Assembly: GCA_921293015.1 (NCBI GenBank)
Contig: OV121098.1
Span: 12,127,016-12,191,015 of the forward strand
Length of the DNA: 64,000 nucleotides
Origin: Phorcus lineatus
Lineage: Eukaryota; Mollusca; Gastropoda; Trochida; Trochidae
Direction of reading: 5' to 3'
Shown: one piece after another, positions 1-64,000 of the stretch
How the letters are laid out: each line of letters starts with the position of its first letter
How positions within the stretch are numbered: the first letter of the stretch is position 1
Made by a program: the position numbers and the translations under genes
Notes under the pieces: generated by a model
Told to the model about the DNA's origin: nothing
What the model saw: only the letters and a program-made list of their open reading frames with translations
The model's database searches: none

Positions 1-1260
1 ATCCTGTAAATTACCTCTATATGAAATTGCTTAGGATTTCTTTAATCTATATTTGCGTTTGATTTGTATTTGAACCAGCATCTCTATCTATAAACAATCA
101 GGCACAACAACTCGTGAGACTAATAATCAGAAATAGTCCTCGATGGTAATGTTTGATTTATCATACATTTTCAATCCACGTTTGCTCAACAATAACCCAC
201 ATATTATTCAGCGTATTTAGTCACTAGATTATTTAAATGCGTTTGATATATAATTTTCAAATGATATATACATATATATGTGTTTACTAATATTTCAGGT
301 TTTAATACATTTTCATACAGAATATTCAGTTGCTATTATATTTTTTTAAAAGTTTGTTTTCACATGATATATTTTGGTAATTTTAATAAAAAATAGTGTT
401 AACTGAACTTTTATCATTTTTCGAAGTAATATCACAATACCATTGTATCTTGATTACTTGGTGGCTTCATTTAGCATGTAATTTTAGGCCAATGACCTTG
501 AAGTAGGTAGGCCTATATCGAACTCAACGATGTTGTCATCTTGAATGGAGGATGCAACTGAATGCAATAAATACGAGACATTCGGCCTGACAGTTGCAGG
601 GTGCAAGAGCTCTTTCATCTTCACAACGCCAAGGCCGAAACGAAAAGATTTCGAACTCTTTCCGCTTCGCCCGTGACATCACGGCCCACATTTTCTGTGC
701 TAAGAGTTTAGCCCACTGCAGGCCTTTCTGATAGGCCAATCAGAAGGCGGCTTTCAAATTGAACTTCAAATGTCGACGGCAAAGAGCGGTAGGGACCTGT
801 CGCTATTGAAGAGAAGACTATTTTAATAAATGATTTCAAATGTAATTTCAGGCATATATTTAGATGGATACAGGGTAGATTTATCACGTTTGAGGTCGAT
901 CGATATTTACTGTAGAGTTTGTAAAGTTTAAAAGTAACGTCAATACGAAATTATTGCACGAATGGAATTTTAAAGATTCATTATTTCAATTTTAACGTTT
1001 TTCATAGAAATGTATCCGTTTTCAAACAAAATTATCGCGAAATATTCGTTGTCAAACCTTATTTAATGGCGCCAGCGTTCTGTGTTATGTTGGAGAAAAC
1101 GATGAGATTTACTCAAATTCTGAACACGGAAAGATGGGATGCGTGAAAACTTTATGCCGACTAGGTTTGATCGAAAATATCAACACGGCAGTAAATGCAT
1201 ATATTAGGTAAAAATATTTTGACTGCTGCACGTTCAAAACAGGCAAATTTTTCATTTCAA

Positions 1261-1321
1261 GTGAGTGAGTGAGTTGGGGTTTAACATGCTTTGAACAATA
1301 TTTCAGTTATTAATGAAAATC
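1261..1321 (-). repeat. SINE-B tail fragment
   Basis: The bases from the GTGAGTGAGTGAG run through the TTTAACATGC and CAATATTTCAGTTAT segments match the tail of the fuller SINE-B copies at 35979 and 37833. Only about 60 bp of the tail end remains. Confidence 0.7.
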
Positions 1322-2123
1322 CATTGTCACAAGCATTTTTATTCTCGTAAATAATCTACTGCTTATGCATTGAATTAGGATCATTTATAGAAGGACAAAA
1401 AACATTGAATTCTTGGTGCTGTCAGTGAATACCTGCAAATAATCCATCTGACTAAAACATAATATGAAATTTTCGCTTGGATTTTCTTTATCATAAGGTC
1501 TCAAGGCTAGGCGTAGGTTTCGAATGTAAACGGTGATTTCATTCAGCTGGTTAGGTTAGCTGCTAGTAAGGGCGGTAACTCGTGATGACGTTAGGTGTCG
1601 CTGCTTCGTATCACAGGTTTTGTTACCGTTGAGGGCAAGGTAGAAAATGGATGGAATCTATCTCGATACATTTTCACCTTGCCGTGGGAAGATGGAGCTC
1701 TTTGGATACAAATACAGTTAGAACATGGTATCGTCATTGTTTTACATGTAATGTCTCCGTACCCTTATATTTCTATAAAATTTTGTGTCATGGTTAAACT
1801 TATCATCAGTCACAGAATAGACATTATTTGAAATTCTTGGATTTAAAGAAGATGAAGTTGAACGTCCTGAAGACGTCGCAAGGATGTCGTTGCCCTAACA
1901 TTGTAATGACTCGGAGATAAATGATTTGTAACATTGTGAAAATCGCTTGTTTTTGATATTTAAATCTGCAATAGTGCAATGATAAAAATGCGATCAAAAA
2001 TTAACTTTGTACAGAAACATAAAAATGTTTTGATTTAACGTCCAAACTACGTTAAGAAAACGTTGCATTTATTTTTAAAAACTACCTTACATCAAGATAG
2101 TGGAATAACGTTCATATAACTTC

Positions 2124-2242
2124 CTGGGCCTAGAGTTTCCAAACTCTCTTAGTGCTAAGATAGTCGTAAGTCAATGCTAATCAATGGCACTTACGACTAT
2201 CTTGGCACCGAGAGAGCTTCGAAAATCCAGGCCCTGGTTATG
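2124..2242. repeat. Foldback (MITE-like) hairpin
   Basis: Two arms face each other. The left arm, about 2127-2174, ends in AAGATAGTCGTAAGT, and its reverse complement begins the right arm near 2190. The outer parts (CTGGGCCTAGA and CCAGGCCCTGG side) also pair with a few mismatches. No open frame lies inside. This is typical of a small non-autonomous foldback element. Confidence 0.65.
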
Positions 2243-4168
2243 AAGGTAACTGACGTAACCAATCTACCATCTAAAATAATGTGAAAAAATGTGAGAACGT
2301 CGTTTGTTAGTATAGCTAGGGTTAGGGTTAGAAACAAGCTAACGATAATAAAACACATTAATAAAGGACATTCTTCCAATCATAGGAGACGTAAAAAATT
2401 TCGAAACTAATTACATAATAATTACAAAATAAATAAACCCAGAGGAATGTGACATACAGTCAAGCCAATCAATTTTTTATCGCGATGGTTAGCGATAAAA
2501 TGTGCCAACCACATATCAAGTGCAATCGCTTCGACGAAGGTAATCATGTCTAACTCCAGTTTTTAAATCTTGTTTAGTTTATTACCGAAAGTCACACACA
2601 TTTAATCATGACATGATATTCGCATTTTATCGAAGAAGTTGCGGTAAAGGTTGATTAATCTGCTTTTAGAGTGATATAAAACAAAGAACGCAGACTTTCA
2701 AGCGATATCCTTGGTTGTATTTCTAAGTCTATCTTAAGATAGAATAAGTGTAAGTTATATGTCACAGCGCGGGGTTGAATCGGGCTGCAACCCAGGGTAT
2801 CGGACAGGAGCGACAGCGTATACGTTTTAAGACAAGATGAAGGCAAGTCAGCATCAACATGAGTGCTATACTATTGAGCCCACGGGAGGTCCATGCAGGT
2901 TTCAAAACATCCCGAGAAGCAATAAGAACGTATAACAGTGACATGCTTAAATTTCATTTGTTTCAAATTCAGTGCATTTATCATTTATAATGATGTTTCT
3001 CACTTATAATTACAATCGACTTATTAAAGCATCAGTCACCAAAACGATGAGGGAAAAATATATTCCTATCACATACCGATGATACTTATATATATACAGG
3101 AAAATCATTGGCAGGGATTTATGAAACACTTTGCTAAAACACTTTGTAAAAACTAAAATTACTTGGTTATCCTATGAACTGTCATTTCAAAATATATGTC
3201 TTAACAACGATACCTGTGTACATATATCAATATATTTACTTTTAGTTTGATGAAATAACTTTCGAAATGTGTTAAAATAATATTTCTCAGCAGAAATAAT
3301 TTACTTAAATTCATCATGGTATTCTATACGGTGAATTTGGCGGTGGCCCGAGAAGAGCTCGTATAACATCAGAGGTAGGTATAGGAAATATGACGAAGCT
3401 ACCTCTGTCGTGATAAAATTTCAAACAACCATTTTGTTAATAACAGGCGCTACACATCTGTAAGACATGCATGGTGCTTAAATCAGTTTTTTGTATAGTG
3501 TTAGTCAAATGTGAAAGGAAAATTCAAACGCAATTTTTTAAAAACACCAATAATTTATTGACCACTTGTGAATAATAATGAAACCCAACATAATATCACG
3601 TCATTTGCTTATTCAAAGCGAGGAAATAATCTAAATGATAAATGAGAAGACTAACGGTTAAAAATAAATCATATTCTGCAAGTATATTTGTTTCTTTATG
3701 AAAATAACTGGCTTTTATTCTGTATTTATTCCAAATTTTATGATGCGTTTTAGAATTTTCAAATATTTGGTATGGAAAATAGCAAACCATTGAATGAAGA
3801 GTGCATGACGTATTAAAGAGCCACTCCGTGAGTTGTTGGAGTCGTATATGCCAAACTTAATCAATGGTGTCATTTCATCGCGAAATATCGACTGTTACCA
3901 AAAAGAAACATTTTAAAGCTTATTGGGTTTTTTTTACAGTGACAATATGAAGGCAGAACGTCGCAATTATGATCGAAAACCGGCAATTGGCGCTCGTCAA
4001 ATAGTCAAACGTAATTTTGGAGACTTATCTAAAACAGTCAGGAGCCGATTAGGAGTTGATAGCGTTTGTTAGGTTTTATAACTAGTATCTATGTAAATTG
4101 GACGTGATATCCACACCTCTGTGAATTTATAAGGCTGTTTTTAGATTTTCATGTTAAACCAGTATTTG

Positions 4169-4170
<2 letters not shown>

Positions 4171-4210
<40 letters not shown>
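4171..4210. repeat. (TA)n microsatellite
   Basis: About 40 bases of uninterrupted AT dinucleotides, just left of the inverted-repeat element at 4250. Confidence 0.95.
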
Positions 4211-4214
<4 letters not shown>

Positions 4215-4249
4215 AGTTGAATTGGTTCAAACGCAAGGTCACATATAGA

Positions 4250-4676
4250 TTAAATATAACATACTTCACATAGTCGTTTGAAGAATATGACACACGCATA
4301 TGACAATGGTATGTTGTACCAATGACAATGGTACAACATACATTGGCAAACGGACAAATGGTGGCATTTTTGATAACCTTCCTTTTTTAGGAGGGAAGAA
4401 GAAGTCGAAGGACAAACCAGGGGCGAAGCCTCGGAATTATGCACACCGATCGTAATCAGAAGACCAACAAGGAAGAACCATGATGTCACCTGATTAGCAT
4501 AATTTACAATATATCCTTGTACATTGTGCGTATATTTTGGTATATTTTGTTATAAAAACGCTTGTAATGCGATGTTAACGATCATATCGTTTCATCCCTG
4601 ATGAGTCAATACTATTGACGAAATACTAGTATCGGATTAAAATGATTCTTCAAACGACTATGTGAAGTATGTTATA

Positions 4677-4681
<5 letters not shown>
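4250..4681. repeat. Short inverted-repeat element between TA tracts
   Basis: The 37 bases at 4250-4286 (beginning TTAAATATAACATACTTC) are the exact reverse complement of 4645-4681, giving a 432-bp element. A smaller inverted motif (GTATGTTGTACC / GGTACAACATAC) lies inside near 4310-4345. TA microsatellites lie on both sides, so the target duplication cannot be read. A minus-strand open frame inside begins with a hydrophobic stretch, but it runs into the terminal repeat and is probably chance. Confidence 0.75.

Positions 4682-4752
<71 letters not shown>
4679..4752. repeat. (TA)n microsatellite
   Basis: About 74 bases of nearly pure AT repeat abut the right end of the 432-bp inverted-repeat element. 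Confidence 0.95.
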
Positions 4753-4757
<5 letters not shown>

Positions 4758-4943
4758 TTGGCCATGAAAAGTTAAGATTTTTTGATTTTATATCACCACA
4801 TGTGAAATTTAGGCTCGTATTAAAGTTAAATAATATGCTATGAAAATCACGGAGTGGCTCTTTAAGCTCAGAAATAATACAGATTTAGGTAGTTGCATGC
4901 AAGGGTAAAAGAAACATAAATTTATGAGAAAAATGAATCAGTG

Positions 4944-5658
4944 CTAGAGGAAGTCACTGTATCCGATATTGTTGAAGTAAGAAGTAGGTAATCGCTTCAC
5001 CTCCACCCTACAAGTGGACGAATATCTCTGGCAGTTTCCCGTTGCGTCATCAAATGTTTCCCCGAGAAAACATGTCTTCCGTTTCTCATGGTTTCCAAAA
5101 CAGATAAGGGCCTTATTACAGCCAGCACAACTCGGATACGAACCGGAAGGCAGTCCTGCGCATGACTTGAAACATCCGGTCTCAAAGATGAGATTTCGAC
5201 GGAAACGACCATTAGTTTGAGTTATGATTCTTAACTCCCTTCCTTGCACTTCCGGTGAATCATCTGCTGCAGGAGTTGTCTCCCCAGGACCGGTTACGCG
5301 ATTTTCAATTTCCGGTGTGACCTCTGTTGTTGTTGGATTCGCTGTTGAAGATGCTGTTGAAGATGCTGTTGTAGATGCTATTGTAGATGCTGTTGTAGTA
5401 GATGCTGTTGTTGATGTTGATGCTGTTGTTGTTGTTGTTGTTGAGGCTTGTGTTGTTGTTGATGATGATGATGTTGAAGTTGTTGATGTCGCTGATGAGG
5501 TTGAAGATGTTGTCCCTGTAGTCTGACTTGCCGTAGACTGACCAGCTGAAGTGGTTGTGCTGACAGAGGGGTCATCGCTGACCCGAGGTTCGATGTCCGG
5601 ACTACTCGTTGTGCTCGGGTTTTGATTCCGAGGCTGTACTTGAACGAGACTACTAACG
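4944..5658 (-). CDS. Gene A exon 3: Ser/Thr linker and C-terminal Cys domain
   Basis: The acceptor TATTGTTTACAG precedes 5658. The open frame continues upstream to a methionine at 5720, but that stretch is intronic: starting at the acceptor restores frame with exon 2 (GA + C, Asp). It encodes V-S-S-L-V-Q, then the Ser/Thr-rich stretch, then a Cys domain aligned with the end of gene B (G-C-x-K-S-C, Y-P-S-C, T-C-F). It ends in S-D-F-L and a stop. Confidence 0.85.
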
Positions 5659-7864
5659 CTGTAAACAATATAACCAGACTGTTGAGTCAACATATGCATT
5701 AACATTGAGAGCAATCTCAATGAAAGCAGTTCGAACCTTCATTTGATCTGTAACGTGCTTCTAAAAGCTCAAATGATTAGAGGCCCGCTTAACTATCTTA
5801 TCGTGATGATGGCTATGTTACCTCATCGCTGAATGGTAAGATCACCTTTCACGCCCCCTGGAGCTATACTCAAATCAGAAACGCAGTGAGATAAGAGTTA
5901 TAGGTTCGATCTGAGTTCAATGAGATTGAATTACAAAGGTGTTGGTAGACATTGAATAGACGTTGTTATCGAAATTCGCGGAAGCATTCTTAGGTTCTTA
6001 GATTTGACAATTTTAGCAGGTAATAAAGTTATTCATATACGAGTGAAGAAAGATTTCCTACGGTATGGCAATGCATTTGTTATAGTCTTATTGTTAATTA
6101 GTTGTTAATTTGTGGATATTCTATTAAGCACGATTTATCTTAATCGAAGTGTTAAAATAGCAAAATAATGCAAAATTGATGACGAGTCAGGAACAATCAA
6201 AACAGTTTTATAAAATGTGATAACTGCACATGTGCGCATATTGAAATTATGTCATCATAAAAAATGTTCACCCTAATGGTAATAAATTCACTTACTCGCA
6301 AAATCCGCCAGGTATACAAATTGAGAGGAAAATGTCATAGGTCAAGCTGTAAGGACACTGGGTGACCGTGTACTGGCCTCCTCTACAGCTCACGTACTCC
6401 CCACAGCTCGTGCAACTCGGGAATCGGCCATCTTGGTAGCCGCAGCCGTTAGTCTGGACACATCTCTGGTGGTCTGTGTATCAAACAATAATTCATTCAA
6501 GAAGATTTATTAACATATTACTTCTGAAAACTTAATTTTTTTCATAATTCACTTCTAAACCATACACAACCTAATTACCATGCTCCATCGGCGGTTCTGA
6601 AATCGGAGTTCATGAGTCGATGTTATCCATATGGAAACTGTGAGGATTAAAAAAATAAGTATGCTACCATTTCCCTCCTTATAATACGTTTGTTTTCTAT
6701 GAAAATTCTCAAAGAATGATTATATGGTTGAACGAAGCTGTCCTTTTTGCATTGCTTGATGTTGATTCAAGAAAATCATATTTTCTATTCCCGCCTGCTT
6801 TGAGAAGACGTCTTTTCGTCCCTACTATGTGCAAATCTCACTGAAATCTGTTCCAACCTGTCAACTGTACTTCGCCGCCTTTTTGATCTGAGAACTATGC
6901 CATTAGGTTGGTGTCAGATTGCCCTGTCTATGACCTTCACCTTCAATAAATTCTAAGTATCAATCACCCGCTTAAATATCAAACCGTTCCGACGTCGCTG
7001 ATTTCTTACGAAACAAATGCCACCTGATGAGATCCCTTATCTATTCCAATCCATGCGTCGTTTCGGTGCTGATAATAACACCGTTATGAAGAATGAACTC
7101 GCATATATTGCAATTAAGACGTTTATTATCCATCTCGTATTGTTCTCTTTTATAACGAAGACGGTAATCTGTGTACAAAATTTTATCACAGCCATGTTAA
7201 GAAAACTTGTATAATTGCATAATGCGACAGGGATTATAAAGTAACACTGGTGTGAAGAAAATATATCGAAAATGCGATAATAACAATTGAAATTTTTTTC
7301 ACTTCCCATTGTATCGCAGAGCGAATATCATGTAATTTTTGGTTCACTTTGGACGTCAATACAATAACTTCATCAAAACTAACGAATGAAATAGCCATAT
7401 ACGAATTAGCCATTCTTCAACTTAATTTTGGATTGGCCAAACTCTCTTGTAGAAGGGGTAATATTTTCAAAATTACAATTTCCCTTAGTTTTGATAGAAA
7501 TATTCTACATCGACTCTCTGAGAAAAAATCGGCACAATCATATTTACCCAGTGTAAGGGATTAAACATTATTCATGTAAAAGCTGTTGATCAAGCATAAA
7601 GGATTTTGTAGAGAAAAATAAAGATAACAGATCTGTTATTGGTATAGTATACCATATATCGATTTTCGCTATTCAACGATGCCTCAATGTCATCCATATT
7701 TGCATGATATTTGCGGATACGAACTTTCAGTATGGAGCTGTACATGTTTTTGAAAAATCTGAAAAAAATCACTCACGTTGTTCAAAGGAGAAGGTTCCGG
7801 GATTGTAAAATGCAAAGCACGGCACAAGACATGTTGCCAACAGAAACAGCGAAGAAGACTGCAT
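4944..7864 (-). CDS. Gene A: secreted two-CBM14 protein with Ser/Thr mucin linker
   Basis: I assembled three minus-strand exons, 7777-7864, 6296-6473 and 4944-5658, into about 326 residues. Residues 1-18 are a signal peptide (M-Q-S-S-S-L-F-L-L-A-T). Residues 34-88 hold eight cysteines in the pattern C-x5-C-x9-C-x2-C-x5-C-x9-C-x12-C-x5-C, like a modified chitin-binding type-2 (CBM14) domain. Residues about 121-203 are almost all Ser/Thr/Ala, as expected of an O-glycosylated mucin linker. Residues 251-305 carry a second eight-Cys CBM14-like domain (YPSC, TCFxG and DD motifs). The intron phases, 1 then 2, match gene B. Seen: exons, phases, cysteine spacing. Known for the family: CBM14 binds chitin and is common in peritrophic and shell-matrix proteins. 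Inferred: an extracellular chitin cross-linker. An upstream 5' UTR exon is likely because the ATG abuts an acceptor. Confidence 0.8.
5774..6290. other. Gene A intron and adjacent AT-rich sequence
   Basis: AT-rich intron of gene A between exons 3 and 2. I see no open frame, RNA gene or repeat in it that I can support. Confidence 0.6.
6296..6473 (-). CDS. Gene A exon 2: N-terminal CBM14-like domain
   Basis: The 178-nt exon lies between an acceptor (TACACAG) and a GTAAGT donor. It enters in phase 1 and leaves in phase 2. It reads H-Q-R-C-V-Q-T-N-G-C and on to G-G-F-C with no stop and eight cysteines. It does not appear as a long open frame because it is short, but the join on both sides keeps frame exactly. 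Confidence 0.82.
7030..7130. repeat. Diverged copy of the GAAACGTCGCAAT hairpin element
   Basis: The segments TTTCGGTGCTGATAATAACACC, TTGCAATTAAGACG and TATCCATCTCGT resemble, with changes, the arm of the foldback element at 50755-50915. It lies in the first intron of gene A. It is degraded and its ends are uncertain. Confidence 0.45.
7777..7864 (-). CDS. Gene A exon with start codon and signal peptide
   Basis: The ATG at 7864-7862 follows TTTCAG directly on the minus strand, so this exon is probably spliced to an unseen 5' UTR exon. It encodes 29 residues plus one base, with a hydrophobic core ending C-F-A before F-Y-N-P-G. The donor is GTGAGT after 7777, phase 1. Its upstream edge is the last unit of the 101-bp array. 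Confidence 0.8.
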
Positions 7865-9480
7865 CTGAAACGTGAAATTTACCATAAAAGTATTGATTCA
7901 CTTAGGTTTTCACAATTCTCTCTTATAAATACAACATAAACTAAAATGTGAAGACTGATTTGCATTTGAAAGGTGAAATTTACCAAAAAGTATTGATTCA
8001 CTTAGGTTTTCAAAATTCTCTATTATAAATACAACATAAACTAAAATGTGAAGAATGATTTGCATTTCGAAGGTGAAATTTACCAAAAAGTATTGATTCA
8101 CTTAGGTTTTCAAAATTCTCTTTTATAGATACAACATAAACTAAAATGATAAAGAATGATTTGCATCTGAAACGTGAAATTTACCATAAAATTATTGATT
8201 CACTTAGGTTTTCAAAATTCTCTATCATAAATAGATCATAAACTAAAGTGATCAAGAATAATTTACATCTGAAACGTTAAATTTACTAAAATGTATTGAT
8301 TCACTTAGGTTTTCAAAATTCTCTGTTATAAATACAACATAAACTAAAATGATAAAGAATAATTTGCATTTGAAACGTTAAATTTACCATAAAAGTATTG
8401 ATTCACTTAGGTTTTCAGACTTCTCTGTTATAAATACAACATAAACTAAAGTGATAAAGAATAATTTAAATCTGAAACGTGAAATTTACCATAAAGTATT
8501 GATTGACTTAGGTTTTCAAAATTCTCTTTTATAAATACAACATAAACTAAAATGTGAAGAATGATTTGCATTTGAAAGGTGAAATTTACCAAAAGTATTG
8601 ATTCACTCAGGTTTTCAAAATTCTCTCTTATAAATAGATCATAAACTAAAGTGATAAAGAATAATTTGCATCTGAAACGTTAAATTTACCATAAAAGTAT
8701 TGATTCACTTAGGTTTTCAAAATTCTCTCTTATAAATGCAACATAAACTAAAGTGATAAAGAATGATTTAAATCTGAAACGTGAAATTTACCATAAAAGT
8801 ATTGATTCACTTAGGTTTTCAAAATTCTCTGTTATAAATACAACATAAACTAAAATGATCAAGAATAATTTACATCTGAAACGTTAAATTTACCAAAATG
8901 TATTGATTCACTTAGGTTTTCAAAATTCTCTGTTATAAATACAACATAAACTAAAGTGATAAAGAATAATTTGCATTTGAAACGTTAAATTTACCATAAA
9001 AGTATTGATTCACTTAGGTTTTCAAAATTCTCTCTTATAAATGCAACATAAACTAAAGTGATAAAGAATAATTTAAATCTGAAACGTGAAATTTACCATA
9101 AAAGTATTGATTCACTTAGGTTTTCAAAATTCTCTGTTATAAATACAACATAAACTAAAATGATCAAGAATAATTTACATCTGAAACGTTAAATTTACCA
9201 AAATGTATTGATTCACTTAGGTTTTCAAAGTTCTCTCTTATAAATACAACATAAACTAAAGTGATAAAGAATAATTTGCATTTGAAAAGTGAAATTTACC
9301 ATAAAAGTTTTGATTCACTTAGGTTTTCAGACTTCTCTGTTATAAATACAACATAAATAAAAGTGAAAAAAAAATTGCATCTGAAACGTGAAATTTACCA
9401 TAAAAGTGTTGATGCACTTAGGTTTTAAAAATTCTTTGTTATAAATACAACAAAAACTAAAGTGATAAAGAATAATTTTC
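7861..9480. repeat. Tandem array of about 101-bp units
   Basis: About sixteen copies of a unit of about 101 bp. Marker segments are TATTGATTCACTTAGGTTTT, TATAAATACAACATAAAC and TGAAACGTGAAATTTACC. The marker TATTGATTCA occurs at 7891, 7991, 8091 and so on to about 9410. Copies differ by a few substitutions. The first unit merges with the start of gene A's signal-peptide exon. On the minus strand many units carry TTTCAG followed by ATGC, like the real acceptor and start codon. Confidence 0.9.
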
Positions 9481-10796
9481 TTAACATTAATTTGGATTTT
9501 TTGTTGTGCCAAAGTACATTATGTGGTCCAAAATGACAAATGTATGACAACTTCCTTTTTTCAATTAACATCCAATTTTTCCAGTTCATTCAAAATTCAA
9601 AGTAATCGGAAATGATTAAATGTTTGATATATGATACAATTATCAAAGCGATTATCATTATTAAGAAAACCTTACATAATAGGGAAGAGAAAGTTTAGAA
9701 TTTTTTAAAACCAGGCTACGTGTTTAAAAAAACGAATTATTTTAAATGAATCCAAAATTATTATTAATTTATTTAAGCTTAGTGATTATACAAAAGTTTA
9801 ACACAACTCAAAAGTACAAAAAAAAGATTTTACATATAAACAATATATTAAAAAATGATGTAAGCCCACTCACGATGCTATGCACTTCCACTCCGAATAA
9901 CAACGTACAACAACAATTCTATCTCCCCTTCAAGTGTATATATAGAGAAAACAGAAACCCCGTCTTGACATACACACCACCGATGTTCGATAGGATTATG
10001 TCGTGCCTAGTGACATGATAAATGTCATTTTGCACAATCCATGCTGGTAGCCATGCCATTTATTGCCACGGCTCTACTTACGAAATCACTTCGTAAATCC
10101 ATAGTGAAATGACACATACTGTGCCATAAACCCCAGAAATTTGCTTTCCTTTGTGAAAATGGGCGTTTTGTCCATTTCTAAATGTCATCGGAGAGTTGTC
10201 AACTGTCTCGACAGACACACCTGTGACTGACAACAATAACTCATGTTTGAAGAGAAAGATATTTCTTTAAAAATCTCTCTGGTTTTCATAGGCCTACGTT
10301 CAGATATACCATTTATGCAGAATCAAAACCCTTGCTAAATAGGACAATTACTGGTTTTCAATGCAAATCGGTCTTGTCGCAGTCTAGATAACTTGTCTCA
10401 TTACACATGTCATATGATCTATGCAGACCTAAATAGTCTGTTTTGCTGTTTGAAAAGTTTCCTAAGTAACGTTCAACAAATTGATCTGAGCCAGTGGCTA
10501 TGCACTGTCTGGTTTTCGATAAAAAACACGACTTTAGACCTTAATGGTTTCATTATACTGATGCCAACTTTAAGCAAAATGTGGCTCGTCCTGATACAAT
10601 GATCACCTTCAAAACTTTAATAACACACTCAATGTCATTGTAAATCTTATTTTGATGATTTTTCCTCCACCTTTACAAAGTGATATTGATTCGGGTTATA
10701 TTTTACGTCAAGCATCTTCTTGAAAAAAAATCTGTGCCAAACCAATACTGTTTATCTCAAATATGAAAAAAGAATGTCCAAACTCTATAGTTATAT

Positions 10797-11108
10797 ATAT
10801 AAAAGAGAAGATGAAGTCGAATTATCTTTGGCAAACGTTTATTATTATTATTTATTTATTATCATACACGGCCTGATGAGGTAGGTTCATTCTAGAATGT
10901 ACCCACTTTATAATACAGGGGCTGATGAGGTGGGTACATTCTAGAATGTACCCACTTTATAATGCACGGGCTGATGAGGTGGGTACATTCTAGAATGTAC
11001 CCACTTTATAATGCACGGGCTGATGAGGTGGGTACATTCTAGAATGAACCCACCTCATCAGAGGATAAAAGATATTCAAAGATAAATCAACTTCATCTTC
11101 TTTATATC
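10797..11108. repeat. MITE with inner 49-bp palindromic repeats
   Basis: The outer arms AGAAGATGAAGTCGAATTATC (left) and its near reverse complement ending CTTCATCTTCT (right, about 11077-11101) pair at about 22 of 25 positions. Between them lie four units of 49 bp starting near 10872, 10921, 10970 and 11019. Each contains the palindrome GTACATTCTAGAATGTAC. The last unit closes as a hairpin with CTGATGAGGTGGGT against ACCCACCTCATCAG. Confidence 0.8.
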
Positions 11109-13221
11109 GGAGCAAAATAGAATAACATGTGAATGACCAAATTTATCTTTGATGGTACAATCATTCCTATCTAGGGACTTTCAGAGAGCGGAGTAGGTGA
11201 CCCGACTAGACTGAGACAAGGTCATACAACGGACCTGGTCAGCGCGGCATGGTCCACTTCTGACATGGCAATTACCGTCCTCCACGGGAGACTGAGCGGG
11301 TCAAACATTGCGATCTAAAAGTAGCATATATCATGACAGATGAAGACTGACACAAATATATACTCTTGTTTAATGACATTCTTGTCAATTCACAACTTAT
11401 TCGTTGATACCCTGACAAACTGGTAACCAATAAATTACAAGGAGCCGGTTTTATTACAACATTGTTAAAATAGTGTTCACTCAAAGAGGTGCATACCGAA
11501 AGTTTGTTCACTTATCACTGAATCGTGGTGCAAATATCATGTAATTTGGGTTTAGTTTGGACCTCAATAAAATAGCTTCAGCATTTTACATGTGTGGAAT
11601 AGCCATTCTTGTACTTATTTTATCAGGAATTGTATGGTCTCTCTTATTTCTTGTGTAAGTTCACTCTCTTCAAAGAGTTTAATCAGTCCAATTCATTCAT
11701 GTTTTCCTACGTAACTTCAGTTTCAAGTAGGCCAATATGTATTTCTCATAAAGTTCCCTACTAAACGTAAATTATGTTTTATTTGAATTATATCATTAAT
11801 CGTTCTCCTCAGACTGGTTTCTATCTCGAGAGGTACATGTTCAAACCGCACAGGTGAAGGGGCTCAAGTCTTCAAAACAGTTGCAAAACCGGTACGATCT
11901 CCAGGCACGATCCCTGGGTAGACAATAAGTTACTTACACATTAATATGCTATCCAAAACAAATATTTTTGTTAAAGAAGCATTCGATTTAAAGTAGTTTG
12001 TTTGTTTGTTTAGAACATTTTTCATAAAAGTAAGTAATATGTATATATAACTTTGATAATGTGAAGAAAATTTTGCGTTTTTATTATGGTCAATGGCCAT
12101 GGTCAAGTGTAAGCATGCAGCCAAATTAGTGTGTAAACCTTTGCTTTGGTACGTCCGTATATGCTATACTTGCATTAGATAAAAACATTGTCGAAGGTAT
12201 CAGAGATTGAAGTTGCTTTTCGTCAGATTCCTATTCCTATAGGTAAAAAGGCATGTTCGTGCATTCGTTTCGATAGATTCTCCGATTTGACAAATAACTT
12301 CAATCGCAGCCAAAGAGAATTCTCAGAAAATCTTTAGATTTGTAACAGAGGTAACGTGCAAAGTGGGTTGAATAGCGTCAAGCTACTTTGTTTAATTCAG
12401 GTATACGTTATTCATGCTAACTCCTACTATGCACGGTATGCACGTGCCTCTCTGTTCATCGTGAACAACTTGTACGATGATATTTTGTTTTTAAATTAGT
12501 GTCAGTTGAAACTTTTCTTTTCAAATGAAAGCGAAGGGACTCGGTAAAATTGCAATTTTTCAAGACTGAATTTACTCATGTAGGAATCAAAACATAGGTT
12601 TGAACTTTTGACCCATTGGTTTCAACCGTCGAGCACTAACCATTATCGTTATGCAACGAAACTATATGGCCGTAAAACACGACATCGAAAATATTTTCAT
12701 TCAAGAGATATCGACAGAGGTTTTAAGCAAATCATTTGATTTTTTTCTCATGCTTTTCGTATTACATAATCGTTCATCCTTAATCGAGGATAAAATTCTG
12801 TCAGTAAAATCTAAGTAGCACAGCTTTTCTCACTTTGAAATAAATTCTTATGATATGAGAAAAACAAATTAACAGATTTTAATCAGCCTTTTATTCAATA
12901 ACCATAAATCAATGAGATTAGTTGGAACAAACGGAACCTCTCACGATCTCGAAGGATGATCTCACCACATGCGGCATAAGCCTTTAATCTTCGATAATCC
13001 TCTGGCGTTCAGATTCCAACACGGATAGTAATCCGCATAGTTTTAGACAAACTATCGCTCCGTTGGGGTCTAAACAACGGGGATGTCTTTATTGTCAAAT
13101 ACAGAGAGACTATTAAGTACGTTAAGTTTTATATTGAGGGCCTTGGGAATTCGTTGAAGAAATCATGTAATTCAGAGAATGAAAATGATGCTTTTTCCTC
13201 ATGAGGTTCTGGCAAAATTTC

Positions 13222-13470
13222 AGTGCAAAATCACCCTTCAAACAAACGAAAGAGTTCTGTGCCAGCCGGATATTACGTTCTCTTGGTAGGGGCACCCAAA
13301 ATGGACAGGTCGAAGGGTAGAAGCCATACTTATTTAAGTAGTTCTAAAACGTGTTGTAAATCTCTTAATATGCCTTTCTTTCCCCTCATGATTTCATCCC
13401 TTTCTCCACTTTTCCCGGATGCTTGTCATCCACGAGTTTGATAACTGAAATATTGTTGAAAACACGTTAA
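13222..13470 (+). repeat. SINE-B copy, diverged and incomplete
   Basis: Segments matching SINE-B in the plus orientation are GCCAGCCGGA, GGTAGGGGCACCCA, GACAGGTCGAAGGGTAGAAG and, at the end, GATGCTTGTCATCCACGAG, AATATTGTTGAAAACACGTTAA. The tRNA-like head end and the GTGAG tail are missing. Confidence 0.7.
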
Positions 13471-16400
13471 AAGACAAATCCTTGAAAGGTTATGAGACTT
13501 TAACATGAGGAAGTGTATCAAATCAATTCAACGTAACGAGTGTAATTGTCTGTATCAACTGAGCGAGAGCGAGGGTCAACTCAGATGTTATGGATATTCG
13601 TTACTACATGTATATAAAAGGCACACTTCGGATTGCAATAAGTTGTTTCTTTTTCCAATTCTGTTCTTTTTCGAGAATTTTGAAACATCAAGAAAACATC
13701 ACGTACAATTGTTTTCTAAATACTAAACTAGCGCTGAAACAATCGTTCTTAGTCGAAGGTGATATATGCACATGTGCACATATGAAAACTATTTTTTATT
13801 CAATAAATGATTTATAAAACCTCCACTTAACAGTACATACCTACCTCTGCTAAAGTCAAACATACAGCTAGTAAACAAGAACCTATTACAATGCTCATAA
13901 TTTCCTATATAAAGTCAACATTTTTTAAAATGTTAGTTTGTCACCAACGTATAACACTACAATGTACAAGCCATACTCTTGAATAATATGTGAGGGGTTC
14001 AAATGTACACTAGATATACAAGTTACATATGCGTGGTTTGCCGGAGACAATTCTGGCATTGCCAAAGAGGAATGGAGTTTAAAATAAAGATTTTCATATT
14101 TCAGCAATCAGATATGAACTTAGCATGTTTTCGTAATTGTTTCGACAACATATTTTCATAAAGTTCATTACTTACAAAAATGTTTTGAAAGGAGAGTTTT
14201 AAGAGAAATTTTAGAAAGATTTAGTTTTTCTTTTGATTTCAGTGTGTCACAAATCCATGCCAAAGGTATTTCAGCGGAAATATGAATAAGCTAATAAGGT
14301 ATGTGATCGGAACATGATGTTTCGTCATCTCCACAAACATCATAAAGCTTAGCGGGAAGATGATTGCATGAGACTATCTTTCAAACACCCATTTAAATGA
14401 TATTTGCAAGTAATGTAACAAACTTTTACAAGTAACAAGCTGTAAATCTGTTAGTAAATCGGAAAAGCAAAAATTGAAGCACCCGTAAAATGTCCAAAGA
14501 AAGTTTTGGTGATGACCTTGGCTGCAACGTGAGTACACTTAGTTGTGGGTATATGAAGGTACGGTATAGTTTTAAAAAAACTATTACGATACAGTCTTAG
14601 TTTAATCTAACTTATATCGATAGATCTAAGTCAATCCAGCTAATATGGGTACCAATAATTGAATGAGCTTATTCTGAAAATGTTTATTCATGAATTAAAA
14701 GTGTTATATATCTCTGTGTTAAAAATAGATAAATAATTTAAAAAATATTATTATGGGTACCTTATATTACGGTCAGAATAATCATATAAAACGTTGTTAA
14801 TATCTGTCTCCAGTTGTCATGCTGCTGAAAATAAACATATTTTGTCTGATTGGTTTTGTAACGCGAAACTTAATGATTTAATAATTCTAAACTGGACACT
14901 GTACAGCGAATTTATTGATCATGGGTCAAAAGTAATTTAAGAAACAGAAAAGTATAAAAGTATAGTCTGGTAAGTTATGTTACTACTGTACAAGCAACAT
15001 CTACTGGGCAATTAATTTAATGTCAACTTAAAGTAAATGTCAGTTTGGCAAATGGGTTTAAACGCTTACACAGCTGCATACCGAAAGTTTGTTCATTTAC
15101 CACTGAATCGTAGTGCAAATATCATGTAATTTGGGTTTCGCTTGAACGTCAATAAAATAACTTCAGCATAACTGACAATGAATAACCTACTGTCCAAGTG
15201 TGAAGTAACCGTTTTTTAACTCTTTTTGGGATCGTGTGATCTCTGGTGCAAAAAGTCGAATTTTGGCATATTGATAAAGACAGAGGGAGTAACATTTTTG
15301 AAATTTCGATTTCGTTAAATGTCAAATAAAATTTTCCATATTGACTCTCCCAGATTAAAACCAACATAATCACATTGACTTTGTGCTAAGGTATAAACGT
15401 GACGTATTTTGTAAGAAGATGATAACTTATAAAGGATTTTATGGAGAAAAATAAAAATTAATGTTTTCGGAATTTTGACCCCTGGTCACTTCAGTGATCT
15501 GCCAAAACTGTTACGGGTAATTGTGGGGTACGATAAACATTTGCCTTAAAGAAGAATGGATCTGCATATGTGTATTGAAAACTCAATATTATACTTTTAT
15601 TTTTCACAACGCTACGATACCTCAAAGGCATCTCAAATTACATGATATTTGCACTAGTATATACAGGTATGTGAACAAACTTTTGGCATGCAGCTGTAGA
15701 CTAGGGCAGTTAAGGAAAGTATTCAATAATAAAGATCTGATTGCGGGTCATAGCGTGGTATATCGTGTGTGCTAATTCTAGATAATTATTTGGGAGAGTC
15801 TATTTAAGTGACGGGGTCAATGACAATTCGTTATCAAAACCACCAAAACCAAAAAACTATGTTTGTAGGCAAAGTGCCCTCTGGGCAGTCACGGACGCCA
15901 CCCTTAAACTCATAAACCACAGCTCAGTTGATAGAGTGTCGGCCTATTACCCGGCAGACTTAGTTTCGATTCCTCCTCGCCTCGTACCAAGATACGTTTA
16001 AAAAGAGAAAGTAGGACGTTTTTTAAATAAAAAAAAACAACATAGAGGTAGTTTTAAGTTCAAAGTATCATGATCAGTAAAGCTCTGCTAATCTATTTCT
16101 TTACTTTATTAAAGATTTTCACACAAATTGCCGGCAGTTATTTTTGTTTTTGCTTGGTTTTATCCTCTAAGACTTGATCGAGTTGAATAATGGAATGGTG
16201 TTTTTTGTCCCCTTAAGGTAATACATTTTGCATAAACTAATGTTTTATCGTGACATTTTTTTTAAAACATTAATCTATTGCCTGTCTAAGAAAAAACATA
16301 TGTCCTTGCTCAAGACCAAACATTAACAAATATAAACTAGGACCGCCAAGACTTCCTCTTTGACCTTCACACAGAGTTTGACCTTCACATGCTTTTTTGT

Positions 16401-18802
16401 CTTAGCGGTAAACAGTTACTTAATTATGTGACAAAATCTCATACACAAACTGTGATTATTGCAATGAAGTTGATAATGCGAAAAAAACTATGCTAGTTAT
16501 GAGTTTGCATGATTTACTTTTTTGTTTGTACTGTTATGATGCTCCATTGAAAACAAGCTTCAAGTCTTTAGGTGCATTTTGAAAAGATTTTCCCCGATTT
16601 TGATCCTTAATTGTGAACAAAAATGACCATGTTCGCGATCGATAGTTTCGTCAAGTCCACAAACAGGTCTTACATTCCTGCAAAAATGGTGCAATTGTGA
16701 GTCCAACTTTTTGAGTAATCTCCCTTTGAACATGGTCACATGAGATATGTCGCTCGACTTTGAAGGGTTGCTGAGAAAAAAGGTTTTAAGGTTTGAACCT
16801 TGTAAAGGTCAAATTCAAAACTACAATGTTTCAGCTACATTGATTATGAAATTCAGCTCTCTACTGCAAGTATCTTCAGAGAAGAAGATTGTCAAAGGGA
16901 GAAGAAGATTTTTAAAGGGCGAAGAAGATTGTCAAAGGTGCATGGGGTCCGAAAATGTAAACAGGTAAAATAATCAATATGGCGGCGAAACTATGCATGC
17001 TAAGAATTCGCAATGATTTACTTTTTTCCTTCAAATGTCATTGCCTATCTTTTAAAAAACGTTGTAGGTGTCTAAGTACATTTTGAAAAGATTTTCTATG
17101 TTAATTTTTGAAAATTTGAGTGGGTCTGTGCCTTTAACGCATGGTCCAATTAGGCCCAAAAGCTTCGTATTCCTCAATAAGGGCTATCAGCATACCAAAT
17201 TTGGTCGAATTTGAAGCAGCCGTTTTCCGATTGACACAAAAAAGAACAAATAATAATACGGAAAAGAACAATAGGTCTTCCAGACTTGTCTTGAAGGCCT
17301 AATTATATATTTTGTAAAAGCAAACACGAATGTCCATATTGTCCGTTCGTCTTGACGTAAGTTCAAGTTAAATGACAAAATCAATTTAATATAACAGAGA
17401 TGAAATCTTTCCAAAAAACATTCATAGACACGTTTTGAAATTAAATAAACGAAATGGTGAACATTTTAATCTGTAACTTCAACATTTATTATTTTTACCC
17501 AGGGTTAATATTGCAAGCTAACCGATATTGGAGAAAATATCTTAAATACAGCAGGCTAGTCATAGAATAAGAACAATAAATTTTAACTTCATATAAAATT
17601 AAAGTGACACAGAGTATATTTCATAAAGTTTGTATGTGGCTTGAATAGAGCCAAAATACCATTTGTCCTGAAACAAGTTCAAATTGCCTCGATAAAATTT
17701 CATTTTTAACTCTAAACTGTCAAAACTGTCGATATAATCCTGTTTTCAATGATGATAAAAAACCCGACCATATAAAAGTTATGAAGTTGCAGTTCTGCTT
17801 CCCATTTACATATTTTTATGTTATATAACTTGACTAACCCCATCAAACCTTTTTTGTCTTGATATCTGTCGTAGATAAGATTTTAAAAGTCATGTTTCAG
17901 TCATTGGCGCATACCATTGTCCGGTTTTCGATAATACATTTCGACTTTAACCTTTTTATTGTCACTATGGTGAACTTATAAGCACTTATATTTTTATTTT
18001 CAGGAACAACCATTATTCCTCTATTGCAGTCTCATTAAAATCGACTGTGTAATAAAAGTTCAAAATATTGACTCGATTTCGAGCTCTATCTGTCGAGGCT
18101 ATTCTCTCCGTTGTGGAGAGGAAAGCCTTCTGATAGTCTGTTCGAATCTCGCTTGAGTCATTTAAAAAAAACTTCTATTCCTCGGAAAACGGTAGATTTT
18201 AATCAGACTGTCCTCTAATGAATACGACCATTTATGAAGTTTCATATATTCGACACCAACAACGTACTCTTTGACCCTTTAAGCTCTTAAAGTATATACC
18301 AGTTTACACCCTAAAGGTCAAAGGACTTTGGTCACCCTGTTTGACCCCAAGTGACCCGACACGACCCTCTTTACGCCACTCATTTGGCTAATAGCTTACT
18401 GGATTAATTTCTGTATAAATCAAATAAAGTGACAGTAGTTAGTGCACTCATAGGATAAATGGTATACACTTTACAGCTCAAGATAGCAAACGATAACTTT
18501 TTCTCTGCAGGATCGATATATAAAGTCATCGATAAATCGACACTAAACAAGGAGTAAAGAATAGCGCCTTAAAGAATTAGTTGTTGACATGCAAAGAAAT
18601 GAAAAATAATTAAGCAGTATTTTCTTGTAATATATATGTCAAACGTAAACCATTTGCAAAGAATTAGTCAAATGACGTATTTATATTTTGTAATAAATGT
18701 TTACAGATTTATGTCGTTGATTGTTAATGTTTGTAATTGACTGTTGATATGAGAGTTATGGCCACCTCTGATCCAGGTATATATATATAAATATATATAT
18801 TT

Positions 18803-18887
18803 ATGAACAGAACTTTGGTGTCCGCTTCATTATTTGGAGTCGTTATTTGGATATGGATTGTTGTTGGTTTTACTGATGAACTTAACG
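18803..18887 (+). other. Possible alternative first exon of gene B
   Basis: An ATG after a TATATAAATA-rich stretch opens 28 codons (M-N-R-T-L-V-S-A-S-L-F-G-V-V-I-W). They are hydrophobic like a signal peptide and end at a GTGAGT donor in phase 1, the phase needed for the CBM14 exon at 21643. It cannot be joined to the exon at 19892 without a quick stop, so the two would be mutually exclusive. Evidence is only hydrophobicity and phase. Confidence 0.3.
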
Positions 18888-19891
18888 GTGAGTCATGTTT
18901 ACAATTTATGCGAAAATATTTCTTTAATAGTTAAAAGTTGTTTTAAGATAAAAAATAAAATTATGATATATAAAGTAAACATATTATCCATTCTACATGT
19001 GCTATATACAATTAACTAAAGGGACAGTAGCATATTGTAAAAATTAATGAAAGTGATCTATTCAAAAAGAAAATAAATTTCTCCAATTGCAAGACAATTT
19101 ATTTAATCAGCAGTTTTAGAAAACGAACGTAACATGCTCGGTTAAGCTACATGTATGTCAATGCATTTTCCAATCCAACGAAAATGAACGCAAGTGGTTT
19201 TTGCCTCATACTTGAATATATCCTGAAGGATGATGGGGTAGTGCAAAGAGATGTTTTAAGCCTGTGAAGATAATAATTTGGTAAAAACTAAATTTTTATT
19301 TTGGAAAATTTGAATTAATCCTTTCAATTCATTCAATATATGTAAACATAAAACATATTTATTTTGGTTATTCAAGCATGAAAGTATAATGCGATTTTTT
19401 ATATATTCCTTTACCTTACGAAACTATAGCAATTGACTCTTATTGTTATTGAAAGACCTGCTTTCCCATTGACGACATAAAATATTGATACTCGATCGAT
19501 GAAATAACAATCCATGATAAATTGATTTTCTAAATTTTAACCAATCCTAAATAAAGGGGAGAAAACAAAACATTGAAGTAATCACATCAGCATTTTTAAA
19601 GCGGCATTATGAGTAACTTTGACAAACGGTCAAATAAAAGACGGAAGTATTTGTTGTTACCCAAATAACGCCAATGACTTTCACCAAACATATTCTCGCT
19701 CAAAGAGACATATGCTTCCATTCTATTCATTGCATTGTCAAACAAATTCTTAAAAAACCTTTAACACCCTTATGGTTTATGTGGGTTTTGGAAGATTGAC
19801 AAATGACAACATTCTTATCGGTGTTGCATTACTTTTGTCCAGGTGTATATCAAACCCATATGCATATGTCAAAATATTTTCTTGATTTCAG

Positions 19892-19961
19892 ATGCATACC
19901 TACCCGTTGTTGTTGGCGATATTGACCATAGTAATCTGTAGTGGACAGGAATACCATAAAA
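19892..19961 (+). CDS. Gene B exon with start codon and signal peptide
   Basis: CTTGATTTCAG is followed at once by ATG, exactly as in gene A. It encodes M-H-T-Y-P-L-L-L-A-I-L-T-I-V-I-C-S-G-Q-E and ends with one extra base before GTGAGT (phase 1). The predicted cleavage site is near S-G before Q-E. Confidence 0.8.
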
Positions 19962-22900
19962 GTGAGTTGTAACGATAATTATTATCATTTTTCAATCACA
20001 ATAATAAATAATAACTCTTTATTATTTTAGCACAATGAACAGCGGAAACTTATCTTGTGCATTTTTACATAAAGACGAAGTGCAGTGTCAGTTTAGAAAA
20101 TATTCTGTCCTCATAACGGACGTCACGCAAGCTAGGATACAATAATTGCCATCTTCTAAAGAAACAGTAGCATTTTTTTGAAAAGGTTACTATTCAAAAT
20201 CCCCCAATGAGACGTAAGTGTAGCAAGATTGATTCTTTAGAAGTAAAACATCTCATTACCACAATCTGTTACCCGTAGTCTTAAAACAAGATGTCAAGTT
20301 TCCAGTGAAAACTACAGGCGACCATTTTAGTGTGAATTCTTTTTAATCATTTCAGTTAGGGAAATGGATTCGCGTAGCGTCACAAATTTTGTACTTCATG
20401 TTAAAATTTTAAGTATTCATTAAAACAGATTGTATTTCAATTAGTTACATGTAACTAAAACTCGTGACGGTGACTTGATGGCCTGTCCTCATTTCGCCTA
20501 CACTGTTATCAAAACACAGTTATGGGTGGATGCACATAACAGATACACCCTGATCTCTTAAGAATAATGAACTCTTCCATCAAGATATTAAAGATAACAA
20601 GGAAAGAATAGCTGCGGGGTGTGATGTTTTATTTTACATCCAATGATGGTTGGATTTTGTTTACTAAATATGATACATATATACATGAATCAAAATACAA
20701 GCTGGGCATTGTAGCACTAGACTATTGTATTTTGTTTAGTTCATATCACTGAACTACTAAGTGATACATTACATATAAAATTTTATACAATCGACTTGAT
20801 ATCTTTTGGTATTACGCTGCCGGGATTCGAACCTCGGTTTTCGAATGATAAGCGGCCTCTCTACCATATTAGTACATAAAAAGTATTGCAGAATGGAGCC
20901 CCTATGATGCATTGAACTTTACAAACATGGCATTGTATGTCTTTAAGGACTTCGTATTGACATTTTTATAAAATCAAAATATGACCAATTTTATATATTT
21001 CAATACCTGGGCGTGTTTTATTGTCTAGCATAATTGTTAGAAAATGAAGAAATTTTTGTCAACTGGATAGTTATTATTTTATGTAGAAAGTTAAACATCA
21101 TTTGAAATATCAAAATATAAATAGGTTGTATAAATGCTGTCAATCTGCTAGACATATGGTATGAGGGGCAAAAGAAACTATAACATATTATTTCCGTTTC
21201 TATAAATAAGAAATGACCTTTTTTACTTGAAAGTTTAACGTGTTTTATTGTCTAGCATGATTTATAGAAAATTAAGAAATTTTAGTCCACTGGATAGTTA
21301 TTATTACTCTGTAGACAGTTGAACATAATTTGATAATATCAAAATATAAATAGGTTGTATAAATGCCTTTAGAACATATATTTACATGTTCCATTTGCTA
21401 GACATATGGTATGAGGGGCAAAAGAAACTATAACATGAAAAAGAAATGGATAAGGCCATATTTTGGAAAGAGCGTGTTTTCTTAAAACGTAAATGGTGAG
21501 TTGTGTACTCGTGACATTGTTTGATTTCAATTAAAAAAAGTAATTTCTTATTTATGGAAAAGTTCCTTATCCATTTTTTTCATGACCAATAGTATATACG
21601 TTCATCACTTACTACTGCACTATTCTTTATCTCTTTTTGCAGGCTACCCGTGTGTGAGAAGGAACTGTTTCGGCTTTTCTGACGGGAAGCACCGTGAGTG
21701 TAACAGGTGCGATGGCTTCGTGAACTGCTACTTCTGGACATACTACAGCTTCACCAAATGTCCTCCAGGGGAAACCTTCAACATCGTCACCAGCTCCTGC
21801 GACGACACAGACAACTGCGGCGAGTGTAGTAGACATGGCTACTGCAGGTAGGTAATTTATATTGTATTGGACAATACCAGGTGTTATGCACAATATTCTA
21901 GTCCTGCTAATATATAGGAGTCTTTACCACAGTGTAGGTTTTAATTCAGCAAGTCTAGATTTGACTAATTGCACTCATGGAAAGAAAAGCACAAGGAACC
22001 ATTATCATTCATGAAGGAACATTAATTATGAAAATATTTCCTGGACTAAAGTTTTTTTCTAATACCACCCATGGCATTCTATTCTAACAGAAGTAGCTCC
22101 GTCATAAATTCCTATACAACCTCTGTCTTAATACGAAAGTTTCTTGGTCTTCCGGCAGTTTCCCCTAGCAATTGCAACTTAAACTACCTGGCTATATTTC
22201 AGCCAATGAAAAGAACGAATGCATAAATAACATATTTGTTGACACAAAGGCCCGTGGAACGAAACAGTCTCAAAATGAGGCGTTTTTGTTCTATTAAGAC
22301 GACTCAAAGTGCGAGGTGCATATTCGAATAAAGTTTGGCTTTTGGAAAGGTTACGGAAATAACTTAGGCGATTTGAATCATAGCTTGTGAAACGACGTCG
22401 CTGATTGCACTACTAACTTTGATTGCATCCAATCAACGTTCTACATTGCGTGACCAAGAAACCCTCGAATTAAGACAGAGGTTGTATAGGAATTTATGAC
22501 GGAGCTACCTTTTTTGAGAGAGTGCATCCATTGTTACCTAGGATGCTTACCTTACGCCTGCACGAAATGCTTTGCCTTAATAGTCTTTCGACCCAATTTA
22601 CAAGTTTAACAGATACCAAGTTCGTACAATAGCTTTTGAAGTATTAAACTTTTTTCTAACTTTTTTCAAAAGTTTAGTGTACTTTCTTGAAATATCAACC
22701 CCAAAAAATGGGGGTTAGTGTGGGTTTTTTCGAGATATTTTAAGATCCCTTTGTCGGTCAGAGACTTAGCATGGGAGTCAATTGGGAAATGATGACCTTT
22801 TTTGAGAAATCTTAAATTTAAATTAGTTCCTGTATTAAACTTTTTTTAATATGAAAACATGTTTGAGTTAACATAGATTTCTTCCAGAAAAAAGTATAAA

Positions 22901-25900
22901 ATATACATGGTACTGTAGCTTTTTAGCCGCTACGGCACAACATGTATTCAGACATTTCAATTAAATTATCAACATTCAAGCTATATTGTACTAAAAACAT
23001 GCTTTCTCGCACTCATTATCTAAAAAAATACCTGAACGCATACATACAAATCATATTCATTCAAGAACATCAACTTTCTAAGAAAAACAGATTATAGAAC
23101 TTGCTCAAATGAAAGTAACAGTTAAAAATTGCTGAGTCAGCAAAATTGTGAATTATTTCAAAAATTTTATACTACGTTTCTTAATTTTGATGAATATTTA
23201 ATCAGAAATCATTAAAAGTGAGAAATTTCCGCTTCATTTTGGTTTATTTTGTAAGAACATTATAATTAAAGGTTATTTGAGTTTTGTCTCTGTGACTGAG
23301 GAGCGAACATCCTTAACTCATTTCTTTGATCAGAGGTATATTTAACATTAATTTTGATGGCAACTTTTATTTTAAATAAGGCCGGTGACAACAACTACTA
23401 GTACATCGACAACGACCACAACACCTACCAGTACATCAACAACCACAACAATACCTACCACTACATCAACAACGACGACTACGCCTACAAGTACATCAAC
23501 AACGACAACTACCACTACATCAACAAGAACACCTACAAGCACATCAACAACGACCACGACGCCTACAAGAACATCAACGACGACCACAACGCCTACAAGT
23601 ACATCAACAACAACAACACCTACAAGCACATCAACAACGACCACGACGCCTACAAGAACATCAACGACGACCACAACGCCTACAAGTACATCAACAACAA
23701 CAACACCTACAAGCACATCAACAACGACCACGACGCCTACAAGAACATCAACGACGACCACAACGCCTACAAGTACATCAACAACAACAACACCTACAAG
23801 TACATCAACGACGACCACAACGCCTACAAGTACATCAACAACATCTAAAAGTACATCAACCACGACCACAACGCCTACCAGTACATCAACAACGACAACA
23901 ACACCTACCAGTACATCAACGACAACCACAACACCTACCAGTACATCAACAACAACATCTACAAGTACATCAACTACGACCACAACACCTACAAGTACAT
24001 CAACAACGACCACAACGCCTACAAGTACATCAACGACGACTACAACAACACCTTCAAGCACATCAACAACGACAACGACGCCTACAAGTACATCAACAAC
24101 GACAACAACGCCTACCAGTACGTCAACCACGACCACAACGCCTACAAGTACATCAACAACGACAACAAGTACATCAACAACGACAACAACACCTACAAGT
24201 ACATCAACAACGACCACAACGCCTACAAGTACATCGACAACGACCACAACGCCTACAAGTACATCAACAACGACAACGACACCTACCAGTACATCGACAA
24301 CGACCACAACGCCTACAAGTACATCAACAACGACAACAACACCTACCAGTACATCAACGACAACCACAACACCTACAAGTACATCAACAACGACAACAAC
24401 ACCTACCAGTACATCAACGACGACCACAACGCCTACAAGTACATCGACAACGACCACAACGCCTACAAGTACATCAACAACGACAACAACACCTACCAGT
24501 ACATCAACGACGACCACAACGCCTACCAGTACATCAACAACAACATCTTCAAGTACATCAACTACGACCACAACACCTACCAGTACATCAACAACAACAC
24601 CTACCACTTCATCAACAACAACACCTACCAGTACATCAACAACAACACCTACCACTTCATCAACAACAACACCTACAAGTACATCGACAACGACAACAAC
24701 ACCTACCAGTACATCAACGACGACCACAACACCAACCAGTACATCAACAACAACAACACCTACCACTACATCAACAACAACACCTACAAGTACATCGACA
24801 ACGACAACAACACCTACCAGTACATCAACGACGACCACAACGCCAACAAGTACATCGACAACAACAACTACGCCTACAAGTACATCAACGACGACCACAA
24901 TGCCTACAAGTACATCAACAACGACAACGACACCTACCAGTACATCAACGACGACCACAACGCCTACAAGTATATCAACAATGACAACGACACCTACCAG
25001 TACATCGACAACGACAACACCTACCAGTACATCAACAACAACAACACCTACCACTACATCAACGACGACCACGGCACCTTCCAGTACATCAACTACGACC
25101 ACAACGCCTACCAGTACATCAACAACAACACCTACCACTACATCAACAACAACACCTACAAGTACATCGACAACGACAACAATACCTACCAGTACATCAA
25201 CGACGACCACAACGCCTACAAGTACATCAACAATGACAACGACACCTACCAGTACATCGACAACGACAACACCTACCAGTACATCAACAACAACACCTAC
25301 CACTACATCAACAACAACACCTACAAGTACATCAACAACAACAACACCTACCACTACATCAACGACAACCACGGCACCTTCCAGTACATCAACTACGACC
25401 ACAACGCCTACCAGTACATCAACAACAACACCTACTAGTACATCAACGACGACACCTACAAGTACATCGACAACGACAACAACACCTACCAGTACATCAA
25501 CGACGACCACAACATCAACCAGTACATCAACAACAACAACACCTACCACTACATCAACAACAACACCTACAAGTATATCAACAACAACAACACCTACCAC
25601 TACATCAACGACAACCACGGCACCTTCCAGTACATCAACTACGACCACAACGCCTACCAGTACATCAACAACAACACCTACCAGTACATCAACGACGACC
25701 ACAATGCCTACAAGTACATCAACAACGACAACGACACCTACCAGTACATCAACGACGACCACAACACCAACCAGTACATCAACAACAACAACACCTACCA
25801 CTACATCAACAACAACACGTACAAGTACATCGACAACGACAACAACACCTACTAGGACATCAACGACGACCACAACGCCTACAAGTACATCGACAACAAC

Positions 25901-28900
25901 AACTACGCCTACAAGTACATCAACAACGACGACACCTACCAGTACATCAACCACGACCACAACGCCTACAAGTACATCAACAACGACAACGACACCTACC
26001 AGTACATCAACCACGACCACAACGCCTACAAGTACATCAAAAACGACAACGACACCTACCAGTACATCAACCACGACCACAACGCCTACAAGTACATCAA
26101 CAACGACAACAACACCTACCAGTACATCAACCACGACCACAACGCCTACAAGTACATCGACAACGACAACACCTACCAGTACATCAACGACGACCACAAC
26201 GCCTACAAGTACATCAACAATAACAACGACAACGACACCTACCAGTACATCAACGACGACCACAACGCCTACAAGTACATCAACAATGACAACGACAACG
26301 ACACCTACCAGTACATCAACGACGACCACAACGCCTACCAGTACATCAACAACATCTTCAAGTACATCAACTACGACCACAACGCCTACCAGTACATCAA
26401 CGACGACCACAACGCCTACAAGTACATCAACAACGACACCTACCAGTACATCAACAACAACAAGACCTACCACTACATCAACAACAACACCTACCACTAC
26501 ATCAACAACAACACCTACAAGTACACTGACAACGACCACAACACCTACAAGTACATCAACGACTACAACAACACCAACAAGCACATCAACAACGACAACA
26601 ACGCCTACAAGTACATCAACAACGACAACAACGCCTACCAGTACATCAACCACGACCACAACGCCTACAAGTACATCAACAACGACAACAAGTACATCAA
26701 CAACGACCACAACGCCTACAAGTACATCGACAACGACCTTAACACCTACAAGTACACCAACCACGACAACAACACCTACAAGTACATCAACGACGACCAC
26801 AACGCCTACAAGTACATCAACAACGACACCTACCAGTACATCAACAACAACAAGACCTACCACTACATCAACAACAACACCTACCACTACATCAACAACA
26901 ACACCTACAAGTACACCGACAACGACCACAACACCTACAAGTACATCAACGACTACAACAACACCAACAAGCACATCAACAACGACAACAACGCCTACAA
27001 GTACATCAACAACGACAACAACGCCTACCAGTACATCAACCACGACCACAACGCCTACAAGTACATCAACAACGACAACAAGTACATCAACAACGACAAC
27101 AACACCTACAAGTACATCAACAACGACCACAACGCCTACAAGTACATCGACAACGACCTCAACACCTACAAGTACACCAACTACGACAACAACACCTACA
27201 AGTACATCAACGACAACCACAACACCTACAAGTACATCAACAACGACAACGACACCTACCAGTACATCAACGACGACCACAACGCCTACCAGTACATCGA
27301 CAACGACCACAACGCCTACAAGTACATCAACAACGACAACAACACCTACCAGTACATCAACGACGACCACAACGCCTACCAGTACATCAACAACAACATC
27401 TTCAAGTACATTAACAACGACCACAACGCCTACCAGTACATCAACAACAACAACTACGCCTACAAGTACATCAACAACGACGACACCTACCAGTACATCA
27501 ATGACGGCCACAATGCCTACAAGTACATCAACAACGACAACGACACCTACCAGTACATCAACGACGACCACAACGCCTACAAGTACATCAACAATGACAA
27601 CGACACCTACCAGTACATCGACAACGACAACACCTACCAGTACATCAACAACAACACCTACCACTACATCAACAACAACACCTACAAGTACATCGACAAC
27701 GACAACAACACCTACCAGTACATCAACGACGACCACAACACCAACCAGTACATCAACAACAACAACACCTACCACTACATCAACAACAAGACCTACAAGT
27801 ACATCAACAACAACAACACCTACCACTACATCAACGACAACCACGGCACCTTCCAGTACATCAACTACGACCACAACGCCTACCAGTACATCAACAACAA
27901 CACCTACCAGTACATCAACGACGACCACAATGCCTACAAGTACATCAACAACGACAACGACACCTACCAGTACATCAACGACGACCACAACACCAACCAG
28001 TACATCAACAACAACACCTACAAGTACATCGACAACGACAACAACACCTACCAGGACATCAACGACGACCACAACGCCTACAAGTACATCGACAACAACA
28101 ACTACGCCTACAAGTACATCAACAACGACGACACCTACCAGTACATCAACGACGACCACAATGCCTACAAGTACATCAACAACGACAACGACACCTACCA
28201 GTACATCAACGACGACCACAACACCAACCAGTACATCAACAACAACAGCACCTACCACTACATCAACAACAAGACCTACAAGTACATCAACAACAACAAC
28301 ACCTACCACTACATCAACGACAACCACGGCACCTTCCAGTACATCAACTACGACCACAACGCCTACCAGTACATCAACAACAACACCTACCAGTACATCA
28401 ATGACGACCACAATGCCTACAAGTACATCAACAACGACAACGACACCTACCAGTACATCAACGACGACCACAACACCAACCAGTACATCAACAACAACAC
28501 CTACAAGTACATCGACAACGACAACAACACCTACCAGGACATCAACGACGACCACAACGCCTACAAGTACATCGACAACAACAACTACGCCTACAAGTAC
28601 ATCAACAACGACGACACCTACCAGTACATCAACGACGACCACAATGCCTACAAGTACATCAACAACGACAACGACACCTACCAGTACATCAACGACGACC
28701 ACAACACCAACCAGTACATCAACAACAACAGCACCTACCACTACATCAACAACAAGACCTACAAGTACATCAACAACAACAACACCTACCACTACATCAA
28801 CGACAACCACGGCACCTTCCAGTACATCAACTACGACCACAACGCCTACCAGTACATCAACAACAACACCTACCAGTACATCAATGACGACCACAATGCC

Positions 28901-29678
28901 TACAAGTACATCAACAACGACAACGACACCTACCAGTACATCAACGACGACCACAACACCAACCAGTACATCAACAACAACAACACCTACCACTACATCA
29001 ACAACGACCACAACGCCTACAAGTACATCGACAACAACAACTACGCCTACAAGTATATCAACAACGACGACACCTACCAGTACATCAACGACGACCACAA
29101 TGCCTACAAGTACATCAACAACGACAACGACACCTACCAGTACATCAACGACGACCACAACGCCTACAAGTACATCAACAATGACAACGACACCTACCAG
29201 TACATCAACGACGACCACAACGCCTACAAGTACATCGACAACGACAACACCTACCAGTACATCAACAACAACAACACCAACCACTACATCAACGACGACC
29301 ACGGCACCTTCCAGTACATCAATAACGACCACAACACCTACAAGTACATCAACAACAACCATAGAGAGCTCATCTAAGCCACACCAGAAGACAAAGAAAG
29401 TGGTTTATATTAAAGGAAAGGGATTCACACGAAAGTTAACATTTGAAAGCGGGTGTGTAAAGAGCTGCCATGGCCTACCCGACGGATATTACCCATCATG
29501 CTTTAGTTGTCAAGAAATTGTTGTGTGTCAACCGGAAGTAAAACGTTTCTACACTTGTTTCAGAGGATACAGCTGGGATGATTACTATGGTGATTGTAAA
29601 CTCAAATCTACGACTTGTGCGGAAGACATCAAATATGACCCTGGTAGGAATCTCTTTGACAGCTTTGCCCTAGTATAA
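19892..29678 (+). CDS. Gene B: giant two-CBM14 protein with about 1990-residue Thr-rich linker
   Basis: Exons 19892-19961, 21643-21847 and 23381-29678 join in frame to about 2190 residues. Residues 1-18 are a signal peptide. Residues 27-91 hold a ten-Cys CBM14-like domain (C-V-R-R-N-C, C-P-P-G-E-T-F). Residues 94-2085 are uninterrupted repeats of about ten residues built from T, S and P (P-T-S-T-S-T-T-T-T-T). Residues 2117-2171 carry an eight-Cys domain aligned with the end of gene A. Phases 1 and 2 are as in gene A. Seen: a 6.3 kb exon with no stop and matching domains. Known for families of this layout: chitin-binding mucins of gut linings, cuticle and shell. Inferred: a very long glycosylated spacer between two chitin-binding ends. 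The assembled length of the array may be approximate. A 5' UTR exon upstream of 19892 is expected. Confidence 0.82.
20810..20880 (-). repeat. tRNA-like relic
   Basis: On the minus strand GGTAGAGAGGC and GAGGTTCGAATCCCGG resemble internal A and B promoter boxes. The stems do not close into a tRNA, so this is more likely the head of an old SINE or a tRNA pseudogene. Confidence 0.35.
21005..21440. repeat. Direct duplication of about 230 bp
   Basis: The stretch from GTGTTTTATTGTCTAGCAT through ACTGGATAGTTATTATT, AAATAGGTTGTATAAATGC and GACATATGGTATGAGGGGCA to AAACTATAACAT occurs twice, starting near 21011 and 21238. There are small differences and a short insertion. It is intronic in gene B. Confidence 0.85.
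21643..21847 (+). CDS. Gene B exon: N-terminal CBM14-like domain
   Basis: The acceptor CTTTTTGCAG and donor GTAGGT bound 205 nt that enter in phase 1 and leave in phase 2. The reading is Y-P-C-V-R-R-N-C-F-G-F-S-D-G and on to C-S-R-H-G-Y-C. It has ten cysteines, two more than the matching exon of gene A, and a C-P-P-G-E-T-F motif typical of CBM14. Confidence 0.85.
22092..22511. repeat. MITE with about 33-bp terminal inverted repeats, copy 1
   Basis: GTAGCTCCGTCATAAATTCC at the left end is mirrored by GGAATTTATGACGGAGCTAC at the right end. The interior matches the copy at 31826-32225 in inverse orientation (GATTGCATCCAATCAACGTTC). There is no coding capacity. Confidence 0.85.
22520..23370. other. 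Rest of gene B intron 2
   Basis: AT-rich intronic sequence between the MITE and the mucin exon. I see no supported gene, RNA or named repeat in it. Confidence 0.55.
23381..29678 (+). CDS. Gene B large exon: Thr-rich array and C-terminal Cys domain
   Basis: The acceptor is TTTTATTTTAAATAAG before 23381, weaker than the others, but the join (AG + G, Arg) keeps frame with the previous exon. About 6.0 kb of threonine/serine/proline codons follow without a stop. Then come E-S-S-S-K-P-H-Q-K-T and the Cys domain, with G-C-V-K-S-C, Y-Y-P-S-C and T-C-F-R-G motifs, ending F-A-L-V at 29678. Confidence 0.85.
23385..29360 (+). repeat. Coding minisatellite with 30-bp base unit and nested longer periods
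   Basis: The base unit is about 30 bp (ACAACGCCTACAAGTACATC and so on), with 24- and 27-bp variants. Longer periods are visible: 87 bp three times near 23561, 23648 and 23735; 390 bp between 26462 and 26852; 483 bp between 27788, 28271 and 28754. All are multiples of three, so frame is kept. The array is so biased that the reverse strand is also open for almost 2000 codons. Confidence 0.95.
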
Positions 29679-30041
29679 CGACCGTCCGTCAGTAACCTCC
29701 AGCTTTACAAGATTACCCATATTTGCAAAGGTATGCACACATTGTCATTTGGAGACTTCACCTCGTGAAAGAACATTCGAGAAAAAGCTCCTGACATTGT
29801 ACAGGAGCAACAACGTATAATCAAAATCAAGACTTTAATGTCTACACTAGCTATACAAGACCTAATATTAGATCAACATCGGCAACAACAGCTTCCAGTA
29901 TATCACCAACGATCGAAACACGTACAACAAAACAACAACAAAATCTACTAGAGCTAGTACAACGACCACCTAAAGGTCCACCAACGGCGTCAGTGAATCC
30001 GCATCAACAATGGTCAAAGGTCGAAGGCATTCAAACAATTA
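29679..30041 (+). other. Gene B 3' region with decayed Thr-codon-like repeats
   Basis: Downstream of the stop, segments such as ACATCGGCAACAACAGCTTC, ACACGTACAACAAAAC and AGTACAACGACCACC look like worn copies of the mucin repeat in mixed frames. No open frame continues. This may be 3' UTR or the remains of an older, longer array. Further CAA/CAG-rich repeats follow near 30394-30450. Confidence 0.45.
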
Positions 30042-30079
30042 TTACATCTTTGAAGAATAGGTCTCAGGATATGTATCAC

Positions 30080-30242
30080 ACAAAACACCGACCCTAATGT
30101 TAACAAGCTTACTATCACTTGCTTGATAACGGTGATAGTATCTACACCGAAACGTCGCAATCCAAGCAATAAAGTTAACTATCCATAAGAGCTCGTTCTT
30201 CTTCATCAATCCAGCTTCTAAAATGCCCCTTAACTTTGGCAC
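30080..30242 (-). repeat. GAAACGTCGCAAT hairpin element, one-armed copy
   Basis: ACACCGAAACGTCGCAATCC, AGCAATAAAGTTAACTATCC and GTTCTTCTTCATCAATCCAG match the arms and flank of the fuller element at 50755-50915 in the opposite orientation. An AATAAA occurs inside and could serve as a poly(A) signal for gene B, but this is unproven. Confidence 0.65.
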
Positions 30243-30393
30243 ATAGTAAGCTTCAACAACAACTATTTTCCATCATCAACATATTTTTTGTCACATAACA
30301 TATAGCTTTACGCCATCTTCACCTTCAATGACAGCAAACCCAAATGAAACTGCAGAGACTTTTACAGCTTCCATTAGTCATTATATTCGTCTT

Positions 30394-30394
30394 C

Positions 30395-30425
<31 letters not shown>

Positions 30426-30450
30426 CCAACAGCAGCAGCAGCAAACATCA
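30394..30450. repeat. CAA/CAG trinucleotide tract
   Basis: About nine CAA units followed by CACCAACAGCAGCAGCAG. It is a simple repeat without an open frame of note. Confidence 0.9.
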
Positions 30451-30559
30451 GTTTCGTGAATAATGGCCACGACACAGAAACTAATACATCATCTTCATCT
30501 TAACCAACCAAAGAAACTACCGCCGAATCGACAACCTTTTTAATCGAATCATAAAACAA

Positions 30560-31250
30560 TTTAAATCTCAGTTAAAGGGACAGTAGCACGTTTTATGTAA
30601 ATAAATCAAATAATCGCAAGAAATAAAAGTCAAATGTTACATAATTGCAAAAACTTTGTATAGAAATGTCTTAAACGAATGAAACATGCGAATGCGAATT
30701 CTTTTCTATGACTCAAACAATAAAAATGTGTTGAAGCGATCAAAATGTGTTCATACTTAAATGGCCGCAAGGGGTTATTGCTTGATAGGCGAGTTCTTCG
30801 ATGACTATGAACAATTGGTTTGTGTATTGAGATGTTTGCCTTGCTGAAGATAATACGTTTAGCATAAACTAATGTTCTTTGAAGATGTTTAAAAAAAGTA
30901 CTTCCGCCTCCTTAACATTCAAAGATTATCGAACTAATAACAGTTACTTTACACCGTGATGTTGGGCCATACTCAATGAAAATTATTATTGTGTTTATTG
31001 CTTTGTATTATCCATAGACGTTTTCGTGATGATTTTCTTTCATCTCACACATATCTCATTGTTATGAATTATTTATGCTGTAAAAAGATTAGTTTGGTAA
31101 TGGTTTCATCAAGAAATAAAACAAGTTTTGAAAAAACATTCGTTATAGAGGTTTTTTTCTACGTTTTTAGAAGGAAAATTTATTCAAAAATTCATCGGAT
31201 ATCAATTTGTAGTCTTTTTCCCCTTCATGTATAAACTGTATGCCTTTACA
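30560..31250. other. Intergenic, nothing supported
   Basis: AT-rich sequence between the gene B 3' region and the next SINE. An 81-codon frame near 30989 has no motif or splice context that I can recognise. Confidence 0.5.
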
Positions 31251-31251
31251 T

Positions 31252-31538
31252 GTGAGGTGAGTTGATGTTTAACGCCGCTATCAAGATTTTTCACTTATAT
31301 CGCGGCTGCTAGTATCATTACAGGGAGAAAGCCCGCAACACCATTGTGGCTGTGGGTTGCGGTGAAACCTGCGCGCTTCGGCTGGAAATAGCGAACCATG
31401 GGTGGTGCTTCGCTGAATTTCAGTGTAGCATTGCACCAAAACCTGACTGCGTGTAGAACAGTTCTCTACTGCAGACAAAGTTGCCGAGCCCCTGCGGGAT
31501 TCGAACCACGGACGCCTTGATCCGAAGCCAAACGTGCA
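31252..31538 (-). repeat. SINE-A copy (tRNA-derived), head truncated
   Basis: On the minus strand the copy runs from a B-box-like GTGGTTCGAATCCCGC near 31495-31510 through TCTGCAGTAGAGAACTG and ACCCATGGTTCGC to the tail GGCGTTAAACATCAACTCAC. The A-box half of the tRNA-like head is missing. Antisense reading produces a 132-codon open frame that is only repeat sequence. Confidence 0.85.
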
Positions 31539-31825
31539 ATAAACATATACACACATACAGACGAGCACATACCCGCACGCAAGCAACATACATACATACA
31601 AAAACTGAAGAAAAGAAATATTACATCTGTTTAAAGTTTTGTCCGCAGAGGAACTTGTTTTGTTGTGTTTTAACTTCAAATAAGTTTAGTCTTTTGTGCT
31701 AAAATAGCAGACTTGAGAATTCACTGGTAATTGTGTCATCCCCATATTTTCATGGGTGGGTCAATAGTCCTTTTTTATTTTTTAGATCATTCATAAAAAC
31801 AAGAAAGGCACCATTCTCTCCCAAC

Positions 31826-32225
31826 AGAGGTAGCTCCGTCATAAATTCCTATACAACCTCTGAAGGTTTCTTGGCCACGAAATGTAGAACGCTGATTGGA
31901 TGCAATCAAAGTTAGTTGTGCAATCAGAGCCGCCGTTTCCAAAGTTCTCATTCAAATCGCATTAATTATTTCCGGAAACTTTACAACAGCTAAACATTAT
32001 TCGAATATGCACCTTGCACTGAGAGTCGTTTTTACCGAACACATACGCCTCATTTTGCGACTTCATCATTGCATAGGCTTTGTGACAACAAATATGTGTT
32101 TTATGCATTCGGTGTTTTGATTGGCTGAAATATTGCCAGGTAGTTTAAGTTGCAATTTTGCGCCGGTATGGGAACTGCTTCGTTGAAGAAAGAGGTTGTA
32201 TAGGAATTTATGACGGAGCTACCTT
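31826..32225. repeat. MITE with about 33-bp terminal inverted repeats, copy 2
   Basis: GGTAGCTCCGTCATAAATTC at the left and its reverse complement at the right (GAATTTATGACGGAGCTACC) bound about 400 bp. The interior is homologous to the element at 22092-22511 in reverse. A third, worn end occurs near 3370-3410. Confidence 0.85.
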
Positions 32226-32361
32226 TGTGGGGAGAAAATGCAAAGGCACGAGAAAATCATGAGTTTAAATCCATAATTTTTGTAATTAGTAAATGGTATG
32301 CATGCAGTTGGCATTCAAACATGCTTAAATTCTTCTCACAGATGCGTTACTCGTCTGTAAA

Positions 32362-32620
32362 AGTGAGCGAGTGAGTTGGGGTTTAACACCGCTTTCAAGA
32401 TTATTTCACTTATATCGCGGCTGCTAGTATTATTGCAGGAAGAAAGTCCGCAACACCATTGTGGCAATGCATTGCGGTGAAACCTGCGAGCATCGGCTAG
32501 AACTAGCAAACCATGGGTGGTACTGCGCTGAAACTCAGTGTAGCATTGCACCCAAACCTGACTGCGTGTAGAACAGTTCTCTACTGCAGACAAAGTTGCC
32601 GAGGCCCTGGTGGGACTGTA
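32362..32620 (-). repeat. SINE-A copy, head truncated
   Basis: The body segments GACTGCGTGTAGAACAG, ACCATGGGTGGTACTGCG and TTATATCGCGGCTGCTAG and the tail GTGAGCGAGTGAGTTGGGGT match the SINE-A consensus on the minus strand. The tail is of the GTGAGTGAG type, as in SINE-B. Confidence 0.85.
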
Positions 32621-32767
32621 ACATTGAACCGAACGTTGTGTCTTACGTTGCAAGATTATGAAGGATAACATGCCACTTTTTCTCAAGTTGTATCCGGGGC
32701 CTGCCGCCCTGGTTTAGTCTTGCGACGAGATCAGGATTTCCGGCGAGTTATCTTTCGATACCTTATC

Positions 32768-32885
32768 GTATGAGGTGGTTTGCGTGCTTCAGAGAACCCG
32801 AGAGCTATGCCAGCCGGAGCTATTATGCTCCTGGTAGGGTCACCGGGATTGAAAGGTAGAAGTCAGACCAAATTTGAGTCGTTCT
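32768..32885 (+). repeat. SINE-B fragment, head half
   Basis: GAGGTGGTTTGCGTGCTTCA, GAGAGCTATGCCAGCCGGAG and GACCAAATTTGAGTCGTTCT match the head half of SINE-B. It stops near the poly-G tract. Confidence 0.75.
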
Positions 32886-32908
32886 ATAAGGGACTGGTCA
32901 TTTATTAC

Positions 32909-33010
32909 GGGGGGGGGGGGGGGGGGTTTCAGGGGAGGGTCACAAAAAAATATAAAACCATCAGGGGAGGGTCATAAAAAATATTACATATTTTTGGGGA
33001 GGGTCATTTT
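32909..33010. repeat. Poly-G run and GGGGAGGGTCA repeats
   Basis: Eighteen consecutive G bases (32909-32926) are followed by three diverged copies of a unit starting GGGGAGGGTCA and an A-rich stretch. The strand could form a G-quadruplex. No coding function is seen. Confidence 0.85.
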
Positions 33011-33270
33011 AAAAAAGACAGTAATAAAACCATATTTAAAGAAGTGCTGAAAAATGTTCCAAAAAACTTTGTAAAAAGGAAAAAGGTCAAAAATAAGTTT
33101 TAATTTGACAATTTCAGGACTTGAACACAGCAAGAGTGCTTATCTACTAATGCTAGTATTTAAAATATCCTTGTGAGTTCTCTCCCTTGCTCTTAATAAA
33201 CCGAAACTAGAAAATCAGCTCAGCCTTTGCTAGGCTGTCAGAGTAATATACAGGTATATATTCAAGTCTT

Positions 33271-34294
33271 TTGTTACTGTCTACTATGTTTCAATACCTT
33301 GTTGATATATATAGACTTTTACAGTTTAGACAGTTTTCTCCTAAAGGAGAAAGAAGAAAATACTACAACAAAATATTTCATGAATTCCATGACGCTGCTA
33401 GATCGTCCCTCCCAAATGATGAACAGTTTCGAGAGGAGTTTGCTAAGGAGAGGAAATGAAAATATGAACTTATCAGTGATAGGGAGAACTTATGCCAATG
33501 CTTAGATTTTTGCATGAGTTCGAACCCCTCTGCACATGGACGTTATCTAAATGATTATACCCCAAGACCTCATGATACACGTGGTCTTAAGCAGAGTTTG
33601 GAGTACGTCCGTGACCTGCAGAACAAGTGTGCACAGTTATGCAACAGGGTTCAGGAGAATGATGGTAATCAGTTTAAGACTGGAGGGCTTGTCCTGAAAA
33701 AGACATTTTGCTCCTTTCATCATAAATTCAACACAGAATTTGTAAAAAACTTTACAGAAGCTGTCTTTTGATGTCTTACAGTTGATCGATGATCTTGAAA
33801 AGAAGAAAATAGATGTAGAGAAGACGTTTGTGAGTATGAATTTTGATTTCAGTCACAGAAAGTCTCGCTTGCAAAAGCAGAATAAACGTAAGGCTTTGCA
33901 AAGGAAAACTAAAAGAAGAAAAAATCAAATGTTGAAAGTTGCAAAGCTCCTAGTACCACAGCTGAGACATTAAGATGATAGAGAATTGCTGTTTGTTGTC
34001 AATAAAAAGCATCTAAGATTTGATATGGTATCTGCGGAGGATTCCCAATCACTTGTCAAGAGAAGTCTGTGTGGGTTGGAAGGGTTGATAGAGAAAGGCT
34101 TTTTCTCCAGGTGGTGCGTCAACTTTATGAGCAATGCTATTCTTGATAACATTCAGAGTAATTTCCTATCCTATTGCAATGCCGAACCTTCTGTTGATCC
34201 AGAAACAAGTATGACTTCTTCTTCTGATTTAGATGACACAGATTCATCACCTGTCACAAGATCCTCAAGTGAGATGTCAGATTCTGAGGAGTAG
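33271..34294 (+). pseudogene. Broken gene, N-terminal part, charged and Ser-rich
   Basis: A plus-strand reading of about 340 codons is interrupted by an in-frame TGA at 33457, one extra T near 33768 that shifts frame, and an in-frame TAA at 33971. The pieces otherwise connect smoothly. The product is rich in K/R/E (K-R-K-A-L-Q-R-K-T-K-R-R-K), then ends acidic and serine-rich (S-S-S-E-M-S-D-S-E-E) before a TAG. I do not recognise a domain. It sits just upstream of the DUF6589-like remnant in the same orientation and may be its N-terminal region, which is inference. Confidence 0.55.
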
Positions 34295-34744
34295 GATAAA
34301 AACATTAAATCTGCTTATGAAGCAAATAAATCAATGAATAACATGATTTTTGCTTTCCCACACAGAACTATGGACTAGATACGTGCACTTTTAAGATGCG
34401 TTATGTGTAATGCTCTTGTCACAAAAGAGATTATTTTTTAATTTTGATTGTGTGTTTTCATCAAAATGCATCACAACAGAAATTGTTTCCTTTATAATTT
34501 TTAAAATATTTTGACAAGGGTGTCATTTTTTTATCACTGGTGAGTGAATGCATGATTCGGTTAGGTATTTTAGTTTGGCAATGGTGTTGCCCATTAAAAT
34601 TGATTAGGACATATTAGTTTTGTTGTATTTAATCAAGCTTCATTTGTAGTAAGTAAGGAAACTTATCATGTTCTTATTAGAAGCAGAAAACATTGTTAAC
34701 ATTTCATAATATGTTAATATTTCAGAGAGTAAAATGAGCTAATA

Positions 34745-36480
34745 CACAGCTGAGAAGGTCAAGGAAACCTGGCATGAAAAACGATCTATTTTACGAAAAA
34801 GTTCATCTCTTTCCAATAATTTGCGGAAATCACTTCAACAGCTCATGGCAGGCGTCACGACATGATTCTGTATACAGCCCATCGAGTTAAAAAAGGTGAA
34901 TTGATGACTCTTACAGATACCCCACGGGGAAAAAACTGATAAAGTCAGGTATTGCTGCTTACAACAGAGCTCGTTCTCGCTCTAAAAGAAGCAGCCAAGC
35001 TTCAAGGAACCTTTGAAAAGGGTTATTTTGTTTCAAAAAGCCACCAAAGACTGAAGCAAAAGGTACTATACTCACTCACCATCAAAGGAAGCATATTAAA
35101 CTTGCAAAAGAGCATCTGTGTATGAATTCTACTTGTAATGGATTTGCACTTGAAATAAGTAAGGATGACAAAGCATTTTTGAGTCCTGGAACATCTATTG
35201 GCATGAGTTGTACAAAGCAGCCTAAGATTCTGCAGACTTCATGTAGCACAGCAGTGATTCAGAGAACTCTTGATAATTCCAACATTCACCTTATCTATAG
35301 TGTATGTCTCAAATTTAATTAGACTCAAGATTGTTCTAAAAAAAACCTATGCCTGGAAAAAAACTCCATTGAGTCTAAAAGCGAAATTGAAGCAAATGCG
35401 ACAGGAAAGATTTGTTGTTAGTGATTTTCGTTTTGGTCGGCATAAACAATTAGTTCAATCCAGTTGCTTTGCCAAGTTAATATATGATTTTAAAAATCAC
35501 ACATTTCTATCACAGACTACTCTAGGTGTCTTACACCAGAACCCATCAACCATCACAGGAACCATCAAGATAATTGAGCAGCTTCACGAGTATGTTCCTG
35601 AAGTAGACGGGGATGTGTACCCCATGGTCTGCTTGGTCCCCATGGGTTGTCTTGTGAGCGTCAAAACGATGCTCACAAAGCACGGGTCAACGGGGCGACT
35701 TGTCGTCATAGACTTCTTAGATTTCAGCCTGTAGTCCAAGAAGTCCACAAGCAAATGCTCCTCATGCAGGTATTGTATCAAACTTTAGTACTATCTCAAA
35801 GTTAAAGTAATATCGGTTTTTGATCTCGCAGTTTAATAACAGATAACAAGTTCTTGAAATCTTTACCGAATAACTGAATGTATAATCTTATTGTCTACCG
35901 AACACGAGCAGAATCTCATGGATACATTCTTCAGTGGATCCAGTGGCACAGAGAAGGGTACTCTGTTCCACCTAAAGAGTGAGTGAGTGAGTTGGGGTTT
36001 AACGTGCTTTGAACAATATTTCAGTTATTAAACACGTGGATGACAAGCATCCAAAAGAGAGTGGACAGATAAGGGAGAAAGGGATCGACAGGATGAGGGA
36101 AAAGACGGAAAGAAAGGCATAGTAAGAGATAGACAACAGGTTTCAGAAGAACTCAAATTTGGTCTGGCGTCTACCCGTCGACCTGTACAGCGTGGGTGCC
36201 CCTACCAGGAGCATGTTAGCTCCAGCTGACATAGCTCTCAGGGTCTCTGAAGCACGCAAACCACCACACCGCGATAAGGTATTGAGTCCAGTGGTGGCCA
36301 CCTAAAGAACGTATTCGGTCACAGAAATGTCAAGAAAGATGTCGGGGACTGCTTCTCCTCCTTTGCCGATTTCATACACTTCGTGACACTTCGTGACACG
36401 TTGTTATGTTGTGCTTGGCGCCATGCACATTCTCCAAATGTCGTCACTCGACGATGAGCCGAACATCCCTGACTTCACAG
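34745..36480 (+). pseudogene. DUF6589-like gene remnant, central part
   Basis: Several plus-strand pieces in different frames match the order I recall for DUF6589 proteins: a lysine-rich segment near 35090 (K-H-I-K-L-A-K-E-H-L), K-A-F-L-S-P-G-T-S, H-E-Y-V-P-E-V-D-G-D near 35586, and, after a frame change near 35640, G-L-S-C-E-R-Q-N-D-A-H-K-A-R-V. Then follow G-T-L-F-H-L-K-N-V-F-G-H-R-N-V and G-A-M-H-I-L-Q-M-S-S-L-D-D. Stops, frameshifts and an inserted SINE show it is no longer translated as one protein. Function of the family is not established to my knowledge; many copies behave like repeats. Family assignment is from memory, without a search. Confidence 0.65.
35979..36297 (-). repeat. SINE-B full copy inserted in the DUF6589-like exon
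   Basis: The element runs from the GTGAGTGAGTGAG tail to the GTCCAGTGGTGG head end. The 11-bp target duplication CCACCTAAAGA occurs at 35968-35978 and 36298-36308. Removing the element and one repeat rejoins the reading F-H-L-K-N-V-F-G-H-R, so it landed in coding sequence. Confidence 0.92.
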
Positions 36481-36820
36481 CAGCAAAATAAAAAAAGCAA
36501 CAACTTCACGATGTTGCTTCGTCAGTCATGAACCTAGTTTGACTGTCCGTGACCGGCACAGAGGAGTCAACCAATTTCTCATTGTGCTTTTGCAAAGAGG
36601 GTATTACATTTTTAAAATATTGAAAAAATAATAGAAGCAATCTGCACTTTGATGACTAATTAATTGTATGAAATATAATACTTTTCAGTACGGCTCTAGT
36701 AACAATCAATCACATAACCTGCTTTTTTATATCAATACGTCATGTTTGGCATTCAATACTTTTATTTTCGTCAATTTATGATATTTTATTTTCTTAATTA
36801 CGTTTAAGAATTAGGAAACG
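36310..36820 (+). pseudogene. DUF6589-like remnant after SINE, with 10-bp duplication, then AT-rich intron
   Basis: N-V-K-K-D-V-G-D-C-F-S-S-F-A-D-F is in frame after the SINE. The 10-bp unit ACTTCGTGAC is duplicated in tandem near 36379-36398, shifting frame before the following conserved segment. Beyond about 36480 I see no coding match until the PHD exon. Confidence 0.6.
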
Positions 36821-36828
36821 AGACTGCA

Positions 36829-37073
36829 ATGTTGGCATGTTCCAACCCAACTTGCTCGAACGGCAGCAATTTTCATTTGGAGTGCCTTGGCATGGGCGAG
36901 AATAAGGTACCAGATGGAGACGGGTACTGTTCAGAGGAGTGTCAGGATACCCCCTATCAGTATTGTGTCTGCCATACTGACCTGGGTAATAAGGTATCCA
37001 TGGTTGCTTGCGAAAACCTCTCCTGTACTAGAGGAGAATGGTTCCACCTGCAGTGTGTAGGCATAAAGAAACA
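36829..37073 (+). pseudogene. PHD-finger exon of the DUF6589-like gene
   Basis: The open frame carries two zinc-finger parts. The first is the end of a PHD-like finger (C-S-N-P-T-C, H-L-E-C, Y-C-S-E-E-C). The second is a nearly full one: Y-C-V-C, then C-E-N-L-S-C, W-F-H-L-Q-C-V-G-I. PHD fingers bind histone H3 tails. A GTATAT donor follows G-I-K-K-Q-R-F-L. The last Cys pair is in the next exon. The exon itself is intact, but the gene around it is broken. Confidence 0.65.
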
Positions 37074-37322
37074 AAGATTCCTGGTATATATACACATATA
37101 TTTCATTTGAGTGCTTGTAACATCTACGACCGATTATTTGATGAACTCAAATGTTTTTTAAACAGAAAAAAACGCGTGATTGTAAGAACTGATAAGGATT
37201 CAATTGTGATCGACATTGAAACAGTTTTAATGATGATATTTTGTACATCTTAAGGTATTTCATACATTGTGCGCCATACGCTTTATACTCTTTAAATAAG
37301 TTATATTGGAATTATACTGTAG

Positions 37323-37566
37323 ATGGAGACTGGTTCTGTAGCTCTTGTTGTGAGGAGAACCGCGGGAAGGGACCAGAGCCACATGACCATGTAAACCAAT
37401 ATGTCAAAGGCTTGACGTACTGGGGTCTCATGGACATGGTTTGGCGAGACGCTGTCCGCGATAACGATGGTGAAGACATGCTTGCCCACTGGAGACATGA
37501 CATGGTCCTTTTCCACAACAAGAACCATAGCAAATACGTTATTCTAGGCCACAGATTTCTTCCAGG
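37323..37566 (+). pseudogene. Exon with end of PHD finger and start of C-terminal DUF6589-like part
   Basis: After the acceptor TATACTGTAG the frame reads D-G-D-W-F-C-S-S-C-C, which completes the second PHD finger. It then reads Y-W-G-L-M-D-M-V-W-R-D-A-V-R and H-S-K-Y-V-I-L-G-H-R-F-L, a segment I associate with DUF6589 proteins. A GTAAAA donor follows. Confidence 0.65.
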
Positions 37567-37764
37567 TAAAAATCATGCATATTAACAAAATACCAGTTCA
37601 TTATAATCTTAAAATGTGTTACTCTAAGAAACATTTATAAATGAAAGGAAATATTGAGTTCATAGAATAAAATCTTAATAACATTGCCCTATTAAAGGAT
37701 TTTTATGACGAGATTAAAATTTAACAATGCTAAATGTTTTAAATGTAATATGTTTAAAAGCTCA

Positions 37765-37829
37765 TGAATTGTGGTTGCCAGAGAGGCTTCGCATAGACGC
37801 TGTTTGGAACAGGACAGTTATTTCAACAG
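37765..37829 (+). pseudogene. Short exon piece of the DUF6589-like gene
   Basis: The reading L-P-E-R-L-R-I-D-A-V-W-N-R-T-V-I-S-T-G matches the W-N-R-T-V segment expected between the neighbouring pieces. It ends at a GTAAGT-like donor where a SINE-B copy begins. Confidence 0.55.
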
Positions 37830-37832
37830 GGT

Positions 37833-38115
37833 AAGTGAGTGAGTGAGTTGGGGTTTAACGTGCTTTGAACAATATTTCAGTTATTAAACACGTGGATGAC
37901 AAGCATCCAAAAGAGAGTTGACAGATGAGGGAAAAGACGGAAAGAAAGCCATAGTGAGAGATAGACAACAGGTTTTAGAAGGACTCAAATTTAGTCTGGC
38001 TTCTAACCGTCGACCTGTCCAGCTTGGGTGTCCCTAAGTTCCAGCTGGTATAGCTCTTAGGGTCTCTGAAGCACGCAAACCACCACACCACGATAAGGTA
38101 TTTAGTCCAATGGTG
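37833..38115 (-). repeat. SINE-B copy
   Basis: It is the same layout as the 35979 copy: GTGAGTGAGTGAGTTGGGGT, AACACGTGGATGACAAGCAT, GGTCTCTGAAGCACGCAAAC and the TAGTCCAATGGTGG end. An internal stretch of about 15 bp is missing relative to the other copies. It lies in an intron of the DUF6589-like remnant. Confidence 0.88.
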
Positions 38116-38349
38116 GCATCATAAAGGTCTTCAATATAAAGTGAAATTAATAAAAAGAAATTCCCCAAAATGTCATCATGAAAGTCTAATTTTACATATG
38201 TAATCATATGAAATGTTGTTGTTTTTAAATTCTGAAGATATCCTTCAACATACATCATGCAAACAACATCCTACAAAAATATCATGTTACTTTTTCTTTG
38301 GTTACAAAACAATACTAAATTTTGTCCCGTTATAATTTTCTGCCATTAG

Positions 38350-38690
38350 AATCTCTGAATGGCGCCTCTGGTGTTTTCACCGAGGAAACAGTAAGTCGCC
38401 ACAGCCAAGTTGCAGGTGCACTTGGAAAGGATCTCGACCATATCTTTGAGGAGCAGGTAGCTGAATTGGAAATAAAGGAAATGGATCGCTATGAGAAACT
38501 TCGTGATATCTCTGTCGACTTGAGAACTTTCGTTCCTCAAATCGGAATCCGTATGGTGACAAGTACCAGGACGAGAGTTTGATTCCTTCAAGGGCATATA
38601 GAGCAAAAAATATGAAACGTTTGAAGGATAAACTGATACAGCTCTCTAAACGTCTCGACAGGCTTAAACGTGTAACTGATTTCTAGCCTC
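38350..38690 (+). pseudogene. C-terminal piece of the DUF6589-like gene
   Basis: It reads E-S-L-N-G-A-S-G-V-F-T-E-E-T-V and S-Q-V-A-G-A-L-G-K-D-L, then a charged coil. One frame stops at 38580. An alternative frame continues with a lysine-rich helix (M-K-R-L-K-D-K-L-I-Q-L) to a TAG near 38685, which suggests one more frameshift near 38560. Confidence 0.55.
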
Positions 38691-39086
38691 GCTCAAGGAA
38701 GTCAAAATAGTAGCTAATGAATGTCAATGAAGACCTCACTCATCAGCAACTTTTACAGACTATCAGCAAGCTGGTTAAATAACATAACGCATTTCCATAA
38801 ACCACCCTCGGGTACAACAAACTCGAGTTAGAAGTTGCTTACGAAGGTCATCTGTAGTTTTTATTTATCACAAAAAAGGTTCCACTATTTGTGATAGTTC
38901 AACCTTCACTTAAATCACTCTTTTTACCCGATTGACAAGATTTTGATTATTTTCCTTATTAATTATTCAGGATCATTTGCAATATACTGAAAGTGTTCGA
39001 TCATCGATTACATTACTTTCATATTGATATTACATTATCGTTTACTACAAACCTATCAAGTTTTGTCTCTGGATATGATTTGTGAG

Positions 39087-39402
39087 TGAGTGAATGAGTT
39101 GGGGTTTAACGTGCTTTCAACAATATTTCAGTTATTAAACACGTGGATGACAAGCATCCAGAAGAGAGTGGACAGGTAAGGGAGAAAGGGGTCGAAAGAA
39201 TGAGGGAAAAGACGAAAAGAAAGTCATAGTGAGAGACAGACAACAGGTTTGAGAAGGACTCAAATTTGGTCTGGCTTCTACCCGTCGACCTGTCCAGCTT
39301 GGGTGTCCCTACCAGGAGCATGGAAGCTCCATCTGGCATAGCTCTCAGGGTCTCTGAAGCACGCAAAACACCACACCACGATAAGGTATCGAGTCTAGTG
39401 GT
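39087..39402 (-). repeat. SINE-B copy
   Basis: A near full-length element, with GTGAGTGAATGAGTTGGGGT at the tail and GAGTCTAGTGGTGG at the head end. Inner segments (ACCCGTCGACCTGTCCAGC) are shared with the other copies. Confidence 0.88.
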
Positions 39403-39589
39403 GGCTGTCTATGGGACAAGCTGCTGTCTCGGCAGTAAAATTGGCCACTGCACGCGATCCATTGTCCCTCAGACAGTTCCTGAAAGTTTGTGGACTCATG
39501 TGGCGATTATTGGAGATGGTTCGTGTTGTTTCGACCACCTTTCGACGTATGTTAGGTTAGTCTATCAGATCCACCGTTTCTTCGTAGGC
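39403..39589 (+). other. Short OTU-like coding remnant between two SINE-B copies
   Basis: Between inverted SINE-B copies, an open frame reads V-A-I-I-G-D-G-S-C-C-F-D-H-L-S. The G-D-G-x-C-x-F arrangement resembles the catalytic Asp-Gly-x-Cys motif of OTU proteases. Only about 60 residues are available and no histidine box is visible. It may be a captured fragment or coincidence. Confidence 0.25.
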
Positions 39590-39757
39590 GTCGATGTTCT
39601 AAAACCTGATGTCTATCTCTCACTATGCCTTTCTTTCCGTCTTTTTCCTCATCATGTCGATCCCTTATCTGTCCACTCTCTTTTGGATGCCTGTCATCCA
39701 CGTGTCTAATAACTGAGATATTGTTCAAAGCACGTTAAACCCCAACTCACTCACTCG
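39590..39757 (+). repeat. SINE-B copy in plus orientation, head truncated
   Basis: It ends ATGCCTGTCATCCACGTGTC, CAAAGCACGTTAAACCCCAA, CTCACTCAC, the reverse complement of the SINE-B tail. With the 39087 copy it forms an inverted pair about 190 bp apart. Confidence 0.85.
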
Positions 39758-39830
39758 ATGTTGTATCCTCTATATTCGTTTTAGTCACACACATATTTTC
39801 TAAAAAGTTACCTTTTTGTGACCCAGTATG

Positions 39831-40551
39831 TTACGCAGACATTGTACTAAACGCTAGCGACATTCCTTGAAGCGAAAGGACATTGAGGTCATTTAAGGCT
39901 TTTAAATCGTCCCTTGAGAAGCCTGGATATCCTCTCATGGCTCTGGTTGTAAAGGGGGAAACTATCTGTTTTCCTTGAAAGGGGTCATAAGCCACCGCTT
40001 CAGCGAATAAGCCCTGTCTCCGATCTAATGGTAGCGCTTCTATTGGCATTGAATTCTTATGTCTGCCACAAAGAGGATTTCTGGAGAAATTTGGCTTCCA
40101 GTCCAGCCAACCATGATATCAACAATTTCGAGGTCTGCGGCGCACACAGCCTGAAGAATGATTGAATGATGTTGTTTGCGATTATGGTATGACTTAGGAT
40201 TATGTTGAAGGCCTCAATCAGTATGTCTATCGCATCCAGTATAATACGGAATCGATTTGTGCCCAATTCCTTGGAAGTTGTCGCATATTGAGAGCTGTTA
40301 AAGCATTTAAGCCATTTATTTAGTATAGTTGAGAGTTTCGAATCAGATGTCAGGGAAAATCTTGCTTGTTTTTTTGAGTTTTCAAGTTCTGATGCTAAAC
40401 TTGTCCATATATTTGGTCTAGCAATTGAGAAGAAGGCTCTTTCACCAAACTTGCGAGTGAAAACTGCTGACACAGCAGCCAATGCAAGCGTTGTTTCGTA
40501 GCTCTCGGCGCCGCCGGAGTTTACTGAGATAAAGTTCATAATTGGGAACAA
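39831..40551 (-). pseudogene. Decayed frame, possible LINE polymerase C-terminus
   Basis: The minus-strand frame 40551-40057 contains F-G-E-R-A-F-F-S-I-A-R-P-N-I-W-T-S-L, which resembles the F-x-x-R-A-F-S-V-A-x-P-x-x-W-N-S-L-P motif near the C-terminal end of non-LTR retrotransposon polymerases. It stops with TAA at 40057. A second frame (39831-40049) reads without a stop across the break (L-C-G-R-H-K-N-S-M-P), so a single-base frameshift is likely. The rest of the protein is unknown to me. There are no catalytic reverse-transcriptase motifs. It could instead be an unknown gene with a programmed shift. Confidence 0.4.
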
Positions 40552-42640
40552 ATAACAATAAAATGTTTACATATAAGTTTATTTTTGCAGTTATTTAAAA
40601 ATAACATGAAAAACTATAATACTATAAAAGCACCATACTCAAGATGTGACTCAAATTCACCTTTTAACTCAAATTCTAGGACGCCACATGAAATTCATTT
40701 GGAAATCAGTTTCTCTTCAAGTGAGCTTTTGTACGTTGATTTACGTATAGTCGTTAGATAAAAGAACAATTAATAGAAATGAACACTGAACTTAGAAAAC
40801 CTGAAAAACAAGTTAAGTTTAATTGTTTTTAAAGTTGCTGAAATTCACATACTAAAGTCAAAATGCCTAATATTAAATATGTTATTCAAAATATGAAAAT
40901 CGCTGGCTATATGATAAGAACACTGGTGAAATCGTCTTATATCGCTTCCAATGTATTTTCCTAATGTTCTTAAATTTCAGGGGAGTTGACTCGCGAGTGC
41001 AATTGCCAACATACATATGTTTTGATGTCGAGGGAATATGTTCACGTTGCTCTTTCAGTGTTTATTGTCGATTTTCCCACGTTCTCCCGCGCAGTACGGC
41101 AGTACAAACGTACCCCGTACTACAAAGTATTAATAAGATTCCAATATTAATGGATATTGGAAAATGAACGTTCTAATCATTAGAAGAATTCTGGTAATCT
41201 CCAAGCGGATCTGAAATAATAAAACCTTTGCTGTAAAAAGTTTATTTGGAAATAAAGAATTTTAACAAAATATTACTTAAAATTCTAAACTGAATAAATA
41301 GGTTTTACCAAATGAGTATTTATTGCCACGGGAAGATAAAAAAAGTATATTTTTAATGGCAAAATTAAATTCTATTACTGTCACATGTAACAACGTGATT
41401 AATTTTTCATTACAATTATTGTCACAATAATATATATCTCTTTTAATACAAAATGTCTTTGTCAAATCTTATTCAATTACAAAAAAAGTAATCGAAATGC
41501 TTAATAGGCTAATTAAACGAGGTCTATCCATAAGCCGAAGTTTATTTGTAGTTCTACCGGGTTATAGTCAGGAGCAGAGAGTCAAGAACAGAGAAAGAAT
41601 GCTGCAAAAAGAGTTCAGGATCAAAGAAGTCATTTGAGAATCGATAGCGCGGCTTGTCTTCAATTTTTAAAGATTGTGAAAGGACACTTACAGTATCCGT
41701 GATGTTAGGGTGGAGCATGGCTAGTATAATTATTTAATTCTACCTCGTCATAATAGTGACGTAATTCCATAGGCACGTGAGAAGCGATAACCACATCATT
41801 TTAGATATACTTCACCTTCATATTGGTTTACTTTCAGCTCTTCATATTCATTCCCTGGTGTAGGTGTTAAATCCGAATATGTTCGTCTGTTTTCTGATAG
41901 AGAAAAAAGTTTAATGTTTAAATATCCTACAAGCCAAATGACCATAACACAAATCCCTCGACTTATAAAAACTCATACCAATATCAACTTATAAAAACTC
42001 ATACCAATATCAACTTATAAAAACTCATACCAATATCAACTTATAAAAACTCGACCAATATCAACTTATAAAAACTCGACCAATATCATGTTGACCATCG
42101 ATCGATCAACCGTATTCCATAACCTTGACCAAACGTAAATGAACATCACCTTCAAAAGAAAAAAACCCCAACCAATATTTATTCAGTTCAAGATCAAAGA
42201 TTGTCCTTGAAAACACTCTGGAAAATCTGAATCAATAACTTTGATTTTTCTTTTAAGATTGTTTCCGCTTTTCAAAATGACTTTGTATTTATGTACTCGA
42301 ATTCCAACTCATAAATATGACAACGTTTCAATTAACTTGCAAGTAAGTGGGCTTTATCTTTTCATGGTCTTAACCCACGTTCAAAAAGCAATTAATGACA
42401 ATGTTTTGTTAAGCACTTGAATTTCTTCGCCTGTTACATTTTGCTTCAGCTTCAGGCCTTACTTTTTACTAACAATCGGGAAAGGAGACAACTGGGGCAA
42501 ATCTATTTCAAATGAAGTATTAGCAAGATGTTGACTAGGACAGAAATGGGCTTGTTTAAGATTTGTTAATTATCTCGGAGCATTATGTTTAAAATCCATT
42601 CCCTATATATTTGATAATGATAATTCTATGTGCATCAAAC
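40552..42640. other. Intergenic, no gene seen
   Basis: AT-rich. The only structure I can support is the short tandem array at 41966-42087. Confidence 0.55.
41966..42087. repeat. Tandem repeat, units of 24-26 bp
   Basis: Five copies of CAATATCAACTTATAAAAAC plus CTCATAC, or CTCGAC in the last copies. The unit length shifts from 26 to 24 bp. Confidence 0.9.
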
Positions 42641-42945
42641 TGGAGGTGGGGTTTAACGCCGCTTTCAAGAGTATTTCACTTATATCGCGGCTGCTAGTAT
42701 AAGTGCAAGGAGAGAGCCTGCAACACGATTGTGGCTATGCATTGCGGCGAAACCTGCAAGCATCGGCTTGAACTAGCAAACCATGGGTGGTACTACGCTG
42801 AAACTCGGTGCAGAATTGCACCCAAACCTGACTGCGTGTAGAACTGTTCTCTACTGCAGACAAAGTTGCCGAGCCCCTGGCGGGATTCGAACCAAGGACC
42901 TCTTGATCCGAAGCCGAACGCGCTAACCACTGCGCTATCCCGCCC
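42641..42945 (-). repeat. SINE-A full copy with complete tRNA-like head
   Basis: On the minus strand the head reads GGGATAGCGCAGTGGTTAGC (A box) and GGTTCGAATCCCGCC (B box), followed by the shared body and a GGTGGGG tail end. This is the best copy for defining the family with that of 48933. The antisense open frames here are repeat sequence only. Confidence 0.9.
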
Positions 42946-43091
42946 AATTTCAGTGTAGCATTGCACCCAAGCCTGACTGCGTGTAGAACAGGTCTCTACT
43001 GCAGCCAAAGTTGCCGAGAACCTGGCGGGATTCGAACCACGGACCTCTTGATCCGAAGCCAAACACGCTAACCATTGCGCTATCACGCCCC
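42946..43091 (-). repeat. SINE-A head half, tandem to previous copy
   Basis: A second tRNA-like head (GATAGCGCAATGGTTAGCGT, GTTCGAATCCCGCC) with only the first part of the body lies directly upstream of the full copy. It may be an insertion of one SINE into another. Confidence 0.85.
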
Positions 43092-43831
43092 CCATCAAAC
43101 TGGATAACAAGGGACTGTATTATCGTCTTACCGTTATTGTGCGCTTCTGTCATCTCTCTGCAACATCAAAAATCATCAATTAGAATTATTTAATTACCAA
43201 ATCGAGTTTTTGATTGGCATTACAGAAGTTGATGAGATAAACATTAAGGACAATTATTAATAAACAACCGATTAATTTTTTTAAAGCGACGTTACGACAT
43301 TGATTCTTATGTCGTTGTCACGAAAGTGTCAAGTTCCAACATTGGAATCTATGTCGAAACGTCACTTTCAGAGAATAAAGAAGTTGCTTATCCATAAAAT
43401 TGTTCTCGATGTGATTACCAAATTTAGTTGAAATGGTATAAAACAATCTTTCCGGCATATCATACCATCACATTGTTATATAGTCATAAATTTCGATTAG
43501 TTTATTTTAGTTTAGATTAAGGTCGAATTGTTCACATCATGCCTCGAATGTATTTTATTCGTTTTAGTAAGTTAGAACTGCACAATATTAATTTTCTTGT
43601 ATGCTGAAGTTCTAACACTGTTCACTTTGCTCGAAGAGGTAATGTTAAATTCATTATACTTTTACCTTGTAAACATGTTTGGGAATCAATTTACCATCAG
43701 TTTATCACAAACCTTGTGCTTCAACTTACCTTGGTATATCCAAATTTGTTTCAACGCCTGAAAAATCCCATAGATAATATAAATAGAGAATAACACTTTA
43801 TTCTTTGAAATTGTTAAAATCATTTTAAATA

Positions 43832-44697
43832 TACATAAGGAAAAAAGTTAAGCACCCCCAAGTTTTTCACCAGTAAGTTTTGTCTGAGAATAAAGAGGAC
43901 CACATTGCAGTAAAAGTAATTGTATGATATGATAGAATAATAATTTTGCAATTTAAGAACGTAATTTCATTAAAATATCATTTCGGATATTTTGAATAAT
44001 TGCAGTTATACAAATTGGTAATTTTGAGATCAAAAGGTGAATATGTTCAGAAAGTCAATATGTTTTGTTTTAATGTGTATTATTCCATTATTCCTATTCC
44101 ACTTATCAAACTTTATTATGGATCTCTTAAGCAAAAGTCACTAGTTACAGCCGTATGGACCTCCAAAATCTCATTTTTTGGAAAATGACCCATTCATAAA
44201 AAGGGACTAAATGGGGCAGTTTTAACCGTAACAACGACTATAAAGCAAAAAGAAGTATAGGGTTACTGAGTCAGAGTGAAAGAAGACCACCTTTATTCCA
44301 AAATCGTCTGGTTATGGCCATTTTCTAAAAATTATCGAAAATTCTTATCAAATTTCAAAACCCAATTATGTCCTTATTGTGAAGGATACGTGTTTTTTTA
44401 AAGTGTAAATTTGTACCCTATAACAAAATTGTTGTTCATGACAACTAACATCAGAATCCATCGTATACTTTTGACAAACGGACGATAGTTATTTTGGGTG
44501 AAAAATCAGTACCATTACGTTTTTTATCTTAAGTTCTCTAAATGCCATCATGTATGATGATTTTAAAGATACAAAGTCACGAAAAACTTTAGTTTCTATG
44601 TCAAGGGGATCCATTTAGTCATATTGTCGTCTTTTTCTCCACAGATGCATTTTGCAATTTTGAAAATAGGGGGGTGCTTAACTTTGTTCTCTATGTA
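43832..44697. mobile_element. Tc1/mariner-like non-autonomous element
   Basis: Terminal inverted repeats TACATAAGGAAAAAAGTTAA and its counterpart end in CTTAACTTTGTTCTCTATGT, including AAGTTAAGCACCCCC. The element of about 866 bp is flanked by TA on both sides, which fits Tc1/mariner insertion. No transposase frame survives inside. Confidence 0.7.
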
Positions 44698-44759
44698 TAG
44701 TTAAGTAGTTTAAAAACGAAAGCTTAGTAAAATTCAATTCAATACCAAATTCCTCTCAT

Positions 44760-44998
44760 TCATATTATGAAAACAGATGACATCAATAGATTTCCGTGTG
44801 AATTTTTATTCTTAACCAACACATTTCCTGCTTTATCCAATATCAAATTCAACAAACCCTTCTTCATTGGTGAGTAACGTCTTTTAAAAAACAGGACGAT
44901 GACGATATTTCCGATAACGCAAACCGGTAGAACTGAAGCAATTCCAATGCCAATCCCCATTCCGAGTCTGTCTGATTGAACTTCTTCTGAATTCGAAC
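44760..44998 (-). CDS. Gene C last exon: membrane span and tail
   Basis: The acceptor ATAAACTAG precedes a phase-1 entry. It encodes a short stalk (S-N-S-E-E-V-Q-S-D-R), the hydrophobic span, a basic stop-transfer (K-R-R) and a tail with Y-S-P-M, which fits the YxxM and Yxx-hydrophobic patterns. The stop is at 44760. Confidence 0.85.
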
Positions 44999-47900
44999 CT
45001 AGTTTATCATATAATTGAAATTATAAAAGCAACGTTTCAATAACTTAAAAATAAACAAAACAGTTTTTTAAAAGGTGATGTCAGAGAAATAATATTTGAA
45101 ATGTGGTGAGGTGTGAAGTGGTATTTTTTTAATCAACTTTTCTTCAAAACAAGTTCAACATTTGCAAAAAAAATGTTTTTTAAAGTGATGGCTAAATCGT
45201 TTCGCAAAAACGCATCACTTTGCTATTTTTTTGTCATAAGCCTGTCATCAAACTTAGATTTCAAACTGATATAATTTAACTTTTCAGTAAACAATAAAGC
45301 CCCCAAAGAGTTCCTTTTTTTTAATTTATGAGACATATATTTAATGAAAAAATATGGTGACTTGTTTTGTCAATATATTAGTTTTGAACACACATATTGC
45401 GGTCCTTACAACCTCAAAGAGAAAACGTTTTGTTATTTTATTAGTTTTGAAAACACACATATTGTGGTTCTTACAACCTGTAAGAGAAAAACGCTCACCT
45501 TTAGGAAGCAAGTTAAACGTCATCGTAAATGTGACGCGGTTACTTGTCGCTTCTACCACATACGATGCATAATCTCTGACGTGAGTGACGTGTATCTGAA
45601 GCACGGAGAACGTGGTTGTGGAAATGACCTCATGTTTTGTGATGTTTGGTATAGGAACCATCTGTTGGTTGTTGCTGAGAAACCAGCGGAAGGTAGGTGC
45701 TGGGTTTGATATCACATTGAGTAGTAGAGATGCAATCTCATCTAACCCACTTGAAACAGTTTTTTTCAACGGTTTTCTGGTGTCACGTCGAGGCGAACCT
45801 GAGAACATTCATCATCTTTTTCAACTCTTAAGGAAGGTTCCCATTGAAGTTTGCCCATTTCTTACATTATGGGTCACTCAGGTCTGATGTTACAAGACCT
45901 CCTTACACAAAGCCCTAAGGTGCATTGTTAAAGAATGGGAGTTAAAGCTAACCTTAGTTAAGGTTGCTGTTTGTCCATACATCACAATTATCTTATCAAA
46001 CTCTATCATAATACGAATGACTGAGAATCTGAAGGGTCATGACAACAGTTGTAACTACTATTACTATTTTAACTATATTTGCTACTTACATAAAACATTC
46101 AATGGTATCATCGGGCTGAATGATACTCCAGTGGCCTTATTTTCACCAGAGCAAACAAAGGGGCCATTGTGAAGACACTGAGCTCGTTGAATGGTGTATG
46201 TTAGATCATTTGTTTCTTGCTGCACCACAACAGTGTCGTTGTCAACGTTCCGTACTGTCAGCAACGCGGTCGGATTACTCTGGGTTGAACACTTCAGTTT
46301 TACACTCTCGTCCTCTCTCACCTCGGACTGATCTATTGTGAGGATTGGGCGATCAAGATCTGAAATAAGATAGACAGATTAGACTCACACAGTACATTGA
46401 TGTTGACCTGAGCTGAGTCTGAGAGTCCATTACTGTTTTACAAGAGTACAGACGAGAGTATTAAGATACTACTCACACTGTACATTGATGTTGACCTGAG
46501 CAGAGTCTGAGAGTCCTGCACTGTTTCTAGCTGTACAAGTGTAGGATTCTCCCTGACTCCTGCTGACTCTTCTGTCCAGTACAGACCCGGACTTGTTGTA
46601 ACCTCCTGGACCTGTCCATGTGTAGCTGGTGTCTGACGGGCTGCCAGCCGTGAGGCCACTGCTGCAGTCTATGTTTAGGTTCGAGTTCTCTTTCACATCC
46701 TTGATGTTTGGGAAGGAGGAAGAGATATCAGGGGCGTCTGGATTGGAGACATTTGTATATGTTGAGTAACATATTTTGTATGTCGTTATGCTACATGTCC
46801 ATGCAGAATTCGTTATGGTTTATTTATTGCTTTTTTACATACCAAAGGTATTGATTAAAAATAAATTCAGAATTCAATTTGGTGGGGTTCGATACATATA
46901 TAAAATCCGCTCTACTGTGTATTACATTATTATACCTTTCACTCTACATGATTTACCTAAAACAAGGCTTGCGTTACAAGATTCGTGAGTTATTCATAAG
47001 TGATCACAGTAGAAATGATTCCAAATAAATGCGATATCATTGTTGTTTATCGTGCAGATTACCAGAAAATGTTAATTTCTCACCTGAAGCTAAGTTTGCT
47101 TCTTTATCGCCTTAGAAACAGTTGGTGACTGTCTTTAATGTTTAAACATTGGAGTGCAACAAACCGTTAAAATTAGAGAGCTCACACATCAATAAATACT
47201 TTCTGAGAGACCTGCATTGTTTCTACCTGTACAAGTGTACAGAAGAGGGTATTAAGATATTACTCACACTGTACATTGATGTTGACCTGAGCTGAGTCTG
47301 AGAGACCTGCATTGTTTCTACCTGTACAAGTGTACAGACGAGGGTATTAAGATATTACTCACACTGTACATTGATGTTGACCTGAGCTGAGTCTGAGAGT
47401 CCTGCACTGTTTCTACCTGTACAAGTGTACAGACGAGAGTATTAAGATATTACTCACACTGTACATTGATGTTGACCTGAGCTGAGTCTGAGAGTCCTGC
47501 ACTGTTTCTAGCTGTACAAGTGTAGGATCCTCCCTGACTCCTGCTGACTGTTCTGTCAAGTACAGACCCGGACTTGCTGTAACCTCCAGGACCTGTCCAT
47601 GTGTAGCTGGTGTCTGAGGGGTTGCCAGCTGTGAGGCCGCTGCTGCAGTCTATGTTGAGGCTCGAGTCCTCTGTCACGTCCCTGTTGTTGGGGAAGGAGG
47701 AAGAGATCTCAGGGGCATCTGTAATGTATAGAAGATCTAAAGGGACTTGAATTGTGTTTTGTGTTTTCTGTATAGGTTTATTCTTGGTTTTTTAAAGAAA
47801 ATATCAAATGATACATTTTTCTATTTTAATCCGTTCGATGAATTTGATAGAGACTATTAACATTCTGTAATGTAATTGTTTCAGTTAAATCACTTACCCT

Positions 47901-50375
47901 ATAATTTTACCATGTTTTAAAGTAATGGTGTCACACATTCTACTGAATAAATGCAAAACAATTTTCCTTATGCTTAGCTTTACAATTCTTAAATTTATTT
48001 TCAAGTATTTTATAAAAGGAATGAAAAAGGAAACCAAAAGACTTAACAGGCTCAAAGTTCAGCAACCAACGCTTTAAACCCTTTATGTATGAAGCATATT
48101 TATATGGGTATAATATACCGTGAAAAGTAGATCAAAGAATTTTTTTTAGATTAAGTAGAGACAATTACGAATTTTTAATCTTGAATACAGACTCACAGTA
48201 TACGCTTAGGGTGAGGTTGTTACTGTTGACAACGTTATATGAACATCTCCATGTGTCATCATCCTGTTTTCTCAGTGAGCTGATGTTGAGGTAGAACTCT
48301 TGAGTTCTTCCGGACACACAGGCACAAGAATATCCACCTGTCGCTGAGAACTGGGAACACGTTGCTATATTAACTGTGCAAAGAGAACCTACAACACCTG
48401 CTCGTGTAAAGGGAAAGAATCCAACAATACTCAAATCTCCGGGAATTGTACAGATGAGATGAACACTTGAACCCAGAACTCCTGATGAAGGACCTGTCAG
48501 TGATGGCGTCTGACCTGTGAACTGACTCGGTATATCATTGATCTTTGTAAGCGAAAATAATTTATACTTAATTTCAATCGTATTTTATCCTGGGTTTTGC
48601 TTAAAACTTTGACTCCGACTTGAGGTTTCCGTATTAAATTTACAAAGCGTTTTGCAAAAGAGTGGCATTATTTATCTAAGCATGCTGATAAATATGTGAA
48701 ATACGACTAGAAGACTTATAAATGTTGGCGAGCAGATGCTGTGGTGACTGAAGCGTAGCTGTCTTGTTTGACGTCATACTGGTCTCTTTTGTAACATCTT
48801 TGGTCATTTTATAAATCTGTTTTAGCACCGGTTTATTTGCCGTGTTGACATATAGATATTAACAATCTGAAAGCTTAGATGTGGTCAACTGGACATTAAC
48901 AAATATGTCAATTGTATGATGATTGCAAATATGTGAGGTGAGGTGAGGTGGTGTTTAACGCCGCTTTCAAGATTATTTCACTTATATCGCGTCTGCTAAT
49001 ATTATTGCAGAGAGAAAGCCCGCAACACCATTGTGGCTATGCATTGCGGTGAAACCTGCGAGCATTGGCTGGAACTAGCGAACCATGGGTGGTACTACGC
49101 TGAATTTCAGTGTAGCATTGCACCCAAACCTGACTGCGTGTAGAACAGTTCTCTAGTGCAGACAAAGTTGCCGAGCCCCTGGCGGGATTCGAACCACGGA
49201 CATCCTGATCCGAAGCCGAACGCGCTAACCACTGCGCTATCCCGCCCCCGATTGCAAATATGTAAACATATTTCAAACGTACTGCCATCAACCTGACGTA
49301 ACTGCAGTTACATTACACTACAGCTTCTTGCTCTGGCTCCGAGGCTAATTCCTAGAAATGTAGGGTTGCAAGGCCGAATCTTGCACAATATAGGTTTTTT
49401 TTTATCTAACCTGCGTAAAAGTTAACAATATTTTATGTATTGTTCCATCACCACAAAGTAAATCGCTACATTGATATTATTAAAGTATCCTTCTACCAAA
49501 TTTGGGCTGTTATTTCAACCATAATAATATATACATGAACGTTATGAACATGTAAATAATCTATTCATTTTATCTAAATATATGTAACCATTTTATCGCA
49601 TTTTATTTCTAAACATTTCTAGGTCATTATTGACCGAACGGCATATGCTATTTGTTAATGTCATTATAAGTTGCTTGTATGCTGTGTGACACTTGAATAA
49701 AAACATTTTCGTCATTCTTCTAAACATATGCATAAATGATCTTATACAGCCTCGAATGCGACGCGCGATGCGAGGAAGCCAGTCACGCTGCAATGATTTT
49801 CAGAGCGTTCCCCTCTCACTTTGGGGATATTCTCAAACATGTCAAACTATAGTGTGATCAAAGTGTATGTTCTCTCGATTTTATGTTCATAGTTATTCCG
49901 TTTGATAATGTACATTGCAATAATAACCTGTCATTTGAGATATAATGCTTACATACACACTCCCCATTTAATTCACCATGAACTACATAATAAAAAGACT
50001 AACCCAACCCTGTGTATACGTAGTGAAACCGCAGAAAAAACTGTGTCATTCTTTGACAATGAAGCTATTCACACTTTACCAGGAAGTTTATTGAGGTAGC
50101 TGACTGCACACGAACTGAAACCGGTTCACACACCATAGCTAAATATCAGCAAAATGTTATTGAACCCCCACAGCAGAACAGCATTATCAAAAGTACAAGA
50201 ATAACTATAAAATCATTGTGAACTACTATAAAAATCATTCGAGAACAGTTGTCTCTTTCCTTAAGATAAACAATGATCAATCTTCCGAATTACCAAGTAA
50301 AATCTACTTCTATTTAGACCCACCTCCGATCAGTACAGGGAAGAGTACTAGCACGATAAGATGGTAAGCAGCCAT
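44760..50375 (-). CDS. Gene C: single-pass IgSF membrane receptor
   Basis: Seven minus-strand exons (50324-50375, 48197-48514, 47458-47718, 46477-46737, 46090-46359, 45499-45798, 44760-44998) sum to 1701 nt, exactly 567 codons. All introns are phase 1, the rule for Ig-domain exons. Layout: signal peptide (1-17), V-like domain with extra cysteines (19-123), two nearly identical Ig domains (124-210, 211-297), a third Ig domain (298-387), a cysteine-less Ig-like domain (388-487), a membrane span (about 500-525, I-A-S-V-L-P-V-C-V-I-G-N-I-V-I-V-L-F-F), then K-R-R-Y-S-P-M and a 41-residue tail. Seen: exons, phases, domains. Inferred: a cell-surface adhesion or immune-type receptor. The exon 2 acceptor is the least certain join. 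Confidence 0.82.
45499..45798 (-). CDS. Gene C exon 6: Ig-like domain without the usual cysteines
   Basis: A 300-nt phase 1-1 exon. F-R-W-F at the usual Trp position and D-Y-A-S-Y-V-V-E-A-T give an Ig-like pattern. The two cysteines are replaced (L-L-L-N-V and S-Y-V-V-E). Confidence 0.75.
46090..46359 (-). CDS. Gene C exon 5: Ig domain
   Basis: 270 nt, phase 1-1, acceptor TTATTTCAG and donor GTAAGT. Cysteines are at V-K-L-K-C-S-T and G-P-F-V-C-S-G-E-N-K. Confidence 0.82.
46384..46440 (-). repeat. Worn copy of the Ig exon tail
   Basis: It is homologous to the last 55 bases of the 261-nt Ig exons, with a GTGAGT donor kept. The acceptor side reads GTAAAACAG followed by TAATGG, so it would not splice in frame. 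Confidence 0.75.
46477..46737 (-). CDS. Gene C exon 4: Ig domain (261-nt type)
   Basis: 261 nt, phase 1-1. L-N-I-D-C-S-S-G, T-S-Y-T-W-T-G-P-G and E-S-Y-T-C-T-A-R-N-S-A-G show the Cys, Trp and Cys of an Ig domain. It is nearly identical to exon 3 and to gene D's exon at 62539. Confidence 0.88.
46770..47190. other. Gene C intron between the two duplicated Ig exons
   Basis: AT-rich intronic sequence upstream of the tail-repeat cluster. Nothing further is supported. Confidence 0.55.
47195..47452 (-). repeat. Tandem copies of the Ig exon 3' end with donor sites
   Basis: Units of about 95 bp repeat the end of the upstream Ig exon plus the start of its intron. Two units keep TGTACAG as an acceptor and GTGAGT as a donor, giving possible 54-nt exons at 47363-47416 and 47268-47321. 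Both are open and phase 1-1. A third copy near 47195-47227 is truncated. Confidence 0.88.
47458..47718 (-). CDS. Gene C exon 3: Ig domain (261-nt type)
   Basis: 261 nt from the acceptor CATTACAG to the GTGAGT donor, phase 1-1. It reads A-P-E-I-S-S-S-F-P-N-N, then the same Cys-Trp-Cys framework as exon 4, ending S-D-S-A-Q-V-N-I-N-V-Q. Confidence 0.88.
48197..48514 (-). CDS. Gene C exon 2: V-like Ig domain with extra cysteines
   Basis: 318 nt, phase 1-1 if the TTCACAG acceptor at 48515-48516 is used. An acceptor further upstream at 48550 does not fit the phase. V-H-L-I-C-T-I-P-G and D-D-D-T-W-R-C-S-Y are the canonical Ig cysteines. At least four more (S-L-C-T, A-T-C-S, Y-S-C-A-C) suggest additional disulfides, as in gene D. 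Confidence 0.72.
48933..49248 (-). repeat. SINE-A full copy in gene C intron 1
   Basis: It has the tail GTGAGGTGAGGTGAGGTGGT, the body, and a tRNA-like head ending GATAGCGCAGTGGTTAGCGC on the minus strand. It lies in the first intron of gene C in the sense direction of the gene. Confidence 0.92.
49260..50300. other. Rest of gene C intron 1
   Basis: AT-rich intron between the SINE and the signal-peptide exon. Short open frames here have no motif, and I see nothing else. Confidence 0.5.
50324..50375 (-). CDS. Gene C exon 1: signal peptide
   Basis: The ATG at 50375-50373 opens M-A-A-Y-H-L-I-V-L-V-L-F-P-V-L-I-G and ends after 52 nt at a GTGGGT donor, phase 1. Gene D's first exon is also 52 nt. 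It is the first ATG with a hydrophobic core upstream of the V-like exon. Confidence 0.78.
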
Positions 50376-50754
50376 TATTCCATGTCACAAGCTAGTGCTA
50401 TTGCCTGTACGGCGATTACAATCAATGTTTATTGTAAACTCACACCTTCCAATGCAGCCCCTTAGAGAAACTCTGTGTACACCTTACCAGGGAGTGAATG
50501 ATATAATCGGGTGCACACGATCAGAAACTAGGACAGGTAACAGAGTTGAAATATAAGCTACATATGTCCTGTCTTTATTGGTGTGTGTGCATTCAAACGA
50601 ACATAAGCAATGTCAAGCAGGGAACATGAGACGAGGTAGAGGAAGTGAAAGGGTGTTTTGAGGTGAGTAGCATATTACTTGATGTTATGCCATTTGTTAA
50701 TTACGTTGGCGCGGTTTTAAGTTAATAAACTGTACTCACTTCCTTAAGGGACAT

Positions 50755-50915
50755 TTTAGAAGCTGGATTGATGAAGAAGAACCAGTTATTATCTTCTTTA
50801 TTGCACGAATTGCAACGTTTCAGTGTAGATACTAACACCGTTATACACCGAAACGTCGCAATTCGTGCAATAAAGAAGTTGACTATCCATAGAACTCGTT
50901 CTTCTTCATACTGTA
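50755..50915. repeat. GAAACGTCGCAAT foldback element, two-armed copy
   Basis: The left arm (ATGAAGAAGAACCAGTTATT, CTTTATTGCACGAATTGCAA) is mirrored by the right arm (CGCAATTCGTGCAATAAAGA, GTTCTTCTTCAT). The loop of about 30 bp holds ACACCGTTATACACCG. Other copies are near 30080 and 7030, and a possible one near 43330-43412. It lies just upstream of gene C, between the two divergent IgSF genes. Confidence 0.8.
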
Positions 50916-50954
50916 CTCATATGATCATTAAACAATTATTGACTTCAAGTGAGA

Positions 50955-51051
50955 TTGATCCAATGATTTATCGACCTTGGACATGTGATATTCACAGAGG
51001 CGAAGCCGAGGTGAATATCACATGTCCAAGGTCGATAAATCATTGGGTCAA
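50955..51051. repeat. Near-perfect 41-bp hairpin
   Basis: 50955-50995 pairs with 51011-51051 at 40 of 41 positions around a 15-base loop. The stem contains CGACCTTGGACATGTGATAT. There is no match elsewhere in the window and no open frame. Confidence 0.9.
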
Positions 51052-51746
51052 CTGAGTCTGAAGTCTATAATTGTTTTATTATATGAATTAGGTCTTGAAT
51101 TACCATTCTTCTGATATTTCCGGTATACCGGGATTTTTTAAATCAATTTTTATACACCGGAGGTGTTTGGATTGTTATATCAACCTTACACATGTTGACA
51201 TCGCTTGACGTCATTGCTGTCATGTGACCAAGTAGGCCAATCAGAAAGACGAAAATAATCCATTCATATAATAAATGACATATGATAGCAATGATATAAT
51301 GTTTATGAAGAAGGCTAGGATCAGATTTGTCTCACACGTGTATATGATTTCCAGTCTGTATATTCATATAGAGTGTTGTACCTTCCCTTGTACTCTGCCG
51401 GTAAATAAAGCACTATTAAATAAACCTGTAGAAGCAGTTTCAACTTTAAAAGTAAGTGAAACTAAGAACAATTTTTCCATGTTCAAATTCGTTAAAGGTA
51501 AAGAGATACAACTTGCCTTTTTTTGCTCATTTTATTTTATCAGGTCAACCCAAATTTCAATATCTCTAAAATGCTTAAACTAGGAGAAAGAAGGAAAGAT
51601 CACGTCAATTGAGATGATATGCTCTGGTGATTTTCGGATTCTAGCTGTTATTTACTGATATTTCAGGTGAGGATAGATGATCTGACTACGGTATGAAGCA
51701 AATATTGATCTATGGTAACTAAATGACCAAGTTCTTGTAAAATCTC

Positions 51747-51994
51747 CCGCCAGGGACTCTGCAATTTTGTCTGCAGTAGAGAACTGTTCTATACGCAGTC
51801 AGGTTTGGGTGCAATGCTACACTGAAATTCAGCGCAGTACCACCCATGGTTCGGCGCTAGATGCTCGCAGGTTTCACCGCAATGCAAAGCCACAATGGTG
51901 TTGCGGGCTTTCTCCCTGCAATATTACTAGCAGCCGCGATATAAGTGAAATAATCTTGAAAGCGGCGTTAATCACCAACTCTCCTCACCTCTTG
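51747..51994 (+). repeat. SINE-A copy in plus orientation, head truncated
   Basis: It begins in the B-box-proximal CCCGCCAGGGACTC, continues TCTGCAGTAGAGAACTGTTC, and ends TTGAAAGCGGCGTTAATCAC and CTCCTCACCTC. Confidence 0.88.
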
Positions 51995-52228
51995 TAAAAT
52001 CATACTGAGAAACTCATAATTTAATAATTTTGATATTGTTAATCTCCAAACATATTCGATTGTGCATGAATAAATGTCTGTAATAGTGTCATATCAGACA
52101 GTGCCTTATTCAATTTCAAATCACAAACAAAATAAAAGATGTAGGCCACGTGGTCTGAAAAATACCATACCATAACTACCATAATTTTAGCATAATTCTT
52201 TTGTACTTTTTCTTAAACTAATCAAGGT

Positions 52229-52557
52229 TGTAGCACAGTGGTGTAGTGGTTAGCGTGCTGGCCCTTCACGCCGACGACTCGGGTTCGAATCCCGGTGGAG
52301 ACACCAGATATTTGTGACCTTGGTCCAAAACTGTGTTGTGTCCTTGGGCAAGGCACTTCATCCACATTGCACTTAGTCCACCCAGCTGTTAAAATGGGTA
52401 CCTGAATATAGGGCTGTACGGACCTATACGGTCGCGCTTAGCGCTTAGTAGCAGCTTTGAAAGTACACTTCCCTCAGGGTAATGATATAGGTAGCGCTTT
52501 GAGCATGTCTTATGACGTGGAAAAGGCGCCATATATCCACATTATTATCATTGAAGT
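52229..52557 (+). repeat. Third SINE family (SINE-C): tRNA-derived with conserved core
   Basis: The head GTGGTGTAGTGGTTAGCGTG and GGGTTCGAATCCCGGTGGAG give clear A and B boxes. The body CTTGGGCAAGGCACTTCATC, GTTAAAATGGGTACCTGAAT and GTAGCGCTTTGAGCATG is of a kind widespread in marine invertebrate SINEs, as I recall. It ends in an ATTATTATCATTG tail. It is a SINE and not a tRNA gene because the sequence runs on for 330 bp. Confidence 0.88.
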
Positions 52558-52779
52558 TGTAGTTCATTCTCATTTAGGTGAGGGAAAGACGACTGATTGT
52601 TGATAAATAGATTAATCTCAGACGATTAAGAAGTATTCTTGTTTAACTACTACGACCCTTATGTATGTGCCTACCGCAAAATTAAACATCAACACGATTG
52701 TTATATCTAGGTCCGCGTCCTATCATTACATCAAATCCAGATAAAGGAATAAAACGTAATGTTATTATATTTACAATGG

Positions 52780-53225
52780 TGAAATATGCCAATTATCGGT
52801 GAAAATAAAATCCGTATTTTCACTGAGTGAAATAATAATGGTATTCTACTCAGTGAAATAATGCAACAATCATATGACGTCACCTGTGACGTCAAGAAAC
52901 CATTGAATGGCGTCATGCAACGGCCGCTCTAGCGATGCGATTTCCCTACTCCATTCATATAGTTCATGTCATTTACGAGGTTTTTTGGGAAAGATAATAA
53001 ATAGAACATCTGAAATTTCTCGTCGAATACCATGTTTAACTCATCTCGTGAAAATAACTGTTTTACTTCACGAGATAAAGATGGTGTTCGACGAGAAATG
53101 TCAAATATCCTCTATATATTATATTTCAAATGGTGACATATGCCGTTTATCGGAGAAAATAAAATCCGTATTTTCACTAAGTGAAATAATGCAACAATCA
53201 TGTGACGTCAAGAAACAATTGAAAT
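52780..53225. repeat. Direct-repeat and hairpin block
   Basis: A segment (GGTGAAAATAAAATCCGTAT, TTTCACTGAGTGAAATAATG, CAACAATCATATGACGTCA) near 52795-52890 recurs near 53150-53215. Between them ATTTCTCGTCGAATACCAT faces ATGGTGTTCGACGAGAAAT (about 53015-53100). This looks like one or two small non-autonomous elements between genes C and D. Confidence 0.7.
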
Positions 53226-53799
53226 TTAAGTTTTGAAAGTGCCCTATATATTCTGGTTATACTAAACCACAACCTTACTTGTCCACCTTACTTGTTAATC
53301 AACTGCACTTTACCTATTTAGACGAAAAGACACGAACAAATGACGGCGTATGGCGGCTGCCATGATTAAAAAGTAATAAGGCAGATAACTCTGATCTCCT
53401 TTCCTGGCTTTGATCTATTTCTGTGAACGCGTCTTTCATCGTTATTTAGCGCTGCTAGTCCTCAATATCGTAAATTTCACGGAACAAACGTGTGGTAAGT
53501 TTTTAAAAGGGATATGTTTTACTTGCACTATGTTACTCGTTCAGAGCCAAAACAAAATTTGCTGTTCAGTACCTAGTACGGTGCGAAATTATATGAATGT
53601 CAGTGTGAGTGTTTGCAATGGAAAAAGAACTATGTCAAAGATACAATCAAAATCTCATTTTAACCCGCTCGCAAGCTCGTTTTGTTCGTATGAGTTTGAA
53701 TGTAGCTTTTTTATGATTCTAAAATGTAACTTTAGGACTACATTCATAATTTGTTGTTGTAGACTATTCAAGCAAGTTCCAGCTTTTACAAGAACCAAC

Positions 53800-53851
53800 A
53801 TGAAGCAACTCATGTGGTATTGGGTGGGATGGTTAATCCTTTCATTTGTAA
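53800..53851 (+). CDS. Gene D exon 1: signal peptide
   Basis: M-K-Q-L-M-W-Y-W-V-G-W-L-I-L-S-F-V, 52 nt, phase 1 with a GTAAGT donor. The tandem GTAAGTAAGTAAG allows other donors a few bases away, but only this one gives the phase shared with gene C. Confidence 0.75.
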
Positions 53852-56800
53852 GTAAGTAAGCTCTGATATTGCATATTCAGGAATTTGAAAAAATACTGGT
53901 TATTGAAACTATGGTTCTTACTAATTTAACAAGCAACATTTGAGCACTTAAAACGCAAGCTTCTAACAAAATCCATTTCAACGTGTGACCATCGGCTGTA
54001 CTAGTGAGGTGATATTCAAGACTGCATATCTTTCTTTCTCCTCCCAGATTCGGCTCCACGTATTGAAATGGACAGAAGGAAAGCTGTGGTCAATCTCCCT
54101 CTGACCATCACTTGTATTAGTGACGTGACGATAACATCTACTGTAGGTTTCGTCACTAAACCTTTTTTTGCAAAGGGTGCCTGTCTGGCATCAGGAACCT
54201 GTGGATCTGTTTTATACAATGTGACTCAGAACAGAACACAGGGAACTACAACTCTCACCATCACCTCTGTGAACTCCACAAGAGATGCTGGCACTTGGAA
54301 CTGTTATCAGGAGGGTGAGGGAACCTCGGGGGATCTACCAATAACTCAATTTGCATGTAAGCTTACCTTCAATGATATATCTAATCCCAACGAATTTAAA
54401 TTTGTCACAATTATATATGTATATGAATGAACTAAAGGAGAAAATGTCATTGATATCAAGAAAACCATTGTTTTGAGATTATCCTTGGCACCTTTGGAAT
54501 ATCGGCAGCTTGTCCGACTGATCGTCACAAAGACATTAAACACTTTAAAGTATAAAGTGTAGATCTCCCTTTACTAGTTTTAGTCCCTAACTAATTTGGG
54601 CCTAACTTTAGAATCCCTCACCAAATTTACCTCTCGTGCAAAGAATTTTTTTTTTTAATTCGAGAACACTTTTCTTACCGGACATGCGCAGTTATGCGAT
54701 ATTATTTAACCCTTGGATCCCCTCTTAGATTATGCATTTAACAGAGGTTAAATAGTACTGTCATTTTAGGTTGATGTCAGTCATTTTGTGTAAGAATTGC
54801 CATATTCTTATAATAAATGATATAATAAATAACATGACCTAGTGATACGCTGTTTGATTAGCGGTGCATCTAGTTTCGATTGCTGACAATAAGTTACGAG
54901 TTAACCTCTGGACACATCATGATATTCTCATCCCTTTGATTAGATGCATTTTGTTTCAAGGGTAAAGTTAAATGTATTAATGTAAGCCTAGCTTCATCTT
55001 GAATAGTAAATATCCCGACCCGAGGTGTAAATTTCCAGGCCTCGAGTTGTCACAAGTCATCAAAGAAAAAAGTATGATTAGATCTTATAATAAAATTTAC
55101 TACAAGGTAAGTTTCAATGAAAATTATCTATATATCTATACCCAGCAGGCACACGACGTGGCAGCCACGTCGCATCAAGGTCGCACGGCAACGTCGCCGT
55201 TACGTCGCCATTAGGTCGTATTTGCACCATTTCATGGTTTGCCAGCGACGTGGTAAGGCGACGTGTCTACAACGTGTCAAGGTTACGTCCATACGACGTG
55301 GGAAAAATACGTGGCAGATACGTTGTATGAGGGTTGCGAGGCAACGTTGCCGTTCCGTCGCCATTTGGTCGCATTTGCACCATTTCATGGTTTGCCGGCG
55401 ACGTGGCAAGGCGACTGTCTTCCAAGTTGTATGAAGGTGGCGCTGCAACGTTGCCCTTCAGTCGCCTTTAGGTGGCATGTGCACCAGGTTTTGCTGGCGA
55501 CGTGGTAAATGACCACCTACCGAGCTGAAATGTGTTGCGAGTACGTTTATGCGAAATCGTCAGCATATGATCATGTCACTTGAGCGTTCCTTGTGTTGAA
55601 ACGAAAAACGTAATCATAACTCCTTCTATCACCCATTGGGAATTTCACATTAAACATTGTGATATACAGCAAGTACCATATTTGCTTCAATAGATGAAGG
55701 CCTCTGACAGATACCGGCGAGTGGAAGGTGATAGTGACAATAACTTTTTACTGAAAACGCATTATATTTTGTATTTTCTAACATTTAGAAGAGTATTTTC
55801 TTGACTAAGTGAGACCGGTTTCTATTATAGCAAATATGGAATATATTCCTGCTAAGTAACTTGGCCGTAATAAATTAAAAGACAAAACACAGAAGAATAG
55901 AGTTTGCATTATTTATTCAAGCACAAATTACAAGAAATGCATGCGTCTCTGTCTATCTTCACTGTACCTTTTCTATCTTCACAGCACTGTTCATCAGTAA
56001 AGCAGCGGTCTGTAATTGAAATTTAACGCCAATAATAAGGGATGGCTGGCCTATAAAATGAATAAAAAGATTTAAGTGTAATCTTTAAATAGTGTATTAA
56101 ATTTTTATTTAAACGTATTAAAAAAGGTTGACTTTCATTAGGACTTTTAATTCAATTATAGGTCTGAAAGTATATGAATTCATAATACCTGATAATATGA
56201 GTTTATGAGTTCCCTGTTCGGATGGAGCGTGCTCAGATTCACACACGTGCTATCTACCCTGTCTATTTCGTCTCCTCAGACTGGTCTTCTCATGCAGCAC
56301 ACTGTAAGGTAAAATCAGGTATTTTATCCAACATTGAAAGCTATCAAGAAATATTATAGTTATCTCAAAACGACATGTCATCGGATTTATTTACAATGTT
56401 TAAATGCCGAAAGAATTCTTTAACCCCTAATTTCACGTGTGGAATATTATTATTATGCATTGATAGGTTCGACTCCGGTTGTTAAGACTAATGTAAATAA
56501 GTAGCTAAGTGCATTTGTCAATAATAATCAAAGTTCTTAAATGCCTTTCAGTTTATTTGATGACTGATGTATTTGATTATTCGAACAGGATGATAATCTA
56601 AAAACAAATTTAGAGGCCGATCGCATATACAAACCTGTGCCAATTATGTTCAGACGGTGACATTTTTTTTTATAGACTTACAGCCGTGTTGGGTAAAGAT
56701 ACGCACTCTCACAAAACTTCACAAAGTAAATCAGGATGAGTGTAAGCTTGTAATAGATTGATGTCTTTGCATCTCAAGGCAATTTGAAAGATATCATGAA

Positions 56801-59800
56801 GTTTTTAAAAGGTAAAAAGGACTTAGATATTGATTAGTGGCACAAAATAAACTGACAATATACTTACCAAACGTATCGTCATCAAACAGTTCGCCTTCCC
56901 ACATAACAATTGTCAGTGGAAACCGAACTATTGTTCGACTATCGGTTTGTCCTTAGTCTCCTTACCTTAACTTCAGAAAACAGTTTTAAAATCTATCAAA
57001 ATCATAATAATGTAAATGTAGGTGTATTCAAACCCTGCGTGCATATCTTTAGCCTACACATGCCGACCTGTGCAATTAGGGGGTAGTCGATTGAAAACTT
57101 TCAGTGTCACTGACAAACACATTTGTACAGTGCTGTCGGGTAAAGCTACGCACTTAAGAGATACATGTTCATTCTTCCAATACAACTACGGTATACAGTA
57201 TATGGGATAAAAACCACCTCACTCAAAGTTTAGAGATTCACTAAAAATATTTATTTTTTGTCATTTTTTTTACCAGTTTTGTGCCTATTATCAAAATTTA
57301 AGTCCTTTTTACCCTTTCAAAAACTTCATGATATCTTCTAAATTGCCTTAAGATGCATATATATAGACATATATCTATTACAAGCTAACACTCATCCTGC
57401 TTTACTAGTTTTTTTGCGAGTGAGGATCTTTACCCTCCGCGTATCTGTACCCGACACGGCTGTACATGTTTAGTTATCGTAACAGATACTTGTTTTCAAT
57501 TTTCATGCATATAAGTCTCTTAAAATGAAGGAAAACCTGAATTTACCTGAATTTTTTTTACAATAAACCTTCAAAATGGGTCGTGTTTACGAAATAAACC
57601 TTTTTTTTACCATTGTCATTAATAAGAATTGAATTTCAGTAAGATCGCCCAAAATTGTATCCTCTCTACTAGATTTTTACAATTTTCAAATGAGCTATAA
57701 TATCTTCTTGAAATATTGTTTTGTTCTTAACACCATCCAAATTTAGCTTTTTTATTCCATTTAGCAATATCATTCTTACCCTGTTAATTTTTTCACGTTC
57801 CCTTTTTCCTACGCATAAATAGAAAATAAATTTCAAATACATGCTGATATATATTATTCTAAACAATCAAACTGAACTACTGTTTATTATTTGAGTGAAT
57901 TTGATTTTACAGTTTGATTTAAATTCTATGTATCTTTTCATAAGTTGAAAAGTAAACACATTAAAAAGTATCGTAATTTAGTTTCTTTTAAATGAGTTAA
58001 TTTTAAATTAGATTATGTAATAGATATCTTTTGTCCTATGAAACTAGTTCATAACAAGTTTTAAAAAATGCCTCCAATCCATCAAACAAAATACAAACTA
58101 AACCCAAGAAGTCCTGCACCAAATGAACTCGCAAACAGCTGATCAGACACCTCACGAACTCCACGCAACACTTGTGACCAAAGATGCGTCATCAAGCACG
58201 CTGAGTTATAACGAAACACGGTAAGGAGTTTGACCATGGTTTTGAAGCCGGGCGGGTGACAGCAAAACTAGTTTGCTCTCGTCTTTACAATGTGGCTTTT
58301 TTAATATATACAATATTTCAAGGAAAGGTTTTACAGAATCACCCTAATTGAATGCTACTAAAACGGCAGTTTTGACTTCTAAATTTTCACTACACAATTT
58401 GCTGTGTACAGCGAACTGGGGGTTCAACTTCTGCCCTTGAGTGTTGTGACACTGTCACTGACAATATCAACGCGTGATTATTGTGATAACTCAAATTATT
58501 TTCATTAATCCAAGCGAAAAACATTTATAAATGTAAGAAAGAGTACTTACCTTAAGTAAGAGAGGCGAAGCCAATGCCGGTAACTGCATTGTAAACATGA
58601 CTTCACTCCTTACGGCGACGTCAAACATGGCTGTGACAGTACTTGTGTTGTGACGTTATAGTGACGTCATCATTATTTGTGTTGGCGCGAAAACGTAGGA
58701 AGCTAGATCTACATACATAGTCTAGTCAGAACACACTAAAACTTCTGGAATTAATTTCTTTTAATTTCCTATGTATGATAGAAATATCATTGTATGGATG
58801 ACATGTGAAAGCTGGTTAGGAAAGATAAAAACATTCTCTTATCTCATAATTTTACAAGATCATCTCTCCCATTCACATTTTAGCTTCTGTCACCTTTCAC
58901 TGTAGTTCGATCGTCTTTGAGTAAATATTCTATTGCTTAAAATGGACTTTATTTAATTCACCTTTTATTGTCATCGAGTTTCAAAATGTTGAAAAGACAT
59001 AAGCGTAGTAAAGCCACGTTGCAGAGACGTGTCCGTGCGACGAGAAAACCAAACTGTAACGCGACGTAACGGCCACGTCCATGCTACGTCACACTGCGAC
59101 TGGAAGGTGGCAACCTCATCGTGACGTGGCAGCGACGTGACAAAAACGTCGCACTGCGATTGCGACGTGGCGACCAATTTACCACCTGGCAGCGACGTGG
59201 CTGCCACGTCGTGTGCCTGCTGGGTAAGTATTTTGTCAATATTTTAAATGCATTAAGTAGCGTGCAAATTTAGTTTCACTTTACCGTGGAAGTTAATGAA
59301 AATATCAACATTTTCACTAAGGCTAGGTCTTTCCTGTGAATCCTTCCAAGTTTTGTTTAAAAATAACTATGCTCATTCAAAAGATGATACACAAAATAAT
59401 TCCTAACAGATAAAATGATGTTCAGTCGTTAAAACACTCCTGTGACCAATATAGGCAGCATCATAAACGGAAAACTACAAAAACATAACATAAACAAAAA
59501 CATCAACGTTTCTGTAATGAGATTTTCCCCATGTTACCTCTTCCTTATTTGGAAACATTCGTCACGTGAGGTAAGAATTGACCAATCAGCGACCAGATAC
59601 GTCATCTGGATTTTCCCTCGATTGCCAAAGATCTGATGGATGTTTTTGATTACTACTAAAATTCGTGTTTAAAACAATTGTCTTTAAGCCGAAGTTTTAA
59701 ATTAAACTTTTGTTGATAGACACGAAAATGACCTCTATTTTCGTCAAAAATGTTTCCTTACGGAGATCAGCCCGCTATCGCGTGCTTTTCTTATATAAAG

Positions 59801-62800
59801 GGCGCCATAGGTGCGTGAACTACCTTTTATAAACATACACCACGAGAATTTTATGGTGAGGGATTCTAAAGGTACTCCCTAATTTGCATTATTTATTCAT
59901 TTCTCTGCTTTTCCATCAAACTTTATCCTTTCGTAACTCAGAAACAAATTGTATGAATATAGATAAATTTGATGCGTTTGATCACTTTGTGTAGATGTTC
60001 CTTTTTTATATTTCAGTTCTTGCATTGCATACTTAATTTCAATTTGCTCACTTATTCAGGTAAATTTTGTTTTGCTTATAACCTGGACTCTAATGGTTGG
60101 AATGTAAAGAAACTAGACACATTAAATCAACATTATCTGTAGATGTTTCTTTTGTATGTTTCTGTCCTTCAATGCAAATGTTCCCTATTTCTTCCGTTGG
60201 TATTCTATTACGATCATAACGCAAGACACTTATCACCGGAATTAGAAAAACACATTTGATGACTATGATGTACAGACATGCCTCAACCAAGATCCCTGGT
60301 TTGGGTTAAACCTCCATTTGCGTGTCATCTTTATTTGGTTCCCGAGGACTAAAACCATGACTAAATTTTTCATCTTGCCAAAACTAGATGGAGGTTAGCT
60401 TCATAAGCGCCTTATGTTCGCTTTCAGAATGGGTTAAACTTTAGTTTGAATTTTTTTCATTTTTTTCAAAAGGCTTTTAACTAAAGTACAGAATCTGTAT
60501 CTTAAGCTTCTTGGAGCACTTTGGAAAGCACGGGTGTAAAAGTGAGAGGTGCTATCTAATGCTCTTGTTTACTTTACATCATTGCGATTCTACTTCAATG
60601 TTTCACCTACCAACGTGCTTTAAAATTAAGAATGTAATTCAATCTAACTTTTGTTCTTTACCCAGCTGTGGTAGACTGGAACAGTGTGAGCTTCAAACCC
60701 TCCTTTTCTGCCCTGCCTAGCTCGGTGACTCCTCAGCAAACAGTCACCGTTACCGTCACCACACCCTGTGCGGAGCCACCAGCCTCCTTCAACTGGAAAT
60801 ATCAACAGGTGGTTGCTATGTAGGATCTTGTTACATATTTTTCAGGGTATTGGTATATAAAGATAATGGTACCTAATACTTTTCATATATTTGATATGAA
60901 GTTTTTATTGTTTATATATCCCAGACATCTTGTTTGTTATCATTGCATGGATGGTTCGCTGGTTCCAGCCGATGCTCGCAGGTTTCACCGCAACGCATAG
61001 CCGCGATATAAGTGAAATAATCTTGAAAGCGGCGTTAAAAACCAACTCACCTCACCTCACCTGTTTTCATTGCATCTTACTTCTCCTGTGACCAGGGTGT
61101 AAGTTGTTCTCCTCCAAGCAGCACCTCCACCTCCCAGACATCTTGTTTGTTATCATTGCATCTTACTTCTCCTGTGTACAGGGTGTGAGTGGTTCTCCTC
61201 CAAGCAGCACCTCCACCTCCCAGACATCTTGTCCAGTAGGCCAGGTACAAACCATCAACACACTAAGTTTCCCTGGAAACACTCCAAGTCTCTTCAACAG
61301 AAATATCTCCCTCACTGTTAGCGTAGAACACGACTCGTTTGATCCACCAACCTACACTCGGTCAGCAACAAGCTCCAGCATCCAATTTCCAGGTCTGAAA
61401 ACTTCAAATTTAAACTCAATTGGTCATGCGATTATATTGATTTTGTTTATTTCGGTGGTTATGTTGATTGTCTTGTATTCCAGGTAGGTTGTCTTTTTTA
61501 CTTTCATCTGATGAAATGCACTTACATTAATGTCAGTAAAAAATCAGCTGCACTGGTTTTATGTTGAGAATATCACGTTGCGATTATCACTTTTCCTTTT
61601 TAATTAGTAAATTTTAAAGATTAACATATTAGAAATTAAATCATTACTGAGACTTTGACAAAGTCGTGTTAATATATATTTGAATCAATATTAAACATAT
61701 TTAACATTCCACACTGATGTAGTGAAATTAAAAGTATGATTTCAAATGCAGTTCCCGTGACCAGGGTCACCATGCAAGAGATAACTTCAGACAATGAAAA
61801 GGTCTTCTTGATATTGGGAACAGAAATGACCCTGACCTGTGTGACCTCAGCTACTCTACCTGCCTCGACAGTCAACTGGAGTGGTCTCCCTCCACAAACA
61901 ACACTGACAAGCAACTCAACATCCGGACTTTTGAAAACAACGACAAGTTCTGTGACTTTCGTCGTCAGTAAAAGTGACCAGGGTCGCACTCTTCGGTGTA
62001 CAGCAAGCAACATCGCTGGTCAAACATCACCTCAGTCTAACAGAGCAGTGCTGGAGGTTCAGTGTACGGATCGTTGATACAATACATCATCGCTAAACAA
62101 CAGAAAGATCATTTGCTATGTGAAGAGCATTAACACCCCCTTTTCCAAGGGATATTGATTTTCCATTTGGAAGGTCAATTTTAGGGATATATTTGCTGTG
62201 TAGTATATCTTGGTGTTTTGAATAGGAAAACAAATGCTTTAGAGATTTTGATAAAAAATTACCCAACATGAAGAATGAAACGTTTCAAGTAATTGGCACA
62301 AGTTTAAGTTTGGCTTTGTTTTGTTTCATTAAGAGATCTTACAATTTTTCAGTTGCCTCGTGTCATGGGGTTGCATGGTAAATTACTGCTTATGATATTT
62401 CATCGATATTTATTACTAAAATATCTTCAATTTATCTTTTCTGTAGATGCCCCTATGATTCCTCCCTCATTTCCCAAATATGTGAATGTAACAGAAAACA
62501 GAAAAGTTTCCAAATATATGCAAATGGCTCCATTCCAGACGCCCCTAAGATATCTTCCTCCTTCACAAACATCAAGGATGTGACTGAGAACTCGAACCTA
62601 AACATAGACTGCAGCAGCGGCATCGCAGCTGGCAACCCCTCAGACACCAGCTACACGTGGACAGGTCCTGGAGATTACAACAAGTCCGGGTCTGTACTGG
62701 ACAGAACAGTCAGCAGGAGTCAGGGAGGATCCTACACGTGTACAGCTATAAACAGTGCAGGACTCTCAGACTCAGCTCAGGTCAACATCAATGTACAGTG

Positions 62801-64000
62801 TGAGTAATATCTTAATACTCTCGTCTGTACTCTTGTAAAAACAGTGCTGGACTCTCAGACTCAGCTCAGGTCAACATCAATGTACAATGTGAGTAAAATC
62901 TTATTAACCCTCATCTGTACATTTGTACAGCTAGAAACAGTGCGGGACTCTCAGACTCAGCTCAGGTCAACATCAATGTGGTGTGTAAGTAATATCCTAA
63001 TTCCCTCGTCTTCACACTTCAACATTAATGTACAATGTTAGTTGTACCATTTCTATACAGGTTTATAGCTAAAATCATGTAAATGCTTCTATTAAGCGCA
63101 ATGTCAATATGAATGAGTTACAAAGAGGTTACCATGCGAGAGATCATACAGATGGATATGAATTACACTGATAAGTAGCTCAACAGGCTAACATTGAGTA
63201 AAGGTGTAACAGGTTTCAAACCGACGTTACAGTGTTTAAGGGCTGAGCATTGAGTAAAGGTGTAACAGGTTTTGACCGACGTTACAGTGTTTAAGGGCTG
63301 ATATAACTTCAAGGATTCTTCATATATTCCCTATCATCCCCTACGTGAGGTGTTTACGCTTTGCATTGCGGTGAAACCTGCGAGCATCGGCTGGAACTAG
63401 CGAACCATGGGTGGTATTGCGCTGAATTTCAGTGTAGCATTGCACCCAAACCTGACTTGTCACAGGTTTAAAGGGCTGAAAGGGTTTTGCTTTGCAAACA
63501 GTCAGATGAAAGAAAAATTCGTTAAAATGAGCATTATGAAGACAAATTCAATATGTTGAATGATATGTAGTTGGGAAAAGTTACCTATTGCAGTGTATGA
63601 TAATGATGATGCTTTTTGTATTTGCTAAAACTAGCCCATTTTTTATTTCAGTTTAGAAATTTATCCAAAAAGTTTATTTCTGTCCTTAAATCATTGTCTT
63701 TATAAAATCTTTCGTTTTTAGCATCTCCCTTTACCCCAAACAACTTTCATGTTACAACTGTTGGTTCAACGTCATTAATAATAAAATGGACTTCTAACTA
63801 CAATGGTGGAGCTTCCCAGATATTTCACCTAGAATTAAGATCCTATGCAAACACCTGGATAAACACTCTGGAGAATGAAGTACCTGACCCAGGGGAGAAC
63901 TCCACAGTATCAACAGAAGTGACTGGACTCCAGCCCTCAACACGTTATGGCACCACACTCTTCTCCACCAATGTGTATGGGAGTAGCCAGATGGTTGAAC
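53800..64000 (+). CDS. Gene D: IgSF protein with fibronectin III, runs off the window
   Basis: Plus-strand exons 53800-53851, 54048-54356, 60666-60808, 61182-61392, 61752-62063, 62539-62799 and 63722 onwards keep frame throughout (522 codons in the window). Layout: signal peptide; V-like domain with extra cysteines; an unusual two-exon Ig-like segment rich in Ser/Thr; an Ig domain (E-M-T-L-T-C, R-T-L-R-C-T-A-S-N); a 261-nt type Ig domain; then a fibronectin type III domain (V-G-S-T-S-L-I-I-K-W; L-Q-P-S-T-R-Y). Such Ig-FN3 proteins are usually cell-surface adhesion or recognition molecules. The membrane part would lie beyond 64000. The donor of the fourth exon (GTCTGA) is weak, so that boundary is less certain. 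Confidence 0.78.
54048..54356 (+). CDS. Gene D exon 2: V-like Ig domain
   Basis: 309 nt, phase 1-1, acceptor CTTTCTCCTCCCAG. L-T-I-T-C-I-S-D and A-G-T-W-N-C-Y-Q are the canonical cysteines. K-G-A-C-L-A-S-G-T-C-G adds a further pair, at positions comparable to those in gene C exon 2. Confidence 0.82.
56683..57475. repeat. Nested foldback with arms of about 200 bp
   Basis: The left arm (about 56683-56875: ACAGCCGTGTTGGGTAAAGA, GATATCATGAAGTTTTTAAA, GGTAAAAAGGACTTAGAT) is mirrored by the right arm (57265-57470: AAGTCCTTTTTACCCTTTCA, CTTCATGATATCTTCTAAAT, CCGACACGGCTGTACATG). The arms are about 80-85 per cent alike by eye. It lies inside the 4.1 kb element. Confidence 0.75.
57500..58950. other. 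Interior of the 4.1 kb element, no gene seen
   Basis: AT-rich on the left and more mixed on the right. There is no frame longer than about 80 codons and no recognised motif. Confidence 0.5.
60666..60808 (+). CDS. Gene D exon 3: first half of a split Ig-like segment
   Basis: The acceptor TTCTTTACCCAG precedes S-F-K-P-S-F-S-A-L-P-S-S-V-T-P-Q-Q-T, then T-T-P-C-A-E-P-P-A-S-F-N-W-K. It ends in phase 0 at GTGGTT. The Cys and Trp fit the first half of an Ig fold, continued in the next exon. Confidence 0.65.
60949..61062 (+). repeat. SINE-A fragment within duplicated intron sequence
   Basis: GATGGTTCGCTGGTTCCAGC, ATGCTCGCAGGTTTCACCGC, CTTGAAAGCGGCGTTAAAAA and CTCACCTCACCTCACCT match the SINE-A tail half. 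It is flanked by TTATCATTGCAT and TTTTCATTGCAT, a likely target duplication with one mismatch. Confidence 0.82.
61094..61181 (+). repeat. Partial tandem copy of gene D exon 4 start
   Basis: GGTGTAAGTTGTTCTCCTCC through CCCAGACATCTTGT repeats the first 50 or so bases of the exon at 61182. It is followed by the same TTTGTTATCATTGCATCTTA spacer and CCTGTG. A third piece of it sits before the SINE near 60924. Confidence 0.85.
61182..61392 (+). CDS. Gene D exon 4: second half of the split Ig-like segment
   Basis: The acceptor CCTGTGTACAG is followed by G-V-S-G-S-P-P-S-S-T-S-T-S-Q-T-S-C. It enters in phase 0 and leaves in phase 1 if the GTCTGA donor is used, which fits the next exon. Reading through instead adds a hydrophobic stretch and a stop at 61487. 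Confidence 0.62.
61752..62063 (+). CDS. Gene D exon 5: Ig domain
   Basis: 312 nt, phase 1-1. G-T-E-M-T-L-T-C-V-T-S, V-N-W-S-G-L and G-R-T-L-R-C-T-A-S-N show the Ig Cys-Trp-Cys pattern. The donor is GTACGG. Confidence 0.82.
62447..62538 (+). pseudogene. Remnant start of an Ig exon
   Basis: After the acceptor TTTTCTGTAG the reading A-P-M-I-P-P-S-F-P-K-Y-V-N-V-T-E-N resembles the start of the 261-nt Ig exons but breaks off after about 65 bases. The intact exon starts at 62539. It looks like a duplicate truncated by deletion. Confidence 0.65.
62539..62799 (+). CDS. Gene D exon 6: Ig domain (261-nt type)
   Basis: 261 nt, phase 1-1, acceptor CATTCCAG, donor GTGAGT. It is nearly identical to gene C exons 3 and 4 (L-N-I-D-C-S-S-G, S-Y-T-W-T-G-P-G, S-Y-T-C-T-A). 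Confidence 0.88.
62830..63040 (+). repeat. Tandem copies of the Ig exon 3' end in gene D
   Basis: Three copies follow exon 6. The first has lost its acceptor. The second keeps CATTTGTACAG and GTAAGT around an open 54-nt phase 1-1 segment (62931-62984). The third is a short remnant. The arrangement mirrors gene C at 47195-47452. Confidence 0.88.
63365..63456 (-). repeat. SINE-A fragment
   Basis: TTGCATTGCGGTGAAACCTG, GCGAACCATGGGTGGTATTG and CAGTGTAGCATTGCACCCAA match the middle of SINE-A. Both ends are missing. A direct repeat of about 50 bp (TTGAGTAAAGGTGTAACAGG) lies just upstream at 63195-63300. Confidence 0.85.
63722..64000 (+). CDS. Gene D exon 7: fibronectin type III domain, cut by window end
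   Basis: The acceptor TTTCGTTTTTAG is followed, in phase 1, by S-P-F-T-P-N-N-F-H-V-T-T-V-G-S-T-S-L and the W of I-I-K-W. It later reads V-T-G-L-Q-P-S-T-R-Y, the conserved L-x-P-x-T-x-Y of FN3 domains. The frame is open to the last base. Confidence 0.85.

Follow-up and report, generated by a model that had tools for sequence, protein, structure and literature searches.

The 64-kb window, which is the whole stretch of DNA that was analysed, carries two diverging genes with a 12-kb gap between them (7864 to 19892), i.e., gene A on the minus strand (7864–4944) and gene B on the plus strand (19892–29678), with stop codons at 4944 and 29678, in agreement with the bounds given in an earlier note on this DNA. 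Each gene is predicted to contain three coding exons, whose joins were drawn from splice signals, phases and paralogues, and would encode 326 aa (A) or 2190 aa (B). In gene A, exon 1 (7864–7777) holds the start codon, a hydrophobic, signal-peptide-like stretch MQSSSLFLLATCLVPCFA and a phase-1 donor (C followed by intronic GTGAGT), exon 2 (6473–6296) is entered in phase 1, left in phase 2 and encodes an N-terminal 8-Cys CBM14 head, and exon 3 (5658–4944), entered in phase 2, contains the linker and the C-terminal CBM14 head (5210–4944), with 8 Cys, a short tail and the stop codon. Gene B follows the same plan on the plus strand: exon 1 (19892–19961) with the start codon, a hydrophobic, signal-peptide-like MHTYPLLLAILTIVICSG and a phase-1 donor (A followed by GTGAGT); exon 2 (21643–21847), phase 1 in and phase 2 out, with an N-terminal 8-Cys CBM14-type head plus two further Cys; and exon 3 (23381–29678), phase 2 in, with the linker array (23381–29380) and the C-terminal head (29415–29678; 8 Cys and the stop codon). 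The common layout proposed before, with shared exon phases, is thus found here: both genes begin with a hydrophobic, signal-peptide-like sequence, a Ser/Thr linker connects two heads of 8 Cys each, and the introns lie in phases 1 and 2.

The linkers differ in length and sequence. The array of gene B has a 30-bp period encoding PTSTSTTTTT and runs to about 2000 residues, of which 66% are Thr, 20% Ser and 10% Pro, and the linker of gene A contains a Ser/Thr-dense block of 80 residues (5561–5322, minus strand, within exon 3) that is unlike the repeat of gene B in sequence and less regular. Linker lengths of about 80 and 1990 residues had been put forward; the first figure agrees with the dense block of A, whereas 161 residues in A and 2024 in B precede the first Cys of the C-head. 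As given in the available text of PMC2515642, the ‘Muc’ rule asks for Ser/Thr/Pro-rich repeats over more than one third of the protein, which places gene B among such mucins and leaves gene A (80 of 326 residues in the block) outside them.

In both genes, an acceptor-like TTTCAG stands immediately 5′ of the ATG, which probably marks the 3′ end of one more intron, located in the 5′ untranslated region. Note that a 102-bp satellite with 16 copies (7860–9478) reaches exon 1 of gene A and overlaps its start codon, and at least six of its units contain the acceptor-plus-start sequence TTTCAGATG. Exact copies of this sequence on the minus strand between 7701 and 9700 number seven, including gene A’s own; elsewhere in the whole window there is one more on the minus strand, and the single plus-strand copy is gene B’s own. 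It seems that a copy of gene A’s intron/ATG junction was taken up by the satellite. Away from the two genes, a dispersed repeat (42735–43119) recurs near 31.4, 32.5, 49.1 and 51.8 kb, with translations that share SNPARGSATLSAVENCSTRSQVWVQCYTE; as one copy includes a tRNA match (43018–43089, minus, 32 bits, just over the Rfam cut-off), this repeat is perhaps a tRNA-derived SINE, and ARAGORN found no tRNA in the window. Frames that look Ig-domain-like by eye lie at 46.1–48.6 kb (minus) and 61.7–63.0 kb (plus) as similar copies in opposite orientation (NSAGLSDSAQVNINVQC), with tandem repeats in these regions at 47202–47524 and 62744–63011, and perhaps belong to a duplicated cell-surface Ig gene. 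PHD-finger-like repeat frames, also seen by eye, occur at 36808–37585 on the plus strand (CSNPTCSNGSNFHLECLG).

All four heads of the window (N- and C-terminal in A and in B) match the CBM_14 profile, as the earlier proposal of CBM14-type heads at both ends implied, with the N-head of A (24.3 bits) above the Pfam cut-off of 22.1 and the other three below it (19.1, 14.7 and 15.0 bits). In a hand-picked alignment of 21 heads (A3; the window’s four heads plus 6 further N-heads and 11 further C-heads, from 14 loci), seven of the Cys columns show no variation and an eighth hardly any, and every one of the 21 heads matches CBM_14 at E ≤ 1. Two Cys in addition to the six conserved ones define an 8-Cys subtype of CBM14: among the 48 classifiable of 51 distinct matches, 30 carry both extra Cys, 2 the middle one only and 16 neither, some of these 16 ending early upstream. 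Fold evidence was obtained for one head per gene, i.e., the C-head of A (AlphaFold mean pLDDT 68.3, core 82–85) and the N-head of B (mean pLDDT 79.8), and for each model the best 14 Foldseek matches are CBM14 folds, with weak E-values, the domain being small. All four predicted heads are of CBM14 (peritrophin-A) type by sequence, and one head of each gene is so by predicted fold as well. A search of the phage collection with the C-head of A gave no match, and six decay-accelerating factor rows in a phmmer search of the B C-head against the PDB were taken as chance.

The best PDB match to the head profiles and to both models is EHEP from Aplysia (8in3), which the B C-head alone retrieves by phmmer at E 0.064, and the Cys spacing of the window’s four heads (C-x5-C, then x9-10, x12, x5-6) resembles that of EHEP. 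As EHEP precipitates phlorotannins and does not bind chitin (available text of PMC10619976), and AeIMUC1 binds haem as well as chitin (PMC5865745, as available), the heads might have left sugar binding for another ligand (polyphenols, haem or metals), with a linker serving for solubility or retention. We regard this as unlikely: the three domains of EHEP lie next to each other with no mucin linker, and since the PDB matches included few mollusc CBM14 structures (EHEP and a squid beak protein), its top rank may partly reflect sampling.

The extreme linker of gene B comprises 1335 Thr, 407 Ser and 203 Pro in 2012 residues. Across the array, stops number 0, 15 and 6 in the forward frames and 191, 1 and 230 in the reverse frames. 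The open frame is weak coding evidence, because the unit has few possible stops and other frames also stay open over long distances, and it was rejected as proof of coding since two other frames carry just 6 and 1 stops. With openness so cheap, with mis-assembly being possible in long tandem repeats and with a 580-bp stretch repeated exactly inside the array, 483 bp further on, B might be viewed as no working gene or as a set of unspliced exons, the array being a satellite open by chance or its length an assembly product. This view is very improbable given that (i) mismatches to the consensus unit fall 19, 32 and 314 times on codon positions 1, 2 and 3, i.e., 314 of 365 on the third; (ii) the array shares its reading frame with a conserved CBM14 head; (iii) the intron phases match those of seven paralogues including A; and (iv) the units are varied, with 44 distinct nucleotide forms among 123. 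These codon-position statistics were applied to B only and cover the 123 of 202 P-to-P units that are exactly ten residues long. The third-position bias establishes that the predicted linker array of gene B is under coding constraint. In addition, the exact 580-bp recurrence indicates recent turnover of the array, and the linker length of gene B is probably variable between individuals.

On a genomic scale, A and B belong to a larger set. The genome searched comprises 958 Mb in 74 contigs, with the window on contig C41, and holds at least 150 CBM14 matches above the cut-off (150 of the 488 candidates scored). The C-head of A matched 41 places at E ≤ 0.1 (loci were extracted for 30 of them), the C-head of B 33 places at E ≤ 0.01 and the N-head of A 24 places at E ≤ 1. 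Pairing of N- and C-heads gave at least eight two-headed genes, for which the number of residues before the first Cys of the C-head, and the Ser/Thr share of these, are as follows: 54 (39%) at C41:16.0 Mb, 67 (10%) at C25:37.3, 79 (14%) at C25:9.04, 161 (48%) in A, 172 (76%) at C41:23.49, 279 (83%) at C41:23.50, about 380 (64%) at C41:14.2 and 2024 (86%, plus 10% Pro; 2024 of 2190 residues) in B, the longest of the eight. The N-head exon has a phase-1 acceptor in all eight and the linker exon a phase-2 acceptor in all eight; the phase-2 donor after the N-head is present in seven, none being called for C25:37.3, and candidate splice sites in other phases also exist at several of these loci. For seven of the eight genes, the upstream DNA was covered as well: an acceptor-like CAG abuts an ATG that opens a hydrophobic stretch in A, in B and, as candidate first exons, at C41:14.2, C41:16.0 and C25:9.04 (five of the eight), and none was seen at C41:23.49 or 23.50 Mb.

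The set is not uniform. The genes at C25:9.04 (L025) and C25:37.3 (L021) have long His/Asp/Gly repeats (GHPVDHGTG, GQVVDHGAG) 3′ of the C-head and no mucin linker, and with only 14% and 10% Ser/Thr between their heads, a glycosylated rod is not a family-wide feature. These two genes are, as we presume, reminiscent of the His-rich matrix proteins of squid beak. At C25:9.05 and 23.8 Mb, poly-Thr linkers of 109 and 69 residues precede a C-head, and their linker exons offer phase-1 acceptors, to which a phase-1 first exon could be spliced directly. No N-head was found at E ≤ 0.5 in 3.5–4 kb upstream pieces of C25:9.05, C25:23.8, C41:13.1 and C41:11.77, nor in 1.5 kb within the locus at C41:11.76 and 11.78 Mb; the C-heads at C41:13.1, 11.76, 11.77 and 11.78 Mb are without a Ser/Thr linker in their exon. 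Around the window (50 kb on each side, six frames), the head profile gave no further copy at E ≤ 0.5, and the only Ser/Thr-rich frames above the threshold set for these flanks were three simple-repeat frames (L011). More 8-Cys CBM14 exons occur at L030–L045 and L048, several as rows of two or three domains, with identical duplicates (e.g., L042/L043) and with stops in some matches. The genome contains 16 molluscan haemocyanin beta-sandwich domains on C12, in two clusters of eight, and a piece of one such domain matches haemocyanins, with 3j32_A (‘Hemocyanin isoform 1’) as the best. The haemocyanin marks the genome as that of a mollusc, and a pair of eight-domain haemocyanin genes is in keeping with a gastropod. 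At the level of predicted gene models, the sequence shows the exon plan, the four CBM14-type heads, the Ser/Thr linkers and at least six more two-headed paralogues that have matching intron phases and widely varied linker lengths.

The two genes of the window had been described as differing chiefly in linker length, and this does not hold for the heads, which when joined are only 40% identical between A and B, against 47% for A and C41:14.2, 48% for A and C25:37.3 and 44% for B and C25:37.3. In the joined-head tree, B groups with the long-branched pair C41:23.49/23.50 (support 92.8/63) and then with the C25 genes, apart from A. A tree constrained to unite A and B is worse by 13.1 log units, and the AU test rejected them as a sister pair (p = 0.032), a weak rejection as it covers about 120 residues, long branches, eight genes, one model and one constraint. 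The single-head trees place A with C41:14.2 (84/69 and 88/76) and the C-head of B with the C25 genes at moderate support (87/75), and the tree of C-heads only (14 rows) does not resolve A or B. As the 21-row single-head tree contains no starred branch and gave long-branch warnings, and the C-head tree lacks resolution, these positions are hints only. Thus, of the claim of a pair with two lengths from one ancestral gene, the common ancestry of the layout stands, whereas A and B themselves belong to a set of eight or more paralogues and, as the tree of joined heads suggests, are probably not sisters but neighbours of one family. Two lengths derived from a single gene are better exemplified by the tandem pair C41:23.49/23.50 (L046/L047), where the predicted heads are 85% identical and the poly-Thr linkers measure 172 and 279 residues; this duplication is recent and was accompanied by a change in length.

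We propose, with a probability of roughly 58%, that A and B are molluscan secreted two-headed CBM14 mucins, in which each head holds a chitin or GlcNAc-bearing chain and the linker sets the distance. As their composition suggests, both proteins would be secreted and their linkers densely O-glycosylated and therefore stretched, so that one molecule may tie two chains at a distance given by its linker, as is thought for insect peritrophins with mucin domains. A glycosylated mucin extends by about 0.25 nm per residue. On this basis, the Ser/Thr block of A would span about 20 nm and that of B about 500 nm, which would make A a tight tie and B a loose, water-holding, gel-like one. The linker length would shift by gain and loss of repeat units and thereby differ freely among paralogues and, for B, probably among individuals. 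Linings or secretions that contain chitin would be the likely sites (foregut cuticle, radula, mantle or periostracum, egg capsule). Against this proposal, three of the four heads lie under Pfam’s CBM_14 cut-off, two of the eight genes (C25:37.3 and C25:9.04) are poor in Ser/Thr between their heads, and the upstream DNA examined for further genes with a similar C-head yielded no N-head.

Sequence by itself cannot decide chitin binding, because EHEP and mite Der p 23 keep the CBM14 fold without binding chitin and the proteins known to bind it do not share a conserved set of critical residues (PMC10619976, in its available part). The heads could instead bind the glycans of other mucins, or each other’s linkers, and act as a mucus cross-linker without chitin in pedal or epithelial mucus or in an adhesive secretion. 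Among the secreted proteins of limpet adhesive mucus is a chitin-binding type II protein, P-vulgata_7 (392 aa), and its authors name protein and carbohydrate binding as needed for mucus cohesion (available text of PMC7333891); the SC mucin of the insect Plautia stali has a single CBM14, although no chitinous membrane was seen in the organ that contains it (PMC9095716, part available); and the accessible part of PMC10475054 mentions, for mucus, mollusc mucins of A-B-A type, in which Cys-rich ends flank a centre rich in Ser/Thr. The two non-binders, the Plautia mucin and the limpet mucus protein make chitin matrix and mucus both live options. Against mucus, no feature of the window favours it over a lining made of chitin, and CBM14 is a family known above all for binding chitin. 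We rank a chitin matrix ahead, with mucus as a possible and clearly less probable role.

If the heads do bind chitin, the same two clamps with linkers differing nearly 40-fold would form a natural series of spacer lengths, in which one could test how the spacer affects the mechanics of a chitin matrix and the amount of water in it. The further idea of a graded spacer set, in which a constant two-headed CBM14 cassette with linkers of about 50–2000 residues, tuned by gain and loss of repeats, would set chitin-fibre spacings from tens of nm to about half a micrometre, with the length of B polymorphic and possibly a selected mechanical trait, is doubtful. Without chitin binding, the genes would be of lesser value, as one more fast-changing invertebrate mucin family.

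Several elements of this layout have counterparts in known systems. Insect peritrophins are described as ‘cross-linkers for chitin fibrils’ that carry several CBDs separated by mucin-like domains (available text of PMC5865745). As far as they are described in the available sources, insect peritrophins and intestinal mucins (AeIMUC1, Drosophila Muc/Mur with peritrophin-A) are like A and B in combining CBM14 domains with a spacer rich in Ser/Thr(-Pro), and their signal peptide would correspond to the hydrophobic starts of A and B. AeIMUC1 has three CBDs in 275 aa (PMC5865745, as available), whereas the genes described here are molluscan and have one head at each end, with 8 rather than 6 Cys, and gene B further differs from the described insect intestinal mucins by its spacer of about 2000 residues. 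The size of gene B had been proposed to be unusual for this layout; it is the largest of the eight and not unusual among invertebrate mucins, as Drosophila mucin-like proteins range from 300 to 23,000 aa, with peritrophin-A in 9 of the 23 characterised (PMC2515642, as accessible). Drosophila JiangShi (CG14880), a secreted protein with an N-terminal CBD, resembles A and B in its Cys-PTS-Cys layout. It differs by a spacer in which Pro/Thr/Ser account for 175 of 510 residues (34%) and by a C-terminal Cys motif that has about 20 residues and is not called a CBD in the accessible part of PMC9339309.

Among gastropods, EHEP of Aplysia kurodai, with its peritrophin-A domains, is the best profile and fold match to the heads of A and B, and it differs by its three domains of pattern CX15CX5CX9CX12CX5-9C, each with three disulfides, and by binding polyphenols, not chitin (PMC10619976, available part). 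In the scaly-foot snail, chitin-binding peritrophin-A genes of CBM14 type are expressed in scale and mantle epithelium (PMC7142155, as available), and P-vulgata_7 of Patella is a CBM14-type protein from adhesive mucus (PMC7333891, likewise). The available descriptions of these proteins and of the A-B-A mucins mention no CBM14 heads at the two ends of a Ser/Thr rod. The accessible parts of the reports on the shell matrix of Crepidula (with two mucin-like genes; PMC11401363) and on the chitinous slug foregut cuticle (PMC6685607) hold no protein matching A or B, and the literature searched, largely outside subscription papers, gave no molluscan family whose members carry CBM14 at either end and vary so widely in linker length. 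CBM14 around a mucin domain (AeIMUC1), a Cys-PTS-Cys protein with a CBD (JiangShi), the A-B-A mucins of molluscs and very long mucins (flies) are already known; what is probably new is a molluscan 8-Cys branch of the peritrophin/mucin theme with one member of extreme and probably variable length. The A/B family would add a molluscan 8-Cys branch to a theme best described in insects, and gene B a long coding repeat that is probably length-variable within the species.
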